From NCBI GenBank assembly GCA_037893245.1, contig JBAIAA010000410.1, forward strand, positions 1 through 64,000: 64,000 bases of DNA. The letters are read 5' to 3'. The notes under the pieces are model-generated. The model did no database searches. It saw only the letters and a list, made by a program, of their open reading frames with translations, and was not told where the DNA came from. Positions 1 to 64,000 of this stretch are shown piece after piece. This DNA comes from Crossaster papposus. Lineage: Eukaryota > Echinodermata > Asteroidea > Velatida > Solasteridae. Position numbers and translations under genes: made by a program. Each line of letters starts with the position of its first letter. Position 1 is the stretch's first letter.

Positions 1-957
1 GAACGGTGTGAGAACGGTGTGAGAACGGTGTGAGAACGGTGTGACGGAGAACGGTGTGAGAACGGTGTGAGACGGTGAGAACGGTGTGAGAACGGTGTGA
101 GAACGGTGTGAGAACGGTGTGAGAACGGTGTGAGAACGGTGTGAGAACGGTGTGAGAACGGTTGTGAGAACGGTGTGAGAACGGTGTGAGAACGGTGTGA
201 GAACGGTGTGAGAACGGTGTGAGAACGGTGTGAGAACGGTGTGAGAACGGTGTGAGAACGGTGTGAGAACGGTGTGAGAACGGTGTCGAGAACGGTGTGA
301 GAACGGTGTGAGAACGGTGTGAGAACGGTGTGAGAACGGTGTGAGAACGGTGTGAGAACGGTGTGAGAACGGTGTGAGAACGGTGTGAGAACGGTGTGAG
401 AACGGTGTGAGAACGGTGTGAGAACGGTGTGAGAACGGTGTGAGAACGGTGTGAGAACGGTGTGAGAACGGTGTGAGAACGGTGTGAGAACGGTGTGAGA
501 ACGGTGTGAGAACGGTGTGAGAACGGTAGTGTGAGAACGGTGTGAGAGAACGGTGTGAGAACGGTGTGAGAACGGTGTGAGAACGGTGTGAGAACGTGTG
601 TGAGAACGGTGTGAGAACGGTGTGAGAACGGTGTGAGAACGGTGTGAAGAACGGTGTGAGAACGGTGTGAGAACGGTGAGACGAGAACGGTGTGAGAACG
701 GTGTGAGAACGGTGTGAGAACGGTGTGAGAACGGTGTGAGAACGGTGTGTGAGAACGGTGTGAGAACGGTGTGAGAACGGTGTGAGAACGGTGTGAGAAC
801 GGTGTGAGAACGGTGTGAGAACGGTGAACGTGTGAGAACGGTGTGAGACGGTGTGAGAACGGTGTGAGAACGGTGTGAGAACGGTGTGAGAACGGTGTGA
901 GAACGGTGTGAGAACGAGTGTGAGAACAGGTGTGAGAACGAGTGTGAGAACGTGTGA
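1..957. repeat. 11-bp satellite, GAGAACGGTGT variant
   Basis: Head-to-tail 11-bp units reading GAGAACGGTGT run from the left window edge to about 957. This is the most degenerate part of the array: single-base insertions, deletions and truncated units (for example near 43, 72, 163, 524, 595, 682 and 825) break the register. Around 905-957 units switch through mixed forms to the GAGAACAGTGT variant. The array continues off the left edge. No gene is visible in it. Confidence 0.97.
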
Positions 958-3900
958 GAACAGTGTGAGAACAGTGTGAGAACAGTGTGAGAACAGTGTG
1001 AGAACAGTGTGAGAACAGTGTGAGAACAGTGTGAGAACAGTGTGAGAACAGTGTGAGAACAGTGTGAGAACAGTGTGAGAACAGTGTGAGAACAGTGTGA
1101 GAACAGTGTGAGAACAGTGTGAGAACAGTGTGAGAACAGTGTGAGAACAGTGTGAGAACAGTGTGAGAACAGTGTGAGAACAGTGTGAGAACAGTGTGAG
1201 AACAGTGTGAGAACAGTGTGAGAACAGTGTGAGAACAGTGTGAGAACAGTGTGAGAACAGTGTGAGAACAGTGTGAGAACAGCTGTGAGAACAGTTGTGA
1301 GAACAGTGTGAGAACAGTGTGAGAACAGTGTGAGAACAGTGTGAGAACAGTGTGAGAACAGTGTGAGAACAGTGTGAGAACAGTGTGAGAACAGTGTGAG
1401 AACAGTGTGAGAACAGTGTGAGAACAGTGTGAGAACAGTGTGAGAACAGTGTGAGAACAGTGTGAGAACAGTGTTGAGAACAGTGTGAGAACAGTGTGAG
1501 AACAGTGTGAGAACAGCTGTGAGAACAGTGTGAGAACAGTGTGAGAACAGCTGTGAGAACAGTGTGAGACAGTGTGAGAACAGTGTGAGAACAGTGTGAG
1601 AACAGTGTGAGAACAGTGTGAGAACAGTGTGAGAACAGTGTGAGAAACAGTGTGAGAACAGCTGTGAGAACAGTGTGAGAACGTGTGAGAACAGTGTGAG
1701 AACAGTGTGAGAACAGTGTGAGAACAGTGTGAGAACAGTGTGAGACAGTGTGAGAACAGTGTGAGAACAGTGTGAGAACAGTGTGAGAACAGTGTGAGAA
1801 CAGTGTGAGAACAGTGTGAGAACAGTGTGAGAACACTGTGAGAACAGTGTGAGAACAGTGTGAGAACAGTGTGAGAACAGTGTGAGAACAGTGTGAGAAC
1901 AGTGTGAGAACAGCTGTGAGAACACTGTGAGAACAGTGTGAGAACAGTGTGAGAACAGTGTGAGAACACTGTGAGAACAGTGTGAGAACAGTGTGAGAAC
2001 AGTGTGAGAACACGTGTGAGAACAGTGTGAGAACAGTGTGAGAACAGTGTGAGAACAGTGTGAGAACAGTGTGAGAACAGTGTGAGAACAGTGTGAGAAC
2101 AGTGTGAGAACACTGTGAGAACAGTGTGAGAACAGTGTGAGACACTGTGAGAACAGTGTGAGAACAGTGTGAGAACACTGTGAGAACAGTGTGAGAACAG
2201 TGTGAGAACAGTGTGAGAACAGTGTGAGAACAGTGTGAGAACAGTGTGAGAACAGTGTGAGAACAGTGTGAGAACACTGTGAGAACAGTGTGAGAACAGT
2301 GTGAGAACAGTGTGAGAACAGTGTGAGAACAGTGTGAGAACAGTGTGAGAACAGTGTGAGAACAGTGTGAGAACAGTGTGAGAACAGTGTGAGAACAGTG
2401 TGAGAACAGTGTGAGAACAGTGTGAGAACAGTGTGAGAACAGTGTGAGAACAGTGTGAGAACAGTGTGAGAACAGTGTGAGAACAGTGTGAGAACAGTGT
2501 GAGAACAGTGTGAGACAGTGTGAGAACAGTGTGAGAACAGTGTGAGAACAGTGTGAGAACAGTGTGAGAACAGTGTGAGAACAGTGTGAGAACACTGTGA
2601 GAACAGTGTGAGAACAGTGTGAGAACAGTGTGAGAACAGTGTGAGAACAGTGTGAGAACAGTGTGAGAACAGTGTGAGAACAGTGTGAGAACAGTGTGAG
2701 AACAGTGTGAGAACAGTGTGAGAACACTGTGAGAACAGTGTGAGAACAGTGTGAGAACAGTGTGAGAACAGTGTGAGAACAGTGTGAGAACAGTGTGAGA
2801 ACAGTGTGAGAACAGTGTGAGAACAGTGTGAGAACAGTGTGAGAACAGTGTGAGAACAGTGTGAGAACAGTGTGAGAACAGTGTGAGAACAGTGTGAGAA
2901 CAGTGTGAGAACAGTGTGAGAACAGTGTGAGAACAGTGTGAGAACAGTGTGAGAACAGTGTGAGAACAGTGTGAGAACAGTGTGAGAACAGTGTGAGAAC
3001 AGTGTGAGAACAGTGTGAGAACAGTGTGAGAACAGTGTGAGAACAGTGTGAGAACAGTGTGAGAACAGTGTGAGAACAGTGTGAGAACAGTGTGAGAACA
3101 GTGTGAGAACAGTGTGAGAACAGTGTGAGAACAGTGTGAGAACAGTGTGAGAACAGTGTGAGAACAGTGTGAGAACAGTGTGAGAACAGTGTGAGAACAG
3201 TGTGAGAACAGTGTGAGAACAGTGTGAGAACAGTGTGAGAACAGTGTGAGAACAGTGTGAGAACAGTGTGAGAACAGTGTGAGAACAGTGTGAGAACAGT
3301 GTGAGAACAGTGTGAGAACAGTGTGAGAACAGTGTGAGAACAGTGTGAGAACAGTGTGAGAACAGTGTGAGAACAGTGTGAGAACAGTGTGAGAACAGTG
3401 TGAGAACAGTGTGAGAACAGTGTGAGAACAGTGTGAGAACAGTGTGAGAACAGTGTGAGAACAGTGTGAGAACAGTGTGAGAACAGTGTGAGAACAGTGT
3501 GAGAACAGTGTGAGAACAGTGTGAGAACAGTGTGAGAACAGTGTGAGAACAGTGTGAGAACAGTGTGAGAACAGTGTGAGAACAGTGTGAGAACAGTGTG
3601 AGAACAGTGTGAGAACAGTGTGAGAACAGTGTGAGAACAGTGTGAGAACAGTGTGAGAACAGTGTGAGAACAGTGTGAGAACAGTGTGAGAACAGTGTGA
3701 GAACAGTGTGAGAACAGTGTGAGAACAGTGTGAGAACAGTGTGAGAACAGTGTGAGAACAGTGTGAGAACAGTGTGAGAACAGTGTGAGAACAGTGTGAG
3801 AACAGTGTGAGAACAGTGTGAGAACAGTGTGAGAACAGTGTGAGAACAGTGTGAGAACAGTGTGAGAACAGTGTGAGAACAGTGTGAGAACAGTGTGAGA

Positions 3901-5685
3901 ACAGTGTGAGAACAGTGTGAGAACAGTGTGAGAACAGTGTGAGAACAGTGTGAGAACAGTGTGAGAACAGTGTGAGAACAGTGAGAACAGTGTGAGAACA
4001 GTGTGAGAACAGTGTGAGAACAGTGTGAGAACAGTGTGAGAACAGTGTGAGAACAGTGTGAGAACAGTGTGAGAACAGTGTGAGAACAGTGTGAGAACAG
4101 TGTGAGAACAGTGTGAGAACAGTGTGAGAACAGTGTGAGAACAGTGTGAGAACAGTGTGAGAACAGTGTGAGAACAGTGTGAGAACAGTGTGAGAACAGT
4201 GTGAGAACAGTGTGAGAACAGTGTGAGAACAGTGTGAGAACAGTGTGAGAACAGTGTGAGAACAGTGTGAGAACAGTGTGAGAACAGTGTGAGAACAGTG
4301 TGAGAACAGTGTGAGAACAGTGTGAGAACAGTGTGAGAACAGTGTGAGAACAGTGTGAGAACAGTGTGAGAACAGTGTGAGAACAGTGTGAGAACAGTGT
4401 TGTGAGAACAGTGTGAGAACAGTGTGAGAACAGTGTGAGAACAGTGTGAGAACAGTGTGAGAACAGTGTGAGAACAGTGTGAGAACAGCTGTGAGAACAG
4501 CTGTGAGAACAGTGTGAGAACAGTGTGAGAACAGTGTGAGAACAGTGTGAGAACAGTGTGAGAACAGTGTGAGAACAGTGTGAGAACAGTGTGAGAACAG
4601 TGTGAGAACAGTGTGAGAACAGTGTGAGAACAGTGTGAGAACAGTGTGAGAACAGTGTGAGAACAGTGTGAGAACAGTGTGAGAACAGTGTGAGAACACT
4701 GTGAGAACAGTGTGAGAACAGTGTGAGAACACTGTGAGAACACGTGTGAGAACAGTGTGAGAACACTGTGAGAACAGTGTGAGAACAGTGTGAGAACACT
4801 GTGAGAACAGTGTGAGAACAGTGTGAGAACACTGTGAGAACAGTGTGAGAACAGTGTGAGAACACTGTGAGAACAGTGTGAGAACACTGTGAGAACAGTG
4901 TGAGAACAGTGTGAGAACACTGTGAGAACACTGTGAGAACAGTGTGAGAACACTGTGAGAACACTGTGAGAACAGTGTGAGAACAGTGTGAGAACAGTGT
5001 GAGAACAGTGTGAGAACAGTGTGAGAACACTGTGAGAACAGTGTGAGAACAGTGTGAGAACAGTGTGAGAACAGTGTGAGAACAGTGTGAGAACAGTGTG
5101 AGAACAGTGTGAGAACAGTGTGAGAACAGTGTGAGAACAGTGTGAGAACAGTGTGAGAACAGTGTGAGAACAGTGTGAGAACAGTGTGAGAACAGACTGT
5201 GAGAACAGCTGTGAGAACAGTGTGAGAACAGTGTGAGAACAGTGTGAGAACAGTGTGAGAACAGTGTGAGAACAGTGTGAGAACAGTGTGAGAACAGTGT
5301 GAGAACAGTGTGAGAACAGTGTGAGAACAGTGTGAGAACAGTGTGAGAACAGTGTGAGAACAGTGTGAGAACACTGTGAGAACAGTGTGAGAACAGTGTG
5401 AGAACACTGTGAGAACAGTGTGAGAACAGTGTGAGAACACTGTGAGAACACTGTGAGAACAGTGTGAGAACACTGTGAGAACACTGTGAGAACAGTGTGA
5501 GAACACTGTGAGAACAGCTGTGAGAAACAGTGTGAGAACACTGTGAGAACACTGTGAGAACAGTGTGAGAACACTGTGAGAACACTGTGAGAACAGTGTG
5601 AGAACACTGTGAGAACACTGTGAGAACAGTGTGAGAACACTGTGAGAACACTGTGAGAACAAGAACAGTGACGAGAACACTGTCT
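958..5685. repeat. 11-bp satellite, GAGAACAGTGT variant
   Basis: About 430 tandem units of GAGAACAGTGT, differing from the preceding block by one base (G to A at unit position 7). The centre (about 2,750-4,680) is almost perfectly homogeneous. Scattered GAGAACACTGT units appear from about 1,830 and become frequent after 4,690, and a 12-bp form with an extra C (AACAGCTGT) recurs at intervals. Homogeneity in the centre and mixing at the edges is what unequal exchange or replication slippage produces. Confidence 0.97.
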
Positions 5686-8600
5686 AGACACACTGTGAGA
5701 ACAGTGTGAGAACACTGTGAGAACACTGTGAGAACAGTGTGAGAACACTGTGAGAACACTGTGAGAACAGTGTGAGAAACACTGTGAGAACACTGTGAGA
5801 ACAGTGTGAGAGAACACTGTGAGAACACTGTGAGAACAGTGTGAGAACACTGTGAGAACACTGTGAGAACAGTGTGAGAACACTGTGAGAACACTGTGAG
5901 AACAGTGTGAGAAACACTGTGAGAACACTGTGAGAACAGTGTGAGAACACTGTGAGAACCTGTGAGAACAGTGTGAGAACACTGTGAGAACACTGTGAGA
6001 ACACTGTGAGAACACTGTGAGAACACGTGTGAGAACACTGTGAGAACACTGTGAGAACAGTGTGAGAACACTGTGAGAACACTGTGAGAACAGTGTGAGA
6101 ACACTGTGAGAACACTGTGAGAACACGTGTGAGAACACTGTGAGAACACTGTGAGAACAGTGTTGAGAACACTGTGAGAACACTGTGAGAACAGTGTGAG
6201 AACACTGTGAGAACACTGTGAGAACAGTGTGAGAACACTGTGAGAACACTGTGAGAACAGTGTGAGAACACTGTGAGAACACTGTGAGAACAGTGTGAGA
6301 ACACTGTGAGAACACTGTGAGAACAGTGTGAGAACACTGTGAGAACACTGTGAGAACAGTGTGAGAACACTGTGAGAACACTGTGAGAACAGTGTGAGAA
6401 CACTGTGAGAACACTGTGAGAACAGTGTGAGAACACTGTGAGAACACTGTGAGAACAGTGTGAGAACACTGTGAGAACACTGTGAGAACAGTGTGAGAAC
6501 ACTGTGAGAACACTGTGAGAACAGTGTGAGAACACTGTGAGAACACTGTGAGAACAGTGTGAGAACACTGTGAGAACACTGTGAGAACAGTGTGAGAACA
6601 CTGTGAGAACACTGTGAGAACAGTGTGAGAACACTGTGAGAACACTGTTGAGAACAGTGTGAGAACACTGTGAGAACACTGTGAGAACAGTGTGAGAACA
6701 CTGTGAGAACACTGTGAGAACAGTGTGAGAACACTGTGAGAACACTGTGAGAACAGTGTGAGAACACTGTGAGAACACTGTGAGAACAGTGTGAGAACAC
6801 TGTGAGAACACTGTGAGAACAGTGTGAGAACACTGTGAGAACACTGTGAGAACAGTGTGAGAACACTGTGAGAACACTGTGAGAACAGTGTGAGAACACT
6901 GTGAGAACACTGTGAGAACAGTGTGAGAACACTGTGAGAACACTGTGAGAACAGTGTGAGAACACTGTGAGAACACTGTGAGAACAGTGTGAGAAACACT
7001 GTGAGAACACTGTGAGAACAGTGTGAGAACACTGTGAGAACACTGTGAGAACAGTGTGAGAACACTGTGAGAACACTGTGAGAACAGTGTGAGAACACTG
7101 TGAGAACACTGTGAGAACAGTGTGAGAACACTGTGAGAACACTGTGAGAACAGTGTGAGAACACTGTGAGAACACTGTGAGAACAGTGTGAGAACACTGT
7201 GAGAACACTGTGAGAACAGTGTGAGAACACTGTGAGAACACTGTGAGAACAGTGTGAGAACACTGTGAGAACACTGTGAGAACAGTGTGAGAACACTGTG
7301 AGAACACTGTGAGAACAGTGTGAGAACACTGTGAGAACACTGTGAGAACAGTGTGAGAACACTGTGGAGAACACTGTGAGAACAGTGTGAGAACACTGTG
7401 AGAACACTGTGTGAGAACAGTGTGAGAACACTGTGAGAACACTGTGAGAACAGTGTAGAACACTGTTGAGAACACTGTGAGAACAGTGTGAGAACACTGT
7501 GAGAACACTGTGAGAACAGTGTGAGAACACTGTGAGAACACTGTGAGAACAGTGTTGAGAACACTGTGAGAACACTGTGAGAACAGTGTGAGAACACTGT
7601 GAGAACACTGTGAGAACAGTGTGAGAACACTGTGAGAACACTGTGAGAACAGTGTGAGAACACTGTGAGAACACTGTGAGAACAGTGTGAGAACACTGTG
7701 AGAACACTGTGAGAACAGTGTGAGAACACTGTGAGAACACTGTGAGAACAGTGTGAGAACACTGTGAGAACACTGTGAGAACCAGTGTGAGAACACTGTG
7801 AGAACACTGTGAGAACAGTGTGAGAACACTGTGAGAACACTGTGAGAACAGTGTGAGAACACTGTGAGAACACTGTGAGAACAGTGTGAGAACACTGTGA
7901 GAACACTGTGAGAACTGTGAGAACACTGTGAGAACACTGTGAGAACACTGTGAGAACACTGTGAGAACACTGTGAGAACACTGTGAGAACACTGTGAGAA
8001 CACTGTGAGAACACTGTGAGAACACTGTGAGAACACTGTGAGAACAGTGTGAGAACACTGTGAGAACACTGTGAGAACACTGTGAGAACAGTGTGAGAAC
8101 ACTGTGAGAACACTGTGAGAACAGTGTGAGAACACTGTGAGAACACTGTGAGAACAGTGTGAGAACACTGTGAGAACACTGTGAGAACAGTGTGAGAACA
8201 CTGTGAGAACACTGTGAGAACAGTGTGAGAACACTGTGAGAACACTGTGAGAACAGTGTGAGAACACTGTGAGAACACTGTGAGAACAGTGTGAGAACAC
8301 TGTGAGAACACTGTGAGAACAGTGTGAGAACACTGTGAGAACACTGTGAGAACAGTGTGAGAACACTGTGAGAACACTGTGAGAACAGTGTGAGAACACT
8401 GTGAGAACACTGTGAGAACAGTGTGAGAACACTGTGAGAACACTGTGAGAACAGTGTGAGAACACTGTGAGAACACTGTGAGAACAGTGTGAGAACACTG
8501 TGAGAACACTGTGAGAACAGTGTGAGAACACTGTGAGAACACTGTGAGAACAGTGTGAGAACACTGTGAGAACACTGTGAGAACAGTGTGAGAACACTGT

Positions 8601-9690
8601 GAGAACACTGTGAGAACAGTGTGAGAACACTGTGAGAACACTGTGAGAACAGTGTGAGAACACTGTGAGAACACTGTGAGAACAGTGTGAGAACACTGTG
8701 AGAACACTGTGAGAACAGTGTGAGAACACTGTGAGAACACTGTGAGAACAGTGTGAGAACACTGTGAGAACACTGTGAGAACAGTGTGAGAACACTGTGA
8801 GAACACTGTGAGAACAGTGTGAGAACACTGTGAGAACACTGTGAGAACAGTGTGAGAACACTGTGAGAACACTGTGAGAACAGTGTGAGAACACTGTGAG
8901 AACACTGTGAGAACAGTGTGAGAACACTGTGAGAACACTGTGAGAACAGTGTGAGAACACTGTGAGAACACTGTGAGAACAGTGTGAGAACACTGTGAGA
9001 ACACTGTGAGAACAGTGTGAGAACACTGTGAGAACACTGTGAGAACAGTGTGAGAACACTGTGAGAACACTGTGAGAACAGTGTGAGAACACTGTGAGAA
9101 CACTGTGAGAACAGTGTGAGAACACTGTGAGAACACTGTGAGAACAGTGTGAGAACACTGTGAGAACACTGTGAGAACAGTGTGAGAACACTGTGAGAAC
9201 ACTGTGAGAACAGTGTGAGAACACTGTGAGAACACTGTGAGAACAGTGTGAGAACACTGTGAGAACACTGTGAGAACAGTGTGAGAACACTGTGAGAACA
9301 CTGTGAGAACAGTGTGAGAACACTGTGAGAACACTGTGAGAACAGTGTGAGAACACTGTGAGAACACTGTGAGAACAGTGTGAGAACACTGTGAGAACAG
9401 CTGTGAGAACAGTGTGAGAACACTGTGAGAACACTGTGAGAACAGTGTGAGAACACTGTGAGAACACTGTGAGAACAGTGTGAGAACACTGTGAGAACAC
9501 TGTGAGAACAGTGTGAGAACACTGTGAGAACACTGTGAGAACAGTGTGAGAACACTGTGAGAACACTGTGAGAACAGTGTGAGAACACTGTGAGAACACT
9601 GTGAGAACAGTGTGAGAACACTGTGAGAACACTGTGAGAACAGTGTGAGAACACTGTGAGAACACTGTGAGAACAGTGTGAGAACACTGT
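5686..9690. repeat. 33-bp higher-order satellite (trimer of 11-bp units)
   Basis: Units alternate as one GAGAACAGTGT followed by two GAGAACACTGT, giving a 33-bp higher-order period. The pattern is regular from about 6,040 to 7,910, is interrupted by a run of pure GAGAACACTGT at about 7,915-8,040, and resumes from about 8,080 to 9,690. Because 33 is divisible by 3 and the units carry no stop on the minus strand, a very long but meaningless open frame crosses the block. Confidence 0.95.
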
Positions 9691-10752
9691 GAGAACACTG
9701 TGAGAACACTGTGAGAACACTGTGAGAACACTGTGAGAACACTGTGAGAACACTGTGAGAACACTGTGAGAACACTGTGAGAACACTGTGAGAACACTGT
9801 GAGAACACTGTGAGAACACTGTGAGAACACTGTGAGAACACTGTGAGAACACTGTGAGAACACTGTGAGAACACTGTGAGAACACTGTGAGAACACTGTG
9901 AGAACACTGTGAGAACACTGTGAGAACACTGTGAGAACACTGTGAGAACACTGTGAGAACACTGTGAGAACACTGTGAGAACACTGTGAGAACACTGTGA
10001 GAACACTGTGAGAACACTGTGAGAACACTGTGAGAACACTGTGAGAACACTGTGAGAACACTGTGAGAACACTGTGAGAACACTGTGAGAACACTGTGAG
10101 AACACTGTGAGAACACTGTGAGAACACTGTGAGAACACTGTGAGAACACTGTGAGAACACTGTGAGAACACTGTGAGAACACTGTGAGAACACTGTGAGA
10201 ACACTGTGAGAACACTGTGAGAACACTGTGAGAACACTGTGAGAACACTGTGAGAACACTGTGAGAACACTGTGAGAACACTGTGAGAACACTGTGAGAA
10301 CACTGTGAGAACACTGTGAGAACACTGTGAGAACACTGTGAGAACACTGTGAGAACACTGTGAGAACACTGTGAGAACACTGTGAGAACACTGTGAGAAC
10401 ACTGTGAGAACACTGTGAGAACACTGTGAGAACACTGTGAGAACACTGTGAGAACACTGTGAGAACACTGTGAGAACACTGTGAGAACACTGTGAGAACA
10501 CTGTGAGAACACTGTGAGAACACTGTGAGAACACTGTGAGAACACTGTGAGAACACTGTGAGAACACTGTGAGAACACTGTGAGAACACTGTGAGAACAC
10601 TGTGAGAACACTGTGAGAACACTGTGAGAACACTGTGAGAACACTGTGAGAACACTGTGAGAACACTGTGAGAACACTGTGAGAACACTGTGAGAACACT
10701 GTGAGAACACTGTGAGAACACTGTGAGAACACTGTGAGAACACTGTGAGAAC
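9691..10752. repeat. 11-bp satellite, homogeneous GAGAACACTGT
   Basis: About 95 nearly perfect GAGAACACTGT units with no CAGTGT variant, the purest stretch of the first satellite. It ends abruptly at about 10,752, where units become GAAAACACTAT-like and the first linker begins. Confidence 0.96.
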
Positions 10753-10766
10753 ACTATGAAAACACA

Positions 10767-10850
10767 AGGAAAACACTATACTTGGATACTTGGATGCTGG
10801 CATGCTTGGATGCTGGCATGCTTGGTCGGATGCTTGGTTGGATGCTTGCA
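10767..10850. repeat. Linker L1, copy 1
   Basis: Non-satellite linker starting ACACAAGGAAAACACTATAC and made of GGATGCTTGG / GGATGCTGGC / GGATGCTTGGTT words, ending in TTGCACTATG. Four further copies lie at about 16,096, 19,706, 20,113 and 20,954, always with the same orientation and followed within about 40 bp by linker L2, so L1 marks the border of a multi-kilobase higher-order unit. Confidence 0.85.
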
Positions 10851-13800
10851 CTATGAAAACACTATGAAAACACTGTGTTCATATTGTGGAATAAAGTATG
10901 TTCACACTATGAAAACACTATGAAAACACTATGAAAACACTGTGTTCATACTGTGGAATCAAGTATGTTAACGCTGTGAAAGCACTGTGAAAGCACTGTG
11001 AAAGACACTGTGAAAGACACTGTGAAAGACACTGTGAAAGACACTGTGAAAGACACTGTGGAAGACACTGTGGAAGACACTGTGGAAGACACTGTGGAAG
11101 ACACTGTGGAAGACACTGTGGAAGACACTGTGGAAAACACTGTGGAAAACACTGTGGAAAACACTGTGGAAAACACTGTGGAAAACACTGTGGAAAACAC
11201 TGTGGAAAACACTGTGGAAAACACTGTGGAAAACACTGTGGAAAACACTGTGGAAAACACTGTGGAAAACACTTTGGAAAACACTGTGGAAAACACTGTG
11301 GAAAACACTGTGGAAAACACTGTGGAAAACACTGTGGAAAACACTGTGGAAAACACTGTGGAAAACACTGTGGAAAACACTGTGGAAAACACTGTGTTCA
11401 TATTGTGGAATAAAGTATGTTCACACTATGAAAACACTATGAAAACACTATGAAAACACTGTGTTCATACTGTGGAATCAAGTATGTTAACGCTGTGAAA
11501 GCACTGTGAAAGCACTGTGAAAGACACTGTGAAAGACACTGTGAAAGACACTGTGAAAGACACTGTGAAAGACACTGTGGAAGACACTGTGGAAGACACT
11601 GTGGAAGACACTGTGGAAGACACTGTGGAAGACACTGTGGAAGACACTGTGGAAAACACTGTGGAAAACACTGTGGAAAACACTGTGGAAAACACTGTGA
11701 AAACACTGTGTTCATATTGTGGAATAAAGTATGTTCACACTATGAAAACACTATGAAAACACTATGAAAACACTGTGTTCATACTGTGGAATCAAGTATG
11801 TTAACGCTGTGAAAGCACTGTGAAAGCACTGTGAAAGACACTGTGAAAGACACTGTGAAAGACACTGTGAAAGACACTGTGAAAGACACTGTGGAAGACA
11901 CTGTGGAAGACACTGTGGAAGACACTGTGGAAGACACTGTGGAAGACACTGTGGAAGACACTGTGGAAGACACTGTGGAAGACACTGTGGAAGACACTGT
12001 GGAAAACACTGTGGAAAACACTGTGGAAAACACTGTGGAAAACACTGTGGAAAACACTGTGGAAAACACTGTGGAAAACACTGTGGAAAACACTGTGGAA
12101 AACACTGTGGAAAACACTGTGGAAAACACTGTGGAAAACACTTTGGAAAACACTGTGGAAAACACTGTGGAAAACACTGTGGAAAACACTGTGGAAAACA
12201 CTGTGGAAAACACTGTGGAAAACACTGTGGAAAACACTGTGGAAAACACTGTGGAAAACACTGTGGAAAACACTGTGGAAAACTCTGTGGAAAACACTGT
12301 GGAAAACACTGCGGAAACACTGCGAAAACACTGCGAAAACACTGCGAAAACACTGCGAAAACACTGCGAAAACACTGCGAAAACACTGCGAAAACACTGC
12401 GAAAACACTGCGAAAACACTGCGAAAACACTGTGAAAACACTGTGAAAACACTGTGAAAAACACTGTGAAAAACACTGTGGAAAACACTGTGGAAAACAC
12501 TGTGGAAAACACTGTGGAAAACACTGTGGAAAACACTGTGGAAAACACTGTGGAAAACACTGTGGAAAACACTGTGGAAAACACTGTGGAAAACACTGTG
12601 GAAAACACTGTGTTCATATTGTGGAATAAAGTATGTTCACACTATGAAAACACTATGAAAACACTATGAAAACACTGTGTTCATACTGTGGAATCAAGTA
12701 TGTTAACGCTGTGAAAGCACTGTGAAAGCACTGTGAAAGACACTGTGAAAGACACTGTGAAAGACACTGTGAAAGACACTGTGAAAGACACTGTGGAAGA
12801 CACTGTGGAAGACACTGTGGAAGACACTGTGGAAGACACTGTGGAAGACACTGTGGAAGACACTGTGGAAGACACTGTGGAAAACACTGTGGAAAACACT
12901 GTGGAAAACACTGTGGAAAACACTGTGAAAACACTGTGTTCATATTGTGGAATAAAGTATGTTCACACTATGAAAACACTATGAAAACACTATGAAAACA
13001 CTGTGTTCATACTGTGGAATCAAGTATGTTAACGCTGTGAAAGCACTGTGAAAGCACTGTGAAAGACACTGTGAAAGACACTGTGAAAGACACTGTGAAA
13101 GACACTGTGAAAGACACTGTGGAAGACACTGTGGAAGACACTGTGGAAGACACTGTGGAAGACACTGTGGAAGACACTGTGGAAGACACTGTGGAAGACA
13201 CTGTGGAAGACACTGTGGAAAACACTGTGGAAAACACTGTGGAAAACACTGTGGAAAACACTGTGGAAAACACTGTGGAAAACACTGTGGAAAACACTGT
13301 GGAAAACACTGTGGAAAACACTGTGGAAAACACTGTGGAAAACACTGTGGAAAACACTTTGGAAAACACTGTGGAAAACACTGTGGAAAACACTGTGGAA
13401 AACACTGTGGAAAACACTGTGGAAAACACTGTGGAAAACACTGTGGAAAACACTGTGGAAAACACTGTGGAAAACACTGTGGAAAACACTGTGGAAAACT
13501 CTGTGGAAAACACTGTGGAAAACACTGCGGAAACACTGCGAAAACACTGCGAAAACACTGCGAAAACACTGCGAAAACACTGCGAAAACACTGCGAAAAC
13601 ACTGCGAAAACACTGCGAAAACACTGCGAAAACACTGCGAAAACACTGTGAAAACACTGTGAAAACACTGTGAAAAACACTGTGAAAAACACTGTGGAAA
13701 ACACTGTGGAAAACACTGTGGAAAACACTGTGGAAAACACTGTGGAAAACACTGTGGAAAACACTGTGGAAAACACTGTGGAAAACACTGTGGAAAACAC

Positions 13801-16095
13801 TGTGGAAAACTCTGTGGAAAACACTGTGGAAAACACTGCGGAAACACTGCGAAAACACTGCGAAAACACTGCGAAAACACTGCGAAAACACTGCGAAAAC
13901 ACTGCGAAAACACTGCGAAAACACTGCGAAAACACTGCGAAAACACTGCGAAAACACTGTGAAAACACTGTGAAAACACTGTGAAAAACACTGTGAAAAA
14001 CACTGTGGAAAACACTGTGGAAAACACTGTGGAAAACACTGTGGAAAACACTGTGGAAAACACTGTGGAAAACACTGTGGAAAACACTGTGGAAAACACT
14101 GTGGAAAACACTGTGGAAAACACTGTGGAAAACACTGTGTTCATATTGTGGAATAAAGTATGTTCACACTATGAAAACACTATGAAAACACTATGAAAAC
14201 ACTGTGTTCATACTGTGGAATCAAGTATGTTAACGCTGTGAAAGCACTGTGAAAAACACTGTGAAAAACACTGTGAAAAACACTGTGGAAAACACTGTGG
14301 AAAACACTGTGGAAAACACTGTGGAAGACACTGTGGAAAACACTGTGGAAAACACTGTGGAAAACACTGTGGAAAACACTGTGGAAAACACTGTGGAAAA
14401 CACTGTGGAAAACACTGTGGAAAACACTGTGGAAAACACTGTGGAAAACACTGTGGAAAACACTGTGGAAAACACTTTGGAAAACACTGTGGAAAACACT
14501 GTGGAAAACACTGTGGAAAACACTGTGGAAAACACTGTGGAAAACACTGTGGAAAACACTGTGGAAAACACTGTGGAAAACACTGTGGAAAACACTGTGG
14601 AAAACACTGTGGAAAACTCTGTGGAAAACACTGTGGAAAACACTGCGGAAACACTGCGAAAACACTGCGAAAACACTGCGAAAACACTGCGAAAACACTG
14701 CGAAAACACTGCGAAAACACTGCGAAAACACTGCGAAAACACTGCGAAAACACTGCGAAAACACTGTGAAAACACTGTGAAAACACTGTGAAAAACACTG
14801 TGAAAAACACTGTGGAAAACACTGTGGAAAACACTGTGGAAAACACTGTGGAAAACACTGTGGAAAACACTGTGGAAAACACTGTGGAAAACACTGTGGA
14901 AAACACTGTGGAAAACACTGTGGAAAACACTGTGGAAAACACTGTGTTCATATTGTGGAATAAAGTATGTTCACACTATGAAAACACTATGAAAACACTA
15001 TGAAAACACTGTGTTCATACTGTGGAATCAAGTATGTTAACGCTGTGAAAGCACTGTGAAAGCACTGTGAAAGACACTGTGAAAGACACTGTGAAAGACA
15101 CTGTGAAAGACACTGTGAAAGACACTGTGGAAGACACTGTGGAAGACACTGTGGAAGACACTGTGGAAGACACTGTGGAAGACACTGTGGAAGACACTGT
15201 GGAAAACACTGTGGAAAACACTGTGGAAAACACTGTGGAAAACACTGTGAAAACACTGTGTTCATATTGTGGAATAAAGTATGTTCACACTATGAAAACA
15301 CTATGAAAACACTATGAAAACACTGTGTTCATACTGTGGAATCAAGTATGTTAACGCTGTGAAAGCACTGTGAAAGCACTGTGAAAGACACTGTGAAAGA
15401 CACTGTGAAAGACACTGTGAAAGACACTGTGAAAGACACTGTGGAAGACACTGTGGAAGACACTGTGGAAGACACTGTGGAAGACACTGTGGAAGACACT
15501 GTGGAAGACACTGTGGAAGACACTGTGGAAGACACTGTGGAAGACACTGTGGAAGACACTGTGGAAGACACTGTGGAAAACACTGTGGAAAACACTGTGG
15601 AAAACACTGTGGAAAACACTGTGGAAAACACTGTGGAAAACACTGTGGAAAACACTGTGGAAAACACTGTGGAAAACACTGTGGAAAACACTGTGGAAAA
15701 CACTGTGGAAAACACTGTGGAAAACACTGTGGAAAACACTTTGGAAAACACTGTGGAAAACACTGTGGAAAACACTGTGGAAAACACTGTGGAAAACACT
15801 GTGGAAAACACTGTGGAAAACACTGTGAAAACACTGTGAAAACACTGTGAAAACACTGTGAAAACACTGTGGAAAACACTGTGGAAAACACTGTGAAAAC
15901 ACTGTGAAAACACTGTGAAAACACTGTGAAAACACTGTGAAAACACTGTGAAAACACTGTGAAAACACTGTGAAAACACTGTGAAAACACTGTGAAAACA
16001 CTGTGAAAACACTGTGAAAACACTGTGAAAACACTGTGAAAACACTGTGAAAACACTGTGAAAACACTGTGAAAACACTGTGAAAACACTAGGAA
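10851..16095. repeat. Higher-order 11/12-bp satellite blocks with linker L2
   Basis: Arrays of GAAAACACTGT-type 11-mers and GAAAGACACTGT / GGAAGACACTGT / GGAAAACACTGT 12-mers, plus GCGAAAACACT 11-mers, cut into blocks by linker L2 (GTGTTCATATTGTGGAATAA, then GTGTTCATACTGTGGAATCA and GTATGTTAACGC). L2 copies begin at about 10,875, 11,394, 11,708, 12,610, 12,936, 14,137, 14,944, 15,258 and 16,210. Three blocks of 314-326 bp are near-identical; the others are 519, 902, 1,201, 807 and 952 bp and share the same internal order of subunits (GAAAG, GGAAG, GGAAA, one GGAAAACACTTT marker, a GGAAAACTCTGT marker, GCGAAAA). Size differences reflect copy number of the short units. Confidence 0.93.
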
Positions 16096-16187
16096 AACAC
16101 AAGGAAAACACTATACTTGGATACTTGGATGCTGGGATGCTTGGATGCTGGCATGCTTGGTCGGATGCTTGGTTGGATGCTTGCACT
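16096..16187. repeat. Linker L1, copy 2
   Basis: Second copy of the GGATGCTTGG-type linker, nearly identical to the copy at 10,767 but with GCTGGGATGC for GCTGGCATGC. It starts the ~3.6-kb higher-order unit that ends at the third copy (19,706). Confidence 0.85.
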
Positions 16188-19100
16188 ATGAAAACACTAT
16201 GAAAACACTGTGTTCATATTGTGGAATCAAGTATGTTCACACTATGAAAACACTATGAAAACACTATGAAAACACAGTGTTCATACTGTGGAATCAAGTA
16301 TGTTTATGCTATGAAAACACTGTTCAAACACTATGAAAACACTATGAAAACACTATGAAAACACTATGAAAACACTATGAAAACACTATGAAAACACTAT
16401 GAAAACACTATGAAAACACTGTGAAAAACACTGTGAAAAACACTGTGAAAAACACTGTGAAAAACACTGTGGAAAACACTGTGGAAAACACTGTGGAAAA
16501 CACTGTGAAAAAAAATGTGGAAAACACTGTGGAAAACACTGTGGAAAACACTGTGGAAAACACTGTGGAAAACACTGTGGAAAACACTGTGGAAAACACT
16601 GTGGAAAACACTGTGGAAAACACTGTGGAAAACACTGTGGAAAACACTGTGGAAAACACTGTGGAAAACACTGTGGAAAACACTGTGGAAAACACTGTGG
16701 AAAACACTGTGGAAAACACTGTGGAAAACACTGTGGAAAACACTGTGGAAAACACTGTGGAAAACACTGTGGAAAACACTGTGGAAAACACTGTGGAAAA
16801 CACTGTGGAAAACACTGTGGAAAACACTGTGAAAACACTGTGGAAAACACTGTGGAAAACACTGTGGAAAACACTGTGGAAAACACTGTGAAAACACTGT
16901 GTAAAACACTGTGGAAAACACTGTGAAAACACTGTGAAAACACTGTGAAAACACTGTGAAAACACTGTGGAAAACACTGTGGAAAACACTGTGGAAAACA
17001 CTGTGGAAAACACTGTGAAAACACTGTGGAAAACACTGTGGAAAACACTGTGGAAAACACTGTGGAAAACACTGTGAAAACACTGTGGAAAACACTGTGG
17101 AAAACACTGTGAAAACACTGTGAAAACACTGTGAAAACACTGTGAAAACACTGTGGAAAACACTGTGGAAAACACTGTGGAAAACACTGTGAAAACACTG
17201 TGAAAACACTGTGAAAACACACTGTGGAAAACACTGTGGAAAACACTGTGGAAAACACTGTGGAAAACACTGTGGAAAACACTGTGGAAAACACTGTGGA
17301 AAACACTGTGGAAAACACTGTGGAAAACACTGTGGAAAACACTGTGGAAAACACTGTGGAAAACACTGTGGAAAACACTGTGGAAAACACTGTGGAAAAC
17401 ACTGTGGAAAACACTGTGGAAAACACTGTGGAAAACACTGTGGAAAACACTGTGGAAAACACTGTGGAAAACACTGTGGAAAACACTGTGGAAAACACTG
17501 TGGAAAACACTGTGGAAAACACTGTGGAAAACACTGTGGAAAACACTGTGGAAAACACTGTGGAAAACACTGTGGAAAACACTGTGGAAAACACTGTGGA
17601 AAACACTGTGGAAAACACTGTGGAAAACACTGTGGAAAACACTGTGGAAAACACTGTGGAAAACACTGTGGAAAACACTGTGGAAAACACTGTGGAAAAC
17701 ACTGTGGAAAACACTGTGGAAAACACTGTGGAAAACACTGTGGAAAACACTGTGGAAAACACTGTGGAAAACACTGTGGAAAACACTGTGGAAAACACTG
17801 TGGAAAACACTGTGGAAAACACTGTGGAAAACACTGTGGAAAACACTGTGGAAAACACTGTGGAAAACACTGTGGAAAACACTGTGGAAAACACTGTGGA
17901 AAACACTGTGGAAACACTGTGAAAACACTGTGAAAACACTGTGAAAACACTGTGAAAACACTGTGAAAACACTGTGAAAACACTGTGAAAACACTGTGAA
18001 AACACTGTGAAAACACTGTGAAAACACTGTGAAAACACTGTGAAAACACTGTGAAAACACTGTGAAAACACTGTGTAAAACACTGTGGAAAACACTGTGA
18101 AAACACTGTGAAAACACTGTGAAAACACTGTGAAAACACTGTGGAAAACACTGTGGAAAACACTGTGGAAAACACTGTGGAAAACACTGTGAAAACACTG
18201 TGGAAAACACTGTGGAAAACACTGTGGAAAACACTGTGGAAAACACTGTGAAAACACTGTGGAAAACACTGTGGAAAACACTGTGAAAACACTGTGGAAA
18301 ACACTGTGGAAAACACTGTGGAAAACACTGTGGAAAACACTGTGGAAAACACTGTGGAAAACACTGTGGAAAACACTGTGGAAACACTGTGAAAACACTG
18401 TGAAAAACACTGTGGAAAACACTGTGGAAAACACTGTGGAAAACACTGTGGAAAACACTGTGGAAAACACTGTGGAAAACACTGTGGAAAACACTGTGGA
18501 AAACACTGTGGAAAACACTGTGGATAACACTGTGGAAAACACTGTGGAAAACACTGTGGAAAACACTGTGGAAAACACTGTGGAAAACACTGTGGAAAAC
18601 ACTGTGGAAAACACTGTGGAAAACACTGTGGAAAACACTGTGGAAAACACTGTGGACAACACTGTGGAAAACACTGTGGAAAACACTGTGGAAAACACTG
18701 TGGAAAACACTGTGGAAAACACTGTGGAAAACACTGTGGAAAACACTGTGGAAAACACTGTGGAAAACACTGTGGAAAACACTGTGGAAAACACTGTGGA
18801 AAACACTGTGGAAAACACTGTGGAAAACACTGTGGAAAACACTGTGGAAAACACTGTGGAAAACACTGTGGAAAACACTGTGGAAAACACTGTGGAAAAC
18901 ACTGTGGAAAACACTGTGGAAAACACTGTGGAAAACACTGTGGAAAACACTGTGGAAAACACTGTGGAAAACACTGTGGAAAACACTGTGGAAAACACTG
19001 TGGAAAACACTGTGGAAAACACTCTGGAAAACACTGTGGAAAACACTGTGGAAAACACTGTGGAAAACACTGTGGAAAACACTGTGGAAAACACTGTGGA

Positions 19101-19705
19101 AAACACTGTGGAAAACACTGTGGAAAACACTGTGGAAAACACTGTGGAAAACACTGTGGAAAACACTGTGGAAAACACTGTGGAAAACACTGTGGAAAAC
19201 ACTGTGGAAAACACTGTGGAAAACACTGTGGAAAACACTGTGGAAAACACTGTGGAAAACACTGTGGAAAACACTGTGGAAAACACTGTGGAAAACACTG
19301 TGGAAAACACTGTGGAAAACACTGTGGAAAACACTGTGGAAAACACTGTGGAAAACACTGTGGAAAACACTGTGAAAACACTGTGAAAACACTGTGGAAA
19401 ACACTGTGGAAAACACTGTGGAAAACACTGTGAAAACACTGTGAAAACACTGTGGAAAACACTGTGGAAAACACTGTGGAAAACACTGTGAAAACACTGT
19501 GAAAACACTGTGGAAAACACTGTGGAAAACACTGTGGAAAACACTGTGAAAACACTGTGAAAACACTGTGAAAACACTGTGAAAACACTGTGAAAACACT
19601 GTGAAAACACTGTGAAAACACTGTGAAAACACTGTGAAAACACTGTGAAAACACTGTGAAAACACTGTGAAAACACTGTGAAAACACTGTGAAAACACTA
19701 TGAAA
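16188..19705. repeat. 3.6-kb higher-order satellite unit (GGAAAACACTGT 12-mers)
   Basis: Begins with L2 and an ACACTATGAAA 11-mer run, then long runs of the 12-mer GGAAAACACTGT (16,455-16,830, 17,222-17,910, 18,405-19,370) separated by short mixed patches of 11-mers (GAAAACACTGT) and 12-mers. The patch starting GTAAAACACTGTGG at 16,901 recurs in the same register at 18,075, showing an internal duplication of about 1,174 bp. Rare point variants (GGATAACACTGT near 18,523, GGACAACACTGT near 18,655, CACTCTGG near 19,021) mark single units. All frames on both strands are open over long distances because the 12-mer has no stop in several frames; no protein gene is inferred. Confidence 0.94.
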
Positions 19706-19796
19706 ACACAAGGAAAACACTATACTTGGATACTTGGATGCTGGGATGCTTGGATGCTGGCATGCTTGGTCGGATGCTTGGTTGGATGCTTGCACT
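19706..19796. repeat. Linker L1, copy 3
   Basis: Third copy of the GGATGCTTGG-type linker, matching copy 2 almost base for base, and again followed by L2 (19,819). The distance between copies 2 and 3 is about 3.61 kb. Confidence 0.85.
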
Positions 19797-20112
19797 ATGA
19801 AAACACTATGAAAACACTGTGTTCATATTGTGGAATCAAGTATGTTCACACTATGAAAACACTATGAAAACACTATGAAAACACAGTGTTCATACTGTGG
19901 AATCAAGTATGTTTATGCTATGAAAACACTGTTAAAACACTATGAAAACACTATGAAAACACTATGAAAACACTATGAAAACACTATGAAAACACTATGA
20001 AAACACTATGAAAACACTATGAAAACACTATGAAAACACTATGAAAACACTATGAAAACACTATGAAAACACTATGAAAACACTATGAAAACACTGTGAA
20101 ACACTATGAAAA
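19797..20112. repeat. L2 plus ACACTATGAAA 11-bp array
   Basis: L2 (19,819-19,920) followed by about 14 units of the 11-mer ACACTATGAAA up to the fourth L1 copy. This repeats the start of the preceding 3.6-kb unit, but here the long GGAAAACACTGT section is absent. Confidence 0.9.
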
Positions 20113-20213
20113 ACACAAGGAAAACACTATACTTGGATACTTGGATACTTGGATGCTGGGATGCTTGGATGCTGGCATGCTTGGTCGGATGCTGGGATGC
20201 TTGGTCGGATGCA
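20113..20213. repeat. Linker L1, copy 4, interrupted by insertion
   Basis: L1 with an extra GGATACTT and GGATGCTGG repeat. It stops at TTGGTCGGATGCA where a poly-G run begins; similar linker sequence resumes at 20,954 with TGGTCGGATGCTTGG. The two parts flank an inserted element. Confidence 0.8.
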
Positions 20214-20953
20214 GGGGGGGGGGGGGGGGGCGGAGGGGGGCCCAACAAAGTGCGCCACCAACGTTGAAATGTATCTCATTCATTCTTCCACGCTCATGAG
20301 CCACACATCTCACACAGTAAATACGTATAGATCGCTTCCTCGAAGCGCACCATTGAAACACGTACAAATTTTCTCCGCGCTCGCTCCCCGATTTCAGTGA
20401 TTCATGCAACGTCCGCAAAGCCAGGTACACAGGCACGATCTACACGAATTTTTGTTGGGGCGATGTCATTTTCTGCCATTTTCGTTCGAAAACAACACGA
20501 TAAAACGCAAGAGGTTCACAGGCAGATTTTTAAAAAAATTCAGTATATCACTGCTACATCCTTTTTTAACGTATCAATGGAAAAAAATGAGTGGGTTCGA
20601 AGCACGATTTTTCACAATTTATCGATTATTATTGCCCTTTTTAGGGGAGGTATTTGTCAACGTCGTTTGAGTATTTGTGCACAATCTCTACGTGCATCAA
20701 CGGTACGTCAACGTAAAAAAATTTCGACTGCTTTTTTTCATTTTCAATACAAATGTTGTCATTGGATGATAAAAATTAAGGTAAATAACAACGTTGTACA
20801 ACTACAAAAGACAAGATGTTAAGATTGGATGCCAAAAACCCTTAATTTTTCGCGTGAGAAAATTGTTCCCCCTATTTTGAGAATGGACGGTACCCCAGCG
20901 TTTCGCAATCACAGCCTCGAAGGGCCCCCCCTCCGCCCCCCCCCCCCCCCCCC
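20214..20953. mobile_element. 740-bp inverted-repeat element with poly-G/poly-C ends
   Basis: The left end is 17 G followed by CGGAGGGGGGCCC; the right end is GGGCCCCCCCTCCG followed by 18 C, so the termini are inverted repeats of about 30 bp. The interior (about 680 bp) is ordinary AT-rich sequence unlike the satellite and has no convincing protein. It interrupts an L1 linker, and TGGTCGGATGC is present on both sides, which may be a target duplication or simply the linker's own repetition. It looks like a non-autonomous DNA transposon of unknown superfamily; assembly difficulty at the homopolymers is an alternative for the exact run lengths. Confidence 0.65.
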
Positions 20954-21036
20954 TGGTCGGATGCTTGGATGCTTGGGTGGATGCTTGGTTGGATGCTTGG
21001 ATGGATGCTTGGTCGGATGCTTGGTTGGATGCTTGC
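20954..21036. repeat. Linker L1, copy 5 (right part)
   Basis: Tandem GGATGCTTGG(T/A)-type words leading to TTGCACTATG and L2 at 21,062. Together with 20,113-20,213 it is the linker split by the poly-G-ended insertion. Confidence 0.8.
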
Positions 21037-21398
21037 ACTATGAAAACACTATGAAAACACTGTGTTCATATTGTGGAATCAAGTATGTTCACACTATGAA
21101 AACACTATGAAAACACTATGAAAACACTGTGTTCATACTGTGGAATCAAGTATGTTTACGCTATTAAAACACTGTTAAAACACTATGAAAACACTATGAA
21201 AACACTATGAAAACACTATGAAAACACTATGAAAACACCATGAAAACACTATGAAAACACTATGAAAACACTATGAAAACACTATGAAAACACTATGAAA
21301 ACACTATGAAAACACTATGAAAACACTATGAAAACACTATGAAAACACTATGAAAACACTATGAAAACACTATGAAAACACTATGAAAACACTATGAA
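21037..21398. repeat. Terminal L2 and ACACTATGAAA array
   Basis: L2 (21,062-21,165) followed by about 20 ACACTATGAAA 11-mers, the right-hand end of the satellite domain. The array stops at about 21,398 next to a tRNA-like repeat. Confidence 0.92.
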
Positions 21399-21407
21399 AC
21401 ACAGGAA

Positions 21408-21530
21408 CCCTCGTCTTTCACCGCTGTGACCCGGGTTCGAATCCAGCCTGGGCTAATCATGTGGATTGGGGTTTTTAGTGCCTGATTCCGTGGATTTTTC
21501 CCTAGGATCAGGACAATCTTCTAGAGTTTT
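21408..21530 (+). repeat. tRNA-derived SINE fragment
   Basis: Starts in CTCGTCTTTCACCGCTGTGA and contains GGGTTCGAATCC, a perfect Pol III B-box, followed by a non-tRNA body (GGGCTAATCATGTGGATTGG, then CCTGATTCCGTGG). No A-box half or full cloverleaf is visible, so it is a truncated interspersed repeat and not a tRNA gene. Confidence 0.55.
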
Positions 21531-21533
21531 TTT

Positions 21534-21807
21534 CTGCGCAGGTCTACTGCGCAGGTCTACTGCGCAGGTCTACTGCGCAGGTCTACTACGCAGGTCTACT
21601 GCGCAGGTCTACTGCGCAGGTCTACTGCGCAAGTCTACTGCGCAGATCTACTGCGCAGGTCTACTGCGCAGGTCTACTGCGCAGGTCTACTGCGCAGGTC
21701 TACTGCGCAGGTCTACTGCGCAGGTCTACTGCGCAGGTCTACTGCGCAGGTCTACTGCGCAGGTCTACTGCGCAGGTCTAATGCGCAGGTCTACTGCGCA
21801 GGTCTAC
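21534..21807. repeat. 13-bp minisatellite (CTGCGCAGGTCTA)
   Basis: About 21 head-to-tail copies of CTGCGCAGGTCTA, nearly perfect, with single changes such as CTACGCAGG (near 21,588), CGCAAGTC and CGCAGATC. Each unit carries the palindrome TGCGCA. It lies directly against the dispersed element that follows. Confidence 0.95.
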
Positions 21808-22205
21808 ATTTGAAATTCGCGGAAAACAGACCAAGAACCACTGCCTGACGCCGGTTACAAAGGAACGCCGTTTTTCTTGCTTTTCTTAACATCCATGATT
21901 GTAAAACTTGGTGGTCGCATATGCGCGGTGGTCGCATAATTATGCGCGGTGGTCGCATAATTATGCGCGGTGGTCGCATAATTATGCGCGGTGGTCGCAT
22001 ATGCGCGGTGGTCGCATATGCGCGGTGGTCGCATATAAGCAAGGTTTTGGGGGGTTGTATTTTATAGTAAATATCATTTAACTGACCTGTCCGAAGTTTT
22101 ACAATCATGGATGCCGAGAAAAGCACGAAAAACAGCATTTGTTTTCAACCAGCTTTGGACAGTTATTCTTATGTTATCTTCGTATTTGTTTTTTCGCGAT
22201 CGCCG
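21808..22205. mobile_element. Dispersed 'GGATACACC' element, rearranged copy
   Basis: Pieces of a family also present at 41.9, 46.5, 54.65 and 63.84 kb: ATCCATGATTGTAAAACTT on one side, and TATAGTAAATATCATTTAAC with TTTTACAATCATGGATGCCG on the other, in opposite orientations. The two inverted halves (21,830-21,910 and 22,045-22,205) enclose and adjoin the GGTGGTCGC arrays. No terminal GGATACACC sequence survives here. Confidence 0.6.
21910..22036. repeat. GGTGGTCGCATATGCGC minisatellite, left array
   Basis: Seven units: GGTGGTCGCATATGCGC (17 bp) at the ends and a 21-bp form with ATAATTAT in the middle. The unit is the reverse complement of the one at 22,203-22,605, so the two arrays form an inverted pair. 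Confidence 0.9.
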
Positions 22206-22605
22206 TAGGGCGACCACCGCGCATATGCGACCACCGCGCATATGCGACCACCGCGCATATGCGACCACCGCGCGCATATGCGACCACCGCGCGCATATGC
22301 GACCACCGCGCGCATATGCGACCACCGCGCGCATATGCGACCACCGCGCGCATATGCGACCACCGCGCGCATATGCGACCACCGCGCGCATATGCGACCA
22401 CCGCGCGCACATGCGACCACCGCGCGCACATGCGACCACCGCGCGCACATGCGACCACCGCGCGCACATGCGACCACCGCGCGCACATGCGACCACCGCG
22501 CGCACATGCGACCACCGCGCGCACATGCGACCACCGCGCGCACATGCGACCACCGCGCGCACATGCGACCACCGCGCTTATATGCGACCACCGCGCATAT
22601 GGGTG
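22203..22605. repeat. GCGACCACCGCGCATAT minisatellite, right array
   Basis: About 21 units in three ordered classes: 17-bp GCGACCACCGCGCATAT, then 19-bp GCGACCACCGCGCGCATAT, then 19-bp GCGACCACCGCGCGCACAT, closing with one ...GCTTATAT unit and one ...GCATAT unit. The order suggests stepwise expansion from successive mutant founders. Both strands are stop-free in several frames, producing overlapping Arg/His/Ala-rich frames that are artefacts. Confidence 0.93.
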
Positions 22606-23088
22606 CACCACCCTAATTGAAAGGAGAATTTCTACGCGAGATCATCTGCATGAAATGTGCCCCCCCCCCCACAATTTCTTTTGAAAAAGGATGCCGTTCA
22701 GTGAAATAAATGGTGGGATTGTGTAAATATGGGATAGGATCAAGTCCATGGTTTTTGAGCTTCAATCTGAGGGCAGACTTGACAAAATCACGGTTGAAAA
22801 ATGGGTCCTAATTGCCCTAGAACGTGGAGGGATGCCATTTGTAAAATGGCTGCTTGCAGGCTCGGGAAGTATCACTTTTCGGGATGTGAGTTTCTTTTGG
22901 TGTGAATATTAAAAAATGTAATTGGCTAACCTACTAAAAATTGAAAAGAAATGGAAAGATAAAGACCAAGACAATAATCTGATTGTTGTTTGAGAAACCC
23001 CAGTGATGTCGGTGTGCATGAAACTTGGTCGTGAACATTGTTGATTTTACACTGTTTTCAATGGGACTTGAATTAGGGTGGTGCACCC
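22601..23088. mobile_element. 488-bp MITE-like element, GGGTGCACCACCCTAATT ends
   Basis: Perfect 18-bp inverted repeat: GGGTGCACCACCCTAATT at 22,601 and its reverse complement at 23,071-23,088. The left end abuts the minisatellite. The interior has no recognisable coding region. Confidence 0.65.
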
Positions 23089-23475
23089 ATAATGCGTGCT
23101 GAGATCACTGACCTCTACACAGAGGTCGGAGGCTGATATGCACACACTGGAGATAAGAAAACACCATCAAATAAACGTCGTTAATTGTCTAATCACAAAA
23201 TGGCAACAAGGCTACGACTATTGCGCAGTCTAACGTTAATTTTGGAGCAAATTTTCTTTTATTTTTCAATGATAGTGCATTGAATTAAAACTATCAGATC
23301 GACAAATACGTCAATATCATCAGGTATTCCGACCGGCTGTAAACAAACATTGCGTAACATTTAGCAGACGATAATTGTTGTAAATTCTTACATCGTAATT
23401 TTGCAAACACTAATTCAAGCATCGCTTGGGGGCGCAATAACTAGCCGTAGGCTCTACCGTAGCCGTGTCCGAGTA

Positions 23476-25005
23476 GGGTTCTTGCGTTTTAGACCGTCAA
23501 TAACCGTCGTACGCAAGCCTAGCCAATCAGCACTTGCGAGTGTTCATGAGGTCAGCGGTGCTTGCGTTCCATCCAATGAACTGTCGGCACTGTACCTTAG
23601 CTTGTTGTTATTCGTAATAAGGCCTGGCATACGATATACATGATTATTCTAATTATTAGTATATACACGCCCTCCTCTTGCTGGCGACTGACTTGTGTAC
23701 AATGGCGCTTACAATGACGCCCGGCCCGCTTCTATTGTTAAAAGGTTCAATGGGATACGTATGTACCTTACATGGCGGGAATTTCAATGGGGTATTTTCA
23801 ACATGCGGGTTGTAATGCAGGGAACACACAGGCCTGGTAATCACTTACACAAAGTACATAAACCAGCTTCCAGAGGGGGTGTTTATGAATATTAGTGCCG
23901 TCCACGCAAAAAAAACTTGTTTTTATTACCGTCAGACGTACCAAAACGCGGATGCCTTAAACTGGTGTATTCCATTTCCACCCCAGAGATAGAAAATGGG
24001 TATATTAACTCTCACATCAGAACCTATAAACGTGCACCGTGACCCACCCCCAAGCATAACGTAAAATGGGCAACTTTGTCATGCTGGGTAACTTTGGCCA
24101 CTACATGCAAAAAACAACCTTTTGTTGATGATTTTACTTGTATTTTTGGACATGGTTTTTATTATTTATGTAAATGATCAAAAAAAGAGTGGAAAAATAA
24201 CATCAAACTGGATTTTATGTGATATTTTAGAAATGTTTTTCCCCAAACGATCTGACCAAAGTTACCCTAACCCTGAATTTCCTTTAATGAGTATAAAACG
24301 TACAATACGCTTCCGGAAACTTATTTAACTCATTGTGTGTAACGAGGGCAATCGTAAATTTTAGCTTTTCAGAAAATTCTGGGGTGTTTGAGGAATCAAA
24401 TCGATTTTTTTTTTTTGTTTTTGTGCAAACGGATTTTATTTACGGTCAAAAAATGTTTGTTGGCTCAAACCCAACTCTATTGTAAAACATAACACGGAAA
24501 ATATAACATTATTGTTTAATATGCAAAAATATATTGTAAATTGTCTGAAAATATTGACCAAGGTTTCCCATTTTACGGTACAATGTCCACCACACTGACA
24601 CTGCGTGAGCAACGAGCAGTCGTTCGTGTTCCCTGCAATTGAAATGGTTTGATCCTGACAACCTGCATGTTGAAAATACCATTGAAATTCCCGCCACGTA
24701 CGTATCCCATTGTACCTAGCCTTGTAACAATAGAAGCAGGGACCGGTCCTTGCAAACGCCATTGTCCCATGTACATATCTGGCGTGTCGGTCACGCGACC
24801 AGCGGGGGGAGGGTGTGTCTACTAATGATTATAATAATCATGCAGATCGTGTGCCAGACCTTATTATGAATAACAATAAGCTACGGTACAGTCCCGATAG
24901 TTCATTGGATGGAACGCAAGCACCGCTGACCTCACGAACACTCGCATGTGCTGATTGGCTAGTCTTGCGTACAACGGTAATTTACGGTCTAAAACGCACG
25001 AACTC
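23476..25005. mobile_element. Element with ~380-bp inverted arms
   Basis: The left arm (about 23,476-23,835) and right arm (about 24,618-25,005) are inverted copies, visibly similar throughout: GCGTTTTAGACCGT, AGCCAATCAGCAC, GTTCATGAGGTCAGCGGTGC, GCGTTCCATCCAATGAACT, ATGGCGGGAATTTCAATGG and GTTTTCAACATGC all recur in reverse complement in the right arm with scattered mismatches and small indels. The 780-bp spacer is AT-rich without a protein. A related fragment (ATTTCGACCGGCTGTAATGC) lies at about 44,965-45,130. It resembles a long-inverted-repeat (foldback) DNA element; superfamily unknown. Confidence 0.7.
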
Positions 25006-25464
25006 TAGTTCCATTTGCCTTGGCGCCTACGTAGACGTAGCTGTAGCTGTAGACGTAGACCGTAGCTCTAGCCACCCGTTTCGGACACGGCCATAGTCTA
25101 ACGAAGATGTTTACCGATTTGTTTCCGAAGAGCAGTTAAAAACTAAATATTTGTTTATCATTTAGTTACACAAAAAGTGCATAAATTGACACAAATTGCC
25201 TTCTTAGTATTGGCAAAGAAAAGTAGTGTGGCTGGATTTCTATATATATTTTATTTTAGTAGGCCTAGTTTTTATTTGATCAAAAAATGCTCAGTAGGCC
25301 TATATAATTTTTGGACTAAGAACAAAAGTATTAAGGTCCACTAGCTTCCTTGTTTTGATGGGTGTATTATTTTTAACTTGAGTCTATAGATTTTAAACCC
25401 ATGCTGTGTACAATGTGGGCTAAAAATTCAAAAGGCATCCGGTTCGAATCCAAAGCCGTGTCCG
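25006..25464. other. Intergenic, nothing recognised
   Basis: AT-rich sequence with a GTAGACGTAGCTGTAGCTGT-like simple patch at 25,028-25,070 and two AGTAGGCCTA words. I see no exon, RNA gene or bounded repeat. Confidence 0.5.
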
Positions 25465-25584
25465 AATTGCTAGCTTTGGCTGTGACTTTGGCCGTTGCTA
25501 TACTGTTGCTAAGAGCGGACAATGACCGCCAATAGCAACAGCATATATAGCAACGGCCGAAGTCACAGCCAAAGCCAACAATTT
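25465..25584. mobile_element. Short palindromic MITE
   Basis: Arms GCTTTGGCTGTGACTTTGGC at 25,473 and GCCGAAGTCACAGCCAAAGC at 25,556-25,575, extending outward as AATTG and CAATT with mismatches. The whole is a hairpin of about 120 bp with a short internal loop that is itself partly inverted (GTTGCTAAGAGCGG / ACCGCCAATAGCAAC). Confidence 0.7.
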
Positions 25585-25588
25585 GAAC

Positions 25589-25862
25589 AAAATAAATGGG
25601 GTGTTTACGATAACAGCTTGAAAAAAATCCATGTAGGTTGGTCTAGGGAAATAATTGTATTTTGTCAGGTTTTTTTTTTCTTTTACGGTCGAGTTTTAGG
25701 CGTTGAAAATAGTTATGTTCGTGGCAAATATTTAAAACTACTTTTTATGTACAATTAGAAAAACTCGAAAAACAGCAATAACAAGTTTGAGGTCGGCAAT
25801 TTGGCTATTAGTATAAAACCAACAATCCAGATAGGTCGGGTTATCGTAAACACACCATTTTG
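25589..25862 (+). mobile_element. MITE family A, copy 1 (TGGTGTGTTTACGATAAC ends)
   Basis: Left end TGGGGTGTTTACGATAAC, right end GTTATCGTAAACACACCA, giving inverted termini of 18 bp. A second copy lies at about 55,008-55,262 in reverse orientation with shared interior words (GGTTGGTC, TTTTGTCAGGTTT, GTTATGTTCGTG, GAGGTCGGCAATT). No coding capacity. Confidence 0.7.
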
Positions 25863-25904
25863 TTATGCCTTATACTGATACAAAATTCAACAAAAGCTTC
25901 ATCA

Positions 25905-26225
25905 TTTTAATTTACTCTCCATATCACCAAACGGTGAAAATCTGACAAAAAAATGGCTCCTTTGAACTTATACTGGGAAACCGAAATAACGAATCTGCGC
26001 TCGCAACATAAATGCGACTTGAATAAAGCAAAGTGGGATTTAGTTAGGCATGATCGAAGAAAGGCAAAAAACACGTTTTCGGCCTAAATATACGCTATCT
26101 CGTCATAAGGAAATAAAGTCGCCAACAAAAAGCTGCTTTGTCTCCTTATGTACGCGATTAGTCATTCACCATTTTTCTTTTGAAAAAGTCACGAGTATAG
26201 GTTGACAATGAGTGCATGGTTGAAC
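25905..26225 (+). repeat. Dispersed repeat B, copy 1
   Basis: Shares long stretches with 54,285-54,640 (reverse orientation) and, with an internal deletion, 55,985-56,185: ACCAAACGGTGAAAATCTGA, TTGAATAAAGCAAAG, GAAAGGCAAAA, GTCGCCAACAAAAAGCTGC, GTACGCGATTAGTCATTC, GGTTGACAATG. It follows a family-A MITE here just as at 54-55 kb. No terminal inverted repeat was seen. Confidence 0.65.
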
Positions 26226-26261
26226 ATGCCACTCTCTTTTTTTTTGCCAATACACTGCAGA

Positions 26262-26951
26262 GCCAATCCCCGGGAAATAAATCCCCGGGAAATTCCCGGG
26301 GATTTTTTACCCCACCAACACCCCAGCAACCGTTCACACTAGACCCATTTGGTAACTCCCGACCCCACTATTTCCCGGGAATATGCACGGTCGTTTCACA
26401 CTGGCCATCAAACCCCGGGAAATGTGTAAACTGAGGGCGCCCATCAGGAAGTTCCCAAATTAATTGTGGGCGGAAGTCCAATCCCACAATGCCGCGCACT
26501 TCTTTTATTAAATATTAAAACCATTCATTTTACTCATATTCTTTAAAATTAAATTAATTGGAATATTTTCAAACGCTATTATTTGTCTTTTGTACTAATA
26601 ACTGTAAATATATTTACGAAAAGTTCGAAAGGTACTGCATTACAATACTAAGTCACCGCGCGAATTATTTGGCGCGCTATTTGTGACCCTGTGACCTTTC
26701 GAGATTACCCGTGGACGCAAAAAGGTGAGGTAAGTTCAAACCCTGCGACGTTCACACTAGTTGCTTTTCCCCGGGAAAAACGTTAAACCCCGGGGATTTC
26801 TCCTTTAACCCTACTCCCGAGCAGGGGTAAATATTTCCCGGGGAAAAGCAGTTTCTCGGGGATTTCCTTGGTAGTGTTAACAGACCGACCGAAATTTCCC
26901 GGCAATTTCCCGGGGAATTGCCGGGGAAATCGTCTAGTGTGAAAGGGGCTT
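26262..26951. mobile_element. CCCCGGGAAAT-rich long inverted-repeat element
   Basis: Both ends are dense in CCCCGGGAAA / TTTCCCGGGG words and carry TTCACACTAG (26,333) or CTAGTGTGAAA (26,933) in inverted orientation, typical of degenerate MITEs with CCCCTTTCACACT-like ends. The centre (about 26,455-26,740) is AT-rich. No transposase. Confidence 0.5.
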
Positions 26952-27022
26952 AAGATAGCTCAGTTGGTACAGCGCCGGTGGTAATCCGGAGGTCACAGTT
27001 TCAAGTTCTGCTCGTGCCAGTT
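26952..27022 (+). repeat. tRNA-like SINE piece
   Basis: ATAGCTCAGTTGGTACAGCG resembles an A-box with D-arm, followed by AATCCGGAGGTCACAG and TTTCAAGTTCTG as a degraded B-box. The acceptor ends do not pair and the B-box deviates from GGTTCRANNCC, so this is a tRNA-derived repeat or decayed tRNA, not a functional gene. Confidence 0.5.
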
Positions 27023-27181
27023 TCTTTGATTACTTGGAATTGAGTTTTAGCTAGTCAGGGACTTCCCTTGCGGGTTGATTGACGGGTTATTTTGTACTCG
27101 TCAAATTATGGTCAACAGCTTCTCACAGAACTACAATTTGAAGCAGAATTATTAATGTCGAATAAGGACGTTTTAACTTAC

Positions 27182-27618
27182 CCATGTATATAGACCGTCT
27201 TCTACCTTTTTAGGCTTTAGAACGCTTAAGTAATTCTCATAAAAGTCTGGGATCGTGATGGAGGTCAGTGGAAGCCCCTCCTGCTTAAAGTACTCGGTAA
27301 TCCTTGATTTGCTGTCGCTCCACGGGACAGGAGCCCCAGTGATGTTCTCGTAGTTCGACAAGGTGGTGAACACCAAGTGCGGGAGGCCGACCGCCATGCA
27401 GGCGTTAGCCACGTTCATGCCGTATTGGTACTCGTCCTTGACCGCCTCCTCCAGGACAAGCTCCACGGGAGGTAGGGTGACCAGGAAGCAGCAGTCCGCC
27501 CCTTGGAGAATCAGAATCAGGCTCTCTGTCTGGGCCAGCTCGGCCTGGACGAGTTGGCAGCCCGCTGCCTCCAGGTCCAGGGACTTATGGGAGGTGGGGT
27601 TGCGAGTGACGGCTCGCA
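27182..27618 (-). CDS. Isolated exon, NmrA-like (NMRAL1/HSCARG-type) protein
   Basis: One open stretch of about 145 codons resembles the middle of NmrA-like family proteins, atypical short-chain dehydrogenases that bind NADP(H) and act as redox sensors. Visible hallmarks: VRAVTRNP (end of the second beta strand), GADCCFLVT (the A-x-F-V-T strand), a NxVANACMAVGLPHLVFTTL-like helix-strand, SNYENITG, a FKQEGLPLTSITIP-like segment and FYENYL. It ends at a consensus donor (GG|GTAAGT) in phase 0. The 5' end must be an intron border because TAA directly precedes GTG in frame; the proposed acceptor (CCAATTAAG) has a poor pyrimidine tract. The N-terminal exon with the GxxGxxG dinucleotide motif and the C-terminal exons were not found on either side within the window. 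GC-rich codons contrast with the AT-rich surroundings. It is either part of a gene with very distant exons or a captured fragment. Confidence 0.7.
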
Positions 27619-29195
27619 CTTAATTGGAACTTGTCCATTTGCTCCAGAAAACTGAGCCCGGACACAGAAAAACAGGTGGTGTATCCTAAAAGCTGTTAAG
27701 GTAATATGGGAAACAAACCTATCAACAAAATTGTTGATGAAAATTGTTATACAATAGGCCCACAGCGTAACGTCATCTTAAAAGTACATATTTCAAGGTC
27801 CTGTTTCTAGAGAACTATAAGTCCGGCCGATTGGGCCTAAACATGGCATGTAGGTATGTGGGAAGCGTTATAAATGAATATTGAGGAGTCGTCACGATTA
27901 CGTCATATTAATGGTATAATAGTAAAATTGAAAAAAATCGGAAAAACTCCTAATGCGAAAAAGCCCTATGTTCTGTTTTTCGAACAGACATAGTTCTATT
28001 TTTGGCTTTTTTCCCGTACACGTTTCATTCTGAAGGTCACTTTTGTCATTAAACAGACTTGAATCTTATTGAAACTTTGCACATACTCAGAACTCATACT
28101 GAACTAGTGTCTAAAACTCGGATGTCATGACGACGTCATCACGTGACATGTGACGTCATCTTAAAGTTGTAATAATTTAATCTTTGAAAATCAATACAAA
28201 ATCAACCGCGAAGAACCGTAACTTGATGTTATATGAATTAATAGAATAATTAAGGATCTTCATTTTATTTCGTGTGCGTAAAATTACGTGACCCTTCCTT
28301 CCGGTCCAAACCGGAAGTGGCTTATAATTTGAAAGTGGAAAATAATGTGAACTTACTTTCAACGTTGTTAGTCTCTGGCTAGGCTGCACTCTACACAAAA
28401 GTTAAAGGTGACGTTATAAATTGTTATAGCGCCCTCTAGCGGCATGTTGAAAAATGTGTAAACTTGAATAATCAGTTGGTGTGTGTGGCGAAGTTTGCTC
28501 AAATCGCTTCATAACTGGTATTTATAATCAGCATCTTGTTAGAAACAAAGTGCCCGAGAGAAACAAATATGACGTCACTAGACCGTAAGTTACAATGAAA
28601 AGACCTTTAAACATATAAACATTGCTAAAAATCAACCGCGAAAGATAAAATCCAAAAAAATATTTTAAATTTTAAATTTTAAATTAAATGATAAGAACAT
28701 TTAACAAATGAAATCAAAAATGTAATGAACAATGAAAACAAAATGCGAAAAAGCCATATGCTCTGTTCCTTGAACAGACGTATTTCTAGTATAGTCTTTA
28801 TGTATTAATTGATAATTGTGTTATTTGTTATTCGTAGTCAAAGCAAGTAAAAAAAAACTAAATAAAATTTGTCATTAGGCTAGGTCCGGTAGTCGCCAAT
28901 GTACATGACAAAACGGGAGAATGATGCTGGCCGTTTCCGATTTTGTTTCCCTCTTGCATGAAATCGAAGTTCGCACTCGAAAGGCCTAATAATAAAGTAA
29001 TATCACTATTTAAAACCACAAAACTTTGCTAGCTTCGTCTTGTTTTATTAGCATTTGAACAAGTTTTTACAAGCATTTATAATACAATGGCAGATTAAGT
29101 CTGAGAAAAAAAGAAGGCGTGCTTAATGTGCTTATAATGCAAATCATAAGCAAATTTAAGTTCAATTGAAGGGACAATTTATCAACCAAAACAAT
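27619..29195. repeat. Intergenic, diffuse repeated sequence
   Basis: No gene recognised. GCGAAAAAGCCCTATGTTCT with CGAACAGACATAG (27,955-28,005) recurs as GCGAAAAAGCCATATGCTCT with TGAACAGACGTA (28,743-28,785), and AAAATCAACCGCGAA occurs at 28,198 and 28,628, suggesting an old duplicated repeat of about 0.8 kb. TGACGTCAT-like (CRE-type) and CACGTG words cluster at 28,128-28,160. Confidence 0.4.
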
Positions 29196-29416
29196 GGAGG
29201 CTACCGTTTTCTTAATATGTCAATCCCATATGTATTTCTGGTGTTACATGTATGTGTTGTTTCGTGTGTCTGTCTTTCTTGTATAATTGTAACTGGGGAT
29301 CTCTACTCGACAAGCTTTGCTTTTTAGGGATCCCTATCCACATATTATATATACAAATCTGTTGGTTGTCTCAATTGTTCATGTGGAAAATAAAGTGAAG
29401 TGAAGTGAAGTGAAAC
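29195..29416 (+). repeat. Probable non-LTR retroelement 3' end with (GTGAA)n tail
   Basis: A stretch containing a GGGATCTCTACTCGACAAGC / TTTAGGGATCCC stem and GGAAAATAAAGTGAAGTGAA, ending in four GTGAA units. A 3'-terminal microsatellite after a stem-loop is characteristic of CR1/L2-type LINE tails; no reverse transcriptase is present. Confidence 0.45.
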
Positions 29417-29459
29417 ATGATGTTGTTAATTCATTAACATAGAAAAATATGTAAGTCCA

Positions 29460-29775
29460 TATCTTAATAGGTGGTAAATTAAAATATGGATATGGAATGT
29501 TTATGTAAAACCGAGAGAAAAGGAATGCAAATCAGAAATATATGTACACAAACAAATGGCGTTTACACAATGTAAATACACGCATTGTTAAATTATTTAC
29601 ATTTACAACAACAACAAACATGCAAATCCAACCTGAACACGCGGTAAATTAAAAACTAGATATTGAATGTAATGTAATGTAATGTACACGTATGCAAAAC
29701 ATGAGAAAAAGAAATCGGAAATATATAATAAACAAACAAATGGCGTTTACGCAACGTAAACACATATTGTACACT
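29460..29775. repeat. Imperfect ~175-bp tandem duplication
   Basis: GGTAAATTAAAA ... ATATGGAATGT ... CAAACAAATGGCGTTTACAC (about 29,470-29,580) is repeated as GGTAAATTAAAA ... ATATTGAATGT ... CAAACAAATGGCGTTTACGC (about 29,643-29,765). A (AATGT)n patch occurs in the second copy. No gene. Confidence 0.6.
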
Positions 29776-30471
29776 GCAAATTAATCAAATTAATCAAATA
29801 CTTAAGTATTCCACCATAGACTTACACAAAATTCCCTGTGAATAGTTTTTACAAACTCTTAAAACCGTCTATGTTGTTGAATTTGACTAGAAAACGATCA
29901 AACACGCACTCAGTTGACCATTGCTGTAGTCAGCTGGGTGCCGGTTTGACTATATTTTAGTCAAATTAAACTAAAGTGTAGAATGTCTTTGTGGAGACCT
30001 TTAATTTGCTTGTCCTCTATTGTTTGGGGGTCTCCACGGGGTACCGAGGTTGGAAACACTATTTCCAAACAACCAAATATTTGTACAACATTCCCTCTAC
30101 CAAAAAACTCTACACAATTTAGCGTCTGGGTATGAACATATTTATTTGTTAACCACTTCCAACAGCGGTAACACTTCCAACCGATAACTTTGAAGTATAA
30201 TATAGTAGGTTTCAACATTTGTTTTACCCCCACCCCCCTTCCCCAACGCCTATATCCGCTCCTGACCACACAGGCAATGTATCATGTTTCGAGAAGAGCA
30301 GCTGTCCTTAAAGAGTCTCTATCAAGGGGCTCACTGCACACAATTTGGTTGTCCGCAACAAGTTGCCAGTGAAAATCAGTGCCTGGTAGAACGTTGCTCT
30401 TAGGCTGTCTCTGCGATAGAGTTTGTATAGAATCAGGTCAGGCGTGGACTAAACGTACTAAACGTATATGT
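29776..30471 (-). other. Probable 3' UTR / downstream flank of the LRR receptor gene
   Basis: Sequence following the stop codon at 30,472 in transcript direction. An AATAAA on the minus strand at about 30,137-30,142 could serve as a poly(A) signal. No other gene or repeat is recognised; the assignment to UTR is inference from position only. Confidence 0.35.
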
Positions 30472-30650
30472 TTAGTATTCAAAGTTGACTGCCATCGTTT
30501 GTGAATCCTGTTGTTCGCTGCCATCGTCGCTGCTCACCTCTATTTCAGGTCGACAACACCAGCCGCGGCACACCGCAGCGATGCACGACCCTAAGCGACA
30601 CAAGCATCCGTAACGCCATATAGCTTTTACGCTGGTCCATATCAGACTAG
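30472..30650 (-). CDS. Exon 14: end of last membrane segment and cytosolic tail
   Basis: 179 nt coding, acceptor TTTTTTTACAG, stop TAA at 30,474-30,472. Completes the last hydrophobic segment (ASLIW), then gives CLCRLGSCIAAVCRGWCC, six cysteines in 18 residues that could be palmitoylated near the membrane, followed by an acidic, Ser/Gln-rich tail ending NFEY. Confidence 0.8.
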
Positions 30651-33600
30651 CTGTAAAAAAAAGCAGAGAGAAAGAAATTATTTTCCTTTAAATAGTTTCT
30701 TGAAATCTTGCTCATCGCGTAAGGATCGAGTCATTTAACCATGTCATTATTCAGAATCACCGGCAATTGCAAGATGTAAACAGATCGATGGGATAAAACA
30801 GGTGGATGGGAATGGATTCTTACCAATGACAAACACGATGATACTGAGGTTCATCAGCACAAGAACAACAGAGAGGACCTCCTTTCTATATTGGCTGGAC
30901 TGAGCATCCTCGCTCGGCAGCAGAAGCAGCGATGCAGCCAACAGGTTCAGGAAGATGGTGCCAAGCGAGCACATCTGCAGACGATGCTCAGCGGCATCCT
31001 TCATAGGTTTGAAGTAAGCGTGCACTAGCAGAAAGCCCACCGATATTACTATGGTGACAAACATGGTAAAGTGATCGTCGGGCCCGTACAGCTGCACAAA
31101 CAGCGTCTGGACGATTTTACGTGCCAGCTCCAGAATCTCCCAGTACCAGAACTTTTGCTTGTAATTCTCGCACAGGAAACTCTCCCAAGTAAATGCAGCC
31201 TGGGTTGGCGGTTCACCGTGTAGGAGAAGCTCATCATCTGACTCATCGGGCACCAAACGACGTTCTCCAGTAACATTGAGCAAAGAATGATTCCCACCTT
31301 CCCCTCTACCACAGACAGTTCCGGTTTTCTTGTGTTTTCTGGCGTTCCACCACAAGAGAAGAAACAACAACAGAGGAAACCCAACCACATAGAAGAGGGA
31401 GACCTCAGCTGCATAGTTGTAATGAATATGCTGCTGCGTTTGGCAATCGATCGAGTAATCTGCTCGAAGTCTGGTGACATTGAAGGTGTTAATTTCGTCA
31501 ACGTAGAAGAGGTCACATCCAGTGGGCAATAATGTAAGGATAACACCAGACAGGCTGGGGTAGGAAATGAAAAGTAGTATCACCACAACCAAGTAACACC
31601 TCTGCTTGGCCTGCGACAGGAGAGCCATTTGTTCCGCAGGAGGTGTTTTCTTTGCTTTCAAGTAACACTTCTTGGAGCTGTAAAAACACCATGCCGCAAG
31701 CAAAACGAACACCACAAAAGTAATGCCGGCCAAGAACTCAATGTAAATATTGGGATAAGTAAAAGATGGGACATAGCATCTGGGACTGATCAACAATTGC
31801 ATGATATTCACCTGTAACAGTCTAAAGACGCCTGTTAGTATCTTCGGCCATGCAATTTCATAAAGCGCTGAGAATATCTCCCCAATGACCTGGTAGAAAC
31901 CCAGTAGGATCTTCCCTCGAGCAAGCAGCAGGCTGACGGCAGACCGACCGTTTCTTCGGTTTTTGCGCACCTGCCAAACTATGAAGACTACAATCAGAAC
32001 AACCACACATACAGCAATGACTTCAAGTAGAAACAACCACCATTTGGGACACTCAAAGCAGTGATCGAACCAACTGTAATACTTTGGGCTGCATTGGGAG
32101 CAAAGCCAACCCGTGTAGCCTTTCTCGCACGATGCGTTGATGCCACTCAGCACAACATTTTCACACAACTTATTGCGAGGACATTTATGCACTTTGGGTA
32201 ACACACCCCCAAACCTCTTGGTTGTGTTGTCATAGGTTTGATTTTTAGTGCGCACATTTTGAACAAATCGCTCGTAAGATAGGTAGTTGTCATCCAATAA
32301 ACCCCAATCCCAGGTCCACCAGAAGCCAGGACGGAGGTGTTGGTACTCCTCTGAGCAGTTGGTACCTTCAGTCGGACACAGATGGCATTCTCCAAACCGG
32401 TCAGTACGGTAGTATCCATCAAGACACGGACAGGCGCGGAAGCCAGCGTGAAGGCTTTTATTAGTACCTGTAGGACACACCTTGCAATCCCCAGGAGTGA
32501 TACCAGGGTGTGCCTCAGGCGTTACGTAGGTGCCATTGTTGCATCTCTGGCAGTTGAAACCTTGAGAGACGTCAGCCACCTGCCCCGTTTTGATTTGGTA
32601 AAATCCGCCTATATAGCAGAGAAAACAGAAATCCGATACGAAATTGGTTTAACAATACGACAAACACATACTAGATTTGAAATGTTATTTTGTTGACTTG
32701 TAGCCCATATAAAAGGGCAAACGGGCAGAAGATTTCAACTTCAAATATTATTTTCAATGATCTACAGGGTGTCTAATAAAATTATAACGCACATTTAGGT
32801 GATCGTAACTTCCTAAATAAGTGTCGGAATAGAAAAATTCTGTTCAGTAATTACGGAGAAATGAGCGATTATGTAACAGTAGTCGAAGAACACTTCCATC
32901 TAAGTTTGTTCATTACACAGATTTTCCCTTTTTAATTGCGATAACAGATTTAATTATTGCGCAAATTGGCGATAGCAAACTTCAATCTTTATCAAGTTTT
33001 AAATGTGAAAAATTATCTCGCTAACATTTATGTGCAGTATTATGTTGAACTATTACTTAGATTAAAAGAAAAAAGAGAACAAGAAAAAAAGTTATGAATG
33101 TAATCTTTGAAAGACGTATTGGTTAATTTCTTGTCTTTGATGTCTAAATCACTCAATATTAGCAAACTTGGATGTAATTAGTGTTCTTTGACTACTTTTA
33201 CGTAATCGCTCATTTCTCCGTGATTACTTAACCGAATCAAACGCGGTTTTCTTTACATTATAGCCAACTACATGTAATTTGACTTTATTTTGTAGCTTTT
33301 AATTGTTCAAATCCAACACTTATTTAGGAAGTTACGATCACCTAAAGGAGCGTTGTAATTTTGGTTGAGACACCCTGTATATATTTAAACCCAATTTGCT
33401 GTAATAACGTTGTTTCCATTTACTATACCGTGGCTAAAAAGAAACTGTGCGATCGCCTTGACACAATGTAATAATGGAAGCTTTCGATTTGTACTTGTTC
33501 CATCAGTTTTGTCGGGCGATTCACAATGCAGTGCGCCACCAAGCGTTTGACTCAAAAGAGCCACTTTTAAACTTTACGGTCGACTTCTTCCATATATCAT

Positions 33601-36600
33601 ACTGTAGTCAAATATCTATTCTCTTCATTGTTCACACGAGGTACAACACAAACATAAATGTATCCGGAAGCGTCGTTGATTAAAACATTGTTATTTGCAG
33701 AAAAAAATTGGAACTTTAATCGTGGGCGTCTAAAAAGACGTAAAAACTGATGAGTTCATGCAAAATGAATACCGTTTTTTAAACTGATGCCGACTTCTTC
33801 CCATGATGCACTGCGGCTATAGCAGGATTTGCGCCTCCAACGGCAGCTTCTAGGTATTGTGAATCACTCGAATTGGCAGCTTGTATTTACCTGGCGGGCA
33901 TGCAGTACAGTGGTCCAGAGTCCAAGATGTTCCGTACGTGCCATGTGGGCAGGGTTTACATTGCCAAACATATTCAGTGAACTCCATACACCTAAATCCC
34001 GAAAACAATAATCTCAGGGCCAGAGTTTTTGTAGCATTTATTGACTGGGCGAATCCGTCGCCAACTAATTCGCTGAAAAGGTAATAAGATAAAACAGCTT
34101 AATTTGGTGGGGAGGAGGATGTTGTACCATTCATCTTACAAATTGAATCGAGCGAGCGCATAGCACCAAGCCAATGACGGCGTACTGCCATGAGAGCCGC
34201 TGTTATCATGCTCGAGATGATCTACGCAAGTTGCGGGAATCGAAGACGGCGGGAAGCCTGGAGGTCCGTCACAATTTACGGGTGGTTTCGTTCATGACGC
34301 ACGCAGATTTAGGTGATATCAAGCTAGGTGACGGTGCATGCAAAGCGTTGCGGGTGATTTGTGAATAAGGACCCTAATCCCCGCTATAACACCAAAAGTA
34401 ATTACTTCTAACATCAGAATAATACTCACATTCTGAGGTCATTTCTAAGTGTGAGTGGTGCGAACTCCAAAATGTTCTCGGTTGATCTAAAAAAGAAAAA
34501 AAAAGGAATACGATCTGTGAACTTTACCAATATTCTGGTATCCTTGTGTTCAATGTATTGAAGGTCGAAAGTAAAATTGTCCGTCAACATTACGTAGACA
34601 AGAAAACATTTAATCGGAACGAATACGTGCATACATAATTACTGCAGTAATTCTGTATGCACTTATTCGTATACTGGTACCCGTCACCCCAAAACGTTCG
34701 TTAAGGCAATACATATACAAATTAGCATCAATGCTAAAAATAGTTTTATATCTTGTAATTTTAGATAGGGAGTGTATAGTTCTATTGAATTTTTACTGCT
34801 AAGACATTACAAAATCGCCTTTTTTAGCAAAAAAAAATTACTTACACATAACTGTGGTTAGCTAGATCTTGCCAGACGGCATCGGAAATTCTTCTCAAAG
34901 GATTGGCGTACATTGATCTGAAATACCAAAGGATTGCTTCAATGTAATGTATATAGTACCTGGGGCTCAATTATTTGTTCACGTCATCATCCGATCCATT
35001 ACCAGCGGTCATCCCCCAACCCGGTCATTATCACGCAGTAATAACCGGGTCCTCGCACTGTTATTACCTTTAATAAATATTTTTTAAACGAGAAATATTG
35101 TGAAAATGCTCCAAATTTCGGCGATATTTCTACCGTTTTGTGTTCATGTTTAGGGGCCACGTTTTAGCTTTTGCTTATGCATGGTACCCAGTCTCTTCAA
35201 TATGTGCTGTTATTATAACCCATACTTTGAGACCAGACTAGCTGACCACTGATGCCCACCGTGCATAGCAATGCGCTAGCGTTAGCAGACGACACGCGCA
35301 TTAAAAAATACAAAATTAAAATGCGTATAGATACAAACGTTCTACGCGTACATTTTATAGCGCGCAGTATCAAGATTTGACGCGTCCTTGTTACCGTAGA
35401 ACTGTTGCATTCGGCCAATCATGGGCTTACATGATGCTTGATTAATGCTGGTTCAGGGAACATTTATTCGCTTCTTCTTGAAACCCACTAGCAGGATGCC
35501 GCGCTTCGCGCCGCACCTGCTAGCTGGGTGAAATCGTAACTTATAGATACACCTTGTTGACGTCTTAAAAACATAATGGATTGTATGACAAACAAATCGC
35601 GAAACTTAGCGAGTAGAGTACCAGCTAGAAAGTATTTCGAGCGCACGAAATTATGTCGAGCTCACGAACAATTGTTTTTGGAGCGCACGAAGTCATTTCG
35701 TGGCTACGAAAACATTTCGAGCTTACGAAATAAGTTATTTTGAGTGCACGAAAAAAACTCAAATTATTTCGTAACGGTGATTTTTATTCGTCATATGTCC
35801 CTTTAGGGGCTCCGTAGAATACCATCGACTCTGAATAAAGACAATCTTTGTGAAAATACTTCCCGACTTCCGAACTAATAATACTCAATAGGCAGTCCAT
35901 CTTCGCTTGCATGCTGACTGCGTCTCGTGATTTTTTAACAGGAATCGTACGGGAAACAATACGAACCACTTCGGGATTTCTGAGTTTACATCATCGTAAA
36001 AATCCTCATTAAAAAACCCAACAGGCCGGCCATCTGACAGTGCGCCCTCAACTAACGTAATGCAGTCACGTTTCTAAATTGCATATTCATATCCACCATC
36101 GCCATACAATTTCGCGACATTTTTGCACGATCAAAGTTGAAATTGAGGCAATAGCGATATGTTTCGGAGTGTTTTGAGACAGATAATGTTGTAATATTTA
36201 AGTATCGACAATGTGAAGCAAAGAAATTTGCCCAAAAGGCAACACGAAAGGAATAAATCATTTTTTAACGTTCCCAAGCTGTGACTGAAACGTGGTCGAC
36301 GCGCACGAATTCGAACCCGAAAACGAAGCCGGCGCTCAACTGGTACTATGTTTACTTCGCAATAACCAAGGAAGTATAAATCGGGGCACCAGCTCAAATA
36401 ACACGGGATGGGCCGCCCAATCGCGAACAACAAACTCGGCACCAACTCGGCCACCGCGCGAGCAAGGCGGATACAATTAATTTGCGAAGGCAACCGAGTT
36501 ACGGTAGTACGATTTCGGGAAGGCTTCGGCCCGAACTCCGGGCAAGGACAATGCAAAAATAACGCAATAGTTCACGCAAAAAGGCCCACAGACATCAACA

Positions 36601-39600
36601 GGCAATCGAAAAGCGATTACGCGTTTATCGGTAACGTCCGTTTCTTTTAAATCTTACTTTTACGATTTTTAAAAAAATCTTATTCCCTGGGGGATTCGCC
36701 GTCGCGAACCCACGCGCCAAGATGGCGCGGCCCTGTGTTCCAAGATGGTGCGGCCCTGTGTTCCAAGATGGCGGCGCCCAGGGACAAGATGGCGCATTTT
36801 ACATCTTTTATAGTGGGTGCGTTCGTTTAGCTCACCCGGGGCGCCCCGGGTAAGCCCCGCGCCGTTCTTTTAGCTCTGACGTGTACTCGTGACTAGGCAC
36901 GGGTCAGCCACCAGCTCCCGTAGCAGGGTCTCTGGTGGAATAACGTCACACGCATGCGTAGTCGAGTCGACGACGTCTAGGGCGGCGTAAAGATGGCGGA
37001 AAGGTAAATATTTTGTTGCAAAATATTCCGATTTTTCATTTATTTTGTAGGTTTTTTGTTGTTGTAGAATTGTATTTGAAATGCATGCAACTAAAAAATA
37101 CAACCATGCAGAACATTTAGTGGAAAACACGAGTGCGTTCGATTAGCTTCCCCTCGTGCCATCCCCCGAGTGTTAACCCTAACTCCCCCGGGTAAGCTAA
37201 TCGAACGCACCCAGTATAGATGATATTACTACCTGATAATCCACTCCGCGTGATCGAGTTTCGACCAATCAGAAGCCAGCAACTCTCCTAGGTATTTATT
37301 AATACAAAATAATGCCCTCCACGTGATCGAGTATCGACCAATCAGAAGCTATCAACTCTCCTAGGTATTTATTAAATAATGTTTTATCGTATCCATGTAG
37401 ATTAGGCATTTCCAGTGTCAATCTTGATACTTTCAAATGAAGACTTTTAGGCCGAGTTCGGGCGGTCTGTTCTTGACACGCGAACTCTGTTCTCGCGCTC
37501 AAACGGCGGGAACGCGACCCGTGAACATTGCACTCGGAACAAGAACACACACCACCTATCCATCAGGGTTTTGCAAGAACAATTTACGCGTGTCAAGAAC
37601 AGACCGCCTGAACTCGGCCTTATAGGCTCATTTTTGTGTGTTTCGTGCGCCTCGGCCTCTTGTGCGCGCGCCACATCCGTGATGGGCGTTCGCGTACATA
37701 ATTATATACGCGGATCAATTTTCAGAACAGTTTTGAAAACGCATGTCATGTCTATGTTTTATTTAGATGTCTATGATACGGAGATTACGGACTTGTCACA
37801 TATACATCAGGGCCCAATTTCTTGGCTCTGCTAACCACAGAATTCCGCGCTTACGGTCACCATTTTCCGCTATCCGCGCTAGCAGAATTTTTTTGCGCTA
37901 ACCCTGTAAGCACATAATTCTTAGTTACGGGATGTACGCATGCTCAGAGACCGAAATTGCTCGCTAACGCGTTTACCGTAAGCACCGAATTTTCTGCTAT
38001 AGTAAGCAGGGATTCTTCGCTAACGGTAAGCAGAGCCAAGAAATTGGGCCCTGGTTGGGAGGATTGCGTTTATTTACCTTAGCTTTGGCACAGACCGAGC
38101 GGCAACCAATGCAGACTTGGGCCAAGTCTACCGCTGAGCCGTATTTCGATCGAGGAGCAAGCGAGCGTGTTTGGAACAGTTTGCAACACATTTTACAGAA
38201 CAAAAATACACTGAAGACCACAAAACAGGGAGTAAATTTGACCACCTATATGTTTCACTAGGTCTGTTCCAGCAATTTATCATGCAGTCAAACTTTAGAT
38301 ATAGAGAGAGAGTTAAATGAGCTCCAATGTTTTTGGGGTCCGTGCTATAGTGTATGATACTCACACATATTGGAGAGTGTTGTTCTCGGTCGCAAATGGC
38401 CGCTCCCCTATAAACGAAAGTTCGGTCTGGAATATGTACCTAAGTATTCAAATAATCAAGACAATTAAAACGAAAAGAAACTGGCCTGTAAACAATGTAG
38501 TCTTTTGCAAAAGCATCGGTGGGAAATAAAAACTATGAAGTGATGAGACTTTGTATTTGTTTACATTGCGCTAGAAAGAACGAACCTTGATGTTTAGTCA
38601 GCAAAATATGTATACTCACAGATGCGTCAGTTGGGTCTCGTAAAACATCCAGTCCACTAGTTTAGTGATTGGGTTGTCAAATATTATCCTAAAATGAACA
38701 AGATGGAATTTAAATATGTAATATGTATATAACTGACATATACAGATCATTGGATTGGTATAACTCCCATCACGTGACATTCATTATTACTCCCATTCAC
38801 GCTGCGTCTCATCAAGTCCCCATTCGCCCATAGGGGAATGGTATTTACTATTCAACAGTTGTGATCATCCACGTTTCCACGGCTGTTGAACAGTCGGCCC
38901 TCACTCTGAAACCCCGGGGAAGGAGGTTGTGGCATGACCCGACGTCAACAGATGATACAACGCTCGCAAATCTGTATGTCAGTTATATAAAACAAATATT
39001 GAGTGGCTTTAAATTGTGAAATGAGCCATGCACTCAATAGTTGTATACTATTATCATAAGGTGAGAACTATAATGTTGCTTTATTTGTGTCTGATTTGTT
39101 TTGGTTCCTTTTCTGGCATTTAAAAAATATTTTCGGGTTGAGTTTGGGGATCTTAATATGTTTGTTTGTTTGTTTGTTTGTTTTTGCACATTCTTTTTTT
39201 TTTGCCTGACCAAATTTGTCAGTGTGATGACCGGCCGGTTCGCTTTTAATATACGACATGCAGTCCCCAAGGCAACAAGCCTACAGTGACGTGACTACCA
39301 CAACTTACAGTTTTGTTAGCGAGCTAAGCCCCGCAAACAAATTATTATCCAGGACGCTGATTCTGTTCCGCTGTAAGTAGAGATAAAAGAGTCCAGTCTG
39401 CGACCGGAAAAGTCCAGTTGGAATATACGTCAGTCGATTGAACGACAAATCCCTAAAAGTAAACATAAATAGAATTTGGAAGTATTTCATAACTGATTTT
39501 TACTCTAAATCCTGAAGAATATTCTATAAATTATCGATTAAAGTTAGGGTGTCCGTGCTTTATCAACATTCCGATTTTCTTTTCCGAATTTTGAAGGGAT

Positions 39601-42600
39601 GTACTCTAACGAATACATTTGCTTGTTTGCATTGGCAGGTTTTGTTCACAGTTTTAAAAAGTGGTTTTTATCATTGCTCAAATTGCGCGCTCCAGTTTTT
39701 GGGGAATACCTGTATGTATTGTTCATGAATCAGTCGCAAAAGTGAACGTTTGTCAATAGTGGACTATATTGCCCTCTATATTGTTTAATGTCCACTAATT
39801 TAAGGCGTAAATGCACAGGTATACCTTCATACAACGAGAGCGGGACGCTCCTAATTCCAAATTTGAATAAAATTAATTAATAACCCGCCGTTGGCCGATT
39901 TTGTTATTTGTTTTTTGTGCGATGTCTTATTCGAACGCTTATAACAAATACAATTGTAGAAATTATTAAAATACCTCCAAATAGGCACTTATGGAGACAA
40001 TCCCATAGAGATGTACACAAACTTAAAACAGTCCTCACTTGTTTACCCTAACCCTTTTTTCTAAGATCTTCGAGATTTGTGCTATTTAGACCAAAATCTG
40101 TCATTCTAGGACAAAAATAACTCCCAAATATTGTTTTTTTAGGGTAGCAAGACACTTAGGGAGACACTGAAATGTCTCCCTAAGTGCCACTTTTTCCTTA
40201 TTACCTAAAAACTTACGCTAATTTGTCTCCCCAAGTGCCTATTTGGAAGAATTTATCAATTCAATTTGCAACCCCCTAAAGGCATGGACACTTACACTTT
40301 AAAGGTGTTTTTTTACAAACATTTACACTGGCAAGTAAGTAAACGAATTAGCCATCGTTAAAATGCATTTTCTTTTCCAAAAAGTTTTCCAACACCACTC
40401 ACTCACAATTTCGTCGAATTATACATTCTCTCTTTTTTTATTTCAAGGAACGTTTGCCTATCGCCATAGTTGATGTTTAGGTGGCCTGTTATTGACACGT
40501 CAAACTTGTTGGTGCAAAACATCGATGGATATGGCTAGCTGCGTGGTGTGTGATTCTGTTCCGATCAAGTTCATACAATGTTATTTATGGTCGAGTTCCC
40601 GCCGCTCAAGCGCGAGAACGAATTTGGCGTGTCAAGAACAGATCGCCCGAACCCAGCCATAATGTCGGTGATTATTTTGCATTTCAGGATATCTAGAAAA
40701 CAAACTATACGCCAGAGACGATGGTGTTGAATTATAATGTTTGTTTACCTATTAGTACACTTACAGAGAAATCACTGTTGTGTTGTGAAACGTATTCTCT
40801 GGCAGGCCTGAAGAAGTGATTTTGTTGTTGAAAAGTGAACTGCAAAAAAAAATGAGGAAAATTTACCTAATTTGTATCCACAGATGATCGAATTATCAAC
40901 TGCCTACACCAACGGCATTGGGCAACGATGTTTACTACTTTCTCGGGAAATATTTTTACTCAGCAATCGGTTGTTGTGCAATTACCCCACTATTGTTCAA
41001 AGATAGTTACCACTTTTGGGGAAAATGTTTGTACCCAACGTTTGGTTATTGTGCCGTTATTGCCACTTCGCCTTTTTTTTGGCATAAATATACATTTATT
41101 TGCATAAGTTTATAGATAAATATATTTATGCAGATTCGTTTAGAATCTACATAAAATCCAACAATGTCCACATTTAAAAATATGATATATACATTTGCAA
41201 ATAATTTGCATGTGCAATTCTGTCGGAAATCATTGGTATTTACAGCGGATACCACACTAAAGCGGATTATAACGGCCAGTACCTACAGGGGATTCACGCG
41301 GATCGACAGGGGTAGGCATGCAGGCTGTGTAATTTTACATAGTAGCCTGTACGATCAGCTTATTTTTATTTAACTGTTCATTTGTAAAATGTAATCGCAG
41401 AATTATTTTCTGATATTTTTTTGGTAATCGTTAATAACAGACCAATTTATTTCGGCAAAACACAGAGAAACCTTAAAATGCTAAATATATAACGGCGTCC
41501 ATTTATTTCTGTTTACAGAAATGATTATTTAACAGGGACATAATATTTTGACAGTGTAGGGTATTGGGGAGGCTTCCTTTTGGGGTTGACGGTAAATCAT
41601 GTCGCTCTTGTGTGATCAAAATAAATACTTACAGACTCTTGAAACTTTTAACTCCACGGAAAGCACCCGGACTGACTCGCCGTAGTTTGTTATTATCAAA
41701 ATGCCTGTAATAACACATATTAGAAGAAATATTAAATGAAAACAATATCAAATTACTGTATAAGATCTATAATATTCCATTGGTCGAAATTTATTTATTT
41801 ATTTATTTATATTTTTGGTTGAGCCGGTCATCACATCATCATGAGCTTAAAGATTATCATGGTTATATAGGTGTTTTTGGCACACCGAAAGAAATGTCAA
41901 ATGGGGCAACACCCTTTGCAGATATAAAAAAAGGGGAATACCGAAATATTAGAAAATATCTTACTTGTTTGAAAGTAAATAATGATTCTAGGTATCCAGC
42001 AAAATGATTACACTAGATATCCTGTAATTGTTCCGGAAAATATATTTTTATAAAAACAAATTCCCGATCGCCAGACGGCGATCGCGAAAAAAACAGAAGA
42101 ACAACATAAGAACCACTGCCTGATGCAGGTTAAAAACGAACGCCATTTTTCTTGCTTTTCTCGGCATCCATGATTGTAAAACTTCAGACAGGCCAGTTAA
42201 ACGGTATTTACTATAAAATACAACCCCCAAAATCCACCTAATCATGATGATTCAAGCAATTACCAATGGTGTATCCTACCTTGAATACGTGTACATTAAA
42301 TTGTTTGGAAGTTACAAGATGTCCTCAAAATTTACATTTTTCTCGGGTTTCTCACGCACGTTGGAATAAACCTTCAGCAAGTCATAATCTTTTTTTACTG
42401 TTTACTATACTTACAGAATGAGCCCGTCTATGTAATCAATTTCTTTTGCTGTCGGATCTAGTAACAAATCAGGTGGGATTTCCTCCAAGTTATTGCCATT
42501 AAGATATCTGCTTGATAAACCAAAACAAAGGCTGTGTAATATTTACATGTAGCTTATTTTGTGAATAAGGGGGCCAACTAGCAACCTAAAACTGATAACG

Positions 42601-45600
42601 TTTATTTTATATTTAAGTTTATATTTTAAACTCTTCTTTCGTCAATTTATTTGAAATGATGGTATGCAAGTGAAGAAGGTGTGAACAATGGACACCCTCC
42701 AAATATGGAAAAAATAATGGTTTCCGTGTAAAAAGAGACATCATCACCGAAATACTTTCATCTCTTTAGGGAATGTACATCAATCGCTTTTGCTGTAATT
42801 TTCAGAAACTAGTCAAAAGTACCCGTGGGTGTAATATATGACCGGAAGAAGGGAAGTTGGGGATGGGGTGACGTACCCGTACCCGTAAGTTTGGGCGAGA
42901 TCGGACCAAGGACTTGGGAGGAGTAGCGAAAAACGAACATTTGACCTTTGACCCCAGTGACCTTGACATATGACCGGAAGAAGGGAAGTTGGGGATGGGG
43001 TGACGTACCCGTACCCGTAAGTTTGGGCGAGATCGGACCAAGGACTTGGGAGGAGTAGCGAAAAACGAACATTTGACCTTTGACCCCAGTGACCTTGACA
43101 TATGACCGGAAGAAGGGAAGTTGGGGATGGGGTGACGTACCCGTACCCGTAAGTTTGGGCGAGATCGGACCAAGGACTTGGGAGGAGTAGCGAAAAACGA
43201 ACATTTGACCTTTGACCCCAGTGACCTTGACCTTTCCAAAAATGAACCCCTCAAGGGCAATTCTGGGGTGAACTTACATCCACCCACCAAGTTTGGGCGA
43301 GATCGGACCAAGGACTTGGGAGGAGTAGCGAAACAAACAGACAGACAGACAGACAAACGTTGCTCGAATTATAGTATGATGATGAATGAATTGAGGGCCG
43401 GGGGGGGGGGGGGGGTTCAAGGTAAGAGAATCAGTTGTACTCCTTCACATAATGTGGAAACAAATAAAAAGAAATTGTAGAATAGCTAAATATGCAAAAT
43501 TAGGTTCAATTTCTGAAAAAAAGTCAGTGGTTTTTAAACCTGGTCGGCTGACAGAATGCTCCATTGAACACCTTGGGAGGCTAGTTTTAGTACACCACTC
43601 AAAGTATTTAATAGTTGTATACTGTACATGGCAAAAATCCCAAGCAAGTATAGAAATGTGCACGTTTTACCATAGGCCCCCACATTGAGGGAATCGCCCA
43701 TTTACTATTACGATTCCGAGTTCTTTTCGCAACATGTCGACGTAATTTACCATTCAAAATCACAGTCGAGCTATTATTATGCTTACAAAAGAGTCAGCCG
43801 ACGGAGTCTCCCAAAGGTATGTGGCCGTAACACCTTCAAGATACCATTTTTCATCCGTCTGTTAAACGAACAATCAAAAAGTAATAACTGTTATTGGTGC
43901 AGACTGGTATAAGTACCCCGACTTAAAAAACTAACAGAACTTACCCACACCTCTCCAACTCCAAGCTTATATTTATCGTCTTTCATGTTCTAATGAACTA
44001 GAGCAACTAACTCTTCTTAAGTTAAGGACTCAAGGCAATGTACAACATGTTTTTAAATCTGACGAGATTGTTATACTTACAAGGTTGAGAGTTGTAATCC
44101 TTCTGTGTTTTCTGGCCCTAGTTCTTCAAACCTACCATCACGAAAGTGCCTGAAAAATTAAAATGGGTAAGACAGTGTGTATTGACATGCCCGTGAGAAA
44201 TACTGTATAGAGCGTGTAAGTTGACTTCGAAAACGTACGCGACTTTACGAGAAACCAAACTTTCGGGAACCAGCTTGAATAGTAGTATAGTTTTCTTGAA
44301 ATAATTTGTTTGACGCTGTTCTTTTTACTGAAAGGTAGATACAAACTTTCATATAAAAAAAATATTTTAATATACAAAATGTGAACTATATATCAACTAG
44401 GTAAAAAGAAAACGAAAATGTATAGTTAGGTAATACGTACGTCATACTTATCCGAACTTAATAAATAGGCCTAAAGTCTGAAATTTGTCAGCCTTATTAT
44501 GAACCTCTTGCATTTTGATAAGAAACAGTAATAATCATGCCGTCAAATCTGTTCATTTACAAAATCGATAAAACTTGTTCTTGTATCTCAACAAATACAC
44601 AAAAACAGGAAAAAACACAACAATAACACGAAACTATTGTCCCAAACGGGTGTCTACAGCTACAGCTATTGTGGATGTCTACGGCGGCCATTTTGTAGCG
44701 CTGTCCAAAATACCGGCTACAATGTCACACACACAAAATCTAGCCGTAACAAAAATATTTGTCTGGAATGATAATGCAAAACAAAATGGCCGCCCGTGCC
44801 AAAACTGTCCAGTGGGAAATATTTTTTGTTTGCTGGGAATGCGCAGTAGATGTCGAACACTTTGGGGCACGCAATACGTGATCAATATAGTGTCTAGTGC
44901 TAGTGTGACATAATGTCCGAGTGCAGTTAGAGCTAATTTGCGATAATTTGGTAATGACGGTGCAACCACGTCAATGCCATCAGGCATTTCGACCGGCTGT
45001 AATGCGTAACATCGAGCAGACGGCAATTCTTGTAAACATAAATTCTAGGATCACTTGGAACGCGATAACTAGCTGATGCGACATCGACGAAGCTGTAGAC
45101 GTAGACAGTAGCCTAGGCACCCGTTTTGGGCACGGCCTAAATGTCGGCTTACATGCTGTTTATGTTGTTTAGTCCCGCAAACCCTCCAGGTTGTATGTCC
45201 GATATTCTGTTCTTGTCTAAATACCTGTCGATGCATAGGCACAAGATTAACAAACGGACAAACTATTATGAGAATCGGGCACTTTTTACAATCTGGAAAT
45301 GTGCCGTGGCTATCAAACACTCAATTAATGTCATTACAAAGGGTAAACAAAGATTTACACAAAAGCAATGGCCTATTTAAAGCAATTAAAAAACAAATCA
45401 AATCCCAATTTCAATCCCTTGAAGTTACAAAAGAACTGGTGACCGTCGTGGGAATGCAATACTCACAGTTTTAATAACTTAGTACATCTTTTGAACGTAT
45501 CCTTCTCGATGATTGGCAGGCTGTTGTTTGCAAAATCACTGTGGATAAAGTTTAAAGTTGTATTTCAAAAAAACAAATTTGCGTGGGGGAATTTACTGTT

Positions 45601-48600
45601 ATGAAAACTTCGAGTGCAGAATGGACCTCAACAGCTTTGTGATTAATCAAATCAATTTCACAGACTGTCATAACGATAATCGAACTAGTACTGGGCGTGT
45701 TGTTCTAGGAATTCACACCGAGACAAAAAAAATTGATTCCATAAAAGAACTATAGTTATACTTTAATAAGGCGACTTAATTAAGACCTAGGCTATACGCC
45801 GTGCTACTGCCGTGCCGAACTTAATAATAATGAGTGCAGCAATAGCACGGCAATAGCATGACGTTGCGCTAAACGCCGTTCTTAATTGGCGCCATGCCGT
45901 GCCACTGCCGTTCCGAACACCAACAGCGCGGCAGGCCCTGTCGAGCTAAAGGGCTTTGCCGTGCCGAATTATTTGCCGAGCCGAATTTGTTCTAAACGCC
46001 GTGCTATTGCCGCGCCGAACTAATAAAAATCAAATTATTTGATTTCGGCACGGCAGTAGCACGGCGTATAGCCTAGGTCTAACTCCCTATAGGGCGTGCC
46101 AAAAATCATATTGATCTTGGAGGATTGAGGACTGTTAGGGTTAAGATAAGTTATTTGCGGTAGCACCATGTGGTTATTCTCTTTTGCGAGTTGTGTAGTT
46201 CTGAAAAGAACCAGAGGAACCCAACGTTTCGGACAATTTGCTTATTTCATCGTCAGGAGACCGAAACAATGTGTTTTTTTGGTAATCCTTCGGGAGCTGA
46301 ATGGTATTTTGTCTTTGTCTTGGTTATGTTTTGTATCTAAGCTTTTATTTTAAGTATTCTTTGTAATTTTGGTCTGTGCATTTGTTGATGTTTCCCGAAA
46401 AGTAAACTAGAGAATAGAGAATGGCGCAGGGAGAATTTATATAACTTTATATCGCTGGTCGGCACAATAGGGTTGACAACAGTCATTGACAACAATCACT
46501 AAAGGTAGGATTACACTATTGGTAATTGCTGGAATGGGTGGATTTGTGGGGTTGCTCTTATAGTAAATATCGTTTACCTGGCCTGTCCGACGTTTTTGCC
46601 AAGACAAATAGCCAGAAAAACGGCGTTCGTTTTTATCCGGCGCCATGGCAGTTGCTCTTGTTTCGCGATCGCCATCTGGCGATCGTGATATACATTTTGT
46701 TTTTTAATTACATAATATTTAGCGCAATCATTTTGCTGGATGCCTATATTCATTATTTACTTTCAAAGGGATATTTCTTAATAATTCGGTAGTAAAGAAT
46801 TTCGATATCTGCAAATTGTGTATCCTATACCTGTTAATGAACACATCAATATTATTCGATTATTGAGGACTCAAAATAACCCATAAACTCTACAAAACAC
46901 TTTATAAACATATACTTTTGCCCTTAACGAGAGTGTTGAGAGCATTTTTATAGGAGATAAAACTATACTGCGATTGTGGCAGCCCATAGAAATTCAGTGT
47001 GCCAATGTTTACAAACAATACAAAGGTCATAACCTAGCACAAGAAGATTGTGATGATGTAATTTTGAATTGACAATCCTTTGAAGGGACCTATTCCATGG
47101 ATTTTGCTAAGAACAAAAATGAGTTTAGCACAATACGTCTTGTTTAGTGAAAACTTTCATGCTAAGCAAAAAAAATCAGCTGAATACCTGTCGTACACAA
47201 TTATATATCACCTGGAAATTTGGTTTGTTATACCCTGTTTTTGCCAAGGAAGAATTTTCATGCTAAGCAATTTGTTTTTGTATACTGAACATCTCTATGC
47301 AATTGGCCCCTGAGGCGTTCCCATCACGGTTTTTAACCAGTTCGCGCCGGATGACGTATATAAATGCAAAGTGTTCTCAAGATTCAAAACGGATGACGCA
47401 TAAACACGCCACGAGCAAGGCTGGAGATGTCTATCAGCAGCGAACAAGGCCGGAAATGCGTGGGTGTGCTTCCCGGTGTCAGATCTAAGCCAGAGTTTTG
47501 TCTAATAAATGTGTGTATTGGTCTCTTCAGTTTAATTCTTTCACAAAGTTTGTTGCACCTGATTTGTAGTGACCTATTTAACACGTGTTCGGTATTTGTT
47601 TGTTTCTTGAGATTAAAAGTAATTTGCATTTGAAGTAAATGCTGGGCTCTAGATTTTGGATTAGGCCTCTTGGACTACAAAAGAGGTAAGTATGTAAATC
47701 TGGGGGAATTTAAACAATTGGGTGGGGCCTTTTAATTATGTGCGCCAGTGCGAGACAATGGTATGTATGGGTGTGTGTATTCCATCCACTGTACTCATGG
47801 TTCAGTTGTCTAGCTGTCTATGCAACCACCAGTGGTCAAGCTCTGTCCATTTTGGCAAGCTTTTACATTTTATATTAGAGCTTTTGGCTCTTGGGATTTG
47901 TTTTTTCCCATTGCTTGCTGCAAACTTGAGCGTGCTCGACGGAGTATTGGTAGCTCCCTGTTTGACTTTGGGACTGGTGACTGACTGCAGGCAACGATGG
48001 AGGCCATAAATCTAGAGCCCTTGTAATGGTGTTTTACTACCGGGTGACCATACTTATCCAAGCAGCGTCAGGATGACGGAGACTTCCGTACTGACTACTG
48101 TGGGTCTTTGAGCAGATGTAGGCGTGACTAGCGATTGCTATAGCACCGGAACCCACGAGCCAATGTCTGGATGACAGTTTACTATTGAATTTGGTGGAGG
48201 GTTTCAATTAAAGTGTGTGTGCATTAATTACTATTGTTTGGCCATTTGTTGGTCTGCCTTTTGTGGCACTAATTAATGTGCCTTGGTGGTACGTGGTTTA
48301 ATGTGCCTTGGTGGTACGTGGTTTAATGTGCCTTGGTGGTACGTGGTTTAATGTGCCTTGGTGGTACGTGGTTTAATGTGCCTTGGTGGTACGTGGTTTA
48401 ATGTGCCTTGGTGGTACGTGGTTTAATGTGCCTTGGTGGTACGTGGTTTAATGTGCCTTGGTGGTACGTGGTTTAATGTGCCTTGGTGGCACAGTGTTTG
48501 GTAATTGGAGTTAATTAGTATATTTATTAGAATTTTGATGTAGTAGTATTTCAAAACTATTAGGAGTTCGGTAGAAATTGATACGTGTATTTAAATGTAA

Positions 48601-51600
48601 TTGCAATATTAATATTTGGATTTAATTGGAGAATTGCTATTAATATTGTACATAAACAAATCAGGTTCGCTTTATCCTCTTAAACTTGTGAAAAGAATTG
48701 TGAAATAACCTTGTTAAAAGAATTGTAAAGAATTGAATGCGACTTATTTGAACCTGGTAAGACTTTGTCAATAAATAGATTGAATAGTATCTAGACTATT
48801 ATAGCCGAATTTGATTTGACTGACACAGTTCTCACACCCGGTACTATTGGCCTGAACCAGCCTCGGATCAAGTTTTGTTAAAAATAATCCCGCGCGTCGG
48901 TTCGGTGATGTTAAAATAATCCCGGCGCGAACTGGCTAATATAATGCACAGGCGTGCGCGCGCATGCGTGCCTATTACTAGTATCAGTAAACAATCTAGG
49001 CATACCCCCTTCTATTGTGACCTAGTGGGGAACTTACGCTATTTCTAGGTTCGCACAGTTCCTCGTTATTGGCTTGATATCTTGAAGTCGATTCCCGTGC
49101 GCAATACTGAAAAACGACGAATTGATTAATGTTAATGCCTTGTACTTAAACGAGTATATAGGCCTATGTATTTTTCGAAGGGGGAGGGGGGGGGGGGGGG
49201 GGGGGGACGGTGCCTACGTTACCATGGCTACGATCTCGCTGCGCCATGTTTTCCCATCATACCTTGCGCGATTAGTAATCGCACACGCCAATATCCCAAG
49301 AAGTCGAGGCTGCTGGGCCCAATCTCTTAGCTCTACTAACCGTTAGCGATAAATCCCTGCTTACAAATTCCGTGCTTACGGTAAGCGTATTTCACGCGTT
49401 AGCAAGAAATGTTTGCTTCTGCGCAGAATTCTGTGCTTACAGGGTTAGCACCTAATTTTTCTGCTAACCCGAAAAATTGTGATCGTAAGTAGGGAATTAT
49501 GTGGTTAGCAGAGCCAAGAAATGTTGGCCTTATTTGTAAACGCAGCCTCGACTCCGTCCATGGGCGTGTGTGCGTTCCTTCATTAACGTTAAGATCGCGC
49601 AAGGCATGATGGGAAAAAATGACGCAGAAAGATCGTAGGCATGGTAACGAGGTTGCTGTAGACGTTACTTGAGAGAGACATATTTTTCTTTGAACAAACG
49701 TTACAGACAGTGATCGTTATAATAATTGCTCAGCCGTAATTCAACAAGCTGCGACTGGAAAACGACTAGCGGAACTCAGTCCGCAATTTTGTGAAATGTT
49801 CGTGGTTCTACAAATTGACGGGCCGTTAGACTACGCAATTTTGAAAGAGTATAGTTATATGTGAATCTTTATATACTTTTTCAAAAACTTCCCAACAATT
49901 TGTCCATTTCATTTTTATATACGAAAACGCCCAGTCAACTGCACGTGTACCATTGCGGTTTGTGTAACTGCAAACCACGCATCATGTTTAACTTACACGA
50001 CCATGACGGATTCCGGCAATTCAAACGGCGTTTCGATCAAGTTGTTAGTTACATTTCTGAAGGTGAAAAAGACGATGGATCAATATCATTAACTTTGGTT
50101 TTTACACTAGAAAATATGTCACACAGCGCAACAAAAACTGGGCGCAACTATGGAAACATCTAAATCAAAACTATAGGCCTATAGGCCTAGAGAAAGGGAA
50201 ACTTAAAGAAAATATAAACAAATCCGATGTTATAAAATACAATCGGGATTCAAATTGAAACATTGGGCTCATTTGCAATAATGGGATAAGTATAGATGGA
50301 TATAGGCCTACACAGTCGCATCCGACAACAGCCCCTCACTGTAAAAAAGCAAACTACGGTACAATTTACGGGGATTACCTGGCAACCATGGATGCCAACG
50401 AATTCCCGTAGAGTTTACGGTTTACCGTAAAATAGCGGTAAAAGGATTTTTCATTGCCGCCAATTTACGGCGACTGTAAATGTTACGGGAATTGGTTGGC
50501 ACCCATGGCTGCCAGGTAAGTTCCCGTTGTACCGTATTTTTGTTTACAGTGCTGAATACACTCGAGGCACCCTCTAAGAAAAACAAGGAAAAAACTAACT
50601 ATCGGCCTACATGACCACAGAACAACTCACATTTTGATAAGAGATCTGAATTTCAGCAAACCACCGTAAGGTATTTCCTTTATGAAATTCTCTCCCAGTT
50701 CACTGTTTAAAGTTTAAAATAGAGAAAACAAATTGTCAAAGAACGTGAAAAAGTTATTATCACACCCAAAACTTAAAGGGGATTTGCCAGGCAGACCTAT
50801 TTTCGGAAAAGAGAGTCGGTTTTGATTTAGACTATTCGAACAAGGCTGTGATCAAACGCAGATATAGACGGCTGTTGCTAAATGTTGGTGACATATACCA
50901 TCATTTTTAAGAAGGGAATAATGGTTGAACAGTTTCAAATGTGTTAATTCCCGATCGGAAGGCGAGTGCATTAACAACGTTCAGGCCCATGGGCCGGTTT
51001 TAAACATAATACTTTAATAGGTTCCTACTTGTTTAATACCGATCAACCTATTTGTATTCCCTTTCATGAATATCTTTTGGTCAAAACAAGTAGAAAGGCA
51101 ACATTGTCCAACGATTGTGTTTAACAAAATACCTCGTGTTTTGAGGAACACATCTCTAGTTATTGTTATCGTACCCCACGCATGTGTTTTTTTATGGAGA
51201 TCGACGCGCGCGTTTCACCCGCAGTGCTCGGTGATGTGTGTTCAATGTGTGTGGTCATTGAACTCCATTATAATAATGGAGATCAATGTGCGTGTTGCAG
51301 ACATTGATCTCCATTATATAGACTTCATTGGAGTACAAAAAAGTGACACCGACAAAGCGTTTAAAACTTCTCAGTCTGTCCGAGTCATGAAGAATATATT
51401 TCACCCAGTCCTAAAGGCTCGATATTTCCCATGTTATAAATTAACCCTCTTATATACCGTGCAGTTACCATAGAGCTGTCAGACCTTTTAAAACCTTTCA
51501 AGTTTCCTGGACTAAAGGGTTTTGAAAGGTGAGAAAGCTGTCTGACAAAAGAAACCTATGAAAGATTTTGAAAGGTAAAACAACTCTCTGAACAAACTGG

Positions 51601-54132
51601 TGTGAGGTTTTGGAAAGTCTGGCCGTTTTCTGATAGACTTCCCATACCTTTATCATAGGGGCATACCATACCAAATAAAAGTTGAAATGTTTTGAAATGT
51701 TTAGCTGTTTTCTGTGAGAGATATTTTATATAATGTGCTGGGGAGTAATTCTACCTTTCAAAACATTTCAAAAGGTTTTGAAAGGTCAAACCATGTATGC
51801 ATAGCAACTGTAGTGATATTTGGTTGAGCAATAGCTCCACCTTTCATTTTCTTTCGCAAGGTTTTGGAAGGTCTGGCTGTTTTCTGATAGACTTCCCATA
51901 CCTTTATCATAGGGTATACCATAGCCCAGTTTTTCTACCTTTCAATTCCTTTCAAAAGGTATTGAAAGGTGTGGTAGTGCAGTAGCAACAAATTCTGGAG
52001 CGTTTTGAAAGGTTCATACTTTTTTATATCCATTTTGCCCAGTAAGCAGATTTTGAAAGGTTTTGAAAGGTGAAACCATAGGAGGGTTGCGAATACATTG
52101 TACATTATAATAGCATAAACAGCAGTGAAGTTTCAGTGGGTACTATTTTTAATTTATTTTTAACATTAACAAACATGTGCATCCCTTAGAAAACAAAACA
52201 TGAATAGGTATAGGCCTATGCACTGTAAAAAAAAAGTACTGCAAGACCAAATAAAAAAATAGTTGGGGTTCATCCATTTTGGGGGTGAATAAGTGAGGCG
52301 GGCGGGCGTTTTTTTATATTTTTTTTTAAATTATTATTTGTGGTTTTTATCGTCGTGAAAAAGTGGGGGAGTTTTTAGAAAACCAAATTATTTGGCCTAA
52401 AATATGACTTTATTGGCAGCGCGGGCGCCATAAATTTACTGTAAAAAATACAGTATTTTTTCTAAGTACTGTAATTAAAAAAGTTACATTAGGCCAAATA
52501 AAAAAAAAAACATGTTTAGCGTCATGCCTTTTTTTTTTCTTTTTCAAAATGGCCGCTGACACATTTTAATTCGAGTCGTGTAGTGAACATGTCACACCCT
52601 ATCTTGCAATTTAAAATTAAAACATGGTTCACCCACGATTAAAAATCAAAATTCATGTGGGTTGATCATGTATGCACCGTACACGACTACACGTCACACC
52701 CTAGCCCTCCTATTAGAAACAAAATATTTTCAGAGCATGTACACACATGATTCTAAAGTCTAAAATACGATCTTCAAATTAAAAAAAACAACTTTTGTTT
52801 AATTTTTTTAATTTTTTTAATTTTTTTTACCAAAATGTACAAATTTATCATTTTTTTCAAAAAGAAAAGAAAAGAAAAAAGGAGGCGGCCCCCCAAAAGG
52901 AAGCGGGCGGTGACGCTAAACATGTTTTTTTTTTTTTTGGCCTTACCGCGCCTATGCTGAGAACCACAGTATATGAGTGTACATATATATTTATTTATTT
53001 AGAGAAATTAATGGAGTTGGAACCAAACTTACTTTATACACATTACTTATACCCAGCACGATATGTGGCAGAGGGGTACCCCCCTCTTATCCCTATACCC
53101 TACACACACTCAATATTGTTACCTAACACATCCCCCTTGAAACCTAAAAAGAATTCCTGAGATTCCGGGAACGCAATGGTCAACACAAAAGAGGGGGGGG
53201 GGGGGGGGGGGGGGCTTCTCTGCCACATTCGAGCTTCATATGATATTGGGTCGTATGAATAAAAATTAGCATTTGCTTTTACTTCAAATTTTCAAGCTTT
53301 TACTACATGTAGCATCTGTATGAATAAAAATGAAGTATTTGCTAAAGACTAAAAGTACTTACTTTTTACTTTCCAACATTTGCTAGAATATTAGTATTTG
53401 CTCCATTTGGTATGAATAAAAATGAGTAAATGCTTCAGATTTGCAGTATTTACTCGAAATTTTTCAAGGTTGGTTCGGAGCTACCTTGAAAAAAGAGAAG
53501 CAAATACTAATATGACAAATATTGAAAATTGGTAGTAAAAGCAAATGCTAGTTTTTATTCATACGGCCCTATGTTCTAGAACCATTTTTTCTTTCCGAAA
53601 GGGGTTAAAGGAAGAGGGTCGAATATTTTTTGTCTCAATTTATTTCCTAAAATTTTAAACAAAAACATACAGGAGCGGCATGGTCCCCGTTCCCCCCAAA
53701 AAAAACCAAAAAAACAAACAAAAAAACAAAAAGAAACTCCACAAGAACACCCCAAACAATCCGCTAATGCAAAAAAATTACTATCGTACGTATTATCTGA
53801 GCTAATTGTCAAAAAAGAATATTGATTTCCATTTTTCAAAACAATTAAGTTTTCCCATTTTCCAGTCACAGAAAATACCATCTCAGGTCCACCTTTCATT
53901 ATTGATGCGGTGTATATACATTTTGTACTTACAGCGCCTTGGTCCCGTTAGGAATACCTCTGGGTAGTTCCGTAAGACCTCTGCCCGTGCAGATGACTAT
54001 GGGCCCCTTGCATTCGCACACATCGCAGGCTTCCCTCGTTGGATTCATTGCGACGGCCGTGGTCAGCATCGCAATCATCTGAAACATCATCATGATGGGA
54101 CGACTGGTTCTTCGGGTATTAGCAAACAACAT
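30472..54132 (-). CDS. LRR / cysteine-rich / multi-pass membrane receptor-like protein, 14 coding exons
   Basis: Joining 14 exons with GT-AG borders and matching phases gives 1,018 residues without a stop. Order: signal peptide (about 1-29); LRRNT cap with C36, C39, C41, C48; ten leucine-rich repeats (67-311), mostly one per exon of 69-93 nt with phase-2 borders, as in LGR/glycoprotein-hormone and relaxin receptors; a short linker; GCC2/GCC3 (ephrin-receptor-like) cysteine repeats (332-450); a conserved-looking cysteine block (507-553, including GYTGWLCSQC); then membrane segments near 555-578, 655-674, 703-726, 764-785, 880-896, 912-929 and 941-964, plus two hydrophobic stretches at 597-640; tail with six cysteines (975-992) and acidic residues. 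Several N-glycosylation sequons lie in the ectodomain. The membrane part resembles the TRP-like multi-pass modules joined to ephrin-receptor-like repeats in invertebrates and protists, and lacks DRY/NPxxY of class A GPCRs. A cell-surface receptor or channel is inferred; ligand unknown. No classical LRRCT was seen. Confidence 0.85.
30824..32608 (-). CDS. Exon 13: cysteine-rich modules and most membrane segments
   Basis: 1,785 nt, acceptor CTGCTATATAG, donor ATTG|GTAAGA; phase 1 at both borders. Encodes residues 365-959: GGFYQ continuation of the cysteine module, CKVCPTGTNKS, CPCLDGYYR, ECHLCPTEG, a FWWTWDW aromatic stretch, the pre-membrane block ending CFECPKW, and all but the last few residues of the membrane bundle. 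The motif NYKQKFWYWEILELARKIV, before a membrane pair, is the most family-like part. Reading through the donor instead would give a 25-residue alternative end. Confidence 0.9.
32765..33377. mobile_element. 613-bp Tc1/mariner-type MITE
   Basis: Ends CAGGGTGTCT... and ...AGACACCCTG, flanked on both sides by TA, the Tc1/mariner target duplication. The inverted repeats are long (about 125 bp with mismatches), including TTTAGGTGATCGTAACTTCC on the left and its complement on the right, and an inner GGAGAAATGAGCGATTA match. Lies in the intron between exons 12 and 13. No transposase. Confidence 0.82.
33474..33683 (+). other. Unrecognised 69-codon open frame in an intron
   Basis: An open frame (start MEAFDLYLFHQF) on the strand opposite the receptor gene, in the exon 12-13 intron. 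I recognise no family and no splice context; probably chance. Confidence 0.15.
33891..33991 (-). CDS. Exon 12: first GCC2/GCC3-like cysteine module
   Basis: 101 nt, acceptor CGGGATTTAG, donor CAG|GTAAAT. Encodes C-x8-C-x2-CPHGTYGT and ends CTACPPG, the ephrin-receptor-like C-x2-C-x-x-G-x-Y-x-C pattern. Shifts the phase from 2 to 1. Confidence 0.82.
34430..34486 (-). CDS. Exon 11: short post-LRR linker
   Basis: 57 nt, acceptor TTCTTTTTTAG, donor AAT|GTGAGT. Encodes 19 residues (STENILEFAPLTLRNDLR) that continue the leucine periodicity but lack a full LRR, in the place of an LRRCT. Phase 2 at both borders. The weakest-supported coding exon apart from exon 2. Confidence 0.68.
34846..34917 (-). 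CDS. Exon 10: LRR 10
   Basis: 72 nt, acceptor GGTATTTCAG, donor TGT|GTAAGT. Encodes SMYANPLRRISDAVWQDL with an NHS sequon near its end. The upstream intron (34,918-38,619) is the one richest in MITEs. Phase 2 at both borders. Confidence 0.83.
35620..35785. repeat. Short imperfect ATTTCGWGCKYACGAA repeats
   Basis: Five or six imperfect units of ATTTCGAGC(G/T)(C/T)ACGAAA spaced by about 25-33 bp, each nearly palindromic (TTTCG...CGAAA). Lies in the exon 9-10 intron. Confidence 0.65.
36292..36650 (+). other. GC-balanced stretch with open frames, no family
   Basis: Two overlapping plus-strand open frames (62 and 80 codons) in a segment with CGA/CGCG-rich composition unlike the neighbouring AT-rich intron. 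No domain recognised. It precedes the GATGGCGCGG repeats and may be an old element or promoter-like sequence. Confidence 0.2.
36717..36796. repeat. 23-bp tandem repeat with AAGATGGCG motif
   Basis: CCAAGATGGCGCGGCCCTGTGTT occurs at 36,717, 36,740 and (partly) 36,763, followed by GACAAGATGGCGC at 36,784. Each unit holds CAAGATGG(C/T)G, close to the YY1 consensus AAGATGGCGGC. It sits in an intron next to a MITE, so a regulatory role is only a possibility. Confidence 0.7.
36814..37213. mobile_element. 400-bp MITE, TGGGTGCGTTCG ends
   Basis: TGGGTGCGTTCGTTTAGCT on the left and AGCTAATCGAACGCACCCA on the right form inverted termini, with CCCGGG-rich subterminal sequence on both sides. TATAG lies near both outer borders but not at symmetrical positions, so the target duplication is uncertain. 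Similar to hAT-type MITEs by look only. Confidence 0.68.
37241..37374. repeat. 73-bp tandem duplication with CCAAT motif
   Basis: Two copies of a 73-bp unit containing CGTGATCGAGT, CGACCAATCAGAAGC and AACTCTCCTAGGTATTTATT, offset by 73 bp. CCAATCAG is a good NF-Y-type box, present in each copy; intronic. Confidence 0.75.
37450..37619. mobile_element. 170-bp PIF/Harbinger-type MITE (TTA duplication)
   Basis: GGCCGAGTTCGGGCGGTCTG at the left and CAGACCGCCTGAACTCGGCC at the right (complement order) extend to about 35 bp of inverted repeat including TTCTTGACACGCG. TTA is duplicated exactly at both sides (37,447-37,449 and 37,620-37,622). A diverged relative lies at about 40,588-40,666. Confidence 0.8.
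37808..38053. mobile_element. 246-bp MITE, CAGGGCCCAATTTC ends
   Basis: Inverted termini CAGGGCCCAATTTCTTGGCT and AGCCAAGAAATTGGGCCCTG, with several internal CTTACGGT / GCTAAC words in both orientations. Related sequences lie at 49,314-49,528 (nested copy) and 57,166-57,255 (single end). No target duplication recognised. Confidence 0.8.
38620..38688 (-). CDS. Exon 9: LRR 9
   Basis: 69 nt, acceptor TTCATTTTAG, donor TCT|GTGAGT. Encodes IFDNPITKLVDWMF and ends TQLTHL. Phase 2 at both borders. Confidence 0.83.
38724..38992. mobile_element. Inverted-repeat element, TATATAACTGACATA ends
   Basis: TATATAACTGACATATACAG at the left and CTGTATGTCAGTTATATA at the right bracket about 265 bp. The same ATCTGTATGTCAGTTATA motif starts the direct repeats flanking the 61-63 kb minisatellite. 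An inner hairpin, TTCAACAGTTGTG / GGCTGTTGAACAG, is visible. Confidence 0.55.
39159..39184. repeat. (TTTG)n microsatellite
   Basis: Six units of TTTG followed by TTTTTGC, intronic. Confidence 0.9.
39309..39452 (-). CDS. Exon 8: LRRs 7 and 8
   Basis: 144 nt, exactly twice 72, acceptor TTACTTTTAG, donor ACT|GTAAGT. Encodes two consecutive repeats: DLSFNRLTYIPTGLFRS and YLQRNRISVLDNNLFAGL. A lost intron between two ancestral 72-nt exons is the simplest reading. Phase 2 at both borders. Confidence 0.87.
39976..40247. mobile_element. 272-bp MITE, TCCAAATAGGCACTT ends
   Basis: TCCAAATAGGCACTTATGGA at the left and the near-complement TCCCCAAGTGCCTATTTGGA at the right, with a second inner copy of GACACTTAGGGAGACA / TGTCTCCCTAAGTGCC. 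In the exon 7-8 intron. Confidence 0.7.
40588..40666. mobile_element. Diverged short MITE related to 37,450
   Basis: ATGGTCGAGTTCCCGCCGCT and GTGTCAAGAACAGATCGCCC share words with the 170-bp element (GAGTTC, GCGCGAGAACG, GTGTCAAGAACAGA), bounded by TTATGG and CCATAA. About 80 bp, internally deleted. Confidence 0.5.
40765..40839 (-). CDS. Exon 7: LRR 6
   Basis: 75 nt, acceptor TTTTTTGCAG, donor TCT|GTAAGT. Encodes SLFNNKITSSGLPENTFHN, a 25-residue LRR. An NTT glycosylation sequon follows. Phase 2 at both borders. Confidence 0.83.
41633..41704 (-). CDS. Exon 6: LRR 5
   Basis: 72 nt, acceptor GTTATTACAG, donor TCT|GTAAGT. Encodes HFDNNKLRRVSPGAFRGV, the canonical N-x-L-x-x-V-x-x-x-x-F pattern. 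Phase 2 at both borders. Confidence 0.85.
41801..41826. repeat. (TTTA)n microsatellite
   Basis: Five to six TTTA units, intronic. Confidence 0.85.
41895..42282 (-). mobile_element. Dispersed 'GGATACACC' element, copy 2
   Basis: In reverse orientation: begins at 42,282 as AAGGTAGGATACACCATTGG and TAATTGCTTGAATCATCATG, runs through TATAGTAAATACCGTTTAAC, TACAATCATGGATGCCGAGA and CGCGATCGCCGTCTGGCG, and ends in TATCTGCAAAGGGTGTTG near 41,895. Shares this order with copies at 46,503, 54,652 and 63,844. Confidence 0.7.
42415..42507 (-). CDS. Exon 5: LRR 4 with insertion
   Basis: 93 nt, acceptor TATCAAGCAG, donor TCT|GTAAGT. Encodes YLNGNNLEEIPPDLL then an eight-to-nine-residue expansion rich in D/E/K before the closing LIL, so this repeat is 31 residues long. 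Phase 2 at both borders. Confidence 0.8.
42832..43360 (+). repeat. 132-bp tandem repeats in a retroelement-like 3' end
   Basis: Three near-identical 132-bp units (GACCGGAAGAAGGGAAGTTG ... CAAGGACTTGGGAGGAGTAG ... TGACCCCAGTGACCTTGACA) starting near 42,840, 42,972 and 43,104, then a fourth diverged unit with CCTCAAGGGCAATTCTGGGG, ending in CAAACAGACAGACAGACAGA and GAATTATAGTATGATGATGA. The closing region is typical of an RTE/SINE-like 3' end. Because 132 is a multiple of three, an apparent minus-strand repeat protein appears; it has no family and ends within the repeat. Confidence 0.8.
43401..43415. repeat. Poly-G run
   Basis: About 15 consecutive G after GAGGGCC, next to the retroelement tail. 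One of several G or C homopolymers of 15-25 bases in the window. Confidence 0.9.
44081..44149 (-). CDS. Exon 4: LRR 3
   Basis: 69 nt, acceptor AATTTTTCAG, donor CTT|GTAAGT. Encodes a divergent repeat, HFRDGRFEELGPENTEGL, keeping the spacing but with DGR for the usual N-x-L position. Phase 2 at both borders. Confidence 0.78.
44935..45130. repeat. Fragment related to the 23.5-25 kb inverted-arm element
   Basis: ATCAGGCATTTCGACCGGCTGT, AATGCGTAACATCGAGCAGACG-like words and CACCCGTTTTGGGCACGGCC match the outer flanks of the element at 23,310-23,480 and 25,070-25,095. A fragment only. Confidence 0.5.
45467..45538 (-). CDS. Exon 3: LRR 2
   Basis: 72 nt, acceptor TTATCCACAG, donor ACT|GTGAGT. Encodes FANNSLPIIEKDTF and ends TKLLKL, a textbook 24-residue LRR. 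Phase 2 at both borders. Confidence 0.82.
45784..46079. mobile_element. 296-bp PIF/Harbinger-type MITE (TAA duplication)
   Basis: GACCTAGGCTATACGCCGTG at the left and CACGGCGTATAGCCTAGGTC at the right begin a perfect inverted repeat of about 39 bp (including CTACTGCCGTGCCGAA). TAA is duplicated exactly on both sides (45,781-45,783 and 46,080-46,082). The interior is full of GCCGTGC / GCACGGC words. Confidence 0.85.
46503..46831 (+). mobile_element. Dispersed 'GGATACACC' element, copy 3
   Basis: Starts AAAGGTAGGATTACACTATTGG-like and TAATTGCTGG, passes TATAGTAAATATCGTTTACC, GGCCTGTCCGACG and CGCGATCGCCATCTGGCG, ends ATATCTGCAAATTGTGTATC and CTATACCT. The ends are imperfect inverted repeats (AGGTA-GGAT-ACAC / GTGTATCCTATACCT). 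329 bp, the most complete copy. Confidence 0.75.
47084..47312. mobile_element. Degenerate MITE-like sequence
   Basis: GGGACCTATTCCATGGATTT near 47,084 is roughly inverted with CATCTCTATGCAATTGGCCC near 47,290-47,310; inner TTTTGCTAAGAACAAAAATG pairs partly with CATGCTAAGCAATTTG. It resembles the CAGGGCCCAATTTC family but is too diverged to be sure. Confidence 0.35.
47644..48020. mobile_element. Possible MITE, GGGCTCTAGATTT ends
   Basis: GGGCTCTAGATTTTGG and ATAAATCTAGAGCCC are inverted 13-bp termini 377 bp apart. No target duplication or longer inverted homology was seen; the interior is unrecognised. Confidence 0.4.
48275..48492. repeat. 25-bp minisatellite (ATGTGCCTTGGTGGTACGTGGTTTA)
   Basis: About 8.6 near-perfect copies of a 25-bp unit (ATGTGCCTTGGTGGTACGTG then GTTTA). 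The last unit changes to GGTGGCACAG. In the exon 1-2... region of the receptor gene (intron between exons 2 and 3). Confidence 0.95.
49038..49106 (-). CDS. Exon 2: LRR 1
   Basis: 69 nt, acceptor TTTTTCAG and donor AGC|GTAAGT. Encodes a 23-residue repeat with HGNRLQDI, fitting L-x-x-N-x-L-x-x-I. Phase 2 at both borders. It lies just left of a poly-G tract and a nested MITE. Confidence 0.72.
49177..49207. repeat. Poly-G run
   Basis: GGGGGA followed by about 24 G, immediately left of the inverted-arm element at 49,208. Confidence 0.9.
49208..49660. mobile_element. Inverted-arm element with nested MITE
   Basis: The left arm (about 49,208-49,312: CGTTACCATGGCTACGATCT, TTTTCCCATCATACCTTGCG, AGTCGAGGCTG) and right arm (about 49,545-49,660) are inverted. 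Between them, 49,314-49,528 is a copy of the CAGGGCCCAATTTC-family MITE (GGGCCCAATCTCTTAGCTCT ... AGCAGAGCCAAGAAATGTTG). The nested order shows the CAGGGCCC element inserted later. The left arm touches a poly-G run, as in the 20.2-kb element. Confidence 0.7.
50337..50551. mobile_element. 215-bp MITE, CACTGTAAA ends
   Basis: CACTGTAAAAAAGCAAACTA on the left pairs with TGTTTACAGTG on the right; the inner parts (TTACCTGGCAACCATGGATG / CCATGGCTGCCAGGTAA) are inverted, giving about 75 bp arms. The ends resemble hAT-type MITEs; an 8-bp duplication is not evident. Confidence 0.72.
51480..52085. repeat. TTTTGAAAGGT-rich repeat region
   Basis: At least a dozen TTTGAAAGGT / ACCTTTCAAAA words in both orientations. 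A segment with GTTTTGGAAAGTCTGGCCGT, GATAGACTTCCCATACCTTT and ATCATAGGGGCATACCATA (51,607-51,675) recurs at 51,861-51,925, about 255 bp further on, indicating an imperfect tandem duplication of a palindromic element. No gene. Confidence 0.6.
52492..52942. mobile_element. 451-bp PIF/Harbinger-type MITE (TTA duplication)
   Basis: GGCCAAATAAAAAAAAAAAC then ATGTTTAGCGTCA on the left; TGACGCTAAACATG then a T run and GGCC on the right. TTA is duplicated exactly (52,489-52,491 and 52,943-52,945). Confidence 0.8.
53193..53213. repeat. Poly-G run
   Basis: About 22 consecutive G after AAGAG. Confidence 0.9.
53248..53569. mobile_element. 322-bp MITE, GGGYCGTATGAATAAAAA ends
   Basis: GGGTCGTATGAATAAAAATT on the left and TTTTTATTCATACGGCCC on the right, continuing as AGCATTTGCTTTTACT / AGTAAAAGCAAATGCT (about 36 bp). 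The interior has two more GTATGAATAAAAATGA copies near 53,316 and 53,410. Confidence 0.75.
53933..54132 (-). CDS. Exon 1: signal peptide and LRRNT
   Basis: Starts at the ATG beginning MLFANT; an upstream in-frame ATG at 54,222 would add 30 polar residues before the hydrophobic segment, and MMMFQMIAML inside is another candidate. The hydrophobic core MMMFQMIAMLTTAVA is followed by C-x2-C-x-C-x6-C, the LRRNT cysteine pattern, and the first LRR-like turn GLTELPRGIP. Donor GCT|GTAAGT after two bases of a codon (phase 2). Confidence 0.8.
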
Positions 54133-54284
54133 GGTATTATAACGGATCTCGAAGCTACTTTGGAAATTGTATCGCTCTCCGGTGCAATTTTGGTGTCGGC
54201 TTGCCTGCTTGCGTGCACGCACAATGATGCCGAGGGTTATAACATACAGGACAGTCGCAAAGAAGTTTCCAGAGTATGCACTTT

Positions 54285-54645
54285 GAAGAGTATTTCCTAT
54301 GTGGTCATGTTATTGCTCAACCATGCACCCATTGTCAACCTATTATACTCGTGTCTTTTTAAAAAGAAAAATGATGAATGACTAATCGCGTACATAAATA
54401 CGGGAGACAAAGCAGCTTTTTGTTGGCGACCTTCATGACGGGATAGCGTATTGTTAGTCCGAAAAGTGCATTTTGCCTTTCTTCGCTCATGCCTAACCAA
54501 CTTCCTCTTTGCTTTATTCAAGTCGCATTGATGTCGCAAGCGCGAATTCCTTAGGGGGTTTCCCATTGCAAGTTCAAAGGAGCCGTTCTTTTGTCAGATT
54601 TTCACCGTTTGGTGATATGGAGAATGAATTAAAGTGATGAAGCGT
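54285..54645 (-). repeat. Dispersed repeat B, copy 2
   Basis: Reverse-orientation match to 25,905-26,225: GTTGACAATGGGTGCATGG, GAATGACTAATCGCGTAC, GCAGCTTTTTGTTGGCGAC, CTTTATTCAAGTCGCAT and CAGATTTTCACCGTTTGGTG. It lies upstream of receptor exon 1, within about 150 bp of the start codon region. Confidence 0.65.
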
Positions 54646-54651
54646 CTCTTA

Positions 54652-54975
54652 AAGGTAGGATACACCATTGGTTATTGCTTGAATTATCATGAATGGGTAG
54701 ATTTGTAGGGTTGTATTTTATAGTAAATATCATTTAACTGACCTGTCCGAAGTTTTACAATCATGGATGCCGAGAAAGGCACGAAAAACGACGTTCGTAT
54801 TAACTGGTGTCGAGCAGTTATTCTTATGTTATTTGTGTTATTTCGCGATCGCCGTCCGGCGCAATAATTTTGCTGGATGCCTAGAATCATTATTTACTTT
54901 CAAATGAGCAAGATATTTCTTAATAATTCGGTAGTAAATATTTTCGATATCTGCAAATGGTGTATACACCTTTAA
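54652..54975 (+). mobile_element. Dispersed 'GGATACACC' element, copy 4
   Basis: AAAGGTAGGATACACCATTG at the start, TATAGTAAATATCATTTAAC, TACAATCATGGATGCCGAGA and CGCGATCGCCGTCCGGCG inside, GGTGTATACACCTTT at the end. Abuts repeat B on the left and MITE family A on the right. Confidence 0.75.
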
Positions 54976-55007
54976 ACACTTTGTAGAGTATAATGCATAA
55001 CAAAATG

Positions 55008-55262
55008 GTGCAGGTTTACGATAACCCGACCAAGGCCTATCTGGATTTTTGGTATATAGCCGAATTGCCGACCTCAAAATTTGTATTACTGTTTTCGAGT
55101 TGACAATTATTGTACATGAACAGTAGTTTCAAATATTTGTCACGAACATAACCATTTTTTAACGCTTAAAAATTGACCGTAAAATTAAAAACAAACCTGA
55201 CAAAATAAAGTGATTTCCCTTGACCAACCTACCTAGCTGTTATCGCAAACACACCATTTAAT
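55008..55262 (-). mobile_element. MITE family A, copy 2
   Basis: Reverse-orientation relative of 25,589-25,862, with termini GTTATCGCAAACACACCA (55,245-55,262) and GTTTACGATAACCCGACC (55,014-). Shares interior words including CATAACCATTTTTTAACGC. Confidence 0.65.
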
Positions 55263-55504
55263 TTGTTTGGCCTAGAATACCGTGGCGCGATATTGAGGCC
55301 ATTATTTAGGCCATCACTTTCCTAGAAATGTGGTTTTTATTAGTTTAAATGAAAGATTATAACTAATTGAGTGATTTTTAGTTTATAAAAGTTAATTTTG
55401 TTTGGTAATTAATATGAAAACAAAATTATAAAGTGCTTTGGGGGACCGGCCCTGCCCCTAGAATGGTAGCTTATTAACATGTAAAATTTGCATAATTGTG
55501 ACGT

Positions 55505-55867
55505 ATGTTTGGGAAGACTTCGACGTCGCGACCAGCGTGCCCGTGCATGCATGCATCTTGTGCCACGCGTCTCGATGCAAAATCATTTAGTCGATGGTCG
55601 ACTCAAGTTATTGTCAAAGGAATTGTCAAGTGGAATATCTTCTTCAGATTTATAGACCTGATGATACTGCGGATATTTCGTCAGATTCTGTGGAATATGC
55701 GCTCCCCGGCCCCGAACAGTGTCGTCTTCACTAAAATCTACTGCGTGCGTAAGTACCCGCGTGCATGGCATCTTTTTGGGGGGTTGCCGAATGTTCGTCA
55801 CGAACAGCGCCACCATTTGTCAGTGTTTAAACATGTTAACGAGGGGGGCCAATTACATTTACGGTGA
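55505..55867 (+). other. Unrecognised open frame (120 codons), minus strand also open
   Basis: A 120-codon plus-strand frame (start MFGKTSTSRPAC) overlaps a 77-codon minus-strand frame containing VDFSEDDTVRGRGAHIP and SEEDIPLDNSF. The acidic minus-strand version is the more protein-like, faintly reminiscent of the disordered N-terminus of transposases, but no family is identified and no splice sites are convincing. Confidence 0.2.
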
Positions 55868-55984
55868 TTAACCCCAATTAATGTCATGTTATACCATTTT
55901 ATCACCCCTGGTCTTGTTACTTACACACCAAGGCACATTTTAAATTATTAAACAGCAATTCTCCTCGAAAGGTCTGCGTAGAAC

Positions 55985-56185
55985 CTTTCATTCTCCATAT
56001 CATATCACCAAACGGTGAAAATCTGACAAAAAGAATCCGCGCTTGCGGCATGAGGAAATAAAGTCGCCAACAAAAAGCTGCTTTGTCTCCCGTAGTTATG
56101 TACGCGATTAGTCATTCATCATATTTCTTTTAAAAAAGTCACGAGTATAATAGGTTGACAATGGGTGCATGGTTGAGCAATAACA
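55985..56185 (+). repeat. Dispersed repeat B, copy 3 (internally deleted)
   Basis: ATCACCAAACGGTGAAAATC, AAAGTCGCCAACAAAAAGCT, GTACGCGATTAGTCATTCAT and GGTTGACAATGGGTGCATGG occur in the same order as at 25,905-26,225 but about 120 bp of the middle is missing. Confidence 0.65.
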
Positions 56186-56534
56186 GGATCACATAGGGAA
56201 TACCCTAATAAAAGTGCATGTACTCTGTAAACGTTTCATTTTTTCATTTCATTTATTATTTTGCAGGATTACATAAAAATATGAAAACAATTACAAGAGT
56301 TGAAATACAAAATTAAAAACAGGACAAAGCAAGGCAGATTACACCCTTATAACAAGAAAAACCAACAATAATGCACACCCCTGCAGGATTGCCAAGTAAG
56401 CAAACTAAATTACTATCGAGTGGCTCTCCCAAAGCGCGACTTCTATAAATACATATATAATAACATTTTAAAACAACAAATATACATTATCATAAAAGAA
56501 TACATATATATAAAAATACCACTATTGCACTAAA

Positions 56535-56790
56535 TTACTCAGAACAACATAAAACAAACAAACACACATCCCCAAAAAGGACAAACAGTCTCAAACGAAC
56601 AAACAAGCAGACACAAAAAAAACTACACGTACACTTCAACAAACAAACAAACACCCCAACAAAACAGCAGACCGACAAACAGACACCCAAACACGTACAT
56701 CCCAAAAAACAAACCAACAAACAACCCCAACAATCAAACACGCAAACAAGCAAACCAACAAACAAACACCCCAACACCCACAATGCTTTA
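56535..56790. repeat. CAAACAAACA-rich low-complexity tract
   Basis: Purely A/C-rich sequence dominated by AAACAAACA and CACCCC words, open on the minus strand as a Cys/Leu/Val-rich frame that is an artefact of composition. Confidence 0.8.
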
Positions 56791-57165
56791 CCTTACATAC
56801 GCACTGTGGACATTCCTTTGTCTTCGTGTACTTAACAAACTTTGACTAAATACTCATTTTTCTCGCTTCCCCAAAACAAATTTACCCTCAAATTTGGATT
56901 ATGGGCCTCTCAGCTGTCCCTTCTATCTTTTCTATATATAACCCTAACCCGTTTTTCCTCTAGCGCTCTTTTTCGGAAACTGAAAAACGGATTGTGGACG
57001 TGTGCAAGTCCACAAACCGTAACCTCTTCCCGCATCGTGTGGACCTATATTGTTCGGAGGTCCACAGTGCGTATGCAAGACTAACTCCAACAGACAAGCA
57101 CCATCCCCAATCCATCTTGAGCGGGTATATTGTATTAAATCACATTATAATCGGTTCACCCCAGG

Positions 57166-57255
57166 GCCCAATTTCATAGAGATGCTTAACGGTAAGCAAT
57201 TTTTTGTGCTTACTGTAGCCGAACAATTTGCTTAAGCATAAACGTATTTCACCAG
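57166..57255 (+). mobile_element. Single end of the CAGGGCCCAATTTC MITE family
   Basis: CAGGGCCCAATTTCATAGAG followed by ATGCTTAACGGTAAGCAATT and GTGCTTACTG, resembling the first 90 bp of the 37,808 element; the opposite end is not found, so this is truncated. Confidence 0.55.
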
Positions 57256-57356
57256 CGGTTGCTAACTTAACCCTTTCAGTACCACAGCATTTCTGTCTTG
57301 TGCACCCCTCAGTACCATAGTACAAACAGACACTACCAGCTCAATACCACACCTAA

Positions 57357-57867
57357 GAGCAAGTTCGGGCGCGAACTATAGTTAACCATAGTTCGACCAA
57401 CGTCGCTCGAACGCAGAATGGTTGAACTATCTAGTCGACTATTTGGAACCAGACCCCGTAGCACGGTTGCCGCTGGTTGACAGTAGCCTCAGTTCATAGG
57501 AAAACATGGAGAGAACCAGTGACGTAGAAAAAAGAGGATGTCAGTAGTCGAATGGAGGGAAAGGCTGAGTAACGTTAAGTAAAAATCTAGCTGGCCTAAT
57601 GTAATTTTTTGTCTTGTTTTTGGACCAACCTGACTAACGTTATGGCTTATTCATGGAGGTAGGAAACACCTCCATGGCTTATCCTAATATGCGTGGAAGA
57701 ATAGTGGCAATACCCATTTCATTCAGGTCGCAAATGTAAACAAAGTGATTGCCATCTTTTCAACAATAGTTCGACTAGAGCCGTTCGAGCGAACTGCATT
57801 TGAGCATGCGCATTGGTAAAGCAGAGACTAACTAATGGTTAACTATAGTTCGCGCCCGAACTTGCTC
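57357..57867. mobile_element. 511-bp PIF/Harbinger-type MITE (TAA duplication)
   Basis: GAGCAAGTTCGGGCGCGAAC at the left and GTTCGCGCCCGAACTTGCTC at the right, continuing as TATAGTTAACCAT / ATGGTTAACTATA (about 33 bp perfect). TAA is duplicated exactly at 57,354-57,356 and 57,868-57,870. Confidence 0.85.
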
Positions 57868-58375
57868 TAAATTGGTCAATTTCCTTGCATACTGCCCTCC
57901 ACAGTTTGCATTGGTCTAGTGCTCCAGCCTTGGAGTGTATGCAAATGTATAAAGCAACATTTCCACTAGTGAAAGGAAGTATACTTGAAACACTACAGCT
58001 AACAATTACGGAAAAAATTCCATATCTCACTGCCCCTTTTTTGTCCTTAATATTACTTGACAACTACTAAGAAGTGTAAATCTGAAGAAACGCCAAATGA
58101 GGAGTGAGACAATTTCAAGTTTGTATAAGAAAATACTTGGACATTTTCTGTCATGGCCCATAGACAGAAAATACTTGGACATTTTCTGTCATGGCCCATA
58201 GACTTTACACAAGGTCTAAGGTGGCGGTGAGATATGGAATTCTTTCCCACAAGTACAACAAACTTTCAAAAACTACATGCAATTGGAAAAATGTGTAAAT
58301 TATCTTCTTTTTTTTCACTCGGTTGACAATAAATTATGGAACATTCTCCCTTTGTCCAAATATAAATGCTTTTGT

Positions 58376-58520
58376 GCCCCCCCCCCCCCCCCCCCCGCTT
58401 CAGTGTTGGCACACGACCATCGAGCGCCGACCTTCCACACAACACACAACATTGAACGGGGAGGGGGGGGGGGGGCTCAGAAGGGGGGGCGGGGGGGCTC
58501 AGAAGGGGGTGGGGGCTCAG
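58376..58520. repeat. Poly-C ... poly-G hairpin and G-rich triplet
   Basis: About 22 C (58,376-58,396) and, after a 62-bp spacer, GGGGAGGGGGGGGGGGGGCT followed by three CTCAGAAGGGGG-type units. C and G runs in this order could pair into a hairpin or form a quadruplex/i-motif pair. Confidence 0.85.
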
Positions 58521-58767
58521 AGTAGGCTTGTTTCGGTTGCATTAAATAATCTGTAATACATGTAGTATTTAATGTGACCAATAACTCTCGAGATTAGCAG
58601 TATTTTACCTTGTCAAGTCAAATCTGGATACTACAACAGGTCCCAAGTAATGTACTTAGTTCTCATTCCTGATAATACAAGGTTTCTGTTTTCATTAACT
58701 TTGAAATATGGAATTCTTTCCTAATTTCTCAGCTTTAGACACGTGTGACCAGGCAAATTCAATGAAT

Positions 58768-60285
58768 TCAAGGGGAGTGAAATATCTCAAAACACCCAAT
58801 GACACACATGGGCTTATTACACTGTTTGCAAATCGTGCGGGTTTGCCTTCTCTGAGCTTTTGTGCTACAAACAATGCAGTCGCGCTTCTTCCCAGTTACA
58901 TTTTTGCCAGGGAAATGTTGTGCACCTTCTGAAACACATGGATTGCTCATTTGGACATGTGTGACAGGGCCGTTTTTCCAGGTCAACAGCAGACCTTGGA
59001 TCAAATACATCCTAAAGTCCACATTTGACAGTGTGCGGTTTGTGTGAATGCTATTATACAGTATTCTGGCATTTAGTACACATATGTCTAGAATGGCCAA
59101 AAATACCCTTTTCCACCACTTGACCGATCTGTGTGCATGTGCATAGTACACGCATTGCTGTCCTGCAAGATCAGTTCCTCCCATGTGCTTGTTGTACTCA
59201 ATGACACCATTGGGTTTGCTAATGTCACGGTAACCTGTGGGACTCTTCTTACAACGAATTTGCTTACTTGTAACACTACAGTCCCCATAGTTTGACAAGA
59301 GTGTCACACGCTTCTTGTCCTGCCAGGTAACACACAATAATTGTCCGGACTTGTCATAAAAGCGAGGAATCTCTCCTTTAGCCATGGGAAACTTTTTTGG
59401 GTTAGCAAATTTGGAAACTCCTTGAGTGGTATACCGCACAGTTCCGCAAAAGCCAAATCCACGCTGTGTCAACTTGTTGACAAGAGCAGGGCTGGTGTAC
59501 CAAAGATGCAAAGATGCAATGACCCCGATTGTCCAATCCGTTCAAAAGTTCCAAGACAACTTGGCCAGGTAGAGGTACTCTAGCGGGATGGTCTGCTTCA
59601 CTTTGTCTCTCCGAGTCTGCAGTTGTTGCTGTCCGTGATTGTGACCCTGTGTAAATCTGCCATGCACACGTGTACCCCGTGTCAGACTCGTTCAGAGAGA
59701 AACATTAATGCCCCATTTGGTGGGCTTTTTTGGCATATACTGTTTGAACAATAGTCTTCCCTTGAATTTTATCATAGTTTCGTCTGGAGAAAGGTTTTGG
59801 CCAGGTTTGTAATGACAAAGAAAAGAGGGTACTATCAATGAATTTGCGAACCTTGACCAGCTTGTCAGGAGAGCTGTCCTTACTTTTTTGAGCTTCTTCG
59901 TTGTTGGCCAGATGTAAGAAATTCAGGATTGCCTGAAATCGGTTGCGAGACATGGTTGCTGGATATATGGCACTGTGTATGTCCCATTTGCTCCAGTACA
60001 TGTTGTACTAAGGCCGCCTGTTTATACCCATGCACATCAGCAGCGCTACGAAGGCCATCATTTCCGGAATAGTTGTTGGAGTCCACTGACTTTGGTGGCT
60101 GGTTGATTTCTCCGATAGACTCTGTTCAGCATAACGATTGGTTTCACTCACTATCAACTCCCACACTGCTTGCGAGAAAAACAGCTGGAAGATCTGCATT
60201 GGTGAGAAATCTCTCCATTCTTGAACACGAGTTGCTCCTGGGTGCCCTGTGATAGACAACAAAAACATGAGAGGGTGCTATTCAG
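58768..60285 (-). pseudogene. Decayed piggyBac (PGBD-type) transposase
   Basis: Three minus-strand segments line up as one piggyBac DDE transposase. 60,010-60,285: GATRVQEWRDFSPMQIFQLF and VWELIVSETNRYA, the N-terminal fold, possibly after an acceptor TCTATCACAG. An in-frame TAG (60,008-60,010) then interrupts. 59,705-60,001: MSRNRFQAILNFLHLA, then a frameshift before the segment holding the first catalytic Asp (SPDETMIKFKGR in another frame). 58,768-59,511: TSPALV, YNKHMGGTDLAGQQ with the last Asp, KWWKRVFLAI, and a C-terminal zinc-binding motif C-x2-C-x10-C-x2-C-x4-C-x3-C. The Asp normally just before the (F/W)YTS motif is not seen; a small TTTGCATC duplication sits there. Cannot encode an active enzyme as it stands. 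Terminal repeats and TTAA duplications were not identified. Confidence 0.85.
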
Positions 60286-60479
60286 TGACAGTATTTCAGT
60301 TTCCATCGCCACTTTGACCCATGACCACTTTTGCCCCATTTCCTGGCAGTAATTACTGCAGTGGTGGAGATTTGTGTCCAAATGTGGGGGGCGATGATCA
60401 AGCATTTTCCCTGTGTCTCTGTACTTTTTGTGATGAGTTGAGTGTACATGCACATGCATGGAATAATGCAAAATAAAAT

Positions 60480-61215
60480 GACTAAACCTTAATTAAATTA
60501 TGTATACACATGTAATTTAAAATAAATAATAAACAAATGGTTACATATCGGATGCGTATAGCTAAACTCATACAAACACTTTAATTTCAAAATGGAATCT
60601 GTCTATTAATTCAGGTCAAACGATAGGGTAGACCATAGTCAATCTGTTTTCAAAACAACAGGTGGCTGAACTCGTACGTAGTTGCTTCGTGATAGAACAA
60701 AAACGAAACGTAATTTTGTTCTGGACTAAAGGCGTAATCGTGTTCTTAAAGGAATTTAAACTTTACTTCATGTGTAGGTTAACTGAACTAGTTGGTGTCT
60801 AATACTTGTAATAGGCGTCCCCTTTAATACATTCATAGTTTTTTTTCTCAAACTGTTGCAAACTGCATTGGCGTCTCCATAAGCTTGGAGAAGCCCACCA
60901 ATTTGTTTCATTTGTTGAAATTGTTGTCTTAATCTTTTATGTTCACATTTATTCAGTGGCAATAAATATGAAGATGGATACAAATAAGATTGAGTATGAA
61001 TGGTTTAATTGTCCCCAACATGCACCTCAGGCCAACATTATGTATAGCACTAAGTTTTGCTGTGTAAATATAAGTATATTGACCGATAAAGATACAGTTG
61101 CCATGACTTCCGTCCGCATTATTCCAGTGTTTGTTTAGCTGTTCGCTCTTGTTCCGCCGTTTTGTCTTTACTTATTGTACATGTGCAATAATGAATGTCA
61201 CGTGGTGTGAGTTCC
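60480..61215. other. Intergenic, nothing firm
   Basis: AT-rich. A 71-codon minus-strand frame (60,768-60,983; CEHKRLRQQFQQMKQIGG) is mildly protein-like but not assigned to any family; it could be the 5' flank of the piggyBac element. Confidence 0.3.
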
Positions 61216-61220
61216 ACCAA

Positions 61221-61342
61221 TCAATAACAATGATCTGTATGTCAGTTATATAATTTTTTATGATACAACGGACTCGACTCGATCCCAACTTTAATTGTTT
61301 TAGTTTCCTTTGAAATCTTCCTAAGAACTTCATCATGTCACG
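61221..61342 (+). repeat. 122-bp direct repeat, left copy
   Basis: TCAATAACAATGATCTGTAT, then GATACAACGGACTCGACTCG, TTAGTTTCCTTTGAAATCTT and ATCATGTCACG. The matching right copy is at 63,297-63,418, so the pair brackets the minisatellite. Shares ATCTGTATGTCAGTTATATA with the 38.7-kb element. Confidence 0.85.
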
Positions 61343-61364
61343 TACTGAAAAAAGCGAGATTTGT

Positions 61365-63180
61365 AGAAAAGACTAGATGCGAGTTTTAAGTGCATATACA
61401 TGTACATTGTGTATATGCACTGTAGGGCCCAATAGGACCAGGCCAAAAAAGGGATGCGAGATTTATAAAAAAGGGATGCGAGTTTTATAAAAAAGGGATG
61501 CGAGTTTTAAGTGCATATACATTGTGTATAGGCACGGTAGGGCCCAGTAGGACCAGGCCAAAAAAGGGATGCGAGATTTATAAAAAAGGGATGCGAGTTT
61601 TATAAAAAAGGGATGCGAGTTTTAAGTGCATATACATTGTGTATAGGCACGGTAGGGCCCAGTAGGACCAGGCCAAAAAGGGATGCGAGATTTATAAAAA
61701 AGGGATGCGAGTTTTAAGTGCATATACATTGTGTATAGGCACGGTAGAGCCCGGTTGGACCAGGTCAAAAAAGGGATGCGAGATTTGTAGAAAAGGGATG
61801 CGAGTTTTAAGTGCATATACATTGCATATAGGCACGGTAGGGCCCAGTAGGACCAGGCCAAAAAAAGGGATGCGAGATTTATAAAAAAGGGATGCGAGTT
61901 TTAAGTGCATATACATTGTGTATAGGCACGGTAGGGCCCAGTAGGACCAGGCCAAAAAAGGGATGCGAGATTTATAAAAAAGGGATGCGAGTTTTAAGTG
62001 CATATACATTGCATATAGGCACGGTAGGGCCCAGTAGGACCAGGCCAAAAAAAGGGATGCGAGATTTATAAAAAAGGGATGCGAGATTTATAAAAAAGGA
62101 ATGCGAGTTTTAAGTGCATATACATTGTATATAGGCACGGTAGGGCCCAGTAGGACCAGGCCAAAAAAGGAATGCGAGATTTATAAAAAAGGGATGCGAG
62201 ATTTAAGTGCATATACATTGTGTATAGGCACGGTAGAGCCCGGTAGGACAAGGCCAAAAAAGGGATGCGAGATTTATAAAAAAGGGATTCGAGTTTTAAG
62301 TGCATATACATTGTAGGCACGGTAGAGCCCGGTAGGACTAGGTAAAAAAGGGATGCGCGTTTTAAGTGCATATACATTGCATATACATTGCATATATGCA
62401 CTGTAGGGCCCAGTAGAACCAGGCCAAAAAAGGGATGCGAGATTTATAAAAAAGGGATGCGAGTTTTATAAAAAAAGGGATGCGAGTTTTAAGTGCATAT
62501 ACATTGTGTATAGGCACGGTAGGGCCCAGTAGGACCAGGCCAAAAAAGGGATGCGAGATTTATAAAAAAGGGATGCGAGTTTTATAAAAAAGGGATGCGA
62601 GTTTTATAAAAAAAGGGATGCGAGTTTTAAGTGCATATACATTGTGTATAGGCATGGTAGAGCCCGCGGTAGGACCAGGTCAAAAAAGGGATGCGAGATT
62701 TGTAGAAAAGGGATGCGAGTTTTAAGTGCATATACATTGCATATAGGCACAGTAGGGCCCAGTAGGACCAGGCCAAAAAAAGGGATGCGAGATTTATAAA
62801 AAAAGGATGCGAGTTTTAAGTGCATATACATTGTGTATAGGCACGGTAGAGCCCGGTAGGACCAGGTCAAAAAAGAGATGCGAGATTTGTAGAAAAGGGA
62901 TGCGAGTTTTAAGTGCATATACATTGTGTATAGGCACGGTAGAGCCCGGTAGGACCAGGCCAAAAAAAGGGATGCAAGATTTATAAAAAAAAAGGGATGC
63001 GAGTTTTAAGTGCATATACATTGTATATAGGCACGGTAGAGCCCGGTAGTACTAGGTAAAAAAAGGGATGCGAGATTTATAGAAAAAGGATGCGAGTTTT
63101 TAGTGCATGTACATGTACATTGTATAATAGGCACGTTAATTAGGGCCAGGTAAAAAGAGATGCGAGATTTGTAGAAAATG
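61365..63180. repeat. ~105-bp minisatellite array
   Basis: About 16-17 units: GGGATGCGAGTTTTAAGTGC, ATATACATTGTGTATAGGCA, CGGTAGGGCCCAGTAGGACC, AGGCCAAAAAAGGGATGCGA, GATTTATAAAAAA. Units differ in the number of GGGATGCGAGTTTTATAAAA spacers and in AGAGCCCGG versus AGGGCCCAG, GTGTATAGG versus GCATATAGG subtypes, interspersed along the array. The minus strand reads as overlapping repeat frames that are artefacts. Confidence 0.93.
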
Positions 63181-63296
63181 GTTTTAGTGTTTATAAAAAA
63201 ATGTTTGATTATTCATCTTACCTCATCTTATTAAAATTTAGTTCATTTATTATTCCATGTATGCACACAATATAGACCCACTAGTTTGTCTACCGA

Positions 63297-63418
63297 TCAA
63301 TAACAAGGATCTGTATGTCAGTTATAATATTTTTGATGATACAACGGACTCGACTCGATCCCAACTTCAATCGTTTTAGTTTCCTTTGAAATCTTCCTAA
63401 GAACTTTATCATGTCACG
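63297..63418 (+). repeat. 122-bp direct repeat, right copy
   Basis: TCAATAACAAGGATCTGTAT through TTATCATGTCACG, about 93% like the left copy at 61,221 by eye. Confidence 0.85.
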
Positions 63419-63843
63419 TTTTCGAGAAGTTTTCCTGTTTTTTATTTACAATTTCCGCACCATATTGAACAGACATATTCTTCACTGCAAATCGAGATTG
63501 GTGAGGGTTGGAAACACTAGGATCTGTAACTGCTACGTATGGCCTTTTTAGTTATACCTTCACAAACAAAAAACATTGCCCCATATTATGAAAACAAACG
63601 GGCCACAATAATGAGAACAAATTACGAGCCACAATATTGCAAAATTAATCTACTGACTACAATTATGCAATAATTCATCCAAACAGCATTTTACATCAAT
63701 ATAACCTTGCTCTATTTAACAATAGAAGTTGCACGTTAGCTTCATGAGAACTTACTTTGGTTTTGGTAAAAAAATGTAAGTTTGTTCATTCATCACTGAC
63801 GTGTTAATTTATTTAGCCTCAGCAGAGTTATGGCCCGTGCACG

Positions 63844-64000
63844 GTAGGATACACCATTGGTAATTGCTTGAATTATCATGAGTAGATTTGGGTTTTTTTT
63901 TTTTATAGTAAATATCGTTTAACTGAGCTGTCCGAAGTTTTACAATCATGGATGCCGAGAAAAGCACGAAAAACAGCTTTTTCTTTAAACCGGCGTCGAG
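63844..64000 (+). mobile_element. Dispersed 'GGATACACC' element, copy 5, cut by window edge
   Basis: GGTAGGATACACCATTGGTA, TATAGTAAATATCGTTTAAC, TACAATCATGGATGCCGAGA and AAAGCACGAAAAACAGC in the family order; the right half lies beyond the window. Confidence 0.75.

Follow-up and report, generated by a model that had tools for sequence, protein, structure and literature searches.

We identified in the sea star Crossaster papposus a gene encoding a leucine-rich repeat (LRR) ectodomain and cysteine-rich modules followed by a membrane domain of family PF06011 (fungal-type TRP/flavin-carrier/Pkd2), which belongs to a small, partly tandem family of LRR/PF06011 genes in this echinoderm. The gene lies in a 64,000-nucleotide stretch of DNA (assembly GCA_037893245.1, contig JBAIAA010000410.1, positions 1 to 64,000), hereafter called the window. 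The initial annotation had seen an LGR-type sensor on a membrane module of unknown kind. We now read the product as an LRR receptor built on a fungal-type TRP module and as a member of a small, diversified echinoderm family. If this is true, PF06011, a family studied mainly in fungi in the literature consulted, also occurs in an animal as part of a receptor whose sensor is easily recognized, and such a receptor would give a handle on the gating of PF06011 proteins. If the diversity among the copies is selected, candidate echinoderm recognition receptors are named, together with residues to test.

Structure of the LRR/PF06011 Gene

The gene is carried by the minus strand, from 54132 to 30472, exactly the span initially proposed. 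A genomic exon scan yields 14 exons that join in frame, as had been annotated; the encoded protein has 1,052 residues rather than the 1,018 first given. All 13 introns start with GT and end with AG. As the scan imposed GT/AG as a condition when picking exons, the exon borders are evidence only through the other copies of the gene. Exons 2–12 are entered in phase 2, the last two exons in phase 1. Candidates of the scan left out of the model include 49106–49038, 44149–44081, and 46967–46881. The observation of the gene is confirmed, in the form of a predicted exon model.

Exon 1 (53933–54132), whose start codon was chosen in the analysis, encodes a signal-peptide-like segment and LRRNT-type cysteines. 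The LRRs are encoded by exons 2 (50631–50702), 3 (45467–45538), 4 (45153–45224), 5 (43787–43858), 7 (41633–41704), and 11 (34846–34917), all of 72 nt, and by exons 6 (42415–42507; 93 nt), 8 (39309–39452; 144 nt), 9 (38620–38688; 69 nt), and 10 (38365–38439; 75 nt). The size of 69–93 nt claimed for the phase-2 LRR exons thus holds for nine of the ten, the exception being exon 8, which carries two repeats. Exon 12 (33891–34072) encodes the end of the LRRs, a variable segment, and the first GCC2/GCC3-type (PF07699) module. Exon 13 (30824–32608) encodes further cysteine-rich segments, a DUF7630-like stretch, and the PF06011 (TRP-like) membrane domain. Exon 14 (30472–30650) adds the end of the last helix, a short cysteine-rich tail, and the stop. 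Read from its N-terminus, the predicted protein opens with a signal-like segment and LRRNT-type cysteines. About 11 LRRs by exon count come next, then a variable linker, a GCC2/GCC3-type module, more cysteine-rich segments, the DUF7630-like stretch, the PF06011 membrane part, and a short tail.

Satellite DNA with 11- and 12-bp units fills almost the first 20 kb of the contig (window 7–19721). On the minus strand, a frame at 27173–27619 encodes an NmrA-like protein (E 1e-18), and frames at 58768–60007 match DDE_Tnp_1_7 and its zinc finger, a transposase that we take to be piggyBac-like. The stretch C410:59431–60411 (C410 being the contig of the window) is 99.1% alike to C724:39618–40600. Elsewhere in the assembly, a stop-free frame of 682 aa belonging to the COX1 family was found at C8:5208663–5210009; C8, a contig of at least 5.2 Mb, is perhaps a bacterial contig within the assembly. 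Another contig, C1841, carries a COX1 with 13 in-frame TGA codons. Translation with table 9 gives Asn at AAA and Ile at ATA, where table 5 would give Lys and Met. Table 9 is used by echinoderms and flatworms alike; the mitochondrial code is thus compatible with an echinoderm, which the COX1 sequence also resembles.

A Small, Partly Tandem Gene Family

We searched the 1.02-Gb genome (1,841 contigs) and found eight full copies of exon 13, all open: the window copy and one other on C410 (C410b), four on C724 (C724a–d), and one each on C624 and C589. Another exon 13 is present as pieces on C624. Partial relics lie near full copies at C624:593684–594366 and, with internal stops, at C724:8029–8190 and C410:90658–90813. 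A C-terminal query with E values up to 10 recovered only the eight known copies (nine candidates scored).

The 30 kb before each of the seven other exon-13 copies were searched with exons 1–12 as queries. This gave 74 matches in gene order, 72 of them without a splice or frame flag: 12 each for C410b, C724a, and C724c, 11 for C589, 10 each for C724d and C624, and 7 for C724b. Exon 2 was matched in four of the seven copies, exons 3, 4, and 5 in six each, and exons 6–12 in all seven. The two flagged matches are exons 4 and 6 of C589, the ends of which were extrapolated from partial matches. The first codon of C724c exon 1 is not ATG, and a Met follows 13 residues further on. Exon-1 matches were also found farther out, at C724:45969, C724:131263, C624:625215, C624:638127, and C589:954960 (among the 110 of 276 candidates scored); their positions suggest that they belong to the four copies lacking exon 1 within 30 kb. 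Exon 14 is present in all seven other copies, the tail of C624 being nine residues shorter through a stop. In exon 13, dN/dS is 0.21–0.49 in 27 of the 28 pairs, those that differ; these pairs share lineages and are not independent. As exon order and exon 14 recur across copies and exon 13 is constrained, the join between the LRR exons and exon 13 is inherited and not an artefact. The LRRs, the GCC2/GCC3-type cysteine-rich modules, and the non-rhodopsin multi-pass part of the initial annotation do lie in one gene.

C410, when reversed, parallels C724. C410b resembles C724a (e.g., 97.9% over 5,667 bases and 98.7% over 2,995 in the stretches fetched) and, less clearly, the window copy resembles C724b (96.2% over 2,506 bases). 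The exon-13 stretch of the window copy is nearest to C724d (96.9% over 3,555 bases). From these likenesses C410 and C724 may be two haplotypes, in which case the eight copies would represent perhaps six loci.

Nine pattern matches in prokaryotic contigs and 88 in viral contigs were obtained in searches for relatives, and none was confirmed in either; these negatives say little because the two collections contain no animals. We found no description of the domain set LRR, GCC2/GCC3, and PF06011 in the open-licence literature, subscription journals and preprints being outside the scope of this search, which makes it weak evidence of novelty.

LRR Sensor and Cysteine-Rich Modules

LRR_8 matches the whole protein with an E value of 5.2e-35, and a PDB search with the LRR part gave 320 distinct sequences at E ≤ 0.001. 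By E value, the best matches are IGFALS (1.3e-38) and LRRC15 (4.3e-37), then LGR4 (2e-30); LGR5 was also matched. The LGR4 match forms a single long stretch (38–307), whereas those with IGFALS and LRRC15 are split into four and three, respectively. By these matches, the LGR-type sensor of the initial annotation is one candidate origin of the LRR part among others. LRRNT scores 18.3 bits, under its cut-off of 25.8.

For the GCC2/GCC3-type modules of the initial annotation, the profile scores diverge. PF07699 (Ephrin_rec_like) reaches 25.6 bits for a cut-off of 23.1 in the 82-aa stop-to-stop frame that surrounds exon 12, and 18.5 bits, under the cut-off, in the whole protein. DUF7630 is under its cut-off in the whole protein; a search for it gave no match in the C. 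papposus genome and none in the control genomes. Against the PDB, exon 13 matched only the mastigoneme-like protein Mst1 of Chlamydomonas (E 0.011). A profile of seven exon-13 copies did not recover Mst1 from the PDB and gave only TNFRSF21 (E 5.7).

A PF06011 Membrane Domain

In the Pfam scan of the whole protein, PF06011 scores 34.1 bits for a curated cut-off of 28.5 (E 1.8e-8, residues 669–1006). The match covers profile positions 228–408 of 426, spread over 338 residues. Exon 14 contributes to this score: on exon 13 alone, PF06011 stands at its cut-off, with 28.6 bits for the longer frame and 28.3 for the trimmed one. PF06011 was found in all seven exon-13 copies scanned with E values up to 1 (best 7e-7), and the reversed protein sequence gave no match. 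In the C. papposus genome it exceeds its cut-off at four places, all belonging to this gene family (21 candidates scored). None of 14 control genomes gave a PF06011 score above this cut-off, a negative that says little because the controls named are bacteria and archaea.

The same scan, with E values up to 10, returned 13 families, none of them a 7tm family, HMMER filters dropping most matches above E ~0.1. Ion_trans (PF00520), PKD_channel, REJ, GPS, PLAT, and an ML/TRP_N domain ahead of the membrane part were likewise absent from it, and an NCBIfam scan gave three families, all far below cut-off. The initial annotation had called the membrane part non-rhodopsin, had named PF06011 among the profiles to search, and had held that a profile match into an LGR 7TM family would speak against its reading. 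PF06011 passes its cut-off and no 7tm family appears in the scan; the non-rhodopsin description was right, and "receptor or channel family" was a fair guess.

PF06011 proteins have about nine membrane helices. After the signal-like start, hydropathy reveals ten segments above 1.2, in keeping with the multi-pass character first annotated; nine helices, spaced otherwise than these segments, were drawn. This drawing uses eight hydropathy regions, omits 655–673 and 1003–1021, and adds the unlisted 888–908. It places 30 K+R in the inside loops and 7 in the outside loops 2, 4, 6, and 8, which gives a consistent picture rather than a test because helix borders and sides were set by the analyst. AlphaFold models made without an alignment have pLDDT values of 46.1 for exon 13 of the window copy (594 aa) and 49.9 for the membrane part (412 aa). 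Foldseek comparison of the 412-aa model with the PDB returned 87 hits at E ≤ 10, of which none reached E ≤ 0.001. At such pLDDT values the models are unusable, and we drew no conclusion on the fold. Relative to the six other copies aligned, exon 13 of the window copy (around 31820–31995) is missing three residues following helix 2 and a single residue within helix 1.

We considered a canonical six-helix TRP channel and rejected it, as Ion_trans is missing from the Pfam scan. In the passages cited, fungal members of PF06011 include flavin carriers and proteins acting in calcium homeostasis, and Pkd2 of Schizosaccharomyces pombe is reported to be permeable to Ca2+ (PMC10732042, PMC8618638). The name TRP therefore needs caution. 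In the relevant portions of two other papers, PF06011 serves as a search key for crustacean TRPs (PMC6150509, PMC13372173).

Two rival explanations concern the architecture itself. The exons, predicted from genomic sequence, might have been taken from two adjacent genes joined by mistake. We consider this exceedingly improbable and rejected a gene-model artefact: exons 6–12 stand in order before exon 13 in all seven other copies, and the phases agree at every exon border. Alternatively, the protein might be a GPCR, either one resembling class-C receptors or an LGR whose 7TM part has diverged. Small phase-2 LRR exons are the LGR exon design, although they occur also outside LGRs, in other LRR genes. 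This design, the presence of LGR4 and LGR5 among the PDB matches with LGR4 aligned in one long stretch, and a match of the class-C cysteine domain NCD3G on exon 12 (E 0.00034, 20.8 bits, under its cut-off of 38.9) all speak for a GPCR. Against it stand the lack of any 7tm family in the Pfam scan, the PF06011 score above cut-off, and more than seven hydrophobic segments. On these grounds we rejected an LGR or other GPCR, which we regard as very unlikely.

Differences among Copies Cluster in Exon 12 and on the Putative Concave LRR Face

Sites were compared among six copies, with four to six copies per exon; C589 and C724d, the twin of C724c, were left out. In the concave-site test, pairs with unequal exon-12 length were also dropped, and the concave-strand sites of exons 2–11 were assigned by the analyst from the exon frame. 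Among the sites of exons 2–11, 22 of 55 concave sites are variable versus 26 of 206 others (odds ratio 4.6, p 1.7e-5). Exon 12 has 23 variable columns out of 60, versus 98 of 598 for exon 13 (p 1.5e-4); 15 of these 23 lie in the 23 residues that precede the cysteine module, an interval chosen by eye. This clustering at the putative concave LRR face and in exon 12 is new here.

Three pairs that share no copy give a dN/dS of 1.07 for exon 12 and 0.43 for exon 13 (p 0.007 for N:S). In the same pairs, dN/dS is 0.69 at concave sites (p 0.048 versus exon 13) and 0.57 at the other LRR sites (p 0.61), and dS is 0.125 in exon 12, 0.133 at concave sites, and 0.065 in exon 13. With all pairs pooled, the concave sites have a dN/dS of 0.77, not above 1, and the others 0.61. 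Exon by exon over all pairs, dN/dS is above 1 in exons 5, 6, 7, 8, and 12 and below 1 in exons 1, 3, 4, 9, and 11, ratios that are noisy because the exons are small; exon 2 shows no change among copies and exon 10 no synonymous change. Between the exons 12 of the window copy and of C724b, its nearest copy by exon-13 codons, we counted 12.2 nonsynonymous and 0.8 synonymous differences.

The introns that flank exon 12 were compared with the exon. Upstream, 5 of 15 pairs are unalignable, all involving C410b, and nine of the ten others show greater likeness in the intron than in the exon. Downstream, 8 of 15 pairs are unalignable; among the remaining seven, likeness is greater in the intron for three pairs and greater in the exon for four. 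Two pairs, selected after inspection of the intron table, gave p values of 0.014 (window copy/C724b, upstream only) and 0.008 (C724a/C724b, both sides). Mosaic likeness is also apparent. In the window copy, the flank upstream of exon 12 is close to that of C724b (98.7%), whereas the one downstream is close to that of C724c (97.9%). Between C410b and C724a, exons 6–8 are identical; likeness is 99.1% over exons 9–11, falls to 84.2% over exon 12, and is 97.0% over exon 13. Exchange between copies is therefore part of the story.

From these sequence comparisons, selection for diversity among the copies is likely, though not proven. The differences could also be due to gene conversion, haplotype mixing, and relaxed constraint, with no selection for diversity, in an ordinary adhesion receptor. 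We judge this account a real possibility, if the less probable one. The mosaic nature of the copies fits it, as do the raised dS of exon 12 and of the concave sites relative to exon 13, the mixed exon-wise dN/dS, above 1 in five exons and below 1 in five, and the downstream intron that is often less alike than exon 12. It accounts less readily for an upstream intron almost always more alike than the exon, for the two pairs of low p value (even though chosen after seeing the table), for the higher N:S of exon 12 than of exon 13, and for the clustering at concave sites. A different alternative concerns the membrane part. Instead of a channel, this PF06011 domain might be a transporter or scaffold that handles lipids or resembles the flavin carriers, the LRR part serving to anchor or adhere. 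The flavin carriers among fungal members, as described in the passages cited (PMC10732042), and the lack of a canonical pore family in the Pfam scan favor this proposal. Sensing fits better with the large ectodomain and with differences clustered on the likely binding side, and we hold a transporter or scaffold to be rather unlikely.

A Putative Single-Chain Recognition Receptor

A recognition receptor would be expected to show the features seen here: neighboring copies, differences concentrated on the likely binding side and within the linker, and constraint on the membrane exon. With confidence close to evenly balanced, we propose a single-chain receptor whose TRP-like domain, which perhaps handles calcium, is controlled by the LRR sensor. 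At the cell surface, the concave LRR face and the linker would bind an extracellular partner as ligand. The disulphide-rich cysteine modules would relay this event to the first helix. In response, the TRP-like domain would move or gate calcium, possibly as a channel, with the short tail inside the cell. A more specific role, which we put forward as speculative and on balance doubtful, would be a system for self/non-self, gamete, or immune recognition in echinoderms, every receptor being a channel in itself: a diversified, mosaic set of LRR ectodomains would act directly on the fungal-type TRP domain fused to them, and 3' halves (variable linker and channel) would be exchanged among copies and haplotypes.

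Comparison with Known Receptors and Membrane Proteins

The protein shares with LGR4–6 the small phase-2 LRR exons and a sequence match of the LRRs to LGR4 and LGR5. It differs from them in giving no match to a 7tm family in the Pfam scan and in the cysteine modules before its membrane part, which are of another kind. The likeness to Chlamydomonas Mst1 is weak and limited to 61 residues of the cysteine-rich part. With the fungal PF06011 proteins (TrpR/TrpA, S. pombe Pkd2, and the Flc/flavin carriers), it has in common the membrane domain, by a profile match above cut-off. These proteins carry ML/TRP_N according to the passages cited (PMC8618638, PMC10732042), whereas here LRRs and cysteine modules precede the membrane part. 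Polycystin-1 likewise has an LRR-bearing ectodomain on a multi-pass membrane part, and the cited portion of one study reports activation of the PC-1/PC-2 channel complex by the N-terminus of PC-1, the part found necessary being the C-type lectin domain and not the LRRs (PMC7728438). In contrast to Polycystin-1, no REJ, GPS, PLAT, or PKD_channel was found here in the Pfam scan. The membrane families differ, and by analogy Polycystin-1 may serve as a working model of how an ectodomain could be coupled to a channel.
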